A stretch of DNA of 64,000 nt from Halichondria panicea. Its lineage: Eukaryota > Porifera > Demospongiae > Suberitida > Halichondriidae. Where the stretch lies: NCBI RefSeq assembly GCF_963675165.1, contig NC_087381.1, positions 1,054,001 through 1,118,000 on the forward strand, given 5' to 3'. The notes beneath the pieces were generated by a model. That model did no database searches and was not told the DNA's origin. It was given only the letters and a program-made list of their open reading frames with translations. Numbering within the stretch: the stretch's first letter is position 1; each line of letters starts with the position of its first letter. A program made the translations under genes and the position numbers. Of this stretch, positions 1 to 64,000 are shown one piece after another.

Positions 1-433
1 AGTTGGGTGAATCTGTTGCTTCGGAAAGTAATAGAGTGTTCTCAGTTCTCTCCCCAACTAACAAATATTCGCAATCAATGTCATGTGTCATGATGTTCCC
101 TCAGCTCGATAGATCTGCTCTAAATCCCTGGAACCATGGCAGCTATAATTCCCTAATACTGTTACAGTGTATATATATCATATTTATCTTCTTATATAAT
201 TTACACTGTCCATTAATTTTGAGCTTTTATGTTTGTATCATATACATGCAGGTTAAGTGTTGTGTTGTTTGAAAAAGTTCCCCCATTTTATCACACATCA
301 TAATTATACTTGTTTACATTGAAAGTAATGATAATACTAACTTGAGTAAACATATTTCTTGGTACAAATGTTCCAAAATTTAGAGTATAGCTATAGATTA
401 TTTAGCTCTTTTAAAACACTTCAATAAAAGAAG
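1..433 (+). repeat. Upstream spacer of first transporter gene, copy of 57172-57604
   Basis: Non-coding spacer that appears base for base the same as the spacer at 57172-57604. It holds a tgtttac box at 311-317 and ends in the short leader before the ATG at 434. An open frame at 3-272 matches no family I recognise and is probably chance. Confidence 0.75.
311..317 (+). promoter_or_regulatory. Conserved forkhead-like box upstream of the 434-1942 gene
   Basis: TGTTTAC inside the block acttgtttacattgaaag. The same block recurs 75-220 bases before the start of most copies in the array. The core matches the FOX-family consensus; a role in transcription is inference from conservation. Confidence 0.4.
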
Positions 434-1942
434 ATGAAGTACAAGTTGCGATATTTCTACTCAAAGGGAGCTTTTCTAGTCCTTGTGTGGATGATGCTTA
501 TAACATCAGCATTGACTTTCGTGTTTCGTATGTTTACCAAACCAGGAGGTATCCAATTTTATTCTCCGCACAAGGATCCAAGACTTCTTCTGATACCGGT
601 GATTGCCTTTGTTCCCATATATGGCTGGCTAGCTGATGTACGGTATGGAAACTTCAAGGTGTTTAGGTTCGGTGCATCTCTATTTTTTGTCTCAACGGTA
701 TTGACAAGTGTTTGTCTGATAATTAAAGAAGAGGGAGTTAATCCAACTGTTACTATGGTTGCTATAACTGCAGCTGTGTTAGGTGCGTATCTTGGAGTTA
801 GTGCATGCGCAGTAACAGCTCTTCAGCTAGGCTTGGATCAGATGCCAGATGCTTCGTCTGACAACATTATAAGTTTTATCAAGTGGTTCATGTTCTCAGG
901 TGTATTTGGTGTATGGATTAGTGAAATTATCCTAAGAAGTACAATATCTTGTGCTTTCGTAGATCGTGACATTAAATTTATTTTCTTTAGTCTCTACCCA
1001 GTGCTTGCTATGAGCATTTTGTGCTGTAGTATTTTTCTTTTAGTCCCAAAATGGCTAATAATTGAACCAAAATCACCTCAGTCCCTCAAAATCATCTACC
1101 AAGTTCTCAAGTTTGCAGCCCAGCACAAAGCTCCCCTCAATCGCAGTGCTCTCACATACTGGGAGGAAGACGTACCTTCAAGAATGGACCTGGGAAAATC
1201 AAGATATGGTGGACCATTCACTACAGAGCAAGTTGAAGATGTGAAAACGTTCTTTAAGGTTATTGTTATCCAAATACCACTGTTTTTTGTCTCATTATCA
1301 TCTCAGAAATTATATGTACATCTTGATCACCAACTATTGCCCTCTATCGACAAATGCACTGCTTCACTTATTAGTCTCTTCACTTATCACCCTTTTGTTT
1401 GCGTAATGTTAGTAACTCTTTTTTCAGAATTTATAGTCTATCCTCTAGTTAAAATGGAACCACCAAGTATCTTGAAACAGATTGGATTTGCTTGCTTCAT
1501 CATTGTGGTAGCAAATATAGGGATATTGAGTGCAGAAGTTGTGAGCTATTTCCATGATATTCAAATTTGGATTGATATAGCTTCTTTAATAATTGTCGGT
1601 GTTGTTAACCTTTCCTTTTTGACAAACTGTATTCTGTTATTTGCTTGTGCGCAATCTCCATATAACATGCGTGGTCTATTGGCGGGATTTGCATTATTAC
1701 TTCATGCTTCATCATTAGGCCTTGGTGAACTTTTATTCAGTATCACGGTCAAGCTTTGCAACAAATGCTACAACTATATAATATCTTCGTCAGTCATGGT
1801 AGCGATTACATTGTTTGGATTCATCCTGTACTGCCTCCTGGCTCGCTGGTACAAAAGGAGAGTTAGAGACGAAGAATACAATGCACACAGAGTGGTGGAG
1901 GAGGTTTACGATCGATACCTTTCCAACGACATGTATCACTGA
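434..1942 (+). CDS. POT/SLC15-like transporter, intact copy 1
   Basis: Single-exon gene of 502 residues, the reference copy used here. About 12 membrane helices are predicted by eye: 13-32, 51-68, 79-98, 107-131, 146-167, 183-209, then a hydrophilic loop 210-273, then 274-290, 310-338, 345-370, 379-406, 414-437 and 447-472, with a charged C-tail. Family marks are GWLADVRYGNFKVFRFG (64-80), LGLDQMPDASSDN (132-144), GGPFTTEQVEDVK (259-271) and CAQSPYNMRGLLAG (405-418), each resembling the equivalent segment of the proton-coupled oligopeptide transporter family. Helix 1 has no ExxER motif, and the helix-10 glutamate is Leu402. The start is the ATG after an A-rich leader, as in all intact copies. 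Substrate and membrane location (plasma membrane or lysosome) are unknown. The 57605-59113 copy differs at only one residue that I could find (Gln230 here, Lys there). Confidence 0.85.
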   Translation: MKYKLRYFYSKGAFLVLVWMMLITSALTFVFRMFTKPGGIQFYSPHKDPRLLLIPVIAFVPIYGWLADVRYGNFKVFRFGASLFFVSTVLTSVCLIIKEEGVNPTVTMVAITAAVLGAYLGVSACAVTALQLGLDQMPDASSDNIISFIKWFMFSGVFGVWISEIILRSTISCAFVDRDIKFIFFSLYPVLAMSILCCSIFLLVPKWLIIEPKSPQSLKIIYQVLKFAAQHKAPLNRSALTYWEEDVPSRMDLGKSRYGGPFTTEQVEDVKTFFKVIVIQIPLFFVSLSSQKLYVHLDHQLLPSIDKCTASLISLFTYHPFVCVMLVTLFSEFIVYPLVKMEPPSILKQIGFACFIIVVANIGILSAEVVSYFHDIQIWIDIASLIIVGVVNLSFLTNCILLFACAQSPYNMRGLLAGFALLLHASSLGLGELLFSITVKLCNKCYNYIISSSVMVAITLFGFILYCLLARWYKRRVRDEEYNAHRVVEEVYDRYLSNDMYH

Positions 1943-2418
1943 ACTTTAAACTCAATGCATAATAACAAATTGCAACCTAGTTCGTATGTATTGACATAGA
2001 GATGTATTAGCTTCAACTTGTCTGTTAGTAGTCACTGTGTGCATTACATTATACCCAACTTTGCCTCCGGGGCTGCAGCCTTTGATTTCGATACATTTAC
2101 AGCCAAGAACAATGTATGCATGCATGGCTTGTATATTGTTTATACTGCTAATCGTGTGCTCTAAGTTTTACAAAGGTAGGATGTTTTGACAACATCCATG
2201 GACTTGTTAATAATTATAGTCCCAGATGATAGAGCATGCACTGCAGAGATTACATAATCAGTTCTTTAAAACTTTTTACAATGTCAGCTTTATTCGATTG
2301 GCTATCACATTAATTTTATTGAAAATCAATTCTTCTCTGTCCACGTCACAGAAAGAACTTCCAGGCCGATTCTTTCTTTGACATGCATGGCTTGACTGAG
2401 GTGTGTGGTGTGGGGGGG

Positions 2419-3236
2419 CAGGGGCGTAGGGAGGGGCAGGGCTTTGGCGGCTGGAGCCCCCCCTTCCTCTGCAAAAACCACACTCAGAGCCCTACCTTCT
2501 CTGATGACTGTCTTCACTGAGCCCCCAGGCTGGGAATTACTGGTATAGATTAGTGGCAGACAAACAGCATGTCCAAGAGTTAGCTCTATACTATACTAGT
2601 AACTTTGACTCTTTAGTGTAACTAAGCTAGCTAGCTAGCCTTGATTCAAGGCCGATTAAAGTACATATTTTAATCAGCATGGAATCGAGGCTACTAGCTA
2701 GCTAGCTGGCTAGCTTCTTTAATTTAGCATGCACCATTTAATTGAAGCAGGTGTGGCTATAAACTATTTCTTGCACATGTGCAATGCACTGTGCAACTGA
2801 TCAATAGAGGTTGATTGAGAGTAGCAACTATGTCGCAGAAACTGGACCATTATTTCTCAAGCGTGAGTCAATTATTTAGTGCCAACTTGCCAAGCTCTAG
2901 TGCCAGTTTTCCAAGCTCTAGCCTCTAGTACTGCCAGCCTGAGTACTGATGAAGAGCCAGCAAAGTAACTGATCAGCTACATTATCATATACATTGTACA
3001 TATAGTTAGCACTGTAAATATTAGCATTGTTTCATGCATAATTATTAACAAGTACAACAAAATAATTATTGTAAAACATCATAAATCGTACACAACCAGA
3101 CACTCCTGGTACAACAACTATTCCCGGAAAGAGTCATTAATTAGGAGGTGTGGTTTCCGGTCTCCGAAAATTTTCGGCGCTCCTTCGCACCTTTCAGCTC
3201 AGCCCCCCCTTCCTCAAATTCCTGCCTACGCCCCTG
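2419..3236. mobile_element. Non-autonomous TIR element, caggggcgtagg family (hAT-like)
   Basis: Starts caggggcgtaggga and ends cctgcctacgcccctg, giving imperfect terminal inverted repeats, inserted in a G-run. The paralogous spacer near 38640-38660 lacks it. No transposase frame is visible. The TIR style resembles hAT MITEs; the target duplication is hidden in the G-run. A second copy is at 59590-60412. Confidence 0.6.
2636..2693. mobile_element. Minimal foldback, tagcc...ggcta TIR family
   Basis: 58 bases that are almost only two inverted arms: tagccttgattcaaggccg at the left and ggaatcgaggcta at the right, with a second inverted pair (gattaaagtac / atttaatca-like) between. The ends match the larger elements at 15623-17592 and 43411-44583. 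Nested inside 2419-3236. Confidence 0.45.
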
Positions 3237-3724
3237 GGGGGGGGGGGCATGCATGGACTGTGGTGTGTGGATGTGGGGGTGGATGCACAACTAGGAGGTG
3301 TGTTGGGGAAGGCAGAGGATAACTTTGAGGACTCTTAAATTGAATTTGGTGTATGCAATCTGAAAACTCGCTATAGTGGGAGTAGCAAAGATGCTTTATC
3401 TTGTGCTGTGTACATTTTAATGTATGGAATAGTGTTTGCTTGCAATTGAAATAGCCTGCCCTATTTCAATAGGTGTGTTATCATTCACTAGTTGTGTGTC
3501 TTTAAATCAGCACTAACATTTTGTTAGTAAGTCTCAAAAACTTTCAGTATTTCATCAAAGAAACATTTGTTTTTCTTGACTGAATCAACTTTCAAATTGT
3601 CGATGACCTTATTCAATTAAGACATCAATTTTGGCCGTTAACCTAATTTAGCCATACCCACAACCCTAGTGAAACCCCTCCCCTTCTCCACATAATAGTC
3701 GATCGGGACGAAGAAGTACAATAA

Positions 3725-3838
3725 GTGTTTGCTTTCGTGGATTATGACAATAATTTCATTTTGTTTAGTCTTTACCCATATCATGCAGTACTTGCTATGA
3801 GCTGTATAGTATTTTTCTTTTAGCCCCCAAACGGCTAA
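3725..3838 (+). pseudogene. Transporter fragment (helix 5-6 region)
   Basis: The + strand reads as a decayed CAFVDxDN...FSLYPVLAMS...FFLLAPK segment, the stretch around helix 6, with a small insertion after the LYP codons. It has no start, no flanking gene body and no long frame. A matching scrap lies near 60902-61012 in the duplicate block. Confidence 0.6.
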
Positions 3839-3932
3839 GTACAGTGACCGATAAGGGTCACCCGCCTGCATTCTAATTAACACACTATTACTTTTTGAAA
3901 TGGCCATTTGGTTTATCACAACTGGTGTCTTA

Positions 3933-4115
3933 GGCTGTGCAACGACTTTCGGGGCCAAGTTTAAAATAGGACTTGCTCGTGGAGATGCATTTAATTGTGA
4001 TGGTAGGCGAAGGCGGGTGACCCTTCTTGTTAATTATTGAACCAATTAAGTCACCAACTGGCTGTGCAACGACTTTTGGGGCCGAGTTTAAAATAGGACT
4101 TGCTCGTGGAGATGC
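3933..4115. repeat. Direct repeat pair of about 56 bases (3933-3988, 4060-4115)
   Basis: Both units run from ggctgtgcaacgactt to gctcgtggagatgc with about two mismatches. The copy near 61107-61163 has only one unit, so the pair formed or collapsed after the large duplication. Confidence 0.65.
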
Positions 4116-4496
4116 TGGTAGGCGGAGGTTAATTATTGAACCAATTAAGTCACCTCAGTCCCTCAAAATCAAGTGTCACGGCTATAGATAAGTATTACCA
4201 ATCAGCCAATAATTCCCTCAGGGTTAATTGTTGTGCGCTTGAACTCGGTGCGTTTATTGCTATAAATCCATAATACTACAATGGATATAATTATACCAGT
4301 ATAGTTGAAATATATATAACCAAAGCTGTGAAGTTATTTTATAGATAAATTCCCAATTTATACACGCAACACTTGTTGACTGTATGGATTTCAAATCTGG
4401 TAACTGGAGTAAACATTTTCTTGGCCGGTTAAAGTTGAGAGCATAGCTATATCAGGCTAGATCATTTAGCTCTGTTAAACAATCCAAGAGAAAAAG

Positions 4497-6002
4497 ATGA
4501 AATACAAGCTGCGATATTTCTACTCAAAAGGAGTTTTTCTAGTTCTTGTGTGGATGATGCTTATAACATCAGCATCGAGTTTCCTTTATCGTATGTTCAC
4601 CAAATCAGGAGGTATCCAAACCTATCTCCACTACAAGGATCAGAGATTTCTACTACTACCGATTATTGCCTTCATTCCCATAGCCGGCTCGTTAGCTGAT
4701 GTACGGTATGGAAACTTCAAGGTATTCAAATTCGGTGCATTGCTATTGTTTGTCTCAACGGTATTAACATACATTTGTGTGATAATTAAAGACAAAAGAG
4801 TTCTTCCGACTGTTACTATGGTTGCTATAACTGCAGCTGTGTTAATTATGTATCTTGGAGTTAGTGCATGCATAGTAACAGCTCTTCAGCTAGGCTTGGA
4901 TCAGATGCCAGATGCTTCGTCTGACAATATTATAAGTTTTATCAAGTGGTTCATTTTCTCAAATGTATTTGGCTCATGGATTAGTGAGAGTATCTTTATA
5001 AGTACAGTACATTGTGCTTTCGTAGCTCCTGATAACATTTTTTTTAGTCTCTACCCAGTGTTTGCTACGAGTATTCTGTGCTGTAGTATTTTTCTTTTAG
5101 CCCCAAATGGCTAATAATTGAACCAAAGTCACCTCAGTCCCTCAAAATCATCTACCAAGTTCTCAAATTTGCAGCCAAGCACAAAGCTCCCCTAAATTGC
5201 AGTGCTCTCACATACTGGGAGGAATTAAGACGTACCTTTAAGAATGGACCTGGGAAAATCAAGATATGGTGGACCATTCACTACAGAGCAAGTTGAAGAT
5301 GTGAAAACGTTCTTTAAGATTATTGTTATTCAAATACCGTTGTTTTTTATCTCATTATCATCTCGGAAATTATATGTACATTTTGATCACCAACTATTGC
5401 CATCTATCGACAAATGCACTGCTTCACTTATTAGTCTTTTCATTTATCACCCTTTTGTTTGCGTAATGTTAGTAACGCTTATCTCAGAATTTATAGTCTA
5501 TCCTCTAGTTAAAATGGAACCACCAAGTATCCTGAAACAGATTGGATTTGCTTGCTTCATCATTGTGGTAACAAATATAGGAATATTGAGTGCAGAAGTT
5601 GTGAGCTATTTCCATGATATACAAATTTGGATTGAAATAGCTACTTCAATAATTGGCGGTCTTGTTTATGCGTCCTTTTTGACAAACTCAATTCTGTTGT
5701 TTGCTTGTGCACAATCTCCATATAACATGTGTGGTCTATTGGCGGGATTTGCGTTTTTACTTCGTGTAGCATCATTACTCCTTGGTGAACTTTTCTTCAG
5801 TGTCACGATCAAACTTTGCGACAAATGCTACAACTATATAATTTATTCGTCAGTCATGGTAGCAATTACTTTGTTTGGATTCATCCTGTATTGCCTCCTG
5901 GCTCGCTGGTACAAAAAGAGAGTTAGAGACGAAGAATACAATGTACACAGAGTGGTGGAGGAGGTCTATGATCGATACCTTTCCAACGACATGTATCACT
6001 GA
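4497..6002 (+). pseudogene. POT/SLC15-like transporter copy 2, frameshifted
   Basis: Starts normally and reads 205 residues, through helix 6, to FLLAPNG and a stop. One A is missing from the A4 run of ccccaaaatgg near 5105. The second half is open from 5244 to 6002 and encodes helices 7-12 and the usual YDRYLSNDMYH end. A 4-base insertion (ggaattaagacg for ggaagacg, near 5224) puts the downstream frame back in register with the first half. Between the two lesions an Arg codon of the central loop is also changed (attgcagtg for atcgcagtg). Closest relative by eye is the intact 61548 gene. It may be a pseudogene, a six-helix half protein, or homopolymer error at the first lesion; two separate indels favour a pseudogene. 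Confidence 0.75.
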
Positions 6003-6724
6003 ACAATACAACTAAGATATAATTATAACAGAGCAACCTTGTATATGTATATGAATGTGTACATAAACTTTTTTCTTCACATAATTATGATATATAGTCA
6101 TTATTAGCTTTATTTGTTTCTTAGTACGTACAGTCATGCACTCCATTTTCAATCAAGATTATTACAGCCAATCTTAATTCCCTCCTCACGGTTGTACCCT
6201 CAGGGTTTGCGGCTATAAATACCTTTAGACACAATAGTTGATAAGATCTACATGGGAAGTACATGGAAATACATGGGAAAAGTGCCTCAGAGTAGGTATA
6301 CTATGGGACTTAGTATAATTTATCTGCAAATTTACTTAGTATACCTAGTATTCCGTTGTCAAGTAATTGTATTGTAGTCAAGCGGTTTGCGCATGCATAC
6401 ATACTAGTATCTAAATGAGTTAGACACTGTTTTGAGGTGTCAATGGGATTTAGAAGCCTAAAGGCACAGATTTAGTATCCCGAGCGTACTATTATATATA
6501 TAATCTCAGGAGTGCATGAATCCTGATAATCTATATATGTATCGATCTCATCCTCCACACTGTCCAATTGTGTATATTATTATACAGATAATAGAAGCTG
6601 TGTAGTTGTGATAGCAATTCCCCCATGCATCCATACACACTTGTTTACATGGAAATAGAAAGTGATAATGTCAAAATGAGAAAGTTTAGAGTATAGCTAG
6701 CTAGATTTTACTCTTGAGAAAAAG
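6003..6724 (+). repeat. Spacer with class I upstream module
   Basis: No gene. It carries the upstream module shared with copies at 8966, 19829, 40013, 49843 and 63589: cctcctcacggttg (6180s), a pyrimidine-rich stretch, a tatacag...ataatagaagctg block near 6580, and ttgtttacatggaaatag near 6641. Confidence 0.6.
6642..6648 (+). promoter_or_regulatory. Conserved forkhead-like box upstream of the 6725-8236 gene
   Basis: TGTTTAC in cacttgtttacatggaaat, about 80 bases before the ATG. Followed by the shared gaaagtgataatgtcaaaat block. Regulatory role inferred. Confidence 0.4.
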
Positions 6725-8236
6725 ATGAAGTACAAGCTGCGATATTTCTACTCAAAAGGAGCTTTTCTAGTTCTTGTGTGGATGATGCTTATAACATCAG
6801 CATTGACTTTCCTATTTCATATGCTCAACAATTCATGGAGAATCAAACCTATCATCCCTACAGTTACGGATCAAACACTTCTTCTGATACCGATGATTGC
6901 CTTTATCCCCATAGCGGGCTGGCTAGCTGATGTACAGTATGGAAACTTCAAGGTGTTTAGGTTTGGTGCAGTACTATTATTTATCTCAGCGGTATTGACC
7001 TGCATTTGTTTGATTATTGAAGACAAAGGAGTTCATCCGACTGTTGCTATGATTGCCATAACTGCAGCTGTGTTAGTTGTGTATCTTGGAGCTAGTGCAT
7101 GCGCAGTAACAGCTCTTCAGCTAGGCTTGGATCAGATGCCAGATGCTTCGTCTGACAATATTATAAGTTTTATCAAGTGGTTGGTTTTCTCAGCTCTCTT
7201 TGGTGTATGGATTAGTGACATTATTCTAAACAGTACAGTATCTTGTGCTTTCATAGATCCTGATTATTATTTCATTTTCTTTAGTCTCTATCCAGTGCTT
7301 GCTATGAGCATTTTGTGCTGTAGTATTTTTCTTTTAGCCCCAAAATGGCTAATAATTGAACCAAATTCCCCTCAGTCCCTTAAAATCATCTACCAAGTTC
7401 TCAAGTTTGCAGCCAAGCACAAAGCTCCCCTTAATCGCAGTGCTCTCACATATTGGGAGGAAGACATACCTTCAAGAATGGACCTGGGAAAGTCAAGATA
7501 CGGTGGACCATTCACTACAGAGCAAGTTGAAGATGTGAAAACATTCTTTAAGATTATTGTTATCCAAATACCACTGTTTATTGTCTCATTGTCATCTCGG
7601 AAATTATATGTACATCTTGATCACCAACTATCGTCATCTCTCAACAAATGCACTGCTTTACTTATTAGTCTTTTCACATATCATCCTTTTGTCTGTGCAA
7701 TGTTTGTATTACTTATCTCCGAATTTGCAGTCTATCCTCTGGTTAAAATGGAACCTCCAAGTGTCCTGAAACAGATTGGATTTGCTTGCTTCATCATTGT
7801 GGTAGTAAATATAGGGATATTGAGTGCAGAAGTTGTGAGCTATTTCCATGATATACAAAAGTGGATTGAAATAGCTACTTCAATAATTGGCGGTCTCGTT
7901 TACTTGTCCTTTTTGACAAACTGTATTCTGTTGTTTGCTTGTGCACAATCTCCATATAACATGCGTGGTCTATTGGCAGGATTTGCGTTTTTACTTCATG
8001 TAGCATCATTACTCCTTGGTGAACTTTTCTTCAGTATCACGATCAAGCTTTGCGACAAATGGTATAACTATATAATATATTCGTCAGTCATGGTAGCGAT
8101 CACATTGTTTGGATTCATCCTGTACTGCCTCCTGGCTCGCTGGTACAAAAAGAGAGTTAGAGACGAGGAATACAATGCACACAGAGTGGTGGAGGAGGTC
8201 TATGATCGATACCTTTCCAACGACATGTATCACTGA
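6725..8236 (+). CDS. POT/SLC15-like transporter, intact copy 3
   Basis: 503-residue single-exon gene with the same 12-helix plan as the 434 gene. It has the second type of first loop: LNNSWRIK follows helix 1, where other copies have FTKSGGIQ. The loop after helix 2 reads GWLADVQYGNFKVFRFG. The central loop (SRMDLGKSRYGGPFTTEQVEDVK) and the helix-10 CAQSPYNMRGLLAG are unchanged. The ATG follows gagaaaaag. The helix 7-8 loop also varies (KLYVHLDHQLSSSLNKCT). No ExxER motif in helix 1 and Leu in place of the helix-10 Glu. Substrate unknown. Confidence 0.85.
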   Translation: MKYKLRYFYSKGAFLVLVWMMLITSALTFLFHMLNNSWRIKPIIPTVTDQTLLLIPMIAFIPIAGWLADVQYGNFKVFRFGAVLLFISAVLTCICLIIEDKGVHPTVAMIAITAAVLVVYLGASACAVTALQLGLDQMPDASSDNIISFIKWLVFSALFGVWISDIILNSTVSCAFIDPDYYFIFFSLYPVLAMSILCCSIFLLAPKWLIIEPNSPQSLKIIYQVLKFAAKHKAPLNRSALTYWEEDIPSRMDLGKSRYGGPFTTEQVEDVKTFFKIIVIQIPLFIVSLSSRKLYVHLDHQLSSSLNKCTALLISLFTYHPFVCAMFVLLISEFAVYPLVKMEPPSVLKQIGFACFIIVVVNIGILSAEVVSYFHDIQKWIEIATSIIGGLVYLSFLTNCILLFACAQSPYNMRGLLAGFAFLLHVASLLLGELFFSITIKLCDKWYNYIIYSSVMVAITLFGFILYCLLARWYKKRVRDEEYNAHRVVEEVYDRYLSNDMYH

Positions 8237-8527
8237 ACAATACAACTAAGCATAACAGAGCAACCTAGTATACGTATATGAATGTGTTCATAAACGTTTT
8301 TCTTCACATAATTTATGATAGTCATTATTAGCTTTACTTGTCTCTTAGTACGTACAGTCATGCACTGTACGGTTTCATTTTCAATCAAGATTTATTACAG
8401 CCAATCTTTCCCTCCTCACGGTTGCGTCCTCGGGCTCGATGGGTTTACTGCTAAAAGTATACCCATATATAATCTATGTATCGATCTCATCCTCCACACT
8501 GTCCAATTGAGGCTATGATTAGTTATA

Positions 8528-8660
8528 CAGGTAGTTGAATAACAGAAGTAGTTTTGATAGATTCTACCATTCACATACAATACTTGAAAATACAGGTAGT
8601 TGAATAACAGAAGTAGTTTTGATAGATTCTACCATTCACATACAATACTTGAAAATACAG
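8528..8660 (+). repeat. 65-base tandem duplication (two full units plus start of a third)
   Basis: Units begin caggtagttgaataacagaag at 8528 and 8593, and a third start (caggtggttgaataac) follows at 8658. It amplifies the conserved acag/gtagttgaataacag block found upstream of other copies. Confidence 0.85.
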
Positions 8661-8824
8661 GTGGTTGAATAACAGAAGCTGTGTAGTTGTGATAGCTATT
8701 CCCCCATGCATCCATACATACAATTACTACTTGTTTTATACATAGAAATAGAAAGTGATAATGTCAAAATGAGAAAGTTTAGAGTATAGCTAGCTAGATC
8801 ATTAATTTTACACTTATTCAAAGA

Positions 8825-8864
8825 GAAAAAGATGCTTTTCTAGTTCTTGTGTGGATAATGCTTT
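8825..8864 (+). pseudogene. Transporter 5' scrap with internal deletion
   Basis: After agagaaaaagatg the sequence jumps to cttttctagttcttgtgtgg, skipping about 30 bases of the normal 5' end, and is lost after about 12 codons. Remnant of a copy whose body is gone. Confidence 0.6.
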
Positions 8865-8965
8865 GTTTTAATAAATTCAGCATTCATACATAATACTTGT
8901 TTACATGGAAAGTATAATTAGTGCATCTATAGCTCTGTTAAAACACTTCTATACAAGAGAAAAAG

Positions 8966-10435
8966 ATGAAGTACAAGCTGCAATATTTCTACTCAAAAGG
9001 AGCTCTTCTAGTTCTTGTGTGGATAATGTTTATAACATCAGCAATGAATTTCTTATTTCGTATGCTCAATAATTCATGGAAAATCAAAACCTATCATCCC
9101 TACAATGATCAAACTGATACCGATGATTGCCATTATCCCCATAGCGGGCTGGCTAGCTGATGTACGGTATGGAAACTTCAAGGTGTTTAGGTTCGGTGCA
9201 GTACTATTATTTGTCTCAGCGGTATTGACCTGCATTTGTTTTGATTATTGAAGACGAAGGAGTTCATCCGACTGTTGCTATGATTGCCATAACTTCAGCT
9301 GTGTTAGTTGTGTATCTTGGAGTTAGTGCATGCGCAGTAACAGCTCTTCAGCTAGGCCTGGACCAGATGCCAGATGCTTCGTCTGACAACATTATAAGTT
9401 TTATCGAGTGGTTCATTTTCTCAGCTATCTTTGGTGTATGGATTAGTGACATTATCCTAAACAGTACAGTATCTTGTGCTTTCGTGGATCCTGATAATGA
9501 TTTCATTTTCTTTAGTCTCTACCCAGTGTTTGCTATGAGCATTCTGTGCTGTAGTATTTTTCTTTTAGCCCCAAAATGGCTAATAATTGAACCAAAGTCA
9601 CCAAACTCCCTCAGAACCATCTACCAAGTTCTCAAGTTTGCAGCCAAGCACAAAACTCCCCTCAATCGCAGTGCTCTCACATACTGGGAGGAAGACATAC
9701 CTTCAAGAATGGACCTGGGAAAGTTGAGATACGGTGGTCCATTCACTACAGAGCAAGTTGAAGATGTGAAAAAGTTCTTCAAGATTATTGTTAACCAAAT
9801 ACCGTTGTTTTTTGTCTCCTTATGATCGGAAATTTCATGTACTTCTTGATTCCCAACGATTACCGTCTATCGACAAATGCACTGCTTCACTTATTAGTCT
9901 CACATATCACCCGTGTGTCTGTGCAATGTTAGTAACGCTTATCTCAGAATTTATAGTCTATCCTCTGGTTAAAATGGAACCACCAAGTATCCTGAAGCAG
10001 ATTGGATTTGCTTGCTTCATCATTGTGGTAGCAAATATAGGAATATTGAGTGCTGAAGTTGTGATTGAAGTAGGTAGTTCAATAATTGGCGGTCTCGTTA
10101 ATCTATCTTTTTTGTCAAACAGTATTCTGTTGTTTGCTTGTGCGCAATTTCCATATAACATGCGTGGTCTATTGGCGGGATTTGCATTATTACTTCATGC
10201 TTCATCATTACTCCTTGGTGAACTTTTCTTCCGTATCACGATGAAGTTTTGTGACAAATGCTACAACTATATAATATATTCGTCAGTCATGGTAGCGATT
10301 ACTTTGTTTGGATTCATCCTGTACTGCCTCCTGGCTCGCTGGTACAAGAGGAGAGTTAGAGACGAGGAATACAATGCACACAGAGTGGTGGAGGAGGTCT
10401 ATGATAGATACCTTTCCAACAACTTGTATCACTGA
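8966..10435 (+). pseudogene. POT/SLC15-like transporter copy 4, multiply broken
   Basis: Starts as MKYKLQYFYSKGALLVLVW with the LNNSWKIK loop type. A deletion near 9112 (catcaaacacttcttctgatacc shortened to gatcaaactgatacc) shifts the frame. The correct frame is open again at 9241-9825 (helices 3-7), then stops near 9824 (cttatgatcgg). A third frame runs 9788-10435 through the normal C-terminus (YDRYLSNNLYH). About 27 bases are missing after GILSAEVV, removing the SYFHDIQIW stretch between helices 9 and 10. Its 3' flank is the same as that of the fragment at 24997-25533. Confidence 0.8.
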
Positions 10436-11722
10436 ACAATTATTATGCATAATAACTACAAATTGCATGTAACATTTTAGTGCGTATATGCGTTTGCTTC
10501 ATCTTCTATTTTATAGTTTATTCATCTTCTATTATAATTATGTGTGGTTATGCATTTTCAATTATGCCATGATAATGATTATAATATTATTACACCCACT
10601 CAACCAACGTTGCCTTGAGGCTGCTGCCGCGATTTCGATACATTTACACCCATAAATCCTTAATCCATGGTATTATAGCTGCATGAATTTTCAACACGTC
10701 CGCTTTCTTCACCTCAAAGCCGAGAGCTCTGATGGCCACCTGCCCGGTCGGTGCACATGAACATGCAAAGTGAATACAGAAACCATTCAAGATCTACCCA
10801 GGTCATAATTATTATTTACCCTCTGTACTGTATTCAAACTATTGAAGTGCATTGACATGCCTACACATGAATCGAAGGTATACATAGTTCAGTATATACT
10901 TCTCTCATGTTTGGTAAAACAGTAACAAGACTATGCTAAATGATGGCATAAGGTAAAATGTTGAAATATCGCATATAAATTTTAGAGGCGAATATTAAAG
11001 TACAGTATAAAATGAATGCAGCTAAAATTGAACTATATGCTATGATATGTATATCTATCACAATTGAAGTGACCCTTTTCGGAATTTTTATTTCAACCAC
11101 CTGTAGGCCCTGGTAAATTATACTTTTTTTCGCCCATTATTCTATTCTTTAATTCTTGAAAAATGTGTCTATTATTCTCATAAAAAATCCGATCATTCCC
11201 GAAGTTAAGACGTAGATATAAGCACAGCACACAACTGACATGCAGACATAATTAATATAATCATGATTCTCATCATGATTCCCATGCTAACTTGAACTGA
11301 GCCATAAATATTCACCTTCAGCATTTTTGCCATGAAAACGTTGTTAGGAAAAACTTAATGTAATGATCTTTACCAAAAATGGACATTGACCTACATACAT
11401 GCTAAAATTATTCCAAGTATAATTTATCAGGGCCTAACCACCTGTATATAAATACAATAGCTCGATTGGACAGAGTGGGATATAAATTATAGTAGCATGC
11501 AGAAATTAATGCATGCATAGTTTTAAAAATGGCTGTTAGTGTCAAAATCAAGGCTGCAGCCCCGAGGGCAAAATTGGTTGATTGGGTATAATGTAGTGTA
11601 CCATCACAGTGACTACTAACAGACAAACTAATACACTAGCTGTATGTGAACAAATACGCACTAGGTTGCAACAACAAAAAATGGATATACATGTTAAGTT
11701 ATTATATGCATTGAGTAAAAGT
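10436..11722. repeat. Convergent spacer holding a centrin-3-like exon fragment; copy of 25534-27512
   Basis: Lies between the 3' ends of a + copy and a minus copy. It aligns by eye with 25534-27512 along nearly its whole length, except for an element of about 670 bases present only in the latter. Apart from the exon fragment at 10686-10739 I see nothing coding. Confidence 0.65.
10686..10739 (-). pseudogene. Centrin-3-like exon fragment
   Basis: On the minus strand this reads VAIRALGFEVKKADVLKI. That closely resembles the centrin EF-hand segment, and best the centrin-3 VAMRALGFDVKKADVLKI. It is preceded on that strand by an AG (ccgggcag), as for a splice acceptor; no other centrin exon is visible nearby. 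A matching copy is at 25775-25828. Best read as one duplicated or captured exon. Identification is from remembered family sequence, not a search. Confidence 0.6.
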
Positions 11723-13226
11723 TCAGTGATACATATGGTTGGAAAGGTACCAATCATAGACCTCCTCTACCACTCTGTGTGCATTGTATTCCTCGTCTCT
11801 AACTCTCCTCTTGTACCAGTGAGCCAGGAGGCAGTACAGGATGAATCCAAACAATGTAATCACTACCATGACTGAAGAATATATTATATAGTTGTAGCAT
11901 TTGTAGCCCAGCTTGACCGTGATACCAAAGAAAAGTTCACCGAGGCTTAACGATGAGCCATGAAGTAATAATGCAAATCCCGCCAATAGACCACGCATGT
12001 TATATGGAGATTGCGCACAAGCAAACAACAGAATCAAGTTTGTCAAGAAGGACAAGTAAACAAGACCGCCAATTATTGAAGTAGCTATTTCAATCCAAGC
12101 TTGTATATCATGGAAATAGCTCACAACTTCAGCACTCAATATTCCTATATTTGCTACCACAATGATGAAGCAAGCAAATCCAATCTGTTTCAGGATACTT
12201 GGTGGTTCCATTTTAACCAGAGGATAGACTATAAATTCTGAGATAATTGTTACTAGCATTGCACAAAAAAAAGGGTGATAAGTGAAGAGACTAATAAGTA
12301 AAGCAGTGCATTAATTTTGTCGACAGAGGTTAAAGGTCGGTGATTAAGATGTACGTATAATTCCCGGGATGATAATGAGACAAAAAACAATGGTATTTGG
12401 ATAATAATAATTTTGAAGAACGATTTTACATTTTCAACTTGCTCTGTAGTGAATGGACCACCGTATCTCGACTTTCCCAGGTCCATTCTTGAAGGTATGT
12501 CTTCCTCCCAGTATGTGAGAGCACTGCGATTGAGGGGAGCTTTGTGCTTGGCTGCAAACTTGAGAACTTGGTAGATGATTTTGAGGGACTGAGGTGATTT
12601 TGGTTCAATTATTAGCCATTTGGGGCTAAAAGAAAAATGCTACAGCACAAAATGGTCATAGCAAACACTGGGTAGAGACCTAAGAAAATGATATTATTGT
12701 CAGGATCTAAGAAAGCACAAGATTCTGTGCTTTTTTGAATAATCCATACACCAAACAGAGCTGAGAAAATGAACCATTTGATAAAACTTATAATGTTGTC
12801 AGACGAAGCATCTGGCATCTGATCCAAGCCTAGCTGAAGAGCTGTTACTGCGCATGCACTAGCTCCAAGATACGCAACTAGCACAGCTGCAGTTGTAGCA
12901 ACCATAGTAAGAGTTGAATCAACTCCCTCATCTTTAATTATCACACCAATGCAGGTCATTACCGCCGAAATAAAAAATAGTAGTGCACCGAACCTAAACA
13001 CCTTGAAGTTTCCATACCGTACATCAGCTAACGAGCCGGCTATGGGAGTAAAAGCAATAATCGGTAATTGAAGAAGTCTTTGATCCTTGTAGTGGAGATA
13101 GGTTTGGATACCTCCTGATTTTGTGAACATACGATAAAGGGAAGTCATTACTGATGTTATTAGCATTATCCACACAAGAACTAGAAAAGCTCCTTTTGAG
13201 TAGAAATATCGCAGCTTGTACTTCAT
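11723..13226 (-). pseudogene. POT/SLC15-like transporter copy 5, minus strand, frameshifted
   Basis: Begins on the minus strand at 13226 (MKYKLRYFYSKGAFLVLVWIM) and reads 204 residues to FLLAPNG and a stop. The cause is loss of one A from the same A4 run as in the 4497-6002 copy. Nine bases are missing in frame after GVWI (helix 5 end). The central loop is open at 12486-12253, a 5-base gain near 12310 shifts the frame again, and 12259-11723 completes helices 8-12 (YDWYLSNHMYH). Its closest relative is the minus copy at 27513-29025, which lacks the A-run lesion. Together they mark a segmental duplication. Confidence 0.8.
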
Positions 13227-13266
13227 CTTTTTCTCTTGTATAGAAGTGTTTTAACAGAGCTAAAAA

Positions 13267-13398
13267 GTGCCCAAAAAGCATCACCTCAATTGTGGATTCA
13301 GTGTCGTCTCGTATCATTCCCACACTCAAGAGGAGCAGACCTTCCACCTGCTGGCAGAGACACCCGAGGACATGAGATACTGGGTTCATGGATTGAGG
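13267..13398 (+). pseudogene. PH-domain C-terminal exon fragment
   Basis: The frame reads GFSVVSYHSHTQEEQTFHLLA followed by ETPEDMRYWVHGLR. This looks like the last strands and the closing alpha helix (Trp305-type WV..LR) of a pleckstrin-homology domain. A gtgtgtgg donor-like sequence follows the LR codons. No other part of the parent gene is nearby. Related fragments lie at 21614, 29407, 33431, 51954 and 55380. The parent protein is not identified. Confidence 0.55.
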
Positions 13399-14302
13399 TG
13401 TGTGGATATAGTGTGGGGTGGGCGGGCATGCATGCATGGACTGTGGTGTGTGGATGTGGGGGCGGGTGCACGGACTAGGAGGTGTGTTGGGGGAGGTGGA
13501 AGCTAACTTTGAATTGAATTTGGTACATGCAATATGAAAAACTCGCTATAGTGGGAGTAGCAAAGATGCTTTATCTTGTGCTGTGTAAAGGTTAATGTAT
13601 GGAATAGTGTTTGCTTGCAATTGAAATAGCCTGCCCTGTTTCAGTAGGTGTGTTATCGTTCACTAGATGTGTGTTTAAATCAGATCAGCACTAACATTTA
13701 ATTGTTAGTAAGTGTCAAAAACTTTCAATATTTCACCAAAAAATTTCTTTGTGTGAAATACTGATTTAAATCACCTTTGTCGATGACCTTGTTCACAAGG
13801 CGTACTGGTCCAATTAGACATCAATTTTGGCCCATTTTTCCATTGATTGGTAACCCAATCAACTAATTTCACCCCCGGGACTGCGGCCTTGATTTTTCGA
13901 TACTTTTACAGCCAAGAACCATGCATGCATGGCTTGTATAGTATTTATACTGCTAATCGTGTGCTCAAAGGTATAGGATGTTTTGACAACATCCATGGAC
14001 TTGTTAATATAATTATAGTACCAAACAGATGATACAGCATGCACTGCAGAGATTGGTTTTTACATAATTATACTCTTCAGTTCTTATAAAGTACTTTTCA
14101 CAATGTTAGCTTTATTCAATTGGCTATCACAATAATTTTAATTCACCTCTTAATGGCCACGTCACAGAATGAACTTCCAGGCCGGTTCTTTCTTGACGTG
14201 CCATTAAGAGAGGTGACTGAGGCTAGGACAAGCTTCAGTAAATCTAGTACGAAATCAAACTAACAAGGAGCCATCACCTAGTCTTAAATATCCGCCTCTA
14301 CG

Positions 14303-14506
14303 CCGTATAGCGGGTAATTTTCGTGGGGTAAAATTTCGTTATTTTCGTGGGCAGGCTGACCTCCACGAAATTTTATCGTAGACGTGGCTTATCTAAACTT
14401 AGGAATGCCGTGCAGCCACGAGACTAAACGAAATTTTTACTCACGAAAACTACCGTTTCTCGAGTTGAACGAATTTTTTACCCCACGAAACTTACCCGCT
14501 ATACGG
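14303..14506. mobile_element. MITE, ccgtatagcgggtaattttc family
   Basis: Ends are ccgtatagcgggtaattttc and its near-complement acttacccgctatacgg, about 204 bases. The paralogous site near 30740-30765 (cgcctctatacgcaaaagg) lacks it, so it inserted after that duplication. No coding frame. Confidence 0.75.
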
Positions 14507-14600
14507 TATTCGAGAATAGCCATCATCTATATAATTATGTCACATGCAGGTTGGTTAAATATATATTTGCAGCTCTGGAGCAGCAATAATCAATCACATA

Positions 14601-14806
14601 CCGTATAGCTGGTAATTTTCGTGGGGCAAAATATTCGTGGTTTTTGTGGTTGGAGGTCTGACCACGAATATTTTACCCACGAATGAAGCGACCTTGCCTA
14701 CCTTTACCTACAATCCAAGCAGCAACCACGAAAATATTATCCACGAAATGTCTCAATATTGCTGAACCACGAATATTTTGTCCCCCGAAAATTACCCGCT
14801 ATACGG
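14601..14806. mobile_element. MITE, ccgtatagc(t)ggtaattttc family, TA target duplication
   Basis: Terminal inverted repeats ccgtatagctggtaattttc / gaaaattacccgctatacgg flanked by TA on both sides (14599-14600 and 14807-14808). The empty site near 30845-30860 reads caattacataattatagtc. A TA target fits Tc1/mariner-type mobilisation. Confidence 0.8.
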
Positions 14807-14840
14807 TAATTATAGTCACTCTCCTCCATGCTGTGATGAT

Positions 14841-14852
14841 TGCTGAGTCAGC
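14841..14852 (+). promoter_or_regulatory. Maf/AP-1-like site (tgctgagtcagc)
   Basis: Matches 12 bases of the T-MARE palindrome (an AP-1 core with Maf flanks). The same site recurs in the class II upstream modules at 24560, 30886 and 42616, and partly at 17623, 35273, 44608 and 52970. Function inferred. Confidence 0.4.
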
Positions 14853-15622
14853 GAATAATTATGTGTAGCTCTAATTATGGTACTCTGCACAATTAGTGCA
14901 TGCATGTCGTAAGACTATAAAATTATTCGGCTAAAGATCTGGCAATTGCTCCCTTCTTTTATCTTGCTATTGTTTTTTCGACGTTGAATGAGTTCTCTCT
15001 CTGTACCTATATATAATATGTATTTGCTGACTCGGCAATAACACTGTGCTCTCGAGACTTATGTAATTGCTAATCGCTCCAGCTAGAGCTGTACCACACC
15101 TACCTGCCGTACCTCTGCTGATTTGCAATACAATTCATGTACTGTGAAGTTAGTCATTATAATTACGTATCATGGCCAGCACAGATCAATTTTGTTGATT
15201 AACATTCACCATTCCTAACAATACTTGTTTACATAGAAAGTATACTACCAACATGAGTATACATTTACCCCAGTTTACGTTTAGATGCTAGATAGAGTAA
15301 GGCATCTATAATCAGACACAATACATGTTCAGACACTCATTCTAAGGAAACAAGCAGTGATAACAATTTTTCTTTTGCATCATCTGATCAAGCATGTGTT
15401 ACTATGCAAAAAAGAATTGATAAATATCAACTACTAAGTCTTCAAGAGCTGAAAATGTGCTAGTGTCTGATAAATGGTAAGAACAGACAAAAAAATCAAT
15501 CATCAGACACACCTACCATTTCTTCTGTAGGGGGATATGCTGAGAGTCACATAGTAATTATGTAAGGGCAATAACTAAACAATAAAACTCCCAAAGTTAG
15601 AGTTGCAAACGCTTGTATGTCC

Positions 15623-17592
15623 TAGCCTCGATTCCAGGCCGTGAAGAGAAAGTCGGCCGGTGTACTTTGTATGCGCATGCGCGATACAATTGACAACAAT
15701 TTCATCATACAAATTGTAAAAAAACAGACAAAGTTACAAAAAGGAAGAATACGTATGACAATGTGACCACAATGGCAGCTTTCAGAGACACTATAAATGA
15801 TTAATCAATTATGCTGCAGCAGTGTTGTTTCTTCTAGATCTGTTTATCAAAGAGACAGTTCAAGAAGGCCTCCCAGACAGTAGAGCTGCTAGGAAGAGTG
15901 GTTGACTCTTTAATACATCAGTAGATCTTAGTCTCATGAATCAGCCGCCATTCCTTTCCAAAGGAATGGCGGCTGATTCATGAAACTAAGTAGATCTTGA
16001 GTGAATACTATTAAACTTCCTGAGTGTCGAGTTAAAGCTTATTAAAAGCTTTCAGGAGTAATCATTAGCTTCTTTATCTTTAGCCTCCTTCACCGCTGTC
16101 ACAGCAGATACAGTCCGGGCCAAAAATGTGTCCGGCCGGACACTAAACACTAGCGGAAATGGTCCGAACTGATTACTTTTTAGTAGAAACTGTCCGTCTA
16201 TCAATAGCAGTAATTCACTGCCAAACCACCCCATTGGCTAACTTCATTTTACAGCAAGGAAGTGAAAAGACAGAGTCAGAGTAAGATATTAAAGTGTAAA
16301 CAGCAATAGAAGTTCTCAGTCTGAATAAAATAATATAATAAAAAATCTAGATCTAGCTACAAAATTAATCATGAAGATTACAGATGCATGAATACTTACT
16401 GACTTGTTATCATCAGTCTAGTCAGGTGGGAAAACAACGCATCACTCTAGGAACTATGATACAGGTCTTGTGGTATCATGCACTCTTCGCATTTTGCACA
16501 TTCTATTATCTACACTCCCTGCTTCTTTGGTCTTGAGTGGAAGAGCTTCTTCCCATTGGTACATGTAATGATGTACTTATTCCCACGGGGTGTCTCTTTT
16601 AGATTTAGTGGGCTAATCAAATCATTGCCAGACACTGCTGACAGGCACACAGTTTTTGTTAAGAGTGAGATTAGCTCGTTGGCAAGCTATCACAAGTGTT
16701 GACATAGTTGTTTTGATCTTTTCATTCTAGTAGTGCCTGCATAATATGCATGCATTTCATTATGAACTTTTTAATACAACTGAGTGTACAACCTTAATTA
16801 AATAGTGCCTGAGCTTATCTTCTCCCTAGTTTTAAATGCCCAGCTAGCTTGTCTGAATGACAAACAGTTATGATCCTCTTCTTTCTACCCTCATCTCTGA
16901 TCCACTACCTCTCTCTGCGCTGCCACCATGAGTACGTGTAGTAAAGAAGGCCATCATGAATTCTGAACTTCTTCTTTAATATGCTTCTCTGGCCCCTTCA
17001 CTTGCATTATGCTATCTACGGTTTATCCCCCCAGACAATACACGCGGCACCAGACAGGAAATGCGACGCGAACGCTGTCCGGCACGGACCGTTTCTGCGC
17101 ATGCAATTAGTCCCCCGGACCAAATTCTGGCCGGACTTTATTTCCTGTGACACCGGCCTTCATAGTAAGAAAGTTCCCTAAGTGAAGTGCGGCCTGGGAT
17201 CAAGGCTACTTTATCTTCAGCAATGACTTCCTGTCGAACATAAAGGCAAGATTTAGTAGCAGAAGACTTGCCTGGTCCATATTACCACAGCCTCATCAGG
17301 GGACCCACAGGAACACATCATCCCTTTCCTATAACATCTGTAGCCTTACAGTGTAGAGTGTCGTTAAGTCGAGACTTGGCTTGATAACAATAAAGGGCAT
17401 AAGAACTCAGTCATCTTTGCACAATACTTCTATGTATTAAAGGACTGTAACTTCAGAATACAAATAGTATACGGTTTATTTTACTGACAGTATCCACAAA
17501 TACACGGATTACCCCCTTTTTGGGGTAATGTACGCGCATGCGTACCAGGTATACCAGGCCGTCTTTCTCTTCGCGGCCTGGAATCGAAACTA
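15623..17592. mobile_element. TIR element, tagcctcgattccaggccg family, with nested insertion
   Basis: Begins tagcctcgattccaggccg and ends cggcctggaatcgaaacta. It is flanked by the 8-base direct repeat gtatgtcc (15615-15622 and 17593-17600). No transposase frame is visible. The paralogous copy is 43411-44583 with the same target repeats, so one insertion was later duplicated. This copy alone contains the nested element 16081-17208. An 8-base target points to hAT or a similar superfamily. Confidence 0.8.
16081..17208. mobile_element. Nested TIR element of the same tagcc...ggcta family
   Basis: Begins tagcctccttcaccgctg and ends gcctgggatcaaggcta. It is flanked by the exact 9-base repeat ctttatctt (16072-16080 and 17209-17217). 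The empty site is near 43788-43800 (cttctttaacttcagc). Internal sequence has inverted ccggac/gtccgg-rich stretches (about 16110-16190 and 17050-17150), suggesting a further old foldback. Short open frames inside show no family. Confidence 0.75.
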
Positions 17593-17622
17593 GTATGTCC
17601 ATGCAGCAATTATTTTTATTTC

Positions 17623-17632
17623 TGCTGAGTCA
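17623..17632 (+). promoter_or_regulatory. AP-1-like tgctgagtca upstream of the 17910 copy
   Basis: Partial version of the tgctgagtcagc site, about 280 bases before the broken copy at 17910. Confidence 0.3.
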
Positions 17633-17909
17633 CTCGCGTATCAATAATTAGACAGCAAATGGGGTCAAAGGTCAAAGGCCATTAACATACACTTGCACGT
17701 TTACTAAGAACATTTGACTCTTGATCCCAGTTGCGTAGGGTGCCAAGAACATTTGACCTTTGACCTCATTCTCTTTCAAGTGGTTAAAATAACAGAATAT
17801 GTGTAGTTTCAACTTTGGATACATTCATCATTTATATACACAATACTTGTTTACATAGAAAGTGAGAATAATGCCACTTAGTAAACAACATAGTACAGTC
17901 AAATGTTAG

Positions 17910-19386
17910 GGAGCTTTTCTAGTTCTTGTGTGGTGTATGCTTATAACATCAGCAGCGACTTTCCTATTACGTATGCTCAACAATTCGTGGAGAATCACAA
18001 ACTATTCTCAGTACAAGAATCAAACACTTCTTTTGATACCGATGATTGCTTTTATCCCCATAGCGGGCTGGTTAGCTGATGTACGGTATGGAAACTTCAA
18101 GGTGTTTAGGTTCGGTGTACTACTATTTTTTGTTTCAACGGTATTGAACTGCATTTGTCTGATAATTAAAGAAGAGGGAATTCATCCGACTGTTACTATG
18201 GTTGCTACAACTGCAGCTGTGCTAGTTACATATATTGGAATTAGTGCATGCATAGTAACAGCTCTTCAGTTAGGCTTGGATCAGATGCCAGATGCTTCGT
18301 CTGACAACATTATAAGTTTTATCAAATGGTTCATTTTCTCAGCTCTCTTTGGTGTATGGATTAGTGAAATTATCCTAAACAGTACAGTATCTTGTGCTTT
18401 CATAGATCCTGATAATGATTTCATTTTCTTTAGTCTCTACCCAGTGCTTGCTATGAGTATTCTGTGCTGTAGTCTTTTTCTTTTAGCCCCAAAATGGCTA
18501 ATAATTGAACCAAAATCACCTCAGTCTCTCAAAATCATCTACCAAGTTCTCAAGTTTGCAGCCAAGCACAAAACTCCCTCAATCGCAGTGCTCTCACATA
18601 CTGGGAGGAAGACGTACCTTCAAGAATGGACCTGGGAAAGTCGAGATACGGTGGTCCATTCACTACAGAGCAAGTTGAAGATGTGAAAACGTTATTCAAG
18701 ATTATTGTTATCCAAATACCGTTGTTTTTTGTCTCATTATCATCACAATTACATGTACATGCATCTTCATCACCAACTATTACCGTCTATCGACAAATGC
18801 ACTGCATGCTTCACTTATTAGACTCACATATCACTCGTGTGTCTGTGCAATGTTAGTAACGCTTATCTCAGAATTTATAGTCTATCCTCTAGTTAAAATG
18901 GAACCACCAAGTATCCTGAAACAGATTGGATTTGCTTGCTTCATTGTTGTGACAGCAAATATAGGGATATTGAGTGCAGAAGTTGTGAGCTATTATCGTG
19001 ATATTCAAAATTGGATCGAAATAGCTAGTTCAATAATTGGTGGTCTTGTTAACTTTTCCTTTTTGAGAAACTGTATTCTGCTGTTTGCTTGTGCACAATC
19101 TCCATATAACATGCGTGGTCTATTGGCGGGATTTGTATTATTACTTCATATCTCATCATTACTCCTTGGTGAAGCTTTCTTTACTATCACAGTCAAGTTT
19201 TGCGACAAATGCTACAACTATATAATATATTCGTCAGTCATGGTAGCGATTACTTTGTTTGGATTCATCTTGTACTGCCTCCTGGCTCGCTGGTACAAAA
19301 GAAGAGTTAGAGACGAGGAATACAATGCACACAGAGTGGTGGAGGAGGTCTATGATCGATACCTTTCCAACGACATGTATCACTAA
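17910..19386 (+). pseudogene. POT/SLC15-like transporter copy 6, 5'-truncated and frameshifted
   Basis: The first ~11 codons, including the ATG, are missing; homology begins at ggagcttttctagttcttg. The frame is then good from helix 1 to the central loop, with the LNNSWRIT loop type. One C is lost in the run before NRSALTYW (aaaactccctcaatcg near 18572), so translation runs into the +1 frame. A 4-base gain near 18806 (actgcatgcttcac) shifts it again. 18850-19386 gives helices 8-12 and the normal end. Upstream it has the class II module. Confidence 0.8.
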
Positions 19387-19828
19387 ACGATACAACTAAG
19401 ATATAATTATAACAGAGCAACCTAGTATACGTATATGAATGTGTACATAAACTTTTTTCTTCACCTGATAATTATGATAGTCATTATTAGCTTTACTTGT
19501 CTCAGTCATGTACTGTATGGTTTCATTTTCAATCAAGATTTATTGCAGCCAATCTTTCCCTCCTCACGGTTGCGCCCTCAGGCTCGATGGGTTTACTGCT
19601 ACAAGTATACCTATATAATTATAATCTATGTATCAATCTCGTCCTCCACACTGTACAATTGTATATTTATACAGGTGTTCGAATAACAGAAGCTGCATGT
19701 GTAGTTGTGATAGCTATTCCCCCATGCATCCATATACACTTGTTTACATGGAATTAGAAAGTGATAATGTCAAAATGAGAAAGTTCAGAGTATAGATAGC
19801 TAGATCATTAATTTTACACTTATTCAAG
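19387..19828 (+). repeat. Spacer with class I upstream module
   Basis: Carries cctcctcacggttgcgcc, a pyrimidine-rich stretch, a tatacaggtgttcgaataacag block near 19670 and acttgtttacatgg near 19738. No coding content. Confidence 0.6.
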
Positions 19829-21322
19829 ATGAAGTACAAGCTGCGATATTTCTACTCAAAAGAAGCTTTTCTAGTTCTTGTGTGGATAATGCTAATAACA
19901 TCAGCAATGAATATCTTATTTCATGTGCTCAGCAATTCATGGAGAATCAAAGCCTATCATCCCTACAGTGATCAAACTCTTCTTCTGATACCGATGATTA
20001 CCTTTATCCCCATAGCGGGCTGGCTAGCTGATGTACAGTATAGAAACTTCAAGTTGTTTATCGGTGTATTGCTATTATTTATCTCAACGGTATTGACCTG
20101 CATTTGTCTGATAATTCAACACGAAGGAGTTAATATGACTGTTGCTAGGGTTGTTGTAACTGCAGCTGTGTTAGTTGCGTATCTTGGATTTAGTGCATGC
20201 GCAGTAACAGCTCTTCAGCTAGGCTTGGACCGGATGCCAGATGCTTTGTCTGACAACATTATAAGTTTTATCAAATGGTTGATTTTCTCAATTATCTTTG
20301 GTGTATGGATTAGTGAGATTATTCTATAACCTGTGCTTTCATACATCCTTACAATGAGTTTGTTTTCTTTAGTCTCTATCCAGTGTTTGCTATGAGCATT
20401 TTGTGCTGTAGTATTTTTCTTTTAGCCCCAAAATGGCTAATAATTGAACCAAAATCACCTCAGTCCCTCAAAATCATCTGCCAAGTTCTCAAGTTTGCAG
20501 TCAAGCACAAAGCTCCACTCAATCGCAGTGCTCTCACATACTGGGAGGAAGACAAACCTTCAAGAATAGACCTTGGAAAGTCCAGATACGGTGGTCCATT
20601 CACTACAGAGCAAGTTGAAGATGTGAAAACGTTCTTTAAGATTATTGTTATCCAAATACCACTTTTTTTTTGTCTCATTATCATCTAGGAAATTACATGA
20701 ACATCTTGATTCCCCACCATTATCCTCTATCGACAAATGCACTGCTTCACTTATTAGTCTCACATATCACCCGTGTGTCTGTGTAATGTTAGTAACTCTT
20801 ATCTCAGAATTTATAGTCTATCCTCTAGTTAAAATGGAACCACCAAGTATCCTTAAACAGATTGGATTTGCTTGCTTCATTATTGTGAAGCAAATATAGG
20901 GATATTGAGTGCAGAAGTTGTGAGGTATTATCGTGATATTCAAAATTGGATCGCAATAGCTAGTTCAATAATTGGCGGTCTCGTTAACTTCTCCTTTTTG
21001 ACAAACTGTATTCTGTTGTTTGCTTGTGCGCAATCTCCATATAACATGTGTGATCTATTGGTGGGATTTGCATTATTACTTCATGCTTCATCATTAGCCC
21101 TTGGTGAACTTTTATTCGTTATCACGAATAAGTTTTGCGACAAATACTACAACTATATAATATATTCATCAGTCATGGTAGCAATTACTTTGTTTGGATT
21201 CATCCTGTACTGCCTCCCTGGCTCGCTGGTACAAGAGGAGAGTTAGAGACGAGGACTACAATGTACACAGAGTGGTGGAGGAGGTCTATGATAGATACCT
21301 TTCCAACGACATGTATCACTGA
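19829..21322 (+). pseudogene. POT/SLC15-like transporter copy 7, multiply broken
   Basis: Opens normally (MKYKLRYFYSKEAFLVLVWIM, LSNSWRIK loop type) and reads 166 residues into helix 5, then stops at 20327 (attctataacc) where about nine bases are lost relative to other copies. The helix 6 and central-loop frame is open at 20383-20688. A T-run gain (cactttttttttgtc) then shifts the frame, 20645-20899 covers helices 8-9, two bases are lost in gtggtagcaaat (near 20886), and 20872-21246 covers helices 9-12. A C gain (ctccctggctcgc) spoils the last codons. Confidence 0.8.
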
Positions 21323-21665
21323 ACGTTTAACTCATGACAATGTATAATAACTTATATGTATATCCATTTTCAACCTTTAGTGAGTGAGTATGTGATCACA
21401 TAGTATTAGTTCATCTTATCTGTTAGTATAGTCACTGTGTGCATTTCCACTTCATCAAACTAACTTTGCCCTCGGGGCTGCGGCCTCAATTTCGATAATC
21501 AATACAGCCATATTTTTAGAACCATGCATGGTTACAGGTAGATAACTATTTAATTTTTGCATGCTACTATGATTTTTATCCCACTCTGTCCAATCGAGCT
21601 ATTGCATTTATATATCATCCCCACACTCAAGAGGAACAGACCTGCCATCTGCTAGCAGAGACGCC

Positions 21666-22417
21666 CAGGGGCGGATCCAGGAAAAATGAAAGGGGGGGGG
21701 CTAGTAGAGAGGGGTGAAGCCACCCAGGGGGTGGGTGTGGGAGGGGGAGCATCCCCCTCCCGCCTCGCCGGAGGCGAAATTTTTTGCTTTTTTACAATTT
21801 GCTCACACTTTTACCTTTGAACTGTCATATTAATAAGTGAATACTGAATATGAAAAAGTTAATCAAAAAACTCGTTCTAATCAACAAAAGGATGTATACT
21901 GTAGATGTTACATCTACATTCATGCACTCTTGGTACTACATGAAAGAATCACAATGCCTACCCAGACTGCACTGAGAGTGAGAGGAGGTAAGGCTGGTTC
22001 CTTGCAACTAGCTGAAAAGTCTGAGATCTGCTCCATGTTGCAGCTCAACAGCATGCACAATAGCCTCCTTCACAAGGCCTAGGAAGAGAGGCCTGGGATA
22101 TGATCGAGGCTACAAACATTGCACAAGGAGCTGACTCAGCAACAGCAATAGTTGACCTATGCACTTTTATATTAGTTCTAGCTACTAGCTAGCTAGTATA
22201 GTATGTACGTCCAGCTAGCTAGCCTACATCCTTTATGCTCTTAGTAGCTAGACTTGGCTGTTGTCTAGCATCTCTTAAGTCAGTGAGTCTACATGCAGAT
22301 GCATAACTAACAAGGTTGGTGGCAAAATTGTTGTAACCTCAGACTAGCAATACATAGGTAGTTTTTTCAAAAGGGGGGGGCTTCAGCCCCTCAAAATCAG
22401 CCCTGGATCCGCCCCTG
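21666..22417. mobile_element. hAT-like MITE with caggggcggatccagg termini
   Basis: Perfect inverted ends caggggcggatccagg / cctggatccgcccctg. The 5 bases acgcc are present on both sides, while the empty site occurs at 33476-33492 and 55435-55441 (gagacgccagagg). 752 bases, no transposase. Confidence 0.8.
22061..22112. mobile_element. Minimal foldback, tagcc...ggcta ends
   Basis: 52 bases starting tagcctccttcac and ending gatcgaggcta, with aggcct arms between. Like 2636-2693 it is little more than two TIRs, and it sits inside another element. Confidence 0.4.
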
Positions 22418-22474
22418 ACGCCAGAGGACTTGATATACTGGGTGCATGCCCTGAGGTGTGTGGGTATAGTGCAG

Positions 22475-23146
22475 AGACCCATTGCAGTGACGTAATTAAT
22501 AATGATGTCATTGGAATGTCAGCCATTTTGAGGTACGTACCAGTAACAGACTTTTATGTACAATGAACACGATTTGGCTAGTATTTAGCACCAAAAAGAT
22601 ACCCTTTGTAGAAGGTTATTTATCTTCAAAATATGACCAAGGTGGCAAGAAGAAGTACCTGAACAAGCTAGATATCATTATTGGGCTAGATCCTTCAAAA
22701 TGCGGCTGAAAACAAGGAGTGAAAAGATGGCTCTGTACTATTGGAAATGTGCACATTGTAATGACATGGAGTTGTTTTCAAGTTTATATGTGTTAGCTAT
22801 ATTTAGCTATATGATTTGTGACATGTGTGTGCAAGTATGAACTGAATTGAACATTCTATGAAAAAGTTACAGGAACAGCAAAACTGCAGAAAATACACAA
22901 GCCAATCTCCATGTCTCAGGCTGCTCAGCTCTAATTCTTTTTCTCTTTTACTTGGGATGACACTTGGGAGTCAGTAGAAGTTCTTGTCTTTATCCCTACT
23001 ACTAGAATTTCCACAATATATAATTACAAAAATCACTATTTTTACCTGTAAACTGCACAAATCTGTTTGATGTGGTACCCCAAAATGGCGGCTATCATTG
23101 AAATATCAAAGCGTGACGTCATAACCACACCCACTGCAATGGGTCT
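22475..23146. mobile_element. TIR element, agacccattgcagtg family
   Basis: Starts agacccattgcagtgacgt and ends cactgcaatgggtct, with ccattttg / caaaatgg inverted farther in. 672 bases with no recognisable frame. I could not fix a target duplication, so the superfamily is open. Confidence 0.6.
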
Positions 23147-23238
23147 ACGGTAGTACATGGACTAATAATATGTGGGTTTGGGGGGCGGGGCTAGCCTAGG
23201 AGGTGTTTTCGGGGGAGGTAGAAAAGCTAACTTTGATG

Positions 23239-23644
23239 TAGCCTCGATTCCAGACCGCTCTCAATTGAGAAAGACGGCCTGGTATACATTGTCTGCGCAT
23301 GTGTCAGTTGCCCCAAGATTCTTGGGGATCGAGATATCTTAGTAAATTAGTCAGTATATTGTATATTTTACAATGATGTCATTGCACAAATCACAGCAGT
23401 TTTAATAAAATAACACAGCTACTTACAACATTTACGACCTAGACTAGTGACTAGTTTTGTTGTGATGGCTTCTACTTCTGTTCTGCTCTTGCTCAAGCTC
23501 TCTCCAGTGTTGAAAAGTTAGATTTTGTCTTCTTTTGTACTGTGGTAGAGTGGTAGGCGTTTTTCTGTCAGTACCGACCGGCTCTAGCAAATCTACTTGC
23601 TTCCAGACACTTGTTTGATGTGAGAGGGGCTGGGATCGAGGCTA
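23239..23644. mobile_element. TIR element, tagcctcgattccag family, 406 bases
   Basis: Starts tagcctcgattccagaccg and ends gggctgggatcgaggcta, flanked on both sides by actttgatg (23230-23238 and 23645-23653). A 9-base target here and at 16081-17208, against 8 at 15623, suggests an 8-9 base target size. Confidence 0.75.
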
Positions 23645-24559
23645 ACTTTGATGACGCATGCAATCTGAATATGAAAAACTTAGATGCTTTATCTTGGGCA
23701 GTGTAAATTTTAATGTATGCATAGTATAGTGTTTGCTTGAAATAGCTTACCCTGTTTCAGTAGGTGTGTTATCATTCACTAGTAGCTGTGTGTCCTTAAA
23801 TCAGCACTAACATTTTGTTACAATATTTCACCAAAGAATTTCTTTGTGTGTGAAATACTGATTTAAATCACCTTGTGTCGATGACCTTGTTTAAAAGGCG
23901 TACTGGTCAAATTAGACATCAATTTTGGCCCATTTTTCCATTGCATGGTAACCCAATCAACTAACTTCACCCCCGGGCTGCGGCCTTGATATCGATACAT
24001 TTACAGCCAAGAACAATGCATGATCTGAATGGCTTGTATATTGTTTATACTGCTAATCATAATTATGCTCTAAGTTTTACAAAGGTAGGATGTTTTGACA
24101 ACATCCATGGACTTGTTAATAGTCCCAAACAATTACAGATGATACAGCATGCACTGCAGAGATTGGTTTTTACATAATTATACTCACTATTCAAGTACTT
24201 TTCACAATGTCAGCTTTATTCGATTGGCTATCACATTAATTTTATTGAAAATTAATCTCCTCTTAATGGCGATGTCACAGAAAGAACTTTCAGGCCGATT
24301 CTGTCTTTGATGGGCCATGCATTAAGAGGGGACTCGAGGCTAGGACAAGCTTCGGTAAATCCGTAAGAGTAGTACGAAACCAAACTAACAAGGAGCCATT
24401 ACCTATAGTCTCAAATACCCGCCTCTACGCAAAAGGGCATTTGAGACTATAGCCATCATCTATATATGTCACATGCAGGTTGGTTAATCATACATTTGCA
24501 GCTCTGGAGCAGCAATAATCAATCACATAATTATAGTCACTCCCTCCTGCTGTGATGAT

Positions 24560-24571
24560 TGCTGAGTCAGC
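24560..24571 (+). promoter_or_regulatory. Maf/AP-1-like site upstream of the 24997 fragment
   Basis: tgctgagtcagc in the context gtgatgattgctgagtcagcg, as at 14841, 30886 and 42616. Confidence 0.35.
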
Positions 24572-24996
24572 GAATAATTATATGTAGCTCTAATTATAGT
24601 ACTCTGCCCAATTAGTGCATGCATGTCGTAAGACTATATTCGGCTAAAGATCTATAGCAATTGCTCCCGTTGAATGAGTTCTCTCCTGTGCCTATATATA
24701 TTTAATGACTTCGGCAATAATCATCGAAACCTAGCTCCAGAGCTGTACCACACCTATCTACGTAACCTCCTCTGATTCATGTACTGTGAAGTCATGATGA
24801 TTACATATCATGGGCACAGATCAATTTTGTTCATTCACCATTCCATAACACTATATATACTTGTTTACGTGAAAAGTGAAAAGTAACGCCAACATGAGTA
24901 AACACATTTATATACTCAGTACAGTTTGGAGAATAATAATTGTTAGATGCTATAGATAGCACTGTTAATTAAAACACTTCTGTACAAGAGAAAAAG

Positions 24997-25533
24997 ATTA
25001 AGTTCAAGCTGCGATATTTCTACTCAAAAGGAGCTTTCCTATAGTTCTTGTGTGAATGATGCTTATGACATCAGCTACGACTTTCCTATTTCGTATATGT
25101 TCACCAAATCAGGGACCATTATCTCCTATCTTCACTACAATGATCAGAGATTTCTTCTGATACCGATATTTACCTTTATCCCCATAGCGGGCTGGCTAGC
25201 TGATGTACGGTACATGGAAACTTTAAGATGTTTCGGTTCGGTGCATCACTATTATTTTGTAAAAAAACAGTATTGATTTGCATTCTTAGTTCATCATTCA
25301 TCATTAGTCCTTGGTCAAGTTTTCTTTGATATCACGGTCAAGTTTTGTGACAAATGCTGCAACTATGTAATTTATATTCTTCAGTCATGTTAGCGATCAC
25401 TTTGTTTGGATTCATCCTGTACTGCCTCCTGGCTCGCTGGTACAAGAGGAGAGTTAGAGACGAGGAATACAATGCACACAGAGTGGTGGAGGAGGTCTAT
25501 GATCGATACCTTTCCAACAACTTGTATCACTGA
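24997..25533 (+). pseudogene. POT/SLC15-like transporter copy 8, start lost and centre deleted
   Basis: The ATG position reads att (agattaagttcaagctgcg). Helices 1-3 are recognisable with several small indels to about 25290. About 970 bases are then missing and homology resumes in helix 11 (cattagtccttggtcaag), ending normally (YDRYLSNNLYH). Its 3' flank equals that of the 8966-10435 copy. Confidence 0.8.
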
Positions 25534-25774
25534 ACAATTATTATGCATAATAACTACAAATTGCATGTAACATTTTAGTGCGTATATGCGTTTGCTTCAT
25601 CTTCTATTTTAGTTTATTCATCTTCTATTATAATTATGTGTGGTTATGCATTTTCAATTATGCCATGATAATGATTATAATATTATTACACCCACTCAAC
25701 CAACGTTGCCTTGAGGCTGCTGCCACGGTTTCGATACATTTACACCCATAAATCCTTAATCCTATAGCTGCATG

Positions 25775-25828
25775 AATTTTCAAAACGTCCGCTTTCTTCA
25801 CCTCAAAGCCGAGAGCTCTGATGGCCAC
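25775..25828 (-). pseudogene. Centrin-3-like exon fragment, second copy
   Basis: Minus strand reads VAIRALGFEVKKADVLKI, identical in protein to 10686-10739, again preceded by ccgggcag. The rest of the frame on either side is not centrin. Confidence 0.6.
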
Positions 25829-26036
25829 CTGCCCGGTCGGTGCACATGAACATGCAAAGTGAATACAGAAACCATTCAAGTTTGTATAGATCTACCCAGG
25901 TCATAATTATATACCCTCTGTACTGTACTCAAACTATTGAAGTGCATTGACATGCCTACAAATGAATCGAAGGTGTATACATAGTTCAGTATATATACTG
26001 CTCTGATGTTTGGTAAAACAGTAACAAGACTATATA

Positions 26037-26703
26037 TGTGACAGGCTCAGGGAAAACAGACCAATTGGAACAGATATTGGTATTGAGCAATAGCCAGATT
26101 TATAGACTACAGTGTATATAATCTCAGATTATAGTTATCTATAGTCTTTCTACTACCTCTCTGCAAAATCTGATGCTCTGAATCCAACTCTTTCCACCAA
26201 AGCGCTTTGTCTAAGCAGCTACCATTACCTTACTTTTACCATTACCTTACTTTCCCAATTTAGCGTTCTTTGAGTGGGTGTTTCTCAATACTGCTGTTTT
26301 ACAACTTCGAGTTTCCAACGCGCATAACTCAGGCATGGAACAAGGTATGTGCAAACGAAGCACATCAATACGTAGGCAATTCTTTGCTCTATCATGACAT
26401 CTGGTACCGTATAGTGCGAAATGTTCGAGGGGCTTAATTTTCGCAGATTTCGTGGGTTAGAATTCTATACGAAAATTAAGTCCACGAAAATTGTTTTTTA
26501 ATTAGAATTACCTGCTATCGTGCAAATATTTAAAGGCGTGGCTTCCGGTAAGCAGTCATTCCGCAAACTTTGTGCAACGAAAATAGGTTTTTAGAGGCCA
26601 ATCCACGAAATATAAGTGCCTCGAAAATTTCGCGCTATACGGTATATAGATCGCAAAAATTATAGCTTGCGCCAATTGGTCTGTTTTCCCAGAGCCTGTC
26701 ACA
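26037..26703. mobile_element. TIR element, tgtgacaggctc family
   Basis: Terminal inverted repeats of about 31 bases: tgtgacaggctcagggaaaa... at the left and its near-complement ...ttttcccagagcctgtcaca at the right, with one mismatch. The paralogous site near 10930 (acaagactatgctaaatg) lacks it. TA-rich flanks suggest a TA-type target. No transposase. Confidence 0.8.
26407..26643. mobile_element. MITE, ccgtatagcgcgaaattttcg family, nested
   Basis: Left end ccgtatagtgcgaaatgttc, right end gaaaatttcgcgctatacgg, TA on both sides. About 237 bases, lying inside 26037-26703 and related to the copy at 31051-31284. Confidence 0.8.
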
Positions 26704-27512
26704 TAAATATGCATATAAATAAATGATGGCAAATGATAACTGTTTAAAATGTTGAAATATCAAATATAAATTTTAGAGGCGAATATTAAAGTACAGTTAT
26801 AAAATGAATGCAGCTTAAATTGAACTGTATGCTATGATACGTATCCATTGAGTTAAATTCACAATTGAAGTGACCATTTTCGGAACTTTTATTTCAACCA
26901 CCTGTAGGCCCTGGTAAATTAAGCTTTTTTCACCCATTATTCTATTCTTTAATTCTTGAAAAATGTGTCTATTATTCTCACCAAAAATCCGAAGTTAAGA
27001 CGTAGACATAAGCACAGCACACAACTGACAGACATAATTAATATAATCATGATTCTCATGCTATAGAACTTGAACTGAGCCATAATATATATTCACCTTC
27101 AGCATTTTTGTCATGAAAACGTTATTATGCAAAACTTAATGTAAGGATCTTTACCAAAAATGGACATTGAGGATGCCCAATTGTTCTTTAGACACCTACT
27201 TATAATTATGCTAAAATTATCCAAAGCATAATTTATCAGGGCCTAACCATCTGTATATAAATACAATATCTCGATTGGACAGAGTGGGATATAAATTATA
27301 TAGTAGCATACAGAAATATAGTTTTAAATGAATGGATGTTAATGTATCGAAATCAAAGCCGCAGCCCCGAGGGCAAAGTTAGTTGATTGGGTATAATGTA
27401 ATGCACACAGTGACTACTAACAGACAAGCTAATACACTGTATGTGAACACATACGCACTAGGTTGCAAAAACAAAAAATGGATATACATGTTAAGATGCA
27501 TTGAGTAAAAGT

Positions 27513-29025
27513 TCAGTGATACATGTGGTTGGAAAGGTATCGATCATAGACCTCCTCCACCACTCTGTGTGCATTGTATTCCTCGTCTCTAACTCTCCTT
27601 TTGTACCAGCGAGCCAGGAGGCAGTACAGGATGAATCCAAACAATGTAATCACTACCATGACTGAAGAATATATTATATAGTTGTAGCATTTGTCGCCCA
27701 GCTTTACCGTGATACCAAAGAAAAGTTCACCGAGGCTTAACGATGAGCCATGAAGTAATAATGCAAATCCCGCCAACAGACCACGCATGTTATATGGAGA
27801 TTGCGCACAAGCAAATAACAGAATACAGTTTGTCAAGAAGGATAAGTAAACAAGACCACTAATTTGAACTAGCTATTTCAATCCAAGCTTGTATATCATG
27901 GAAATAGCTCACAACTTCAGCACTCAATATTCCTATATTTGCTACCACAATGATGAAGCAAGCAAATCCAATCTGTTTCAGGATACTTGGTGGTTCCATT
28001 TTAACCTTAACCAGAGGATAGACTATAAATTCTGAGATAATTGTTACTAGCATTGCACAAAAAAAAGGGTGATAAGTGAAGAGACTAATAAGTGAAGCAG
28101 TGCATTTGTCGACAGAGGTTAAAGGTCGGTGATTAAGATGTACGTATAATTCCCGGGATGATAATGAGACAAAAAACAATGGTATTTGGATAATAATAAT
28201 TTTGAAGAACGATTTTACATTTTCAACTTGCTCTGTAGTGAATGGACCACCGTATCTCGACTTTCCAAGGTCCATTCTTGAAGGTATGTCTTCCTCCCAG
28301 TATGTGAGAGCACTGCGATTGAGGGGAGCTTTGTGCTTGGCTGCAAACTTGAGAACTTGGTAGATGATTTTGAGGGACTGAGGTGATTTTGGTTCAATTA
28401 TTAGCCATTTTGGGGCTAAAAGAAAAATACTACAGCACAAAATGGTCATAGCAAACACTGGGTAGAGACTTAAGAAAAGGATATTATTGTCAGGATCTAA
28501 GAAAGCACAAGATTCTGTGCTTTTTTGAATAATCTGACTAATCCATACACCAAACAGAGCTGAGAAAATGAACCATTTGATAAAACTTATAATGTTGTCA
28601 GATGAAGCATCTGGCATCTGATCCAAGCCTAGCTGAAGAGCTGTTACTGCGCATGCACTAGCTCCAAGATACGCAACTAACACAGCTGCAGTTGTAGTAA
28701 CCATAGTAAGAGTTGAATCAACTCCCTCATCTTTAATTATCACACCAATGCAGGTCATTACCGCCGAAACAAAAAATAGTAGTGCACCGAACCTAAACAC
28801 CTTGAAGTTTCCATATCGTACATCAGCTAACGAGCCGGCTATGGGAGTGAAGGCAATAATCGGTAATAGAAGAAGTCTTTGATCCTTGTAGTGGAGAGGA
28901 ATTTGGATACCTCCTGATTTTGTGAACATACGATAAAGGGAAGTCATTACTGATGTAATAAGTAGTATCCACACAAGAACTAGAAAAGCTCCTTTTGAGT
29001 AGAAATATCGCAGCTTGTACTTCAT
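27513..29025 (-). pseudogene. POT/SLC15-like transporter copy 9, minus strand, one frameshift
   Basis: From the ATG at 29025 (MKYKLRYFYSKGAFLVLVWIL) the frame is open for nearly 390 residues, through helix 9. A 2-base loss near 27863 (actaatttgaactagc) then shifts it, and 27836-27513 gives helices 10-12 and the usual C-terminus. It has a 6-base in-frame gain giving VKVKMEPP for VKMEPP. It is the duplicate of 11723-13226 but without the A-run lesion, so it is the less decayed partner. A five-codon in-frame extension upstream is also open; the conserved ATG is preferred. Confidence 0.75.
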
Positions 29026-29406
29026 CTTTTTCTCTTGCATAGAAGTGTTTTAACAGAGCTAAATCCACTAATTATACTTTCCATGTAAACATGTATTATG
29101 TATGAATGCTGAATTTATTAAAACTAAATTAATGTTGTGACTTGTGCCCATGCATGATAGCGTACAATTATGTATACATGCAGTAACACATGGAAAAAAG
29201 TACAGTACAGTTAATCGCAAACCAGCAGATACGGCTTTGCACTGTGTATATGGTTACATTTTCAACCAATCAACCAACCTTGCTACGAACCTAGTTATGA
29301 TAGATTTAGAACCATAAATCCTTAGAACCACAGTATTATCATCATCCTCCACTCTGTCTAGTTATTGTGTTTATATTTGCAGGTGGCTGAAGTTATGTAT
29401 AGCGGA

Positions 29407-29514
29407 GTGCCCAAAAAGCATCACCTCAATTGTGGATTCAGTGTCGTCTCGTATCATTCCCACACTCAAGAGGAGCAGACCTTCCACCTGCTGGCATGCA
29501 TGCATGGCCTGAGG
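29407..29514 (+). pseudogene. PH-domain exon fragment, internally deleted
   Basis: Same start as 13267 (gtgcccaaaaagcatcacc) through the TFHLLA codons, then a jump to catggcctgagg. The stretch coding ETPEDMRYWV is lost. Confidence 0.5.
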
Positions 29515-30098
29515 TGTGTGGTGGGGGCGTGCATGAACTGTGGTGTGTGGATGTGGGGGCGGGTGCACGGACTAGGAGGTGTGTTGGTGGGAGGCGGAAG
29601 CTAACTTTGAATTGAATTTGGTACATGCAATATGAAAAACTCACTATAGTGGGAGTAGCCAATATGCCTAACAATAATCTTCCCTTTGTAAATCCTAACT
29701 TTGTACATGGTTGGACCGGAGCTGGAGCAAAGATGCTTTATCTTGTGCTGTGTAAAGGTTAATAGTGTTTGCTTGGAATTGAAATAGCCTGCCCTGTTTC
29801 AGTAGGTGTGTTATCATTCACTATAGATGTGTGTCCTTAAATCAGATCAGCACTAACATTTTGAGTAAGTGTCAAAAACTTTCAATATTTCACCAAAGAA
29901 TTTCTGTGAAATACTAATTTAAATCACCTTTGTCGATGACCTTGTTCACAAGGCGTACTGGTCCAATTAGACATCAAATTTGGCCCATTTTTCCATTTCA
30001 TGGTAACCCAATCAACTAATTTCACCCCCGGGGCTGCGGCCTTGATTTCGATACTTTTACAGCCAAGAACCATGCATGCATGGCTTGTATATTATTTA

Positions 30099-30359
30099 CA
30101 GTGGCGTAGGCAGAGGGGGGGCTGAGGGGCTAGAGCCCCCCCCTTTTGTGCTTTATCAACACTTGAATTACCGTGATCTGTGCATGTATTCTGCATGCAT
30201 AGTTACTAGAATGATGTCATTGAATGGAAATGTGGGCAGGGCCATCTAATGCCTGCTGACTGCTGAGGAAAAGTGATGACCTTTTATTTAGGTGTTACGC
30301 TCTGGCCCTGCTCAAATAATTTGAGCCCTGCCCTTCCCAAAATCCTGGCTATGCCACTG
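30099..30359. mobile_element. hAT-like MITE, cagtggcgtaggcag termini
   Basis: Ends cagtggcgtaggcag / ctggctatgccactg (one or two mismatches), 261 bases, flanked by ttattta repeats. Empty sites are near 13935-13945 and 24045-24055. Typical hAT non-autonomous end sequence. Confidence 0.75.
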
Positions 30360-30885
30360 TTATTTATACTGCTAATCGTGCATGTGCTCTAAGTTTTACA
30401 AAGGTATAGGATGTTTTGACAACATCCATGGGTCGACTTGTTAATATAATTATAGTCCCAAACAATTACAGATGATACAGCATGCACTGCAGAGATTGGT
30501 TTTTACATAATTATACTCTTCAGTTCTTATAAAGTACTTTTCAATGTCAGCTTTATTCGATTGGCTATCACAATAATTTTAATTCACCTCTTAATGGCCA
30601 CGTCACAGAAAGAACTTCCAGGCCGGTTCTTTCTTTGACGTGCCATTAAGAGGTGACTGAGGCTAGGACAAGCTTCAGTAAATCCGTAAGAGTAGTACGA
30701 AACCAAACTAACAAGGAGCCATCACCTAGTCTTGAATATCCGCCTCTATACGCAAAAGGGTATTCGAGAATAGCCATCATCTATATAATTATGTCACATG
30801 CAGGTTGGTTAATCATACATTTGCAGCTCTGGAGCAGCAATAATCAATTACATAATTATAGTCACTCCCCTCCTGCTGTGATGAT

Positions 30886-30897
30886 TGCTGAGTCAGC
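30886..30897 (+). promoter_or_regulatory. Maf/AP-1-like site upstream of the 31630 copy
   Basis: tgctgagtcagc, about 740 bases before the start region of the 31630-33146 copy. Confidence 0.35.
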
Positions 30898-31050
30898 GAA
30901 TAATTATGTGTAGCTCTACTCTGCACAATTAGTGCATGCATGTCGTAAGACTATATTCGGCTAAAGATCTGGCAATTACTCCCTTTTTTATTTTGCTATA
31001 ATATTATTGTTTTCGAGGTTGAATGAGTTCTCTCTCTGTACCTATATATA

Positions 31051-31284
31051 CCGTATAGCGCGAAATTTTCGAGGCACTTATATTTCGTGGATTGGCCTCT
31101 AAAAACCATTTCGTTGCACAATGTTCGCGGAATAGCTGCTTACCGGAAGCCACGCCTTTAAATCTTTGCATGATAGCAGGTAATTCTAATTAAAGAACAC
31201 TTTTTGTGGACTTAATTTTCGTGTAGAATTCTAACCCACGAAATCCGCGAAAATTAAGCCCCTCGAAAATTTCGCGCTATACGG
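31051..31284. mobile_element. MITE, ccgtatagcgcgaaattttcg family, TA target
   Basis: Ends ccgtatagcgcgaaattttc / gaaaatttcgcgctatacgg, perfect over 20 bases and flanked by TA. The empty paralogous sites near 15015 and 42785 read tatataatat. Confidence 0.85.
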
Positions 31285-31629
31285 TAATATATATTTACTG
31301 ACTCGGCAATAACACTGTACTCTCGAGACTTATGTAATTGCTAATCGCTCCAGCTAGAGCTATACCACACCTACCTGCCGTACCTCTGCTGATTTGCAAT
31401 ACATGTGATCAATTCATGTAGTGTGAAGTTAGTCATTATAATTACGTATCATGGCCAGCACAGATCAATTTTGTTGATTAACATTCACCATTCATAACAA
31501 TACTTGTTTACATAGAAAGTATACTGCCAACATGAGTATACATTTACCCCAGTTTACATAATACAGTTTGGAGTTTAGATGCTATAGATATTACATTTAT
31601 AGCACAAACACTTCCATACAAGAGAAAAG

Positions 31630-33146
31630 ATAAAGTACAAGCTGCGATATTTCTACTCAAAAGGAGCTTTCCTAGTTCTTGTGTGGATGATGCTTATAAT
31701 ATCATCATTGACTTTCCTATTTTGTATGTTCACTAAATCAGGGGCCATCATCTCCTATCCTCACTACAAGGATCAGACATTTCTTCTGATACCGATGATT
31801 GCCTTTATCCCCATAGCAGGCTGGCTAGCTGATGTACGGTATGGAAACTTCAAGGTGTTTAGATTCGGTGTACTACTATTATTTGTTTCAACGGTATTGA
31901 CCTGCATTTGTCAGATTATTAAAGAAGAGGGAGTTCATCCAACTGTTACTATGGTTGCTATAACTGTATAGCTGTGTTAGTTGCGTATCTTGGAGTTAGT
32001 GCATGCATAGTAACAGCTCTTCAGCTAGGCTTGGATCAGATGCCAGATGCTTCGTCTGACAACATCATAAGTTTTATTAAGTGGTTTATTTTTTCAGCTC
32101 TATTTGGTGAATTTGGTGAATGGAGCAGTGAAGTAATCATAAGAAGTACAAAAATGTGTACTTTTGTAGATCCTGACAATAAATTCATTTTCTTTAGTCT
32201 CTACCCAGTGCTTGCTATGAGCATTTTGTGCTGTAGTCTTTTTCTTTTAGCCCCAAAATGGCTAATAATTGAACCAAAGTCACCTCAGTCCCTCAAAATC
32301 ATTTACCATGTTCTCAAGTTTGCAGCCAAGCACAAAGCTCCACTCAATCGCAGTGCTCTCACATACTGGGAGGAAGATGTACCTTCAAGAATGGACCTGG
32401 GAAAGTCGAGATTCGGTGGTCCATTCACTACAGAGCAAGTTGAAGATGTGAAAACATTCTTCAAGATTATTGTTATCCAAATACCATTGTTCATTGTCTC
32501 ATTATCATCCCGGCAATTACGTGTACATCTTGATTCCCAACCATTACCGTCTATCAACGAATGCACTGCTTCACTTATTAGTCTCACATATCACCCGTGT
32601 GTCTGTGCAATGTTAGTAACGCTTATCTCAGAATTTATAGTCTATCCTCTAGTTAAAATGGAACCACCAAGTATCCTGAAACAGATTGGATTTGCTTGCT
32701 TCATCATTGTGGTAGCAAATATAGGAATATTGAGTGCAGAAGTTGTGAGCTATTTCCATAATATACAAATTTGGATTGAAGTAGGTAGTTCAATAATTGG
32801 TGGTCTTGTTCACATTTCCTTCTTGACAAATACTGTTCTGTTGTTTGCTTGTGCGCAATCTCCATATAACATGCGTGGTCTGTTGGCGGGATTTGCATTC
32901 TTAGTTCATGTTTTATCATTAGGCCTTGGTGAATTTTTCTTTGGTATGACAGTCAAGCATGGCGACAAATGCTACAACTATATAATATATTCGTCAGTCA
33001 TGATAGCGATTACTTTGTTTGGATTCATCCTGTACTGCCTCCTGGCTCTCTGGTACAAAAGGAGAGTTAGAGACGAGGAATACAATGCACACAGAGTGGT
33101 GGAGGAGGTCTATGATCGATACCTTTCCAACGACATGTATCACTGA
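31630..33146 (+). pseudogene. POT/SLC15-like transporter copy 10, start loss and one 2-base insertion
   Basis: The start codon is ata (agataaagtacaagctgcg). The next in-frame ATG is at 31684, inside helix 1. The frame is open to 31971, where ataactgcagctgtg has become ataactgtatagctgtg (+2). From 31974 the remaining 390 codons are open to the normal end. It has a small duplication, LFGEFGEWSSEV, at the helix 5 end; this EWSS type is shared with the intact 45043 gene. The same +2 change occurs in the copy at 55734-56968. Apart from the two lesions it is well kept. Confidence 0.8.
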
Positions 33147-33430
33147 ACGTTAACTCATGACAATGTATAATAACTTACATGTATATCCATTTTTTGTTTT
33201 TGCAACCTTTAGTGAGTGAGTATGTTTTCACATAGTATTAGCTTCTGTTAGTATAGTCACAGTGTGCATTTCCACTTCATCAAACTAACTTTGCCCTCGG
33301 GGCTGCGGCCTCAATTTCGATACATCAATATAGCCATACATTTTTAGAACCGTGCATGGTTACAGATTTAATTGCTACATGCTACTATGATTTTTATCCC
33401 ACTCTGTCCAATCGAGCTATTGTATTTATA

Positions 33431-33520
33431 TCATCCCATCCCCACACTCAAGAGGAACAGACTTTCCACCTGCTGGCAGAGACGCCAGAGGACTTGAGAT
33501 ACTGGGTGCATGGCCTGAGG
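33431..33520 (+). pseudogene. PH-domain exon fragment
   Basis: Reads HTQEEQTFHLLA then ETPEDLRYWVHGLR, the closing strand and helix of a PH domain, followed by gtgtgtag. Intact over this length but isolated. Confidence 0.55.
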
Positions 33521-33821
33521 TGTGTAGTGTGGGTGTGGAGGCGGGTCGTGCATGGACTAAGATATATGGGTGTGGGGGGCGGGACTAGGAGGTGTTTTGA
33601 GGGGAGGTAGAAAAGCTAACTTTGATGACTCGTAACTTGAATTTGGTGCATGCAATCTGAATATGAAAAAACTCAATATTAGTAGAGTAACAAAGATGCT
33701 TTATCTTGGGCTGTGTAAATTTTAATGTATGGAATAGTGTTTGCTTGAAATAGCCTGCCCTGTTTCAGTAGGTGTGTTATCATTCACTAGCTGTGTGTCC
33801 TTAAATCAGCACTAACATTTT

Positions 33822-34699
33822 TATGCCTCGAGGCGTAGCCGCACAAGGGATACGGTAAAGCTGACTGTGTGTGTGTGTGTCTGTGTGTCTGTTCCAGCTG
33901 TAACTGCTCAACGGTTGCAATGCGACGAAAACTAACAGCTTCTATAGGCTTCTAGCCACGTTCTCTTGGATTTTGATTCGTGGATTTGCAAACTAAAGCT
34001 TCTTTCTCGAGTTATGGCTAGTTTGACTCACATTGAAGGCTGTTGCAGTCTCTTCAGAATCTTTCATAGCATCATCTGTCCGCACAAACTTTCTATTTAA
34101 CATATGAGTTAGCCTTGCACTAAAGCGCTAGCTTTTTGTTAGCTACAATACTCAGAAAATATCTGTTAAAACAGCTAGCTAGCAGTAGCCATTTGTGAAA
34201 TTGATCTCTTTGGACACACCCTTTAATTATTCCTGTGTATGTAATGCGCATGCGCGCTCATACCCTTTAATTATTCCTGTGTATGTAATGCGCATGCGCG
34301 CTCATTCCCCACATGTGAGAAAATAATAATATCCAAGATCCAGATCCAGATCCTCCTGGCAGAATCATCTTTGTCTTGAAGGCCTGGTAAGCCACAAAAC
34401 ACTACCATATAACAATATAGATAACAATATGCATGTACACAGGTCTTTTCTTCTTAGATATTATATACACTGAACTACAGATCTTGGAAGAATCAATTTT
34501 CTTCTTTCTTGGGTCCTAGTAAGCCACATAATACAACAATAGATGCATGTAAATAAGTCTTTTCTTCTCAGTGACTTTATATAGATAAGCTAACTTTAAT
34601 ATAAAATTCATTATAGAAACTAATATAACACTCTAATACTTTTCAGCGAAAGCAAAAACATGGCGAGAGGCATTAGCACAGCGCCAGCTTGAACACTAG
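33822..34699. mobile_element. Insertion of about 0.88 kb with weak inverted ends
   Basis: Splits a tail module that is continuous at 3515-3540 (cactaacattttgttagtaag). It begins ttatgcctcgaggcgtag; gagaggcatta near its right side is a weak inverted match. It contains a GT microsatellite (33869-33890) and a 44-base tandem duplication. No coding frame seen, so the class is unknown. Confidence 0.4.
34218..34305 (+). repeat. 44-base tandem duplication
   Basis: Two adjacent units each start accctttaattattcctg and contain gcgcatgcgcgctcat. Confidence 0.85.
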
Positions 34700-34736
34700 T
34701 GTTAGTAAGCGTTAAAACTTTCAGTATTTCACCAAA

Positions 34737-34892
34737 GAAACATTTGTTCTTCTTGACTGAAAGCACCTTTGTCGACAACCTAGCCACACACAATACTCTA
34801 GTGAAATCCCTCCCCTTTTCCACATAATAGTCCAGGGGATTCTTGATGTTTTTGGCGGCCTCAAAGTAACTCTTGGAACTGAAGGGCAACAC
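34737..34892 (-). pseudogene. Unidentified exon-like module, antisense
   Basis: The minus strand is open here and contains NIKNPLDYYVEKGRDFTRV followed later by SVKKNKCFFGEILKV. Both stretches recur in frame in other spacers: IPIDYYVEKGRGFTR at about 3665-3712, 39060-39120 and 60843-60890, and VKKNKCFFGEIL at about 3540-3590 and 38930-38985. Repetition of a protein-like frame suggests a decayed exon of an unrelated gene. I do not recognise the family. Confidence 0.35.
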
Positions 34893-35093
34893 CTATTATC
34901 AGGACACGATGACGTTGATGCCAAACTGTAGCATACACCATCGGCTACACCAAAGGACATCTGGGGGTACTGAAACCTTAAAAGTGTTGAACCCCGTTTA
35001 GAGATACTTTCGTGCTACAGTACTATTAGTGTGTGACCTATATTTGATTAGCTTCTAAATTAAATATCAATTCCCCTCTTGGCCACACCCCCA

Positions 35094-35179
35094 GGTACGT
35101 GCGAACAAGCGTCAGTATTTCCGTAAGAAAGATGAGTACGAAACTAACAAGGAACTAATAACCTACGTCAATATGTCAC
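35094..35179 (+). pseudogene. Unidentified exon-like segment with splice-like borders
   Basis: Preceded by a pyrimidine-rich ccacacccccag and followed by gtttgttg. The frame between reads VRANKRQYFRKKDEYETN then KELITYVNMSQ. Related but frame-broken versions lie at 52805-52890, 30660-30725 and 42406-42450. Looks like a single exon of an unknown gene carried by the spacer. Confidence 0.35.
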
Positions 35180-35272
35180 AGGTTTGTTGTTTGTTCATTA
35201 TGTATATATACATTAGCAATCAAAGTGGCAATTTTACGTATAGCTAGTCACTCCTGTGTGTGCTGTGATGAT

Positions 35273-35282
35273 TGCTGAGTCA
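35273..35282 (+). promoter_or_regulatory. AP-1-like tgctgagtca upstream of the 35891 fragment
   Basis: Same context (gtgatgattgctgagtcaacg) as 52970, about 610 bases before the start codon in both cases. Confidence 0.3.
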
Positions 35283-35531
35283 ACGAATATGTGTAGCTAC
35301 GTAGTGCTCAGCGCAATGACTGTATACCTTAGTTACTCTCCCTAGAGGTGATGAGGCAATTGCTTCCTGTTTTTCTGACACTGCATGAGTTCTCTTCACA
35401 TATAATTATATATTTGCTGACACAGCAATAATCACACCTGCATGCGCGCATGCCATACTTTCGATCCATGTGATCAAGCTAGTGTTGTATATAATCATGG
35501 CGATGGATCAAGTTTTAGTTTTGACATTTAG

Positions 35532-35727
35532 CAGTGGCGGATAAGCCCTGGAAAATTATGCCGGCATAATTTGCCGCATAATAGGTTAATTAGGTTATTC
35601 TGCTGGCATAATTGGGGCATAATAGTTATACCGGCTAAGAAGCACCCATTTGAGGGTTTTGGTACAAATGCAACGGTCCTCTGCTGCTGCTGAAGTAGTG
35701 AAATGTTGGTACCTGGATCCGCCACTG
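35532..35727. mobile_element. hAT-like MITE, cagtggcggat termini
   Basis: Starts cagtggcggataagccctgg and ends ggtacctggatccgccactg, 196 bases. The duplicate lies at 53224-53420 in the matching spacer, so it predates that duplication. Confidence 0.7.
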
Positions 35728-35890
35728 TTCAGTATTCATAACAATATTTGTTTACATGGAAAGTATATATAATGCCAATATGAGTACACATTTAATGCTA
35801 TACATTTTGGAGTGTATAATTATTGTTAGATGCTAGATAGCACATTTAGCGCTAGCACTGTTAATTAAAACACTTCTACAGGAGAAAAAG

Positions 35891-36296
35891 ATGAAGTACA
35901 AGCTGCGATATTTCTACTCAAAAGGAGCTTTTCTAGTTCTTGTGTAGATAATGCTTATAACATCAGCCATTGACTTTCCTATTTCTTATGCTCACCAAAT
36001 CAGGGAGCATTCAAATAATATCCTCACTCGAAAGACCAGACATTTCTTTTATTACCGATAATTGCCTTCATTCCCATATCAGGCTGGCTAGCTGATGTTT
36101 GGTATGGAAACTTCAAGGTGTTTAGGTTTGGTGCAGTACTATTATTTGTCTCAGCGGTATTGACCTGCATTTTTTTGATAATTAAGGAAGAGGGAGTTTA
36201 TCCAACTGTGATAAGGATCACTTCAACTGCAGCTGTGTTAGTTGCATATATTGGAATTAGTGCATGCATAGTAACAGCTCTTCAACTAGGCTATAG
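35891..36296 (+). pseudogene. POT/SLC15-like transporter copy 11, 5' fragment
   Basis: Has the normal ATG, but codon 17 is a stop (gtgtag for gtgtgg). Small indels follow near 35964 and 36020. A clean frame spans helices 3-4 (36118-36296), and then homology ends at ctaggctatag. Closest in sequence and flank to the intact 53582 gene. Confidence 0.8.
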
Positions 36297-36658
36297 ATAA
36301 CAGGATCATTCCTTGGATTCACAATCATTTTCCCCATAATGTTAATGTCATTATAATTATGAACACATGTCAACGCACTGAGCATCTTGTCTATTGACAG
36401 CTATTTATATACAATAGAGGTGGTTGAAGAAGCATAGATTGAAAAGGTTGAAGTATTGATCATGGCAAAAGGATGGTGTTGTTTTGATAGTTCCCACTCT
36501 CATTTATCACAAAATACAATATTAATTTTAATGTTTACATGGAAAGTGAATGATGTTAATAGCAATTAACCTGAGATTTCTTTGTACACTGAAAAAGCTG
36601 GTGAGTATAGCTACTGGATTTTACCTTAGCTATTATATTTAGCTCTTCTAAAGAGAAA
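36297..36658 (+). repeat. Upstream spacer of the 36659 gene
   Basis: No coding content. It carries a gaggtggttgaagaagc block near 36416 and atgtttacatggaaag near 36531, diverged relatives of the class I module. Confidence 0.55.
36532..36538 (+). promoter_or_regulatory. Conserved forkhead-like box upstream of the 36659-38164 gene
   Basis: TGTTTAC in atgtttacatggaaagtg, about 120 bases before the ATG. Confidence 0.4.
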
Positions 36659-38164
36659 ATGAAGTACAAGCTGCGATATTTCTACTCAAAAGGAGCTTTT
36701 CTAGTTCTTGTGTGGATGATGCTTATAACATCAGCATTGAGTTTCCTTTATCGTATGTTCAACAAATCAGGAGGTATCCCAACCTATCTCCAGTACAAGG
36801 ATCAGAGATTTCTACTACTGCCGATTATTGCCTTCATTCCCATAGCCGGCTCGTTAGCTGATGTAAGGTATGGAAACTTCAAGGTGTTTAAATTCGGTGC
36901 ACTGCTATTGTTTGTCTCAGCGGTATTAACATGCATTTGTGTGATAATTAAAGACAAAAGAGTTCATCCGACTGTTACTATGGTTGCTATAACTGCAGCT
37001 ATATTAATTATGTATCTTGGAGTTAGTGCATGCATAGTAACAGCTCTTCAGCTAGGCTTGGATCAGATGCCAGATGCTTCGTCTGACAATATTATAAGTT
37101 TTATCAAGTGGTTCATTTTCTCAGCTCTTCTTGGTGTATGGATTAGTCAGAATATCTTTAAAAGTACAGTACGTTGTGCTTTCGTAGATCTTGATAATAA
37201 CATTTTCTTTAGTCTCTACCCAGTGTTTGCTATGAGCATTCTGTGCTGTAGTATTTTTCTTTTAGCCCCAAAATGGCTAATAATTGAACCAAAGTCACCT
37301 CAATCCCTCAAAATCATCTACCAAGTTCTCAAGTTTGCTGCCAAGCACAAAGCTCCCCTCAATCGCAGTGCTCTCACATACTGGGAGGAAGATGTACCTT
37401 CAAGAATGGACCTGGGAAAGTCGAGATATGGTGGACCATTCACTACAGAGCAAGTTGAAGATGTGAAAACATTCTTTAAGATTATTGTTATACAAATACC
37501 ATTGTTCATTGTCTCATTATCATCTGGGAAATTCTCTGCATATCTTTATCACCAACCATCACTGTCTATTAGTGAATGCACTGCTTCCCTTATTAGTTTA
37601 TTCACCTATAATCCGTGTGTCTGTGCAATGGTGATGACTCTTATCTCAGAATTTATAGTTCATCCTCTAGTTAAAATAGAACCTCCAAGTATCTTGAAAC
37701 AGATTGGATTTGCTTGCTTCATCATTGTGGTAGCAAATATAGGGATATTGAGTGCAGAAGTTGTGAGCTATTTCCATGATATACAAATTTGGATTGAAAT
37801 AGCTACTTTAATAATTGGCGGTCTTGTTAACCTTTCCTTTTTGACAAACTGTATTCTGTTGTTTGCTTGTGCGCAATCTCCATATAACATGCGTGGTCTG
37901 TTGGCGGGATTTGCATTTTTACTTCATTTCTCATCATTAATCCTTGGTGATTTTTTTTTTGATATCACGGTCAAGTTTTGTGACAAATGCTATAACTATA
38001 TAATATATTCGTCAGTCATGGTAGCGATTACATTGTTTGGATTCATCCTGTACTGCCTCCTGGCTCGCTGGTACAAAAGGAGAGTTAGAGACGAGGAATA
38101 CAATGCACACAGAGTGGTGGAGGAGGTTTACGATCGATACCTTTCCAACGACATGTATCACTGA
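36659..38164 (+). CDS. POT/SLC15-like transporter, intact copy 12
   Basis: 501-residue single-exon gene. N-loop type FNKSGGIPTYLQYKDQ, helix 2-3 turn GSLADVRYGNFKVFKFG and KDKRVHPT after helix 3, a combination shared with the 4497, 45043 and 61548 copies. The central loop and helix-10 motif are standard. The helix 7-8 loop is unusual (GKFSAYLYHQPSLSISECT) and is shared with the broken 55734 copy, as are VHPLVK and the SSLILGDFF end of helix 11. No ExxER motif, Leu for the helix-10 Glu. Substrate unknown. Confidence 0.85.
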   Translation: MKYKLRYFYSKGAFLVLVWMMLITSALSFLYRMFNKSGGIPTYLQYKDQRFLLLPIIAFIPIAGSLADVRYGNFKVFKFGALLLFVSAVLTCICVIIKDKRVHPTVTMVAITAAILIMYLGVSACIVTALQLGLDQMPDASSDNIISFIKWFIFSALLGVWISQNIFKSTVRCAFVDLDNNIFFSLYPVFAMSILCCSIFLLAPKWLIIEPKSPQSLKIIYQVLKFAAKHKAPLNRSALTYWEEDVPSRMDLGKSRYGGPFTTEQVEDVKTFFKIIVIQIPLFIVSLSSGKFSAYLYHQPSLSISECTASLISLFTYNPCVCAMVMTLISEFIVHPLVKIEPPSILKQIGFACFIIVVANIGILSAEVVSYFHDIQIWIEIATLIIGGLVNLSFLTNCILLFACAQSPYNMRGLLAGFAFLLHFSSLILGDFFFDITVKFCDKCYNYIIYSSVMVAITLFGFILYCLLARWYKRRVRDEEYNAHRVVEEVYDRYLSNDMYH

Positions 38165-40012
38165 ACTTTAAACTCAATGCATAATAACAAATTGCAACCT
38201 AGTTCGTATGTATTGACATAGAGATGTATTAGCTTCATCTTGTCTGTTAGTAGTCACTGTGTGCATTACATTATACCCAATTTTTCCCCCGGGGCTGCGG
38301 CCTTTGATTTCGATACATTTACAGCCAAGAACAATGCATGCATGCATGGCTTATATATATATTGTTTATACTGCTAATTGTGTGTTCTAAGTTTTACAAA
38401 GGTATAGGATGTTTTGACAACATCCATGGACTTGTTAATAATTATAGTCCCAAACAATTACAGATGATAGAGCATGCACTGCAGAGATTAGTTTTAATTA
38501 CCGGCATTATCAAAACTGTTTACAATGTCAGCTTTATTCGATTGGCTATCACATTAATTTTATTGAACCCTCTGTCCACGTCACAGAAAGAACTTCCAGG
38601 CCGATTATTTCTTTGACATGCATGGCTTGACTGAGGTGTGTGGTGTGGGGAGACATGCATGGACTGTGGTGTGTGGATGTGGGGGCGGGTGCACGGACTA
38701 GGAGGTGTGTTGGGGGGAGGCGGAAGCTAACTTTGAATTGAATTTGGTGTATGCAATCTGAAAACTCGCTATAGTGGGAGTAACAAAGATGCTTTATCTT
38801 GTGCTGTGTACATTGAATAGTGTTTGCTTGCAATTGAAATAGCCTGCCCTGTTTCAGTAGGTGTGTTATCATTCACTAGCTGTGTGTCCTTTAATCAGTT
38901 AGTATATAAGCGTCAAAAAACTTTCAGTATTTCACCAAAGAAACATTTGTTTTTCTTGACTGAATCAACTTTCAAATTGTCGATGACCTTGTTCAGAGAC
39001 ATCAATTTTGGCCCAATTTTCCATTGCATGGTAACCCAATTTAGCCACACCCACAATCCTAGTAAAACCCCTCCCCTTCTCCACATAATAGTCGATCGGG
39101 ATGTGCAGGGGATTCTTGATGTTTTCGGGGGCCTCTATCAGGACATGATGAGGTTGGTGCCGACTGTTGTGTACACCCTCGGCTACACCAATGGACGTCT
39201 GGGGGTGCTGAAACCTTAAAAGTGTTGAACCCCGGTTAGGAAACTTCAAGATGTTTGGTTTCGGTGCACTATACTATTTTTTGTTTCAACGGTATATTGA
39301 CCTGCATTTATCAGATAATTAAAGAAGAGGGAGTTCATGCACGTGCATGACTAGGATCACTACTTATGGTATGGAAACTTCAAGCCTTACAGTCATGCAC
39401 TGTGCGGTTTCATTTTCAATCAAGATTATTACTGCCAATCTTTATGGGGCAGCGCCGTATGTCTCATAACTCCTATGAAATATGACAAGTATACCCACAG
39501 ACTACTATAAATGTCACCTCTATGTTTATAAGCGTGGCACGCTTATATAAATGTAGACTCTCAATATTGATTCTCTATTTATATAAGTGTACACTGTCAG
39601 TATAAAATGCTTACCTGTATTTATATAATGCCTGTCTGTATATATAATTATACTTCACTCCCTGTATATAAATGTAGACGGTCAGTATATATAATTATAA
39701 CCTCAACATTTTACATTTGTCATATTTCATTTCCCTCCTCACGGTTGCGCCCCCAGGCCCGATGGATTTACTGCTATAAGTACATCTATGTATCGATCTC
39801 GTCCTCCACACTGTCCAATTGTGTATATCATTATACAGGTGTTTGAATAACAGAAGCTGTGTACAGTTGTGATAGCTATTCCCACTATGCATCCATACAC
39901 ACAATGACTACTTGTTTACATAGAAATAGAAAGTGATAATGTCAAAATGAGAAAGTTTAGAATAATATAGCTAGCTAAATCATTAATGTTACATTTATTC
40001 AAAGAGAAAAAG
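38165..40012. repeat. Spacer: tail modules, exon-like module, transporter scrap, class I upstream module
   Basis: Tail modules as after the 434 gene but lacking the element found there (empty site near 38650). An antisense exon-like module lies near 39000-39200, a transporter fragment at 39239-39338, short (tata)-rich repeats at 39500-39700, and a class I module with a tacttgtttacatagaaa box near 39908. No intact gene. Confidence 0.65.
39239..39338 (+). pseudogene. Transporter fragment (helix 2-3 region)
   Basis: Reads as decayed GNFKMFGFGAL and the following helix 3 codons (gtttcaacggtat, cctgcatttatcagataatt) up to gagttcat. No start or downstream body; another scrap, tatggaaacttcaag, lies at 39371-39385. 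Confidence 0.65.
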
Positions 40013-40878
40013 ATGAAGTACAAAAGGAGCTTTTCTAGTTCTTGTGTGGATAATGCTTATAGCATCAGCAATGACTTTTCTATATCATGTGTTTTCCAAA
40101 TCAGGAGGTATCCAAACCTATCCTCACTACATTAATCAGAGATTTCTTCTATTACCGATTGTTGCCTTTATCCCCATAGCGGGCTGGCTAGCTGATGTAA
40201 GGTATGGAAACTTCAAGATGTTCAAGCTCGGTGCACTTCTATTTTTTGTTTCATCAGTGTTGACCTGCATTCGTCTGATAATGAATATAGAAAAGGTTCA
40301 TCCCCACCGTAACTGAGATAATTTAAACTGCATCTATCTTAGGTGCATATCTTGGAGTTAGTGCATGCATAGTAACAGCTCTTCAGCTAGGCTTGGATCA
40401 GATGCCAGATGCTTCGTCTGACAATATTATAAGTTTTATCAACTGGTTCATTTTCTCAGCTCTCTTTGGTGTATGCATGGATTAGTGAGATTATCTTCAA
40501 TAGTACAGTACATTGTGCATTCGTAGATACTGACAATATATTAATTTTTTTAGTCTCTACCCAGTGTTTGCTATGAGCATTCTGTGCTGTAGTATTTTTC
40601 TTTTAGCCCCAAAATGGCTAATAATTGAACCAAAGTCACCTCAGTCCCTCAAAATCATCTACCAAGTTCTCAAGTTTGCAGCCAAGCACAAAGCTCCCCT
40701 CAATCGCAGTGCTCTCACATACTGGGAGGAAGATGTACCTTCAAGAATGGTCCTGGAAAAATCAAGATATGGTGGACCATTCACTACAGAGCAAGTTGAA
40801 GATGTAAAAACGTTCTTTAAGATTATTGTTATTCAAATACCACTTATCTCATTATCATCTCGGAAATTGTATGTACAT

Positions 40879-41430
40879 CCGACTAGAAAAACATTTGCAA
40901 TGTGAAAAATTGCTAGGATTGGCCAGGGGAACCACAAAAAAGCGTGGGAACAAGAAATCAGACGAGAGCATAACTCCAATCCGTTACAACGTCAATCACA
41001 TGTATACTGGTAGTTTTCCCATGTTTTCCCAGCCAATATGCCACGCAATTTTTACTGGTGGAGTGATGACCAATCCCTATATATATTTATTATACATCCA
41101 TTTTAGAATGTGGGGCACATAATCATGATGATTTGTGATGAATTGATGTTCCTAATACATGCAGTGTTGAGCACAGGTACACACAGTCCATCCATGCGTA
41201 GTAACATGCACGGACCGTACTGGTGACTGCATGGAATGATGTGGTGGATTGAAGCTGATAGGTGGATCTGGAACACAGTCTATTATTTAATATACTATGT
41301 ATTGTACATGTTCATGACGTTGTAACGGATTGGAGTTATGCTCTCGTCTGATTTCTTGTTCCCACGCTTTTTTGTGGTTCCCCTGGCCAATCCTAGCAAT
41401 TTTTCACATTGCAAATGTTTTTCTAGTCGG
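40879..41430. mobile_element. Foldback element with ~110-base inverted arms, copy A
   Basis: The left arm starts ccgactagaaaaacatttgc and runs to about 40995; the right arm (about 41318-41430) is its near-perfect complement ending gcaaatgtttttctagtcgg. Copy B is at 47032-47542. Short open frames in the arms are a by-product of the palindrome. Confidence 0.8.
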
Positions 41431-41987
41431 ATTCCCTTTCTTTTTCAGTACAGTTTACGTATCATGACATGCATAAGTGGAACGCCAAGAGGCAGTACAA
41501 GAAGAGAAGACAGGACTAATTAGATATCTTCTAGAATATCTCTGGACTAATAATTATAGTATAATGAGTAATAATTTATTGCTTGATAATTATGTTGAAT
41601 TTGGGAATCAGTATTAAATGACAGCCATTTAAGAGCATGATATCTAGCCAGTGCATATAGCATGCCTGTCAGAGAAAGGGAGCTAGAGCTGAACAGTGTG
41701 AAGAAAAGGAACACCTCAGGCTCTGGAAAAGCACTGCTGCACTGATTTTAGGCGCACGGTTTATTAGCCACGCCTATCTATTATTATTGGCCACAACACA
41801 ATTGCTGAGTCATTAAAGATGGCGGAATTGTCTAGGTAAGAGAAATAGAGACTGAGAGGTCATCTGCCTTGTGGAAGCAATCGCAAATCTGAAGAAGCGC
41901 TTTGTAATCCAGGTTGTAGTCGTTTGGAAACCCTGCGCAGAATGTCCTGGAGATGGCTGTACTTGGAGTAAATGCTGGGCAAGAAAC

Positions 41988-42026
41988 TTACTTACTTACT
42001 TACTCACTTACTTACTTACTTACTTA
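41988..42026 (+). repeat. Tetranucleotide microsatellite (ctta)n
   Basis: About ten near-perfect ctta units with one cact interruption. Confidence 0.9.
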
Positions 42027-42615
42027 GTCAGTCAGACAAAGAGCGGTGAAACGTCGAAATAGTGCAATTTTTAAAATGAAAATATTCATTCATTAAAATG
42101 TTTATGGATTATGAAATGAGAGATACAAAGAGAGAAAAGGCTAAATAAACTATCTGTTCAGCCAGTTTCTTGATGTGGCCTTTCCCTGCAGAGATAGAAC
42201 AGTTTGAACATGAGTCAAAATAATTGAAATATTGCTAAACACAGGCAAACCCACTGCCAATCCTATGTAAAACCTACTGGTTTTACTAATCTTGATCACC
42301 AACTATTGCCCTCTATCAACAAATGCACTGCTTCACTTATTAGTCTTTTCACTTATCACCCTTTTGTTTGCGTAATGTTAGTAACTCTTTTCTCAGAATT
42401 TATAATTCGTAAGAGTAGTACGAAACCAAACTAAGAAGGAGCCATTATAGTCTCGAATACCCGCCTCTACGCAAAAGGGTATATTCGAGACTAGCCATCA
42501 TCTATATGTGTCACATATATAGGTTGATTAATTATACATTTGCAGCTCTGGAGCAGCAATCCATCAATTATATCAAACACATAAACTTTATCACTCTCCT
42601 CCATGCTGTGATGAT

Positions 42616-42627
42616 TGCTGAGTCAGC
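42616..42627 (+). promoter_or_regulatory. Maf/AP-1-like site
   Basis: tgctgagtcagc in the duplicated class II module. Confidence 0.35.
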
Positions 42628-43410
42628 GAATAATTATGTGTAGCTCTAATTATGGTACTCTGCACAATTATAGTGCATGCATGTCGTAAGACTATATTCG
42701 GCTAAAGATCTGGCAATTGCTCCCTTCTTTTATTTTGCTATTGTTTTTCGAGGTTGAATGAGTTCTCTCTCTGTACCTATATATAATATATATTTACTGA
42801 CTCGGCAATAACACTATACTCTCGAGACTTATGTAATTGCTAATCGCTCCAGCTAGAGCTGTACCACACCTACCTGCCGTACCTCTGCTGATTTGTAATA
42901 CAATTCATGTACTGTGAAGTTAGTCATTATAATTACGTATCATGGCCAGCACAGATCAATTTTGTTGATTAACATTCACCATTCATAACAATACTTGTTT
43001 ACATAGAAAGTATACTGCCAACATGAGTATACATTTACCCCAGTTTACATAATACAGTTTAGATGCTAGATAGAGTATGGCATCTATAATCAGACACAAT
43101 GCATGTTCAGACACTCATTCTAAGGAAACAAGCAGTGATAAAAATTTTTCTTTTGCATCATCTTATCAAGCATGTGTTACTATAAATGTATGCAAAAAAG
43201 AATTGATAAATATCGACTACTAAGTCTTCAAGAGTTGAAAATGTGCTAGTGTCTGATAAACGGTAAGAACAGACAAAAAAATCGATCATCAGATGCAACC
43301 TACCGTTTCTTCTGTAGGGGGATATGCTGAGAGTCACATAGTAATTATGTAAGGGCAATAACTAAACAATAAAACTCCCAAAGTTGGAGTTGCAAAACGC
43401 TTGTATGTCC

Positions 43411-44583
43411 TAGCCTCGATTCCAGGCCGCAAAGAGAAAGTCAGCCTGGTATACTTTGTATATGCGCATGCGCGATACAATTGACAACAATTTCATCATA
43501 CAAATTGTAATAAAACGGACAAAGTTACAAAAAGGAAGAGTATGACAATGTGACCACAATGGCAGCTTTCAGAGACACTATAAATGATTAATAATCAATT
43601 ATGCTGCAGCAGTGTTGTTTCTTCTAGCTCTGTTTATCAAAGAGACAGTTCAAGAAGGCCTCCCAGACAGTAGAGCTGCTAGGAAGAGTGGTTGACTCTT
43701 TAATACATTAGTAGATCTTGAGTGAATATTAAACTTCCTGAGTGTCGAGTTGAAGCTTATTAAAAGCTTTCAGGAGTAATCAGTAGCTTCTTTAACTTCA
43801 GCAATGACTTCCTGTCGAACATAAAGGCAAGATTTAGTAGCAGAAGACTTGCCTGATCCATATTACCATAGCCTCATCAGGGGACCAACAGGAACACATC
43901 ATGCCTTTCCTATAACATCTGTAGCCTTACAGTGTAGAGTGTCGTTAAGTCGAGACTTGGCTTGATAACTCGAGACTTGGCTTGATAACAATAAAGGGCG
44001 TAAGAACTCAGTTCATCTTTACACAATACTTTTATGTAACGGACTGTAACTTCAGAATACAAATAGTATACGGTTTATTTTACTGACAGTATCCACAAAT
44101 ACACGGATTACCCCCTTTTTGGGGTAATGTACATGCATGTGTACCAGGTATACAGTAGCCACCTCACTCTTGCCCCGCTATACTCCACCCTCAAGACTAG
44201 CTTCGAACCTCGAGGCTACCTCAAGACGTGAGTCCCAGCTCTGAGCTGAGCTAGCTGGCTGACGTGTAGTCTTGCGAGCAGATTATCCGGCTTGGCAGTT
44301 TTTTTTATCAGATCAGAAAATGGGCGTGTCCCTAAAATGCGCATGCGCGTTACACCTGTTACCATGGAGACATACCTGTTATCTTATGCGCATGCGCAGA
44401 CAACCATGTGGCACTGCTGTTTATCAATAAAGTGGGTGGATCAAGGTGTGGTTTATCTATTCAATTATCCGGCATATTCACTTATCCAGCCTGCCTGGAA
44501 CCAAGGTATGGCCAAGGTGTCCGGATAATCGAGGTTCTACTGTACCAGGCCGCCTTTCTCTTTGCGGCCTGGAATCGAGGCTA
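43411..44583. mobile_element. TIR element, tagcctcgattccaggccg family, second copy
   Basis: Starts tagcctcgattccaggccg and ends cggcctggaatcgaggcta, flanked by gtatgtcc (43403-43410 and 44584-44591), exactly as for 15623-17592. The two are one insertion carried along by duplication. Confidence 0.8.
44153..44542. mobile_element. Pogo/Tigger-like MITE
   Basis: Ends cagtagccacctc and gaggttctactg, an imperfect inverted pair around a cagtagaacctc-type terminus. TA sits on each side (44151-44152 and 44543-44544), and ttatccgg motifs lie next to and inside the ends. The empty site at about 17545-17560 reads caggtataccagg. No transposase frame. Confidence 0.65.
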
Positions 44584-44607
44584 GTATGTCCATGCAGCAA
44601 TTATTTC

Positions 44608-44617
44608 TGCTGAGTCA
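44608..44617 (+). promoter_or_regulatory. AP-1-like tgctgagtca upstream of the 45043 gene
   Basis: About 430 bases before the ATG of an intact copy; the same site is at 17623 ahead of the 17910 copy. Confidence 0.35.
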
Positions 44618-44817
44618 CTCGGCATCAATAATCAGCAAATGGGGTCAAAGATCAAAGATCATCGGCATACACGTATATGCCTACTAAAAACATTTGACTT
44701 TTGACCCCCGTTGCGTGGGTGCCAAGAACATTTGACCTTTGACCTCATTCTCTTTCAAGTGGTTGAAATAACAGAAATGTGTATTTGGATACATTCCTCA
44801 TTTATATACACAATACT

Positions 44818-44824
44818 TGTTTAC
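44818..44824 (+). promoter_or_regulatory. Conserved forkhead-like box upstream of the 45043-46551 gene
   Basis: TGTTTAC in atacttgtttacatggaaag, about 220 bases before the ATG. Confidence 0.4.
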
Positions 44825-45042
44825 ATGGAAAGTGAGAATAATGCCAACTTAGTAAACAATAACATAGCACACATAATTATGTTATACATAGCTATTAATA
44901 GCTGTAACAGCTCGATCGTTGCTCCATTAAACCATGCATATTTTACATGCACATTATCTTGTAGAAATGTTAAATGTTATAAAGTTTATAACTTTTTAGC
45001 TAGCTAGATCATTTTGTAAAACACTTCATGGAATAGAAAAAG

Positions 45043-46551
45043 ATGAAGTACAAGCTGCGATATTTCTACTCAAAGGGAGCTTTTCTAGTTCTTGTATGGA
45101 TGATGCTTATAACATCAGCATTGAGTTTCCTTTATCGTATGCTCACCAAATCAGGAGGTATCCAAACCGATCTCTACTACAAGGATCAGAGATTTCTACT
45201 ACTACCGATTATTGACTTCATTCCGATAGCCGGCTCGTTAGCTGATGTACGGTATGGAAACTTCAAGGAATTCAAATTCGGTGCACTGCTACTGTTTGTC
45301 TCAACGGTATTAACATGCATTTGTGTGATAATGAAAGACAAAAGAGTTCATCCGACTGTTACTATGGTTGCTATAACTGCAGCTATGTTAGTTGCGTATC
45401 TTGGAGTTAGTGCATGCACAGTAACAGCTCTTCAGCTAGGCTTGGATCAGATGCCAGATGCTTCGTCTGACAACATTATAAGTTTTATTAAGTGGTTTAT
45501 TTTTTCAGCTCTATTTGGTGAATGGAGCAGTAAAGTAATCATAAGAAGTACAAGAATATGTACTTTTGTAGATCCTGACAATATATTAATTTTCCTTAGT
45601 CTCTACCCAGTGCTTGCTATGAGCATTTTGTGCTGTAGTCTTTTTCTTTTAGCCCCAAAATGGCTAATAATTGAACCAAAGTCACCTCAGTCCCTCAAAA
45701 TCATCTACCAAGTTCTCAAGTTTGCTGCCAAGCACAAAGCTCCCCTCAATCGCAGTGCTCTCACATACTGGGAGGAATACATACCTTCAAGAATGGACCT
45801 GGGAAAGTCGAGATACGGTGGTCCATTCACTACAGAGCAAGTTGAAGATGTGAAAACATTCTTTAAGATTACTGTTATTCAAATACCACTGTTTATGGTC
45901 TCGTTATCATCCCGAGAATTATACGTACACCTTGATCACCAACCATTACCCTCTATTGACAAATGCACTGCTTCATTTATTAGTCTCTTCACTTATCACC
46001 GTTTTGTCTGTGCAATGTTAGTAACACTTATCTCAGAATTTATAGTTTATCCTCTAGTTAAAATGGAACCACCAAGTATCCTGAAACAGATTGGATTCGC
46101 TTGCTTCATCATTGTGGTAGCAAATATAGGGATATTGAGTGCAGACGTTGTGAGCTATTTCCATGATATACGTATTTGGATTGAAATAGCTACTTCAATA
46201 ATTGGCGGTCTCGTTTACTTGTCCTTTTTGACAAACTCGATTCTTTTGTTTGCTTGTGCACAATCTCCATATAACATGCGTGGTCTGTTGGCGGGATTTG
46301 CATTTTTACTTCATATCTCATCGTTACTCCTTGGTGAACTCTTATTCAGTGTCACGATCAAACTTTGCGACAAATGCTACAACTATATAATTTATTCGTC
46401 AGTCATGGTAGCGATTACTTTGTTTGGATTCATCCTGTACTGCCTCCTGGCTAGCTGGTACAAAAGAAGAGTTAGAGATGAGGAATACAATGCACACAGA
46501 GTGGTGGAGGAGGTCTATGATCGATACCTTTCCAACGACATGTATCACTAA
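45043..46551 (+). CDS. POT/SLC15-like transporter, intact copy 14
   Basis: 502-residue single-exon gene. Loop type LTKSGGIQTDLYYKDQ, GSLADVRYGNFKEFKFG after helix 2 and KDKRVHPT after helix 3, then the GEWSSKVIIRSTRICTF version of the helix 5-6 loop otherwise seen only in the 31630 pseudogene. It therefore looks like a mosaic of two subtypes. The central loop has EEYIPSRMDLGKSRYGG. Helix-10 motif standard, with Leu at the usual Glu place. Class II promoter region upstream. Substrate unknown. Confidence 0.85.
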   Translation: MKYKLRYFYSKGAFLVLVWMMLITSALSFLYRMLTKSGGIQTDLYYKDQRFLLLPIIDFIPIAGSLADVRYGNFKEFKFGALLLFVSTVLTCICVIMKDKRVHPTVTMVAITAAMLVAYLGVSACTVTALQLGLDQMPDASSDNIISFIKWFIFSALFGEWSSKVIIRSTRICTFVDPDNILIFLSLYPVLAMSILCCSLFLLAPKWLIIEPKSPQSLKIIYQVLKFAAKHKAPLNRSALTYWEEYIPSRMDLGKSRYGGPFTTEQVEDVKTFFKITVIQIPLFMVSLSSRELYVHLDHQPLPSIDKCTASFISLFTYHRFVCAMLVTLISEFIVYPLVKMEPPSILKQIGFACFIIVVANIGILSADVVSYFHDIRIWIEIATSIIGGLVYLSFLTNSILLFACAQSPYNMRGLLAGFAFLLHISSLLLGELLFSVTIKLCDKCYNYIIYSSVMVAITLFGFILYCLLASWYKRRVRDEEYNAHRVVEEVYDRYLSNDMYH

Positions 46552-47607
46552 ACGATACAACTAAGATATAATTATAACAGAGCAACCTAGTATATGTATA
46601 TGAATGTGTTCATAAACTTTTTTCATCACATAATTTTATGATAGTCATTATAATATTGCTTTATTTGTCTCTTAGTACGTACAGTCATGAACTGTATGGT
46701 TTCATTTTCAATCAAGATTATTACAGCCAATCTTTCCCTCCTCTGCATTGGTTGCGCCCTCAGGCTTGATGGGGTGCTTTTCTTCACACTGTTCAGCTCT
46801 AGCTCCCTTTCTCTGACAAGCATGCTATATGCACTGGCTATATATATCATGCTCTTAAAATGGCTGTCATTTAATACTGATTCACAAATTCAACATAATA
46901 TCAAGCAATATTACTCAGTATAATTATTAGTCCAGAGATATTCGAGAAGATATCTGATTAGTCCTGTCTTCTCTTCTTGAACTTCTGTACTGCCTCTTGA
47001 CGTTCCACTTGTATTGAAAAAGAAAGGGAATCCGACTAGAAAAACATTTGCAATGTGAAAAATTGCTAGGATTGGCCAGGGGAACCACAAAAAAGCGTGG
47101 AAACAAGAAATCCGACGAGAGCATAACTCCAATCCGTTACAACGTCATGAACATGTACAATACATAGTATATAGACTGTGTTCCAGGTCCATCTCTACCA
47201 GCTTCCATCCACCATATTAGGTCACCAGTACGGTCCGTGCATGTTACTACGCATGGATGGACTGTGTGTATACCTGTTCTCAATACTGCATGTATTAGGA
47301 ACATCAATTCATCACAAATCATCATAATTATATGCGCACATTCTAAAATGGATGTATAATAAAAGGATTGGTCATCACCCCACCAGTAAAATTGCGTATT
47401 TATATTATAATTATTGGTACATGTGATTGACGTTGTAACGGATTGGAGTTATGCTCTCGTCGGATTTCTTGTTTCCACGCTTTTTTGTGGTTCCCCTGGC
47501 CAATCCTAGCAATTTTTCACATTGCAAATGTTTTTCTAGTCGTAATAATTATAGCTAGCTAGATCATTTTGCTATGTTAAATAAAACACTTTATGGAATA
47601 GAAAAAG
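46552..47607. repeat. Spacer with inverted arm, foldback copy B and truncated upstream region
   Basis: Class I-like module to about 46769, then a segment (46770-47031) that is the inverse of 41431-41709, then the foldback 47032-47542. Only 65 bases of normal leader remain before the next ATG. The tgtttac box and distal module are missing for that gene. Confidence 0.7.
47032..47542. mobile_element. Foldback element, copy B
   Basis: Arms start ccgactagaaaaacatttgc and end atgtttttctagtcg, about 110 bases each, with a middle related to copy A in inverse orientation. Confidence 0.8.
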
Positions 47608-49103
47608 ATGAAGTACAAGCTGCGATATTTCTACTCAAAGGGAGCTTTTCTAGTTCTTGTGTGGACAATGCTTATAACATCAGCAACGAATTTCCTATTT
47701 CGTATGCTCAACAATTCGTGGAGAATCACAACCTATTCTCAGTACAAGGATCAAACACTTTTTCTGATACCGATGATTGCCTTTGTTCCCATATATGGCT
47801 GGTTAGCTGATGTACAGTATGGAAACTTAAAGGTGTTTAGGTTCGGTGTACTACTATTTTTTGTTTCAACGGTATTGAACTGCATTTGTCTGGTAATTAA
47901 AGAAGAGGGAATTCATCCGACTGTTACTATGGCTGCTACAACTGCAGCTGTGTTAGGTGCTTATCTTGGAGGTAGTGCATGCACAGTAACAGCTCTTCAG
48001 CTAGGCTTGGATCAGATGCCAGATGCTTCGTCTGACAACATTATAAGTTTTATCAAATGGTTCATTTTCTCAGCTCTCTTTGGTGTATGGATTAGTGACA
48101 TTATTCTAAACAGTACAGTATCTTATGCTTTCTTAGATCCTGATAATGATTTCATTTTCTTTAGTCTCTACCCAGTGCTTGCTATGAGTATTCTGTGCTG
48201 TAGTCTTTTTCTTTTAGCCCCAAAATGGCTAATAATTGAACCAAAATCACCTCAGTCCCTCAAAATCATCTACCAAGTTCTCAAGTTTGCAGCCAAGCAC
48301 AAAACTCCCCTAAATCGCAGTGCTCTCACATACTGGGAGGAAGACGTACCTTCAAGAATGGACCTTGGAAAGTCCAGATACGGTGGTCCATTCACTACAG
48401 AGCAAGTTGAAGATGTGAAAACATTCTTCAAGATTATTGTTATCCAAATACCGTTGTTTTTTGTCTCATTATCATCTCGGAAATCAAATGTACATCTTAA
48501 TTCCTAACGATTACCGTCTATCAACAAATGCACTGCTTCACTTATTAGTCTCACATATCACCCGTGTGTCTGTGCAATGTTAGTAACGCTTATCTCAGAA
48601 TTTATAGTCTATCCTCTAGTTAAAATGGAACCACCAAGTATCCTTAAACAGATCGGATTTGCTTGCTTCGTCATTGTGATAGCAAATATAGGGATATTGA
48701 GTGCAGAAGTTGTGAGCTATTATCGTGATATTCAAAATTGGATCGAAATAGCTAGTTTAATAATTGGTGGTCTTGTTAACTTGTCCTTTTTGACAAACAG
48801 TATTCTGTTGTTTGCTTGTGCGCAATCTCCATATAACATGCGTGGTCTATTGGCGGGATTTGCATTATTACTTCATGCCTCATCGTTAGTCCTTGGTGAA
48901 CTTTTCTTCCGTATCACGATGAATTTTTGGGGCAAATGCTACAACTATATAATATATTCATCAGTCATGGTAGCGATCACATTGTTTGGATTCATCCTGT
49001 ACTGCCTCCTGGCTAGCTGGTACAAGAGGAGAGTTAGAGACGAGGAATACAATGCACACAGAGTGGTAGAGGAGGATACCTTTCCAACGATATGTATCAC
49101 TGA
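47608..49103 (+). pseudogene. POT/SLC15-like transporter copy 15, one stop and a C-terminal deletion
   Basis: Open for 299 residues (helices 1-7, LNNSWRIT loop type, GWLADVQYGNLKVFRFG). The codon after HLNS is then taa where relatives have caa. The same frame continues open through helices 8-12. Ten bases are missing near 49074 (gaggaggatacc for gaggaggtctatgatcgatacc), which shifts the last codons past the usual end. Its normal upstream box has been replaced by the foldback. With only one early stop, it could be a recent loss. Confidence 0.75.
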
Positions 49104-49842
49104 ACAATACAACTATATAAGATATAATTATAACAGAGCAACCTAGTATACGTATATCACTTGCTGCTTCTCACAAGTCCCTGCCATTGGCACACTTTCC
49201 GCTACACTACAAGGATTTACAGAGAGGTCGCTGTCACCTATGCAAGGCAAACAAACGGAGAAGAGACACAGCATGGTTTTGTCATCAGTGCCAAAAGTGG
49301 TTCTGCCACACAGGCAATCCAACAACTGACTGTTTTATGCTATCGCACAAGAACATTAACTTTATTTTATATATAATATATGAATGTGTGCATAAACTTT
49401 TTTCTTCACATAATTATGATAGTTATTATTAGCTTTACTTGTCTTTTAGTACATACAGTCATGCACTGTGTGGTTTCATTTTCAGTCAAGATTATTACAG
49501 CCAATCTTTCCCTCCTCACGGTATGTTGCGCCCTCAGGCTTAATTTGTTTACTGCTATAAATACCTATATATAATAGTCTCAGGAGTGCAAGAATCCTGA
49601 TAATCTATGTATCGATCTCATCCTCCACACTGTCCAATTGTGTATATCATTATTAAGGATATATATATCATTGTACAGGTAGTTGAATAACAGAAGTTGT
49701 GTATAGTTGTGATAGCTATTCCCCAATGCATCCATACACACTTGTTTTATACATGGAAATAGAAAGTGATAATGTCAAAATGAGAAAGTTTAGAGTATAG
49801 CTAGCTAGATCATTAATTTTACACTTATTCAAAGAGAAAAAG
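49104..49842 (+). repeat. Spacer with piggyBac fragment and class I module
   Basis: Normal 3' flank to about 49156, then an insert carrying a piggyBac-like tail, then the flank resumes at gaatgtgtgcataaac. The class I module follows, with a cttgttttatacatgg variant of the forkhead-like box near 49741. Confidence 0.65.
49157..49360 (+). pseudogene. PiggyBac transposase C-terminal cysteine-rich fragment
   Basis: The frame reads SLPLAHFPLHYKDLQRGR then CHLCKANKRRRDTAWF and CHQCQKWFCHTG...DCFMLSH. The spacing CxxC, about 14 residues, CxxC, then C...CF...H matches the zinc-binding tail of piggyBac-type (DDE_Tnp_1_7 / PGBD) transposases. The catalytic part is absent. It interrupts the 3' flank module between cgtatat and gaatgtg, an insert of about 222 bases. 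No TTAA or TIR is evident, so it may be a captured fragment. Confidence 0.65.
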
Positions 49843-51712
49843 ATAAAGTACAAGCTGCGATATTTCTACTCAAAGGGAGCTCTTCTAGTTCTTGTGTGGT
49901 TAATGCTTATTACATCAGCATTGACTTTCTTATTTCGTATGCTCAACAATTCATGGAAAATCAAAACCTATCATCCCTACAATCATCAAACACTTCTTCT
50001 CATATCGATGATTGCCTTCATTCCCATATCAGGCTGGCTAGCTGATGTACTGTATGGAAACTTCAAGGTGTTTAGGTTTGGTGCAGTACTATTATTTGTC
50101 TCAGCGGTATTGACCTGCATTTGTTTGATAATTCAAATGGAGGGAATTCATCCAACTGTGGCTATGGTTGCTACAACTGCAGCTGTATTAATTATGTATC
50201 TTGGAGTTAGTGCATGCGCAGTAACAGCTCTTCAGCTAGGCTTGGATCAGATGCCAGATGCTTTGTCTGACAACATTATAAGTTTTATTAAATGGCTCAT
50301 TTTCTCAGCTCTCTTTGGTGTATGGATTAGTGACATTATCCTAAACAGTACAGTATCTTGTGCTTTCGTAAATCCTGATAATGATTGCCTTTATCCCCAT
50401 AGGGGGCTGGTTAGCTGATGTACAGTATGGAAACTTCAAGGTGTTTAGGTTCGGTGTACTACTACTATTATTTGTATCAACGGTATTGACCTGCATTTGT
50501 CAGATTATTAAAGAAGAGGGAGTTCATCCAACTGTTACTATGGTTGCTATAGCTACAGCTGTGTTAGTTGCGTATCTTGGAGCTAGTGCATGCATAGTAA
50601 CAGCTCTTCAGCTAGGCTTGGATCAGATGCCAGATGCTTCGTCTGACAACATTATAAGTTTTATCAAGTGGTTCATTTTCTCAGCTTTCTTTGGTGTATG
50701 GATTAGAGATTATCCTAAAAAGCACACTATCTTGTACTTTCATAGATCCTGACAATAATTTCCTTTTGTTCTCTACCCAGTGTTTACTATGAGCATTCTG
50801 TGCTGTAGTATTTTCTTTTAGCCTCAAAGTGGCTAATAATTGAACCAAAGTCACCTCAGTCCCTCAAAATCATCTACCAAGTTCTCAAGTTTGCAGTCAA
50901 GCACAAAGCTCCCCTCAATCGCAGTGCTCTCACATATTGGGAGGAAGACGTACCTTCAAGAATGGACCTGGGAAAATCAAGATATGGTGGACCATTCACT
51001 ACACAGCAAGTTGAAGATGTGAAAACGTTCTTCAAGATTATTGTTATCCAAATACCACTGTTTTTTGTCTCATTATCATCTGGGAAATTATATATACATC
51101 TTGATCACCAACTATTGCCCTCTATCGACAAATGCACTGCTTCATTTATTAGTCTTTTCACATATCACCCGTGTGTCTGTGCAATGTTAGTATCGTTTAT
51201 CTCAGAATTTATAGTCTATCCTCTAGTTAAAATGGAACCACCAAGTATCCTGAAACAGATTGGATTTGCTTGCTTCATAATTGTGACAGCAAATATAGGG
51301 ATATTGAGTGCAGAAGTTGTGAGCTATTTCCATGATATACAAATTTGGATTGAAATAGCTACTTCAATAATTGGCGGTCTCGTTAACTTTTCCTTTTTGA
51401 TAAACTGTATTCTGTTATTTGCTTGTGCGCAATCTCCATATAACATGCAGGCGGGATTTGCATTATTACTTCATGCCTCATCATTAGGCCTTGGGGGGAG
51501 TTCTCTTTAACATCATGATCAAGTTTGGCGACAAATGCTACAACTATATAATATATTCATCAGTCATGGTAGCGATTACATTGTTTGGATTCATCCTGTA
51601 CTGCCTCCTGGCTCACTGGTACAAGAGGAGAGTTAGAGACGAGGAATACAATGCACACAGAGTGGTGGAGGAGGTCTATGATCGATACCTTTCCAACGAC
51701 ATGTATCACTGA
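49843..51712 (+). pseudogene. POT/SLC15-like transporter copy 16, chimera with duplicated helices 2-5
   Basis: The start codon is ata. Helices 1-5 (LNNSWKIK type) run to NPDNDC near 50384. The sequence then jumps back and repeats from gcctttatccccatag (the helix 2 IAFIPI... codons) through helices 2-5 of a different subtype. A frame break occurs near 50706 (GVWI/RDYPKKH) and small indels are scattered around helix 6 to 50830. 50962-51510 covers the central loop to helix 11, with a deletion giving YNMQAGFA. A G gain (ttggggggag) shifts to the last frame, 51491-51712. The junction lies at a shared atgatt. Confidence 0.8.
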
Positions 51713-51953
51713 ACAATTAACTCTATGCACGCGATAACTATAATGATTATTGCATGCATGTAGTATACATTATACTTAGCCTATAGTGTGTGTTCATTTG
51801 AATTGTTTCTCTTCATATTCATAGATATAGATACTTTAATTTGTACAGTCATGCATGCATTGAGTATGGTTACATTTTCAACCAATTAACCAACATTTTA
51901 TTCAACATCCTCCACCAATTGATAGAGCTATTGTGCAGTCGGCGTATAGCAGA

Positions 51954-52075
51954 GTCCCCAAAAGCATCAGCTCAGTTGTGAATTCACATCCCATCCCCAT
52001 ATACAAGAGGAACAGATATTCCACCTGCTGGCAGAGACACAAGAGGACTTGAGATACTGGGTGCATGGCCTGAGG
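51954..52075 (+). pseudogene. PH-domain exon fragment, diverged
   Basis: gtccccaaaagcatcag... to ggcctgagg, reading EEQIFHLLA then ETQEDLRYWVHGLR at its end; the upstream part has lost about ten bases relative to 13267. Confidence 0.5.
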
Positions 52076-52969
52076 TGTGTGGTGTGGGTGGGCGTGCACA
52101 GACTAAAGTGTGTGGGTGTGGAGGCGAAAATAAATGTTGAGGACTCGAAATTGAATTTAGTGCATGCAATCTGAATATGAAAAACTCGCTATAATAGTGA
52201 GTTCTTTTTATCTTGTAGTGTGTTCATTTTAATGTATGGTATAGTGTTTGCTTTGATTGAAATAGCCTGCCCTGTTTCAGTAGGTGTGTTATCATTCACT
52301 AGCTGTGTGTCTTTAAATCAGCACTAACATTTTGTCAAAAACTTTCAATATTCACCGAATAATTTTTCTTTGTGTGAAATCACCTTTGTCGATGACCTTG
52401 TTCACAAGGCGTACTGGTCCAAGACATCAATGTTGGCCCATTTTTCCATTGCATGCTAACCCAATCAAACCACACACAATACCCTAGTGAAACCCCTCCC
52501 CTTTTTCACATAATAGTCGGAATGTGCAGGGGATTCTTGATGTTTTTGTTTTGGCAACTTCACAGTAACTCTTGTAACTGCAGGGCGACACCTATATTAG
52601 GACATGATGAGGTTGGTACCAAACTGTAGAGTACACCCTCGGCTACACTAAAAGATCTTTCGAGGAGTGCTGACGAAACCTTAAAAGTATCGAACCCCGG
52701 TTAGGGGAAATTTTGTGCTAAAGTCAATTACTGCATGTGTGAGCTATATTCGATTGGCTTCTAAATGCAAAATTAAAAATAAATTCTCCCCTTAGCCACA
52801 CCCCCAGATACGTGCAAACAAGCTTCAGTATTTTTGTAAGAAAGAGATGAATACGAAACTAACTAATCACCTAGCTATGTCAAAATGTCACAGGTTTGTT
52901 CATTATGTACATACATTAGCAATCAGAGTGGCAATTTTACGTAGTCACTCCTGTGTGTGCTGTGATGAT

Positions 52970-52979
52970 TGCTGAGTCA
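52970..52979 (+). promoter_or_regulatory. AP-1-like tgctgagtca upstream of the 53582 gene
   Basis: In gtgatgattgctgagtcaacg, about 610 bases before an intact copy. Confidence 0.35.
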
Positions 52980-53223
52980 ACGAATATGTGTAGTTATGTA
53001 GCTCAGCGCAATGACTGTATACCTTAGCCTAGAGGTGATGAGGCAATTGCTTCCTGTTTTTCTGACACTGCATGAGTTCTCTGCACATATAATTATATAT
53101 TTGCTGACACAGCAATAATCACACCTGCGGGCATGCCCTACTTTCGATCCATGTGATCAAGCTAGTGTTGTATATACATTATAATCATGGCCATGGATCA
53201 AGTTTTAGTTTTGATACATTTAC

Positions 53224-53420
53224 CAGTGGCGGATATAAGCCCTGGAAAATTATGCTGGCATAATTTGGGGCATAATAGGTTAATTAGGTTATTCTGCTGG
53301 TATAATTGGGGCATAATAGTTATACCGGCTATAAGCACCCATTTGAGGGTTTTAGTACAAATGTAATGGTCCTCTGCTGCTGCTGAAGTAGTGAAATGTT
53401 GGTACCTGGATCCGCCACTG
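53224..53420. mobile_element. hAT-like MITE, cagtggcggat termini, second copy
   Basis: Starts cagtggcggatataagccc and ends ggtacctggatccgccactg; duplicate of 35532-35727. Confidence 0.7.
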
Positions 53421-53441
53421 TTCAGTATTCATAACAATATT

Positions 53442-53448
53442 TGTTTAC
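53442..53448 (+). promoter_or_regulatory. Conserved forkhead-like box upstream of the 53582-55081 gene
   Basis: TGTTTAC in tatttgtttacatggaaag, about 135 bases before the ATG. Confidence 0.4.
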
Positions 53449-53581
53449 ATGGAAAGTATATATAATGCCAACATGAGTACACATTTAATGCTATACAGTT
53501 TGGAGTATAATTATTGTTAGATGCTATATAGCACATTTAGCGCTAGCACTGTTAATTAAAACACTTCTACAGGAGAAAAAG

Positions 53582-55081
53582 ATGAAGTACAAGCTGCGAT
53601 ATTTCTACTCAAAAGGAGCTTTTCTAGTTCTTGTGTGGATGATGCTTATAACATCAGCATTGACTTTCCTATTTCTTGTGCTCACCAAATCAGGGAGCAT
53701 TCAAACATATCCTCACTCGAAAGACCAGATATTTCTTTTATTACCGATGATTGCCTTCATTCCCATATCAGGCTGGCTAGCTGATGTTTGGTATGGAAAC
53801 TTCAAAGTGTTTAGGTTTGGTGCAGTACTATTATTTGTTTCAGCGGTATTGACCTGCATTTGTTTGATAATTAAGGAAGAGGGAGTTTATCCAACTGTGA
53901 TAAGGATCACTTCAACTGCAGCTGTATTAGTTGCATATATTGGAGTTAGTGCATGCCTAGTAACAGCTTTTCAGCTAGGCTTGGATCAGATGCCAGATGC
54001 TTCGTCTGACAACATCATAAGTTTTATCAAGTGGCTCATTGTCTCAGCTCTCTTTGGTGTATGGATTAGTGAGATTATCCTAAAAAACACAATATATTGT
54101 GCTTTCGTTGATACTGGCAATAAATACATTTTTTTCAGTCTCTACCCAGTGTTTGCTATGAGCATTCTGTGCTGTAGTATTTTTCTTTTAGCCCAAAAAT
54201 GGCTGATTATTGAGCCAAAATCACCTCAGTCCCTCAAAATCATCTACCAAATTCTCAAGTTTGCAGCCAAGCACAAAGCTCCCCTCAATCGCAGTGCTCT
54301 CACATACTGGGAAGAAGACGTACCTTCAAGAATGGACCTGGGAAAGTCGAGATACGGTGGTCCATTCACTACAGAGCAAGTTGAAGATGTGAAAACGTTC
54401 TTTAAGATTATTGTTATCCAAATACCATTGTTTTTTGTCTCATTATCATTTCATATACATCTTAATCACCAATCATCATTTCCTCTCAGCAGATGCACTT
54501 CTGTACTTATTAATATCTTTACTTATCATCCTTTTGTCTGTGCAATGTTAGTAACGCTTATCTCAGAATTTATAGTCTATCCTCTAGTTAAAATGGAACC
54601 ACCAAGTATCCTGAAACAGATTGGATTTGCTTGCTTCATCATTGTGGTAGCAAATATAGGATTGTTAAGTGCAGAAGTTGTGAGCTATTTCCATGATATA
54701 CAAATTTGGATTGAAATAGCTAGTTCAGTAATGGGCGGTCTTGTTTACTTGTCTTTCTTGACAATATTGATTCTGTTGTTTGCTTGTGCGCAATCTCCAT
54801 ATAACATGCGTGGTCTTTTGGTAGGAATCGCATTATTACTTCATGCTTCATCATTAGGCCTTGGGGGAGTTCTCTTTAACATCATGATCAACCTTTGTAA
54901 CAAATGCTACAACTATATAATATATTCGTCAGTCATGGTAGCGATTACTTTGTTTGGATTCATCCTGTACTGCCTCCTGGCTCGCTGGTACAAAAGGAGA
55001 GTTAGAGACGAGGAATACAATGCACACAGAGTGGTGGAGGAGGTCTATGATAGATACCTTTCCAACGACATGTATCACTGA
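53582..55081 (+). CDS. POT/SLC15-like transporter, intact copy 17
   Basis: 499-residue single-exon gene and the most divergent intact copy. The first loop is LTKSGSIQTYPHSKDQ; after helix 2 it reads GWLADVWYGNFKVFRFG; the helix 4 lead-in is VYPTVIRITSTAA. The helix 7-8 loop is short and different (FHIHLNHQSSFPLSRCTS). The ends of helix 11 (GLGGVLFNIMINL) match the 49843 chimera. The central GGPFTTEQVEDVK and helix-10 CAQSPYNMRGLL are kept. ExxER and the helix-10 Glu are absent as elsewhere. Class II upstream region; the 35891 fragment is its truncated paralogue. Confidence 0.85.
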   Translation: MKYKLRYFYSKGAFLVLVWMMLITSALTFLFLVLTKSGSIQTYPHSKDQIFLLLPMIAFIPISGWLADVWYGNFKVFRFGAVLLFVSAVLTCICLIIKEEGVYPTVIRITSTAAVLVAYIGVSACLVTAFQLGLDQMPDASSDNIISFIKWLIVSALFGVWISEIILKNTIYCAFVDTGNKYIFFSLYPVFAMSILCCSIFLLAQKWLIIEPKSPQSLKIIYQILKFAAKHKAPLNRSALTYWEEDVPSRMDLGKSRYGGPFTTEQVEDVKTFFKIIVIQIPLFFVSLSFHIHLNHQSSFPLSRCTSVLINIFTYHPFVCAMLVTLISEFIVYPLVKMEPPSILKQIGFACFIIVVANIGLLSAEVVSYFHDIQIWIEIASSVMGGLVYLSFLTILILLFACAQSPYNMRGLLVGIALLLHASSLGLGGVLFNIMINLCNKCYNYIIYSSVMVAITLFGFILYCLLARWYKRRVRDEEYNAHRVVEEVYDRYLSNDMYH

Positions 55082-55733
55082 ACGTTTAACTCATGACAAT
55101 GTATAATAACTTACATGTATATCTATTTTTTGTTTTTGCAACCTTTAGTGAGTGAGTATGTTTTCACATAGTATTAGCTTCTGTTAGTATAGTCACAGTG
55201 TGCATTTCCACTTCATCAAACTAACTTTGCCCTCGGGGCTGCGGCCTCAATTTCGATAATCAATACAGCCATACATTTTTAGAACCATGCATGGTTACAG
55301 GTATATAACTATTTAATTTTTGCATGCTACTATGATTTTTATCCCACTCTGTCCATGCAATCGAGCTATTGTATTTATATCATCCCATCCCCACACTCAA
55401 GAGGAACAGACCTTCCACCTGCTGGCAGAGACGCCAGAGGACATGACATACTGGGTGCATGGCCTGAGGTGTGTGGTGGACTAATTAGATATGTGGGTGT
55501 GGGGGGCGGGGTACGGGCTAGGAGGTGTTTTGAGGGGAGGTAGAAAAGCTAACTTTGCATGATGACTCGTAACTTGAATTTGGTGCATGCAATCTGAATA
55601 TGAAAAAACTCAATATTAGTAGAGTAACAAAGATGCTTTATCTTGTGCTGTGTAAATGTTAATGTATGGAATAGTGTTTGCTTGAAATAGCCTGCCCTGT
55701 TTCAGTAGGTGTGTTATCATTTACTAGCTGTGT
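55082..55733. repeat. Spacer with PH-domain fragment; copy of 33147-33800
   Basis: Near-identical by eye to 33147-33790, then joined directly inside the next transporter copy at tgtgtcatgcatttgtg, so that copy has lost its promoter and 5' end. Confidence 0.7.
55380..55469 (+). pseudogene. PH-domain exon fragment
   Basis: Reads HTQEEQTFHLLA then ETPEDMTYWVHGLR followed by gtgtgtgg; a close match to 33431-33520. Confidence 0.55.
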
Positions 55734-56968
55734 GTCATGCATTTGTGTTATAATTAAAGACAAAAGAGTTTATCCAACTGCTACTATGGTTGCTATAACT
55801 GTATAGCTGTGTTAATTATGTATCTTGGAGTTAGTGCATGCACAGTAACAGCTCTTCAACTAGGCTTGGATCAGATGCCAGATGCTTCGTCTGACAACAT
55901 TATAGTTTTATTAAGTGGTTCATTTTCTCAGGTCTATTTGGCTCATGGATTAGTGAGATTATCATACACAGTACAGTATCTTGTGCTTTCGTAGATCCTG
56001 ATAATAACATCTTTAGTCTCTACCCAGTGTTTGCTATGAGCATTCTGTGCTGTAGTATTTTTCTTTTAGCCCCAAAATGGCTAATAACTGAACCAAAGTC
56101 ACCTCAGTCCCTCAAAATCATCTACCAAGTTCTCAAGTTTGCTGCCAAGCACAAAGCTCCCCTCAATCGCAGTGCTCTCACATACTGGGAGGAAGACATA
56201 CCTTCAAGAATGGACCTGGGAAAGTCGAGATATGGTGGACCATTCACTACAGAGCAAGTTGAAGATGTGAAAACTTTCTTTAAGATTATTGTTATCCAAA
56301 TACCATTGTTCATTGTCTCATTATCACGTGGGAAATTATATGCACAACTTTATCACCAACCATCACTGTCTATTATCGAATGCACTGCTTCACTTATTAG
56401 TCTCTTCACCTATAATCCGTATGTCTGTGCAATGGTGATGACTCTTATCTCAGAATTTATAGTTCATCCTCTAGTTAAAATGGAACCTCCAAGTATCCTG
56501 AAACAGATTGGATTTGCTTGCTTCATCATTGTGGTAGCAAATATAGGGATATTAAGTGCAGAAGTTGTGAGCTATTTCCATGATATACAAATTTGGATTG
56601 AAATAGCTACTTCAATAATCGGAGGTCTTGTTTACTTGTCTTTCTTGACAAATTTGATTTTGTAGTTTGCTTGTGCGCAATCTCCGTATAACATGCGTGG
56701 TCTATTGGCGGGATTTGCATTATTACTTCATTTCTCATCATTAATCCTTGGTGATTTTTGTTTTTATATCACGATTATGCTTTGCGACAAATGCTACAAC
56801 TATATAATATATTCGTCAGTCAAGGTAGCGATTACATTGTTTGGATTCATCCTGTACTGCCTCCTGGCTTGCTGGTACAAAAGGAGAGTTAGAGACGAGG
56901 AATACAATGCACACAGAGTGGTGGAGGAGGTCTATGATCGATACCTTTCCAACGACTTGTATCACTGA
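55734..56968 (+). pseudogene. POT/SLC15-like transporter copy 18, 5'-truncated
   Basis: Homology starts in helix 3 (tgcatttgtgttataatt). It shares the +2 change ctgtatagctgtg with the 31630 copy. Helix 4 is open, then a base is lost in cattatagttttatt. Helix 6 to helix 10 is open at 56027-56665, where a ttg has become tag. 56693-56968 completes helices 11-12. Many features (YNPYVCAMVMT, VHPLVK, SSLILGDF) pair it with the intact 36659 gene. Confidence 0.8.
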
Positions 56969-57604
56969 ACAGTTAACTCCGTGCATAATTAACATTCATT
57001 ACAATTATAGAGCAACCTATAAAAATTTAATTACCTATATCGTTAGTACTACATAATTTATGTGCTCATTTTCTTCACAATAGATGTACTGTATGTCTGT
57101 CTATACACATGCATTATAAGGCATGTTTATTATCAGCACATGCAGGTGGCTCCCTCAGGCTCGATACTGCAAGTTGGGTGAATCTGTTGCTTCGGAAAGT
57201 AATAGAGTGTTCTCAGTTCTCTCCCCAACTAACAAATATTCGCAATCAATGTCATGTGTCATGATGTTCCCTCAGCTCGATAGATCTGCTCTAAATCCCT
57301 GGAACCATGGCAGCTATAATTCCCTAATACTGTTACAGTGTATATATATCATATTTATCTTCTTATATAATTTACACTGTCCATTAATTTTGAGCTTTTA
57401 TGTTTGTATCATATACATGCAGGTTAAGTGTTGTGTTGTTTGAAAAAGTTCCCCCATTTTATCACACATCATAATTATACTTGTTTACATTGAAAGTAAT
57501 GATAATACTAACTTGAGTAAACATATTTCTTGGTACAAATGTTCCAAAATTTAGAGTATAGCTATAGATTATTTAGCTCTTTTAAAACACTTCAATAAAA
57601 GAAG
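56969..57604 (+). repeat. Spacer; from 57172 a copy of 1-433
   Basis: Continues the flank of the preceding copy. 57172-57604 equals 1-433, including the tgtttac box (57482-57488). Confidence 0.75.
57482..57488 (+). promoter_or_regulatory. Conserved forkhead-like box upstream of the 57605-59113 gene
   Basis: TGTTTAC, the duplicate of 311-317. Confidence 0.4.
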
Positions 57605-59113
57605 ATGAAGTACAAGTTGCGATATTTCTACTCAAAGGGAGCTTTTCTAGTCCTTGTGTGGATGATGCTTATAACATCAGCATTGACTTTCGTGTTTCGT
57701 ATGTTTACCAAACCAGGAGGTATCCAATTTTATTCTCCGCACAAGGATCCAAGACTTCTTCTGATACCGGTGATTGCCTTTGTTCCCATATATGGCTGGC
57801 TAGCTGATGTACGGTATGGAAACTTCAAGGTGTTTAGGTTCGGTGCATCTCTATTTTTTGTCTCAACGGTATTGACAAGTGTTTGTCTGATAATTAAAGA
57901 AGAGGGAGTTAATCCAACTGTTACTATGGTTGCTATAACTGCAGCTGTGTTAGGTGCGTATCTTGGAGTTAGTGCATGCGCAGTAACAGCTCTTCAGCTA
58001 GGCTTGGATCAGATGCCAGATGCTTCGTCTGACAACATTATAAGTTTTATCAAGTGGTTCATGTTCTCAGGTGTATTTGGTGTATGGATTAGTGAAATTA
58101 TCCTAAGAAGTACAATATCTTGTGCTTTCGTAGATCGTGACATTAAATTTATTTTCTTTAGTCTCTACCCAGTGCTTGCTATGAGCATTTTGTGCTGTAG
58201 TATTTTTCTTTTAGTCCCAAAATGGCTAATAATTGAACCAAAATCACCTCAGTCCCTCAAAATCATCTACCAAGTTCTCAAGTTTGCAGCCAAGCACAAA
58301 GCTCCCCTCAATCGCAGTGCTCTCACATACTGGGAGGAAGACGTACCTTCAAGAATGGACCTGGGAAAATCAAGATATGGTGGACCATTCACTACAGAGC
58401 AAGTTGAAGATGTGAAAACGTTCTTTAAGGTTATTGTTATCCAAATACCACTGTTTTTTGTCTCATTATCATCTCAGAAATTATATGTACATCTTGATCA
58501 CCAACTATTGCCCTCTATCGACAAATGCACTGCTTCACTTATTAGTCTCTTCACTTATCACCCTTTTGTTTGCGTAATGTTAGTAACTCTTTTTTCAGAA
58601 TTTATAGTCTATCCTCTAGTTAAAATGGAACCACCAAGTATCTTGAAACAGATTGGATTTGCTTGCTTCATCATTGTGGTAGCAAATATAGGGATATTGA
58701 GTGCAGAAGTTGTGAGCTATTTCCATGATATTCAAATTTGGATTGATATAGCTTCTTTAATAATTGTCGGTGTTGTTAACCTTTCCTTTTTGACAAACTG
58801 TATTCTGTTATTTGCTTGTGCGCAATCTCCATATAACATGCGTGGTCTATTGGCGGGATTTGCATTATTACTTCATGCTTCATCATTAGGCCTTGGTGAA
58901 CTTTTATTCAGTATCACGGTCAAGCTTTGCAACAAATGCTACAACTATATAATATCTTCGTCAGTCATGGTAGCGATTACATTGTTTGGATTCATCCTGT
59001 ACTGCCTCCTGGCTCGCTGGTACAAAAGGAGAGTTAGAGACGAAGAATACAATGCACACAGAGTGGTGGAGGAGGTTTACGATCGATACCTTTCCAACGA
59101 CATGTATCACTGA
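57605..59113 (+). CDS. POT/SLC15-like transporter, intact copy 19
   Basis: 502 residues, the same protein as the 434-1942 gene except Lys at residue 230 instead of Gln, from a single c-to-a difference in the central loop (gccaagcac here). Lys is the residue found in nearly all other copies, so the 434 gene carries the derived state. Helices, motifs and missing catalytic residues are as for that gene. Confidence 0.85.
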   Translation: MKYKLRYFYSKGAFLVLVWMMLITSALTFVFRMFTKPGGIQFYSPHKDPRLLLIPVIAFVPIYGWLADVRYGNFKVFRFGASLFFVSTVLTSVCLIIKEEGVNPTVTMVAITAAVLGAYLGVSACAVTALQLGLDQMPDASSDNIISFIKWFMFSGVFGVWISEIILRSTISCAFVDRDIKFIFFSLYPVLAMSILCCSIFLLVPKWLIIEPKSPQSLKIIYQVLKFAAKHKAPLNRSALTYWEEDVPSRMDLGKSRYGGPFTTEQVEDVKTFFKVIVIQIPLFFVSLSSQKLYVHLDHQLLPSIDKCTASLISLFTYHPFVCVMLVTLFSEFIVYPLVKMEPPSILKQIGFACFIIVVANIGILSAEVVSYFHDIQIWIDIASLIIVGVVNLSFLTNCILLFACAQSPYNMRGLLAGFALLLHASSLGLGELLFSITVKLCNKCYNYIISSSVMVAITLFGFILYCLLARWYKRRVRDEEYNAHRVVEEVYDRYLSNDMYH

Positions 59114-59589
59114 ACTTTAAACTCAATGCATAATAACAAATTGCAACCTAGTTCGTATGTATTGACATAGAGATGTATTAGCTTCAACTTGTCTGTTAGT
59201 AGTCACTGTGTGCATTACATTATACCCAACTTTGCCTCCGGGGCTGCAGCCTTTGATTTCGATACATTTACAGCCAAGAACAATGTATGCATGCATGGCT
59301 TGTATATTGTTTATACTGCTAATCGTGTGCTCTAAGTTTTACAAAGGTAGGATGTTTTGACAACATCCATGGACTTGTTAATAATTATAGTCCCAGATGA
59401 TAGAGCATGCACTGCAGAGATTACATAATCAGTTCTTTAAAACTTTTTACAATGTCAGCTTTATTCGATTGGCTATCACATTAATTTTATTGAAAATCAA
59501 TTCTTCTCTGTCCACGTCACAGAAAGAACTTCCAGGCCGATTCTTTCTTTGACATGCATGGCTTGACTGAGGTGTGTGGTGTGGGGGGG

Positions 59590-60412
59590 CAGGGGCGTAG
59601 GGAGGGGCAGGGCTTTGGCGGCTGGAGCCCCCCCTTCCTCTGCAAAAACCACACTCAGAGCCCTACCTTCTCTGATGACTGTCTTCACTGAGCCCCCAGG
59701 CTGGGAATTACTGGTATAGATTAGTGGCAGACAAACAGCATGTCCAAGAGTTAGCTCTATACTATACTAGTAACTTTGACTCTTTAGTGTAACTAAGCTA
59801 GCTAGCTAGCCTTGATTCAAGGCCGATTAAAGTACATATTTTAATCAGCATGGAATCGAGGCTACTAGCTAGCTAGCTGGCTAGCTTCTTTAATTTAGCA
59901 TGCACCATTTAATTGAAGCAGGTGTGGCTATAAACTATTTCTTGCACATGTGCAATGCACTGTGCAACTGATCAATAGAGGTTGATTGAGAGCAGCAACT
60001 ATGTCGCAGAAACTGGACCATTATTTCTCAAGCGTGAGTCAAGGCCAAGATTTAGTGCCAACTTGCCAAGCTCTAGTGCCAGTTTTCCAAGCTCTAGCCT
60101 CTAGTACTGCCAGCCTGAGTACTGATGAAGAGCCAGCAAAGTAACTGATCAGCTACATTATCATATACATTGTACATATAGTTAGCACTGTAAATATTAG
60201 CATTGTTTCATGCATAATTATTAACAAGTACAACAAAATAATTATTGTAAAACATCATAAATCGTACACAACCAGACACTCCTGGTACAACAACTATTCC
60301 CGGAAAGAGTCATTAATTAGGAGGTGTGGTTTCCGGTCTCCGAAAATTTTCGGCGCTCCTTCGCACCTTTCAGCTCAGCCCCCCCTTCCTCAAATTCCTG
60401 CCTACGCCCCTG
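59590..60412. mobile_element. Non-autonomous TIR element, caggggcgtagg family, second copy
   Basis: Duplicate of 2419-3236 with the same ends, a longer following G-run, and caaggccaag in place of caattatt near 60042. Confidence 0.6.
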
Positions 60413-60901
60413 GGGGGGGGGGGGGGGCATGCATGGACTGTGGTGTGTGGATGTGGGGGTGGGTGCACAACTAGGAGGTGTGTTGGGGAAGGCAGAGGCT
60501 AACTTTGAGGACTCTTAAATTGAATTTGGTGTATGCAATCTGAAAACTCGCTATAGTGGGAGTAGCAAAGATGCTTTATCTTGTGCTGTGTACATTTTAA
60601 TGTATGGAATAGTGTTTGCTTGCAATTGAAATAGCCTGCCCTGTTTCAATAGGTGTGTTATCATTCACTAGTTGTGTGTCTTTAAATCAGCACTAACATT
60701 TTGTTCTCAAAACTTTCAGTATTTCATCAAAGAAACATTTGTTTTTCTTGACTGAATCAACTTTCAAATTGTCGATGACCTTATTCAATTAAGACATCAA
60801 TTTTGGCCGTTAACCTAATATTTAGCCATACCCACAACCCTAGTGAAACCCCTCCCCTTCTCCACATAATAGTCGATCGGGACGAAGAAGTACAATAAGT
60901 G

Positions 60902-61012
60902 TTTGCTTTCGTGGATTATGACAATAATTTCATTTTGTTTAGTCTTTACCCATATCATGCAGTACTTGCTATGAGCTGTATAGTATTTTTCTTTTAGCCC
61001 CCAAACGGCTAA
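60902..61012 (+). pseudogene. Transporter fragment (helix 5-6 region), second copy
   Basis: Duplicate of 3725-3838: tttgctttcgtggattatg... to agcccccaaacggctaa. Confidence 0.6.
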
Positions 61013-61424
61013 GTACAGTGACCGATAAGGGTCACCCGCCTGCATTCTAATTAACACACTATTACTTTTTGAAATGGCCATTTGGTTTATCACAACTGGT
61101 GTCTTAGGCTGTGCAACGACTTTCGGGGCCAAGTTTAAAATAGGACTTGCTCGTGGAGATGCATTTAATTGTGATGGTAGGCGGAGGGGGTGACCCTTCT
61201 AGCTAATCTAAGTCACCTCAGTCCCTCAAAATCAAGTGTCACAACTATATAGATAAGTATTACCAATCAGCCAATATTTCCCTCAGGGTTGTGCGCTTAA
61301 ACTCGTGCGTTTATTGCTATAAATCCATAATACTACAATGGATATATACCGGTAGTTGAAATATATATAACCAAAGCTGTGAAATTATTATATAGATAAA
61401 TTCCCCATTCATACACACAACACT

Positions 61425-61431
61425 TGTTTAC
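61425..61431 (+). promoter_or_regulatory. Conserved forkhead-like box upstream of the 61548-63056 gene
   Basis: TGTTTAC in cacttgtttactgtatgg. The matching place before the broken 4497 copy reads cacttgttgactg, so the core is lost there. Confidence 0.4.
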
Positions 61432-61547
61432 TGTATGGATTTTAAATCTGGTAACTGGAGTAAACATTTTATTGGCCGGTTAAAGTTGAGAGTATAGCTA
61501 TATCAGGCTAGATCATTTAACTATGTTAAACAATCCAAGAGAAAAAG

Positions 61548-63056
61548 ATGAAGTACAAGCTGCGATATTTCTACTCAAAAGGAGCTTTTCTAGTTCTTGT
61601 GTGGATGATGCTTATAACATCAGCATTGAGTTTCCTTTATCGTATGTTCACCAAATCAGGAGGTATCCCAACCTATCTCCACTACAAGGATGAGAGATTT
61701 CTACTACTGCCGATTATTGCCTTCATTCCCATAGCCGGCTCGTTAGCTGATGTACGGTATGGAAACTTCAAGGTATTCAAATTCGGTGCACTGCTACTTC
61801 TTGTCTCAGCGGTATTAACATGCATTTGTGTGATAATTAAAGACAAAAGAGTTCATCCGACTGTTACTATGGTTGCTATAACTGTAGCTGTATTAAGTAT
61901 GTATCTTGGAGTTAGTGCATGCATAGTAACAGCTCTTCAACTAGGCTTGGATCAGATGCCAGATGCTTCGTCTGACAACGTTATAAGTTTTATCAAGTGG
62001 TTCATTTTCTCAAGTGTATTTGGCTCATGGATTAGTGAGAATATCTTTAAAATTACAGTATATTGTGCTTTCGTAGATCGTCACAATAAATTCATTTTCT
62101 TTAGTCTCTACCCAGTGCTTGCTATGAGCATTCTGTGCTGTAGTATTTTTCTTTTAGCCCCAAAATGGCTAATAATTGAACCAAAGTCACCACAGTCCCT
62201 CAAAATCATCTACCAAGTTCTCAAGTTTGCAGCCAAGCACAAAGCTCCTCTCAATCGCAGTGCTCTCACATATTGGGAGGAAGACGTACCTTCAAGAATG
62301 GACCTGGGAAAATTAAGATATGGTGGACCATTCACTACAGAGCAAGTTGAAGATGTGAAAACGTTCTTTAAGATTATTGTTATTCAAATACCACTGTTTT
62401 TTGTCTCATTATCATCTCAGAAATTATATGTACATCTTGATCACCAACTATTGCCCTCTATCGACAAATGCACTGCTTCACTTATTAGTCTCTTCACTTA
62501 TCATCCTTTTGTTTGCGTAATGTTAGTAACTCTTTTCTCAGAATTTATAGTCTATCCTCTAGTTAAAATGGAACCTCCAAGTATCCTGAAACAGATTGGA
62601 TTTGCTTGCTTCATCATTGTGGTAGCAAATATAGGAATATTGAGTGCAGAAGTTGTGAGCTATTTCCATGATATACAAATTTGGATCGAAATAGCTAGTT
62701 TAGTAATGGCCGGTCTTGTTTACTTTTCGCTCTTGACAAACTCAATTCTGTTGTTTGCTTGTGCGCAATCTCCATATAACATGCGTGGTCTATTGGCGGG
62801 ATTTGCATTTTTACTTCATGCTTCATCATTATTCCTTGGTGAAGCTTTCTTTACTATCACAGTCAAGCTTTGCGACAAATGCTACAACTATATAATTTAT
62901 TCATCAGTCATGGTAGCGATTACTTTGTTTGGATTCATCCTGTACTGCCTCCTGGCTCACTGGTACAAAAGGAGAGTTAGAGACGAAGAATACAATGCAC
63001 ACAAAGTGGTAGAGGAGGTCTATGATCGATACCTTTCCAACGACATGTATCACTGA
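61548..63056 (+). CDS. POT/SLC15-like transporter, intact copy 20
   Basis: 502-residue single-exon gene. The first half is of the SGGIPTYLHYKDE / GSLADVRYGNFKVFKFG / KDKRVHPT type and pairs with the 4497 copy. The second-half loop QKLYVHLDHQLLPSIDKCT is that of the 434 and 57605 genes, again a mosaic. Helix 11 ends SLFLGEAFFTITVK, as in the 17910 copy. The central loop has GKLRYGG for GKSRYGG, and the tail has AHKVVEEVYDRYL. Intact forkhead-like box upstream. ExxER and the helix-10 Glu are absent. Confidence 0.85.
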   Translation: MKYKLRYFYSKGAFLVLVWMMLITSALSFLYRMFTKSGGIPTYLHYKDERFLLLPIIAFIPIAGSLADVRYGNFKVFKFGALLLLVSAVLTCICVIIKDKRVHPTVTMVAITVAVLSMYLGVSACIVTALQLGLDQMPDASSDNVISFIKWFIFSSVFGSWISENIFKITVYCAFVDRHNKFIFFSLYPVLAMSILCCSIFLLAPKWLIIEPKSPQSLKIIYQVLKFAAKHKAPLNRSALTYWEEDVPSRMDLGKLRYGGPFTTEQVEDVKTFFKIIVIQIPLFFVSLSSQKLYVHLDHQLLPSIDKCTASLISLFTYHPFVCVMLVTLFSEFIVYPLVKMEPPSILKQIGFACFIIVVANIGILSAEVVSYFHDIQIWIEIASLVMAGLVYFSLLTNSILLFACAQSPYNMRGLLAGFAFLLHASSLFLGEAFFTITVKLCDKCYNYIIYSSVMVAITLFGFILYCLLAHWYKRRVRDEEYNAHKVVEEVYDRYLSNDMYH

Positions 63057-63588
63057 ACAATACAACTAAGATATAAATATAACAGAGAAACGTAGTATAC
63101 GTATATGAATGTGTTCATAAACTTTTTTCTGCACATTATTAGTCATTATTAGCTTAATTTGTCTGTTAGTAATACAGTCATGCACTGTGTGGTTTCATTT
63201 TCAATCAAGATTATTACAGCCAATCTTTCCCTCCTCACGGTACATTGCGACCTCAGGCTTAATTTGTTTACTGCTATAAATACCTATATATAATAGTCTC
63301 AGGAGTGCAAGAATCCTGATAATCTATGTATCGATCTCATCCTCCACACTGTCCAATTGTGTATATCATTATTGAGGATATAATTTATATTGTATATCAT
63401 TATACAGGTATAGTTGAATAACAGAAGCTGTGTAGTTGTGATAGCAATTCCCCTGTGCATCCATACACACAATTACTACTTGTTTACATAGAAATAGAAA
63501 GCGATAATGTCAAAATAATAAAGTTTAGAGTATAGCTAGCTAGATCATTAATTTTACACTTATTCAAAGAGAAAAAGATGAAGTATAC
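63057..63588 (+). repeat. Spacer with class I upstream module
   Basis: cctcctcacgg, a pyrimidine-rich stretch, a tatacaggtatagttgaataacag block near 63405 and tacttgtttacatagaaat near 63478. Close to 49380-49842. Confidence 0.6.
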
Positions 63589-64000
63589 AAGCTGCGATAT
63601 TTCTACTCAAAGGGAGCTTTTCTAGTTCTTGTGTGGTTAATGCTTATTACATCAGCAATGAATTTCTTATTTCGTATGCTCAATAATTCATGGAAAATCA
63701 AAACCTATCATTTCTACAATGATCAAACACTTCTTCTCATACCGATGATTGCCTTCATTCCTATATCAGGCTAGCTAGCTGATGTACGGTATGGAAACTT
63801 TAAGGTGTTTAGGTTTGGTGCAGTACTATTATTTGTCTCAGCGGTATTGACCTGCATTTGTTTGATAATTCAAATGGAGGGAATTCATCCAACTGTGGCT
63901 ATGGTTGCTACAACTGCAGCTGTGTTAGTAACATACCTTGGAATTAGTGCATGCGCAGTAACAGCTCTTCAGCTAGGCTTGGATCAGATGCCAGATGCTT
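63589..64000 (+). pseudogene. POT/SLC15-like transporter copy 21, broken, runs off the window
   Basis: The ATG is present, but a 2-base gain follows the third codon (atgaagtatacaagctgcg). Tryptophan of the helix 2 end is a stop (ggctagctagc). Otherwise it is like the 49843 copy (LNNSWKIK type). The sequence ends within the LDQMPDA codons. Confidence 0.75.

Follow-up and report, generated by a model that had tools for sequence, protein, structure and literature searches.

The array in the 64,000-nucleotide stretch of Halichondria panicea DNA analysed here (the window) is real and is one slice of a genome-wide family whose proteins, judged by their sequences, are homologous to POT carriers and yet fail the POT functional signature. 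We give a probability of about one half to the reading in which they act as carriers of varied small ligands, without proton coupling or with a changed one, derived from an SLC15A4/PHT-type transporter and constant at their cytosolic face.

The array and the genome-wide family

By tblastn with the product of the gene at 434, the matches being grouped by hand, the window holds 21 copies, 19 on the plus strand and 2 on the minus strand, the 21st cut by the window end (Table 1). This agrees with the number proposed by an earlier sequence-only reading, and the match scores exclude chance open reading frames as the source of the array. Twenty copies lie entirely within the window. Seven of them are uninterrupted, each a single open frame of 499-503 codons, and in the other 13 the gene is disrupted by a stop, a frameshift, truncation, an insertion or an internal duplication. 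The claim that every copy carries the POT landmarks was therefore too broad, since the fragments (copies 8 and 11) hold part of the protein only, but GWLAD...GNFKV and GGPFTTEQVEDVK are indeed retained in the family. An element, GAGTATAGCTA, has eight exact sites in the window, and all eight lie upstream of a copy and on the strand of that copy; it precedes 5 of the 7 uninterrupted copies and 8 of 21 overall, three of these broken or cut.

Table 1. Copies, upstream elements and a recent duplication in the window
Feature	Position	Strand	Remarks
Copy 1	434..1942	+	uninterrupted, 502 aa (P0001)
Copy 2	4497..6002	+	full length, 4 in-frame TAA
Copy 3	6725..8236	+	uninterrupted, 503 aa
Copy 4	8966..10435	+	frameshifted, broken
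Copy 5	11723..13226	-	inverted; frameshifted, broken
Copy 6	17910..19386	+	first part diverged; frameshift
Copy 7	19829..21322	+	first part diverged; frameshifts
Copy 8	25097..25533	+	fragment
Copy 9	27513..29040	-	inverted; frameshift near residue 385
Copy 10	31630..33146	+	frame change near residue 113
Copy 11	35891..36327	+	5' fragment
Copy 12	36659..38164	+	uninterrupted, 501 aa
Copy 13	40020..42407	+	fragment, pieces about 1.4 kb apart
Copy 14	45043..46551	+	uninterrupted, 502 aa
Copy 15	47608..49077	+	one in-frame stop; match limited to first 490 residues
Copy 16	49843..51712	+	376-bp internal tandem duplication breaks frame
Copy 17	53582..55081	+	uninterrupted, 499 aa
Copy 18	55723..56968	+	decayed 5' part; one in-frame stop
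Copy 19	57605..59113	+	uninterrupted; protein 99.8% identical to copy 1
Copy 20	61548..63056	+	uninterrupted, 502 aa
Copy 21	63586..64000	+	continues beyond window end
GAGTATAGCTA before copy 1	383..393	+	
GAGTATAGCTA before copy 3	6689..6699	+	
GAGTATAGCTA before copy 4	8782..8792	+	
GAGTATAGCTA before copy 12	36603..36613	+	
GAGTATAGCTA before copy 16	49793..49803	+	
GAGTATAGCTA before copy 19	57554..57564	+	
GAGTATAGCTA before copy 20	61490..61500	+	
GAGTATAGCTA before copy 21	63528..63538	+	
Recent segmental duplicate of window 1-4034	57172..61207	+	99.3% identical

The window covers about one third of an array of about 174 kb (C5:975.6k-1149.9k). Across the same genome we count, on 15 contigs, no fewer than 154 stop-free copies of full or nearly full length, a lower bound drawn from loci picked by hand in six result tables. 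In a few of these the open frame is long but the match spans only most of the query; in some, alignment to a longer query places a stop immediately outside the gene's own start. The 80 aligned uninterrupted members on which residue counts are based, mostly stop-free matches, were chosen by hand and are not a random sample; left out were L015, L029, L030, L053, L067, L068 and L069, which have no open reading frame of 440 codons, L001, L002 and L006, which are window copies, and the piecewise genes L009-L011.

Ancestry and the lost POT residues

Searches and structure prediction bear out the POT/SLC15-like ancestry suggested by the sequence-only reading. In a phmmer search of PDB sequences P0001 matched seven distinct sequences, all SLC15A4 (best 2.6e-12), and a profile of 64 family members matches SLC15A4 (1e-44), SLC15A3, plant NPF, PepT1/2 and bacterial POTs. 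The model (mean pLDDT 79.7, pTM 0.81) is predicted to have a 12-helix MFS fold with POT structures nearest, the best Foldseek match being PHT1 (8cni, E 1.5e-10) and the comparisons with PepT2 and SLC15A4 giving Z of about 29-32. The profile check proposed earlier had a mixed outcome: Pfam PTR2 (PF00854) does not match the window proteins, giving no hit for P0001 at E up to 10, and among the 64 members sampled 10 match it at E 0.01 and 54 do not, but the family profile does reach SLC15A4. A protein outside POT is ruled out by the family profile matches and Foldseek. SLC15A4/PHT1 and SLC15A3/PHT2, the best sequence matches, have in common with the family GGPFT-E-VEDVK before helix 7 and the predicted fold; unlike them, the family is one-exon, is present in very high copy number and lacks ExxER and the equivalents of K172, D373 and E465.

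Our alignments indicate that the canonical coupling and peptide-binding residues are lost. As had been stated, helix 1 is without an acidic residue: positions 13-30 hold no charged residue in the seven uninterrupted window copies, and the three ExxER sites are charged in 0/80 members. For helix 10, residue 402 of the 434 product had been taken as the place of the missing Glu. It is Leu, but its counterpart in human SLC15A4 is E473 (the Glu of 'GLEF'), a site that is Glu in 54/80 members, whereas the functional site is residue 393, which aligns with E465, the substrate-binding residue cited for human SLC15A4 (PMC11275134). The helix-10 conclusion stands despite the misplaced site, because both sites are without Glu in the uninterrupted window copies. 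With the site located by an ungapped count from the AQSP motif, Glu stands at the E465 position in 1 of the 80 members (L060) and in no window copy. In all 56 sequences of five clades the R48 site is without Arg, the D373 site without Asp or Glu and the E465 site without Glu, residue 393 being uncertain by one place outside the window clade, where this alignment is gapped in helix 10. The helix-4 Lys site (K172 of SLC15A4) is Lys in 0/56, so that with K172 and E465 both gone the TM4-TM10 salt bridge is not kept, and the N203 site is Asn in 4/18 copies of the C10 clade only.

In the same genome, genes that lie in pieces and are apparently intron-bearing retain these glutamates wholly or partly. 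The gene at C6:2905-2911k retains EFCER; in the five C17/C16 genes read, the second helix-1 Glu is kept in all and the Arg in only one, and the TM10 Glu is kept in all four with a readable TM10 piece. Bacterial DtpA, a control from the same superfamily, retains ELWER and SIGE.

Variation and selection

Variability among the copies peaks on the luminal side and is lowest in the cytosolic loops and tail, where the window clade shows 0.023 against 0.165 in the core luminal halves, the near-identical W57605, L004 and L038 having been removed from the entropy and regional dN/dS sets and pocket residues assigned by alignment and helix halves. Luminal membrane halves exceed cytosolic ones in 5/5 clades, and core exceed peripheral luminal halves with p of 0.0045 and 0.025 in two clades and of 0.20, 0.058 and 0.48 in three. 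DtpA orthologues show the reverse loop pattern, cytosolic loops being their most variable class (0.135 against 0.059 in the core luminal halves), with helix limits set by hand from the DtpA sequence and general POT topology, since the family-DtpA profile alignment covered 108 columns only and a hydropathy scan gave 10 segments. The DtpA core helices are also luminal-tilted (ratio 2.99, against 2.57 in the window clade), and the Glu-keeping C17/C16 paralogues share the tilt more weakly (0.406 vs 0.178). Luminal-over-cytosolic variability is thus not special in itself; only the contrast between cytosolic loops and pocket, and in part that between core and peripheral helices, sets the family apart. 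A C-terminal VEE-V-Y-D-R motif is carried by 71/80 members, and none was seen in the C17/C16 tails read.

The copies are under purifying selection, with a median pairwise dN/dS of 0.35 in 20 uninterrupted copies and regional values that range from 0.11 in the cytosolic loops and tail to 0.54 in the core luminal class. Adaptive diversification of the pocket is unsupported because no regional class has dN/dS above 1, nor do 16 chosen sites appear adaptive, their pooled dN/dS being 0.50. We also considered whether hypervariability falls precisely on the substrate residues of SLC15A4; this fits 126, 291, 393 and, less so, 157 only, and the mapped substrate sites 23, 57, 284, 287 and 424 are invariant in the window clade. 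Gene conversion may be partly behind the frozen cytosolic face, since dS is also lower in the cytosolic loops and tail (0.145, against 0.41 in luminal loops).

The proposed carriers and their alternatives

If the proteins are carriers of the kind favoured here, a single-exon, lineage-specific repertoire would have been derived from an SLC15A4/PHT-type peptide transporter, with retention of the 12-helix MFS/POT fold and of the gate motifs on the cytosolic side. The proton-coupling and peptide-binding residues would have been lost at or before the family expansion, and the luminal half and parts of the pocket would then have diversified among copies. We infer transport, diversity of ligands, loss of proton coupling and a single-step origin.

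Plants offer a precedent for tandem POT homologues that have no ExxER and transport passively. PMC6288477 describes NPF2a (NAXT) and NPF7 as POT homologues without conserved ExxER; NPF2a genes often lie in tandem clusters, and some of the proteins have been shown to carry nitrate/chloride passively. The TM4-TM10 salt bridge is absent in 181/181 NPF7 and kept in 84/94 NPF2a sequences. The sponge family resembles NPF2a in its tandem clustering and in ExxER sites without a chargeable residue, a likeness in kind that need not mean a shared clade. Unlike NPF2a, it also lacks the helix-4 Lys and the helix-10 Glu, and both plant groups differ from it in carrying nitrate/chloride or potassium and in having few genes per genome, compared with more than 100 one-exon copies here.

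It is possible, although we think it doubtful, that the family is instead a repertoire of chemosensory or innate-immune transceptors, in which luminal ligand binding would shift the conformation and the cytosolic face and tail would signal, with little or no transport. The size of the tandem family, its one-exon genes and its many decayed copies are consistent with such receptors, as are the cytosolic loops and tail as least variable class, reversed in DtpA orthologues, and the C-terminal motif that separates most members from the C17/C16 tails. Human PHT1 itself is described as a receptor recruiting TASL (PMC10502012). However, the Glu-keeping paralogues share the luminal tilt, gene conversion could freeze the cytosolic parts, and E465, reported to be required for binding of the TASL adaptor (PMC10589346), is lost in the window copies and in all but one of the 80 members. 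The more far-reaching proposal seems to us rather unlikely: that a sponge-type lineage built, from a lysosomal peptide transporter, a receptor superfamily numbering well over 100 and perhaps several hundred one-exon genes, whose outer pocket diversified while the cytosolic face and tail stayed frozen.

Less likely still are proton-coupled carriers with a moved proton site, in which H424, E164, E432 and E368 would replace ExxER and the helix-10 Glu. The sequence-only reading had judged proton coupling and peptide N-terminus binding unlikely and had named acidic residues elsewhere in the pocket as evidence against itself. The canonical residues prove to be lost more widely than it claimed, but ionisable residues are present in the membrane, and the objection that it named against itself holds in part. 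The S496 site is His (H424) in 17/17 of the window clade and Lys or Arg in two further clades (6/6 and 6/8), and acidic residues are frequent at 164 (15/17 in the window clade, 15/18 in the C10 clade), 432 (14/17 in the window clade) and 368 (17/17 in the window clade). Proton use is conceivable because of H424, E164 and E432 and because NPF proteins of plants remain able to transport without ExxER, some of them described as driven by the proton gradient (PMC6288477). None of the four positions stays ionisable in every clade listed, and the clades would therefore need different solutions.

That the copies are mostly functionless pseudogenes is very improbable: the 13 broken copies point that way, but wholesale pseudogenisation is rejected on the overall dN/dS and the number of stop-free copies genome-wide, and the seven uninterrupted window copies, the strong constraint on the cytosolic loops and tail and the retention of GAGTATAGCTA before five of those seven also speak against it. 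Ordinary proton-coupled peptide/histidine carriers are hardly credible, for although POTs are the relatives in sequence and fold, the sites mapped for coupling and for the peptide termini have lost their residues, save at the N203 site in a few C10 copies and at the E465 site in a single member.

Among the entries listed from a collection with few subscription papers and no preprints, the literature on SLC15 expansion, sponge SLC15 and ExxER loss yielded no description of this family. SLC15 is listed among 'coral-diversified' genes in a Pocillopora comparison (PMC6208414), a published diversification of SLC15 in an animal, the passage concerned being silent on lost residues, exon structure and pocket. 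One consequence of our results is that most of the members sampled escape the Pfam POT model. If the carrier reading is true, a single ancestral transporter would have expanded, in a small animal genome, into a very large family of single-exon genes. The many copies would then serve as a natural experiment on the POT fold in the absence of proton-coupling residues, and the family would be a candidate for the proteins with which a filter feeder takes up or senses diverse small molecules from water and microbes. Were the receptor reading true, the family would be the MFS-fold equivalent, in a neuron-free animal, of repertoires of olfactory or immune receptors.

Extent and identity of the family

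A tblastn search with P0001, the product of copy 1, whose residue numbers are used below, found 21 related stretches in the window, and with the matches grouped into copies by hand this agrees with the 21-copy array of the sequence-only reading. The window contains zero N and has a G+C content of 37-40% per 4-kb block. Seven of the 20 copies lying wholly within it have uninterrupted open frames of 499-503 codons, and the other 13 are damaged by stops, frameshifts, truncations, insertion or internal duplication. The 4-kb segment holding copy 1 is duplicated around copy 19, 57 kb off, at 99.3% identity, which may be an assembly effect. The window contains the element GAGTATAGCTA at eight sites, each lying 36-184 bases 5' of a copy and on that copy's strand. 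Because this element precedes 8 of the 21 copies, we infer that these were duplicated as DNA together with upstream sequence, not as fresh cDNA copies.

A Pfam search gave no PTR2 match for P0001, and only 10 of 64 family members are matched by this model. Yet a profile of these 64 sequences matches SLC15A4, SLC15A3, plant NPF, PepT1, PepT2 and bacterial POTs, and the seven distinct PDB sequences matched by P0001 are all SLC15A4. The AlphaFold2 model (pLDDT 79.7, pTM 0.81) reads as 12 membrane helices plus a low-confidence C-terminal helix. Foldseek ranks PHT1 first for it, and a second structure aligner places PepT2, SLC15A4, PepT1 and SLC15A3 at Z 32-28 and other MFS proteins at 27.7 or below, with one further PepT2 entry at 27.1 among them. 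The POT assignment made from sequence alone is thus upheld.

Six protein searches of the assembly (131.5 Mb, 39 contigs, 17 of chromosome size), one using the window protein as query and the rest using five further members, each listed 73-92 matches, 71-85 of 441-708 first-look candidates having been scored. Hand-picking from these gave at least 154 distinct places on 15 contigs, all stop-free and complete or almost complete in length; one search contributed no new place. The PTR2 model has 55 matches in the assembly, including arrays of single-exon genes of about 600 codons on C3, C2, C5 and C8. Several genes of this second tier (e.g. loci L012-L019) are still recognised by PTR2; those aligned also lack ExxER, and one of them, L060, keeps the helix-10 Glu. 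With E values no higher than 1e-8, 23 homeodomain matches were found in the assembly.

Coordinates of features in the window and elsewhere in the assembly
Feature	Location	Description
Window	C5:1054001-1118000	
Copy 1	window 434-1942, +	encodes P0001, 502 aa
65-bp tandem repeat	window 8525-8678	2.4 copies, 98%, directly 5' of copy 4
Internal tandem duplication	window 50008-50766	376 bp, within copy 16
Second-tier loci	C3:5.66-5.85M, C2:1.64M, C5:2.23-2.27M, C8:4.2M, C9, C11, C13, C10:1.176M	~600-codon single-exon POT homologues
Two homeodomain matches	C2:1301279-1306743	~5 kb apart, on different strands; perhaps two linked homeobox genes
POT gene	C6:2905-2911k	keeps EFCER; one exon reads GNEFCERFSYYG
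L029, L067, L068, L069	C17:4274-4286k, C16:2790-2793k	helix-1 motif partly gone (LER, LES, IEA)

Coupling and binding residues

For human PHT1, PMC11275134 assigns R48, Y86, K172, N203, D373 and E465 to peptide termini; the residues it gives for side chains are W332, Y335, F492 and S496. By PDB-sequence match, family-profile and helix-1 alignments, these correspond to residues 24, 57, 126, 157, 320 and 393, and to 284, 287, 420 and 424, respectively. None of 80 uninterrupted members, hand-picked mostly from matches without stops, has a charged residue at the ExxER sites (20, 23 and 24), and positions 13-30 lack any D, E, K, R or H in 74, the window copies among them, for which an absence of acidic residues from helix 1 had been claimed. 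A single member of the 80 has Glu at the E465 site. Thus the claimed loss of the helix-10 Glu stands, but not its placement at residue 402, a different site that is Glu in 54 of the 80, so that Leu there is a window-clade change. Across five clades (56 sequences), Lys is never found at the K172 site nor an acidic residue at the D373 site, and Asn at the N203 site is confined to 4 of 18 members of the C10 clade.

Other charges occur in the family. H424, at the S496 site, is present in 17/17 of the window clade, and this site is Lys or Arg in two other clades (6/6 and 6/8). Acidic residues are found in the window clade at 164 (15/17), 432 (14/17) and 368 (17/17), and in the C10 clade at 164 (15/18). 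These are new charges, in part differing by clade, and count against a dead pocket.

Relatives on C17 and C16 keep the second helix-1 Glu (MFLERLAYY in L029, and FLESFALY, FIEAFAFY, FIESFAFY or FVESFAFY) and, in L029 only, the Arg. Helix 10 reads VAET, GEM or LAEI in four of them, L068 not included, and a further C17 gene, L010, reads SFAEVLVAVTGLEF. Since the C17, C16 and C6 POT genes are split into pieces in different frames, with break points alike in several, the breaks are taken as putative introns. The small group with a partly lost motif may consist of transitional forms that link canonical POTs to the one-exon arrays. In a FastTree analysis (34 sequences, helices 1-7, 285 columns), a split with local support of 0.88 sets the one-exon sequences apart from those of C17/C16, of SLC15A4 and of DtpA, a bacterial POT; branches are long. 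The residue loss probably arose once.

Placement of variation

Among 20 uninterrupted window-clade members, dS is above 0.02 in 188 of 190 pairs, and these have a median dN/dS of 0.35. By region, in 17 non-redundant members, it is 0.54 (0.40-0.74) in core luminal helix halves, 0.45 in luminal loops, 0.34 in peripheral luminal, 0.25 in core cytosolic and 0.22 in peripheral cytosolic halves, and 0.11 (0.06-0.19) in cytosolic loops and tail; all regional classes are below 1. Synonymous divergence, too, is reduced in the cytosolic loops and tail relative to the luminal loops (dS 0.145 vs 0.41), which suggests uneven mutation or localised gene conversion. In the window clade, normalised entropy averages 0.165 in core luminal positions, 0.201 in luminal loops and 0.023 in cytosolic loops and tail. 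Luminal variation exceeds cytosolic in the membrane halves of all five clades, and the C-terminal motif VEE-(V/I)-(Y/F)-(D/E)-(R/K), or one near it, is present in 71 of 80 members.

As a control, 17 DtpA orthologues with a comparable level of divergence (median identity 86%) were selected from 81. Their cavity helices are conserved, at 0.059 in core luminal and 0.020 in core cytosolic halves, and their peripheral helices vary more (0.089 luminal, 0.080 cytosolic). In contrast to the window clade, their cytosolic loops (0.135) are the most variable class, with periplasmic loops at 0.069. The luminal tilt within core helices, however, is shared (ratio 2.99 vs 2.57 in the window clade), which rules it out as special to the family. 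Between four C17/C16 paralogues in which the helix-1 Glu is intact, differences amount to 0.406 in core luminal halves and 0.178 in first-exon cytosolic loops, against 0.287 and 0.052 in the window clade. The frozen cytosolic face is thus stronger in the one-exon arrays, yet not unique to them.

Carriers or receptors

SLC15 diversification has been mentioned for corals (PMC6208414), and the Ephydatia genome paper reports tandem duplication, with 'SLC15' absent from its main text (PMC7385117). In the literature searched, which was covered in part, we found no description of one-exon animal POT homologues without coupling residues.

That the copies act as receptors would suit a cytosolic face and tail constant across copies, and PHT1 itself is given a receptor role in passages of PMC10502012; its E465-dependent adaptor mode, as outlined in PMC10589346, is however unusable here, and we regard a receptor function as less likely than transport. 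The nearest working precedent is plant NPF2a, whose tandem genes likewise lack chargeable ExxER residues and of which several are proven passive anion carriers, while NPF7 resembles the one-exon family in also lacking the TM4-TM10 pair (both from sections of PMC6288477). Most likely, the one-exon genes encode carriers that have retained the cytosolic-side conformational machinery, have lost H+-driven peptide symport and possess pockets specific to each clade.
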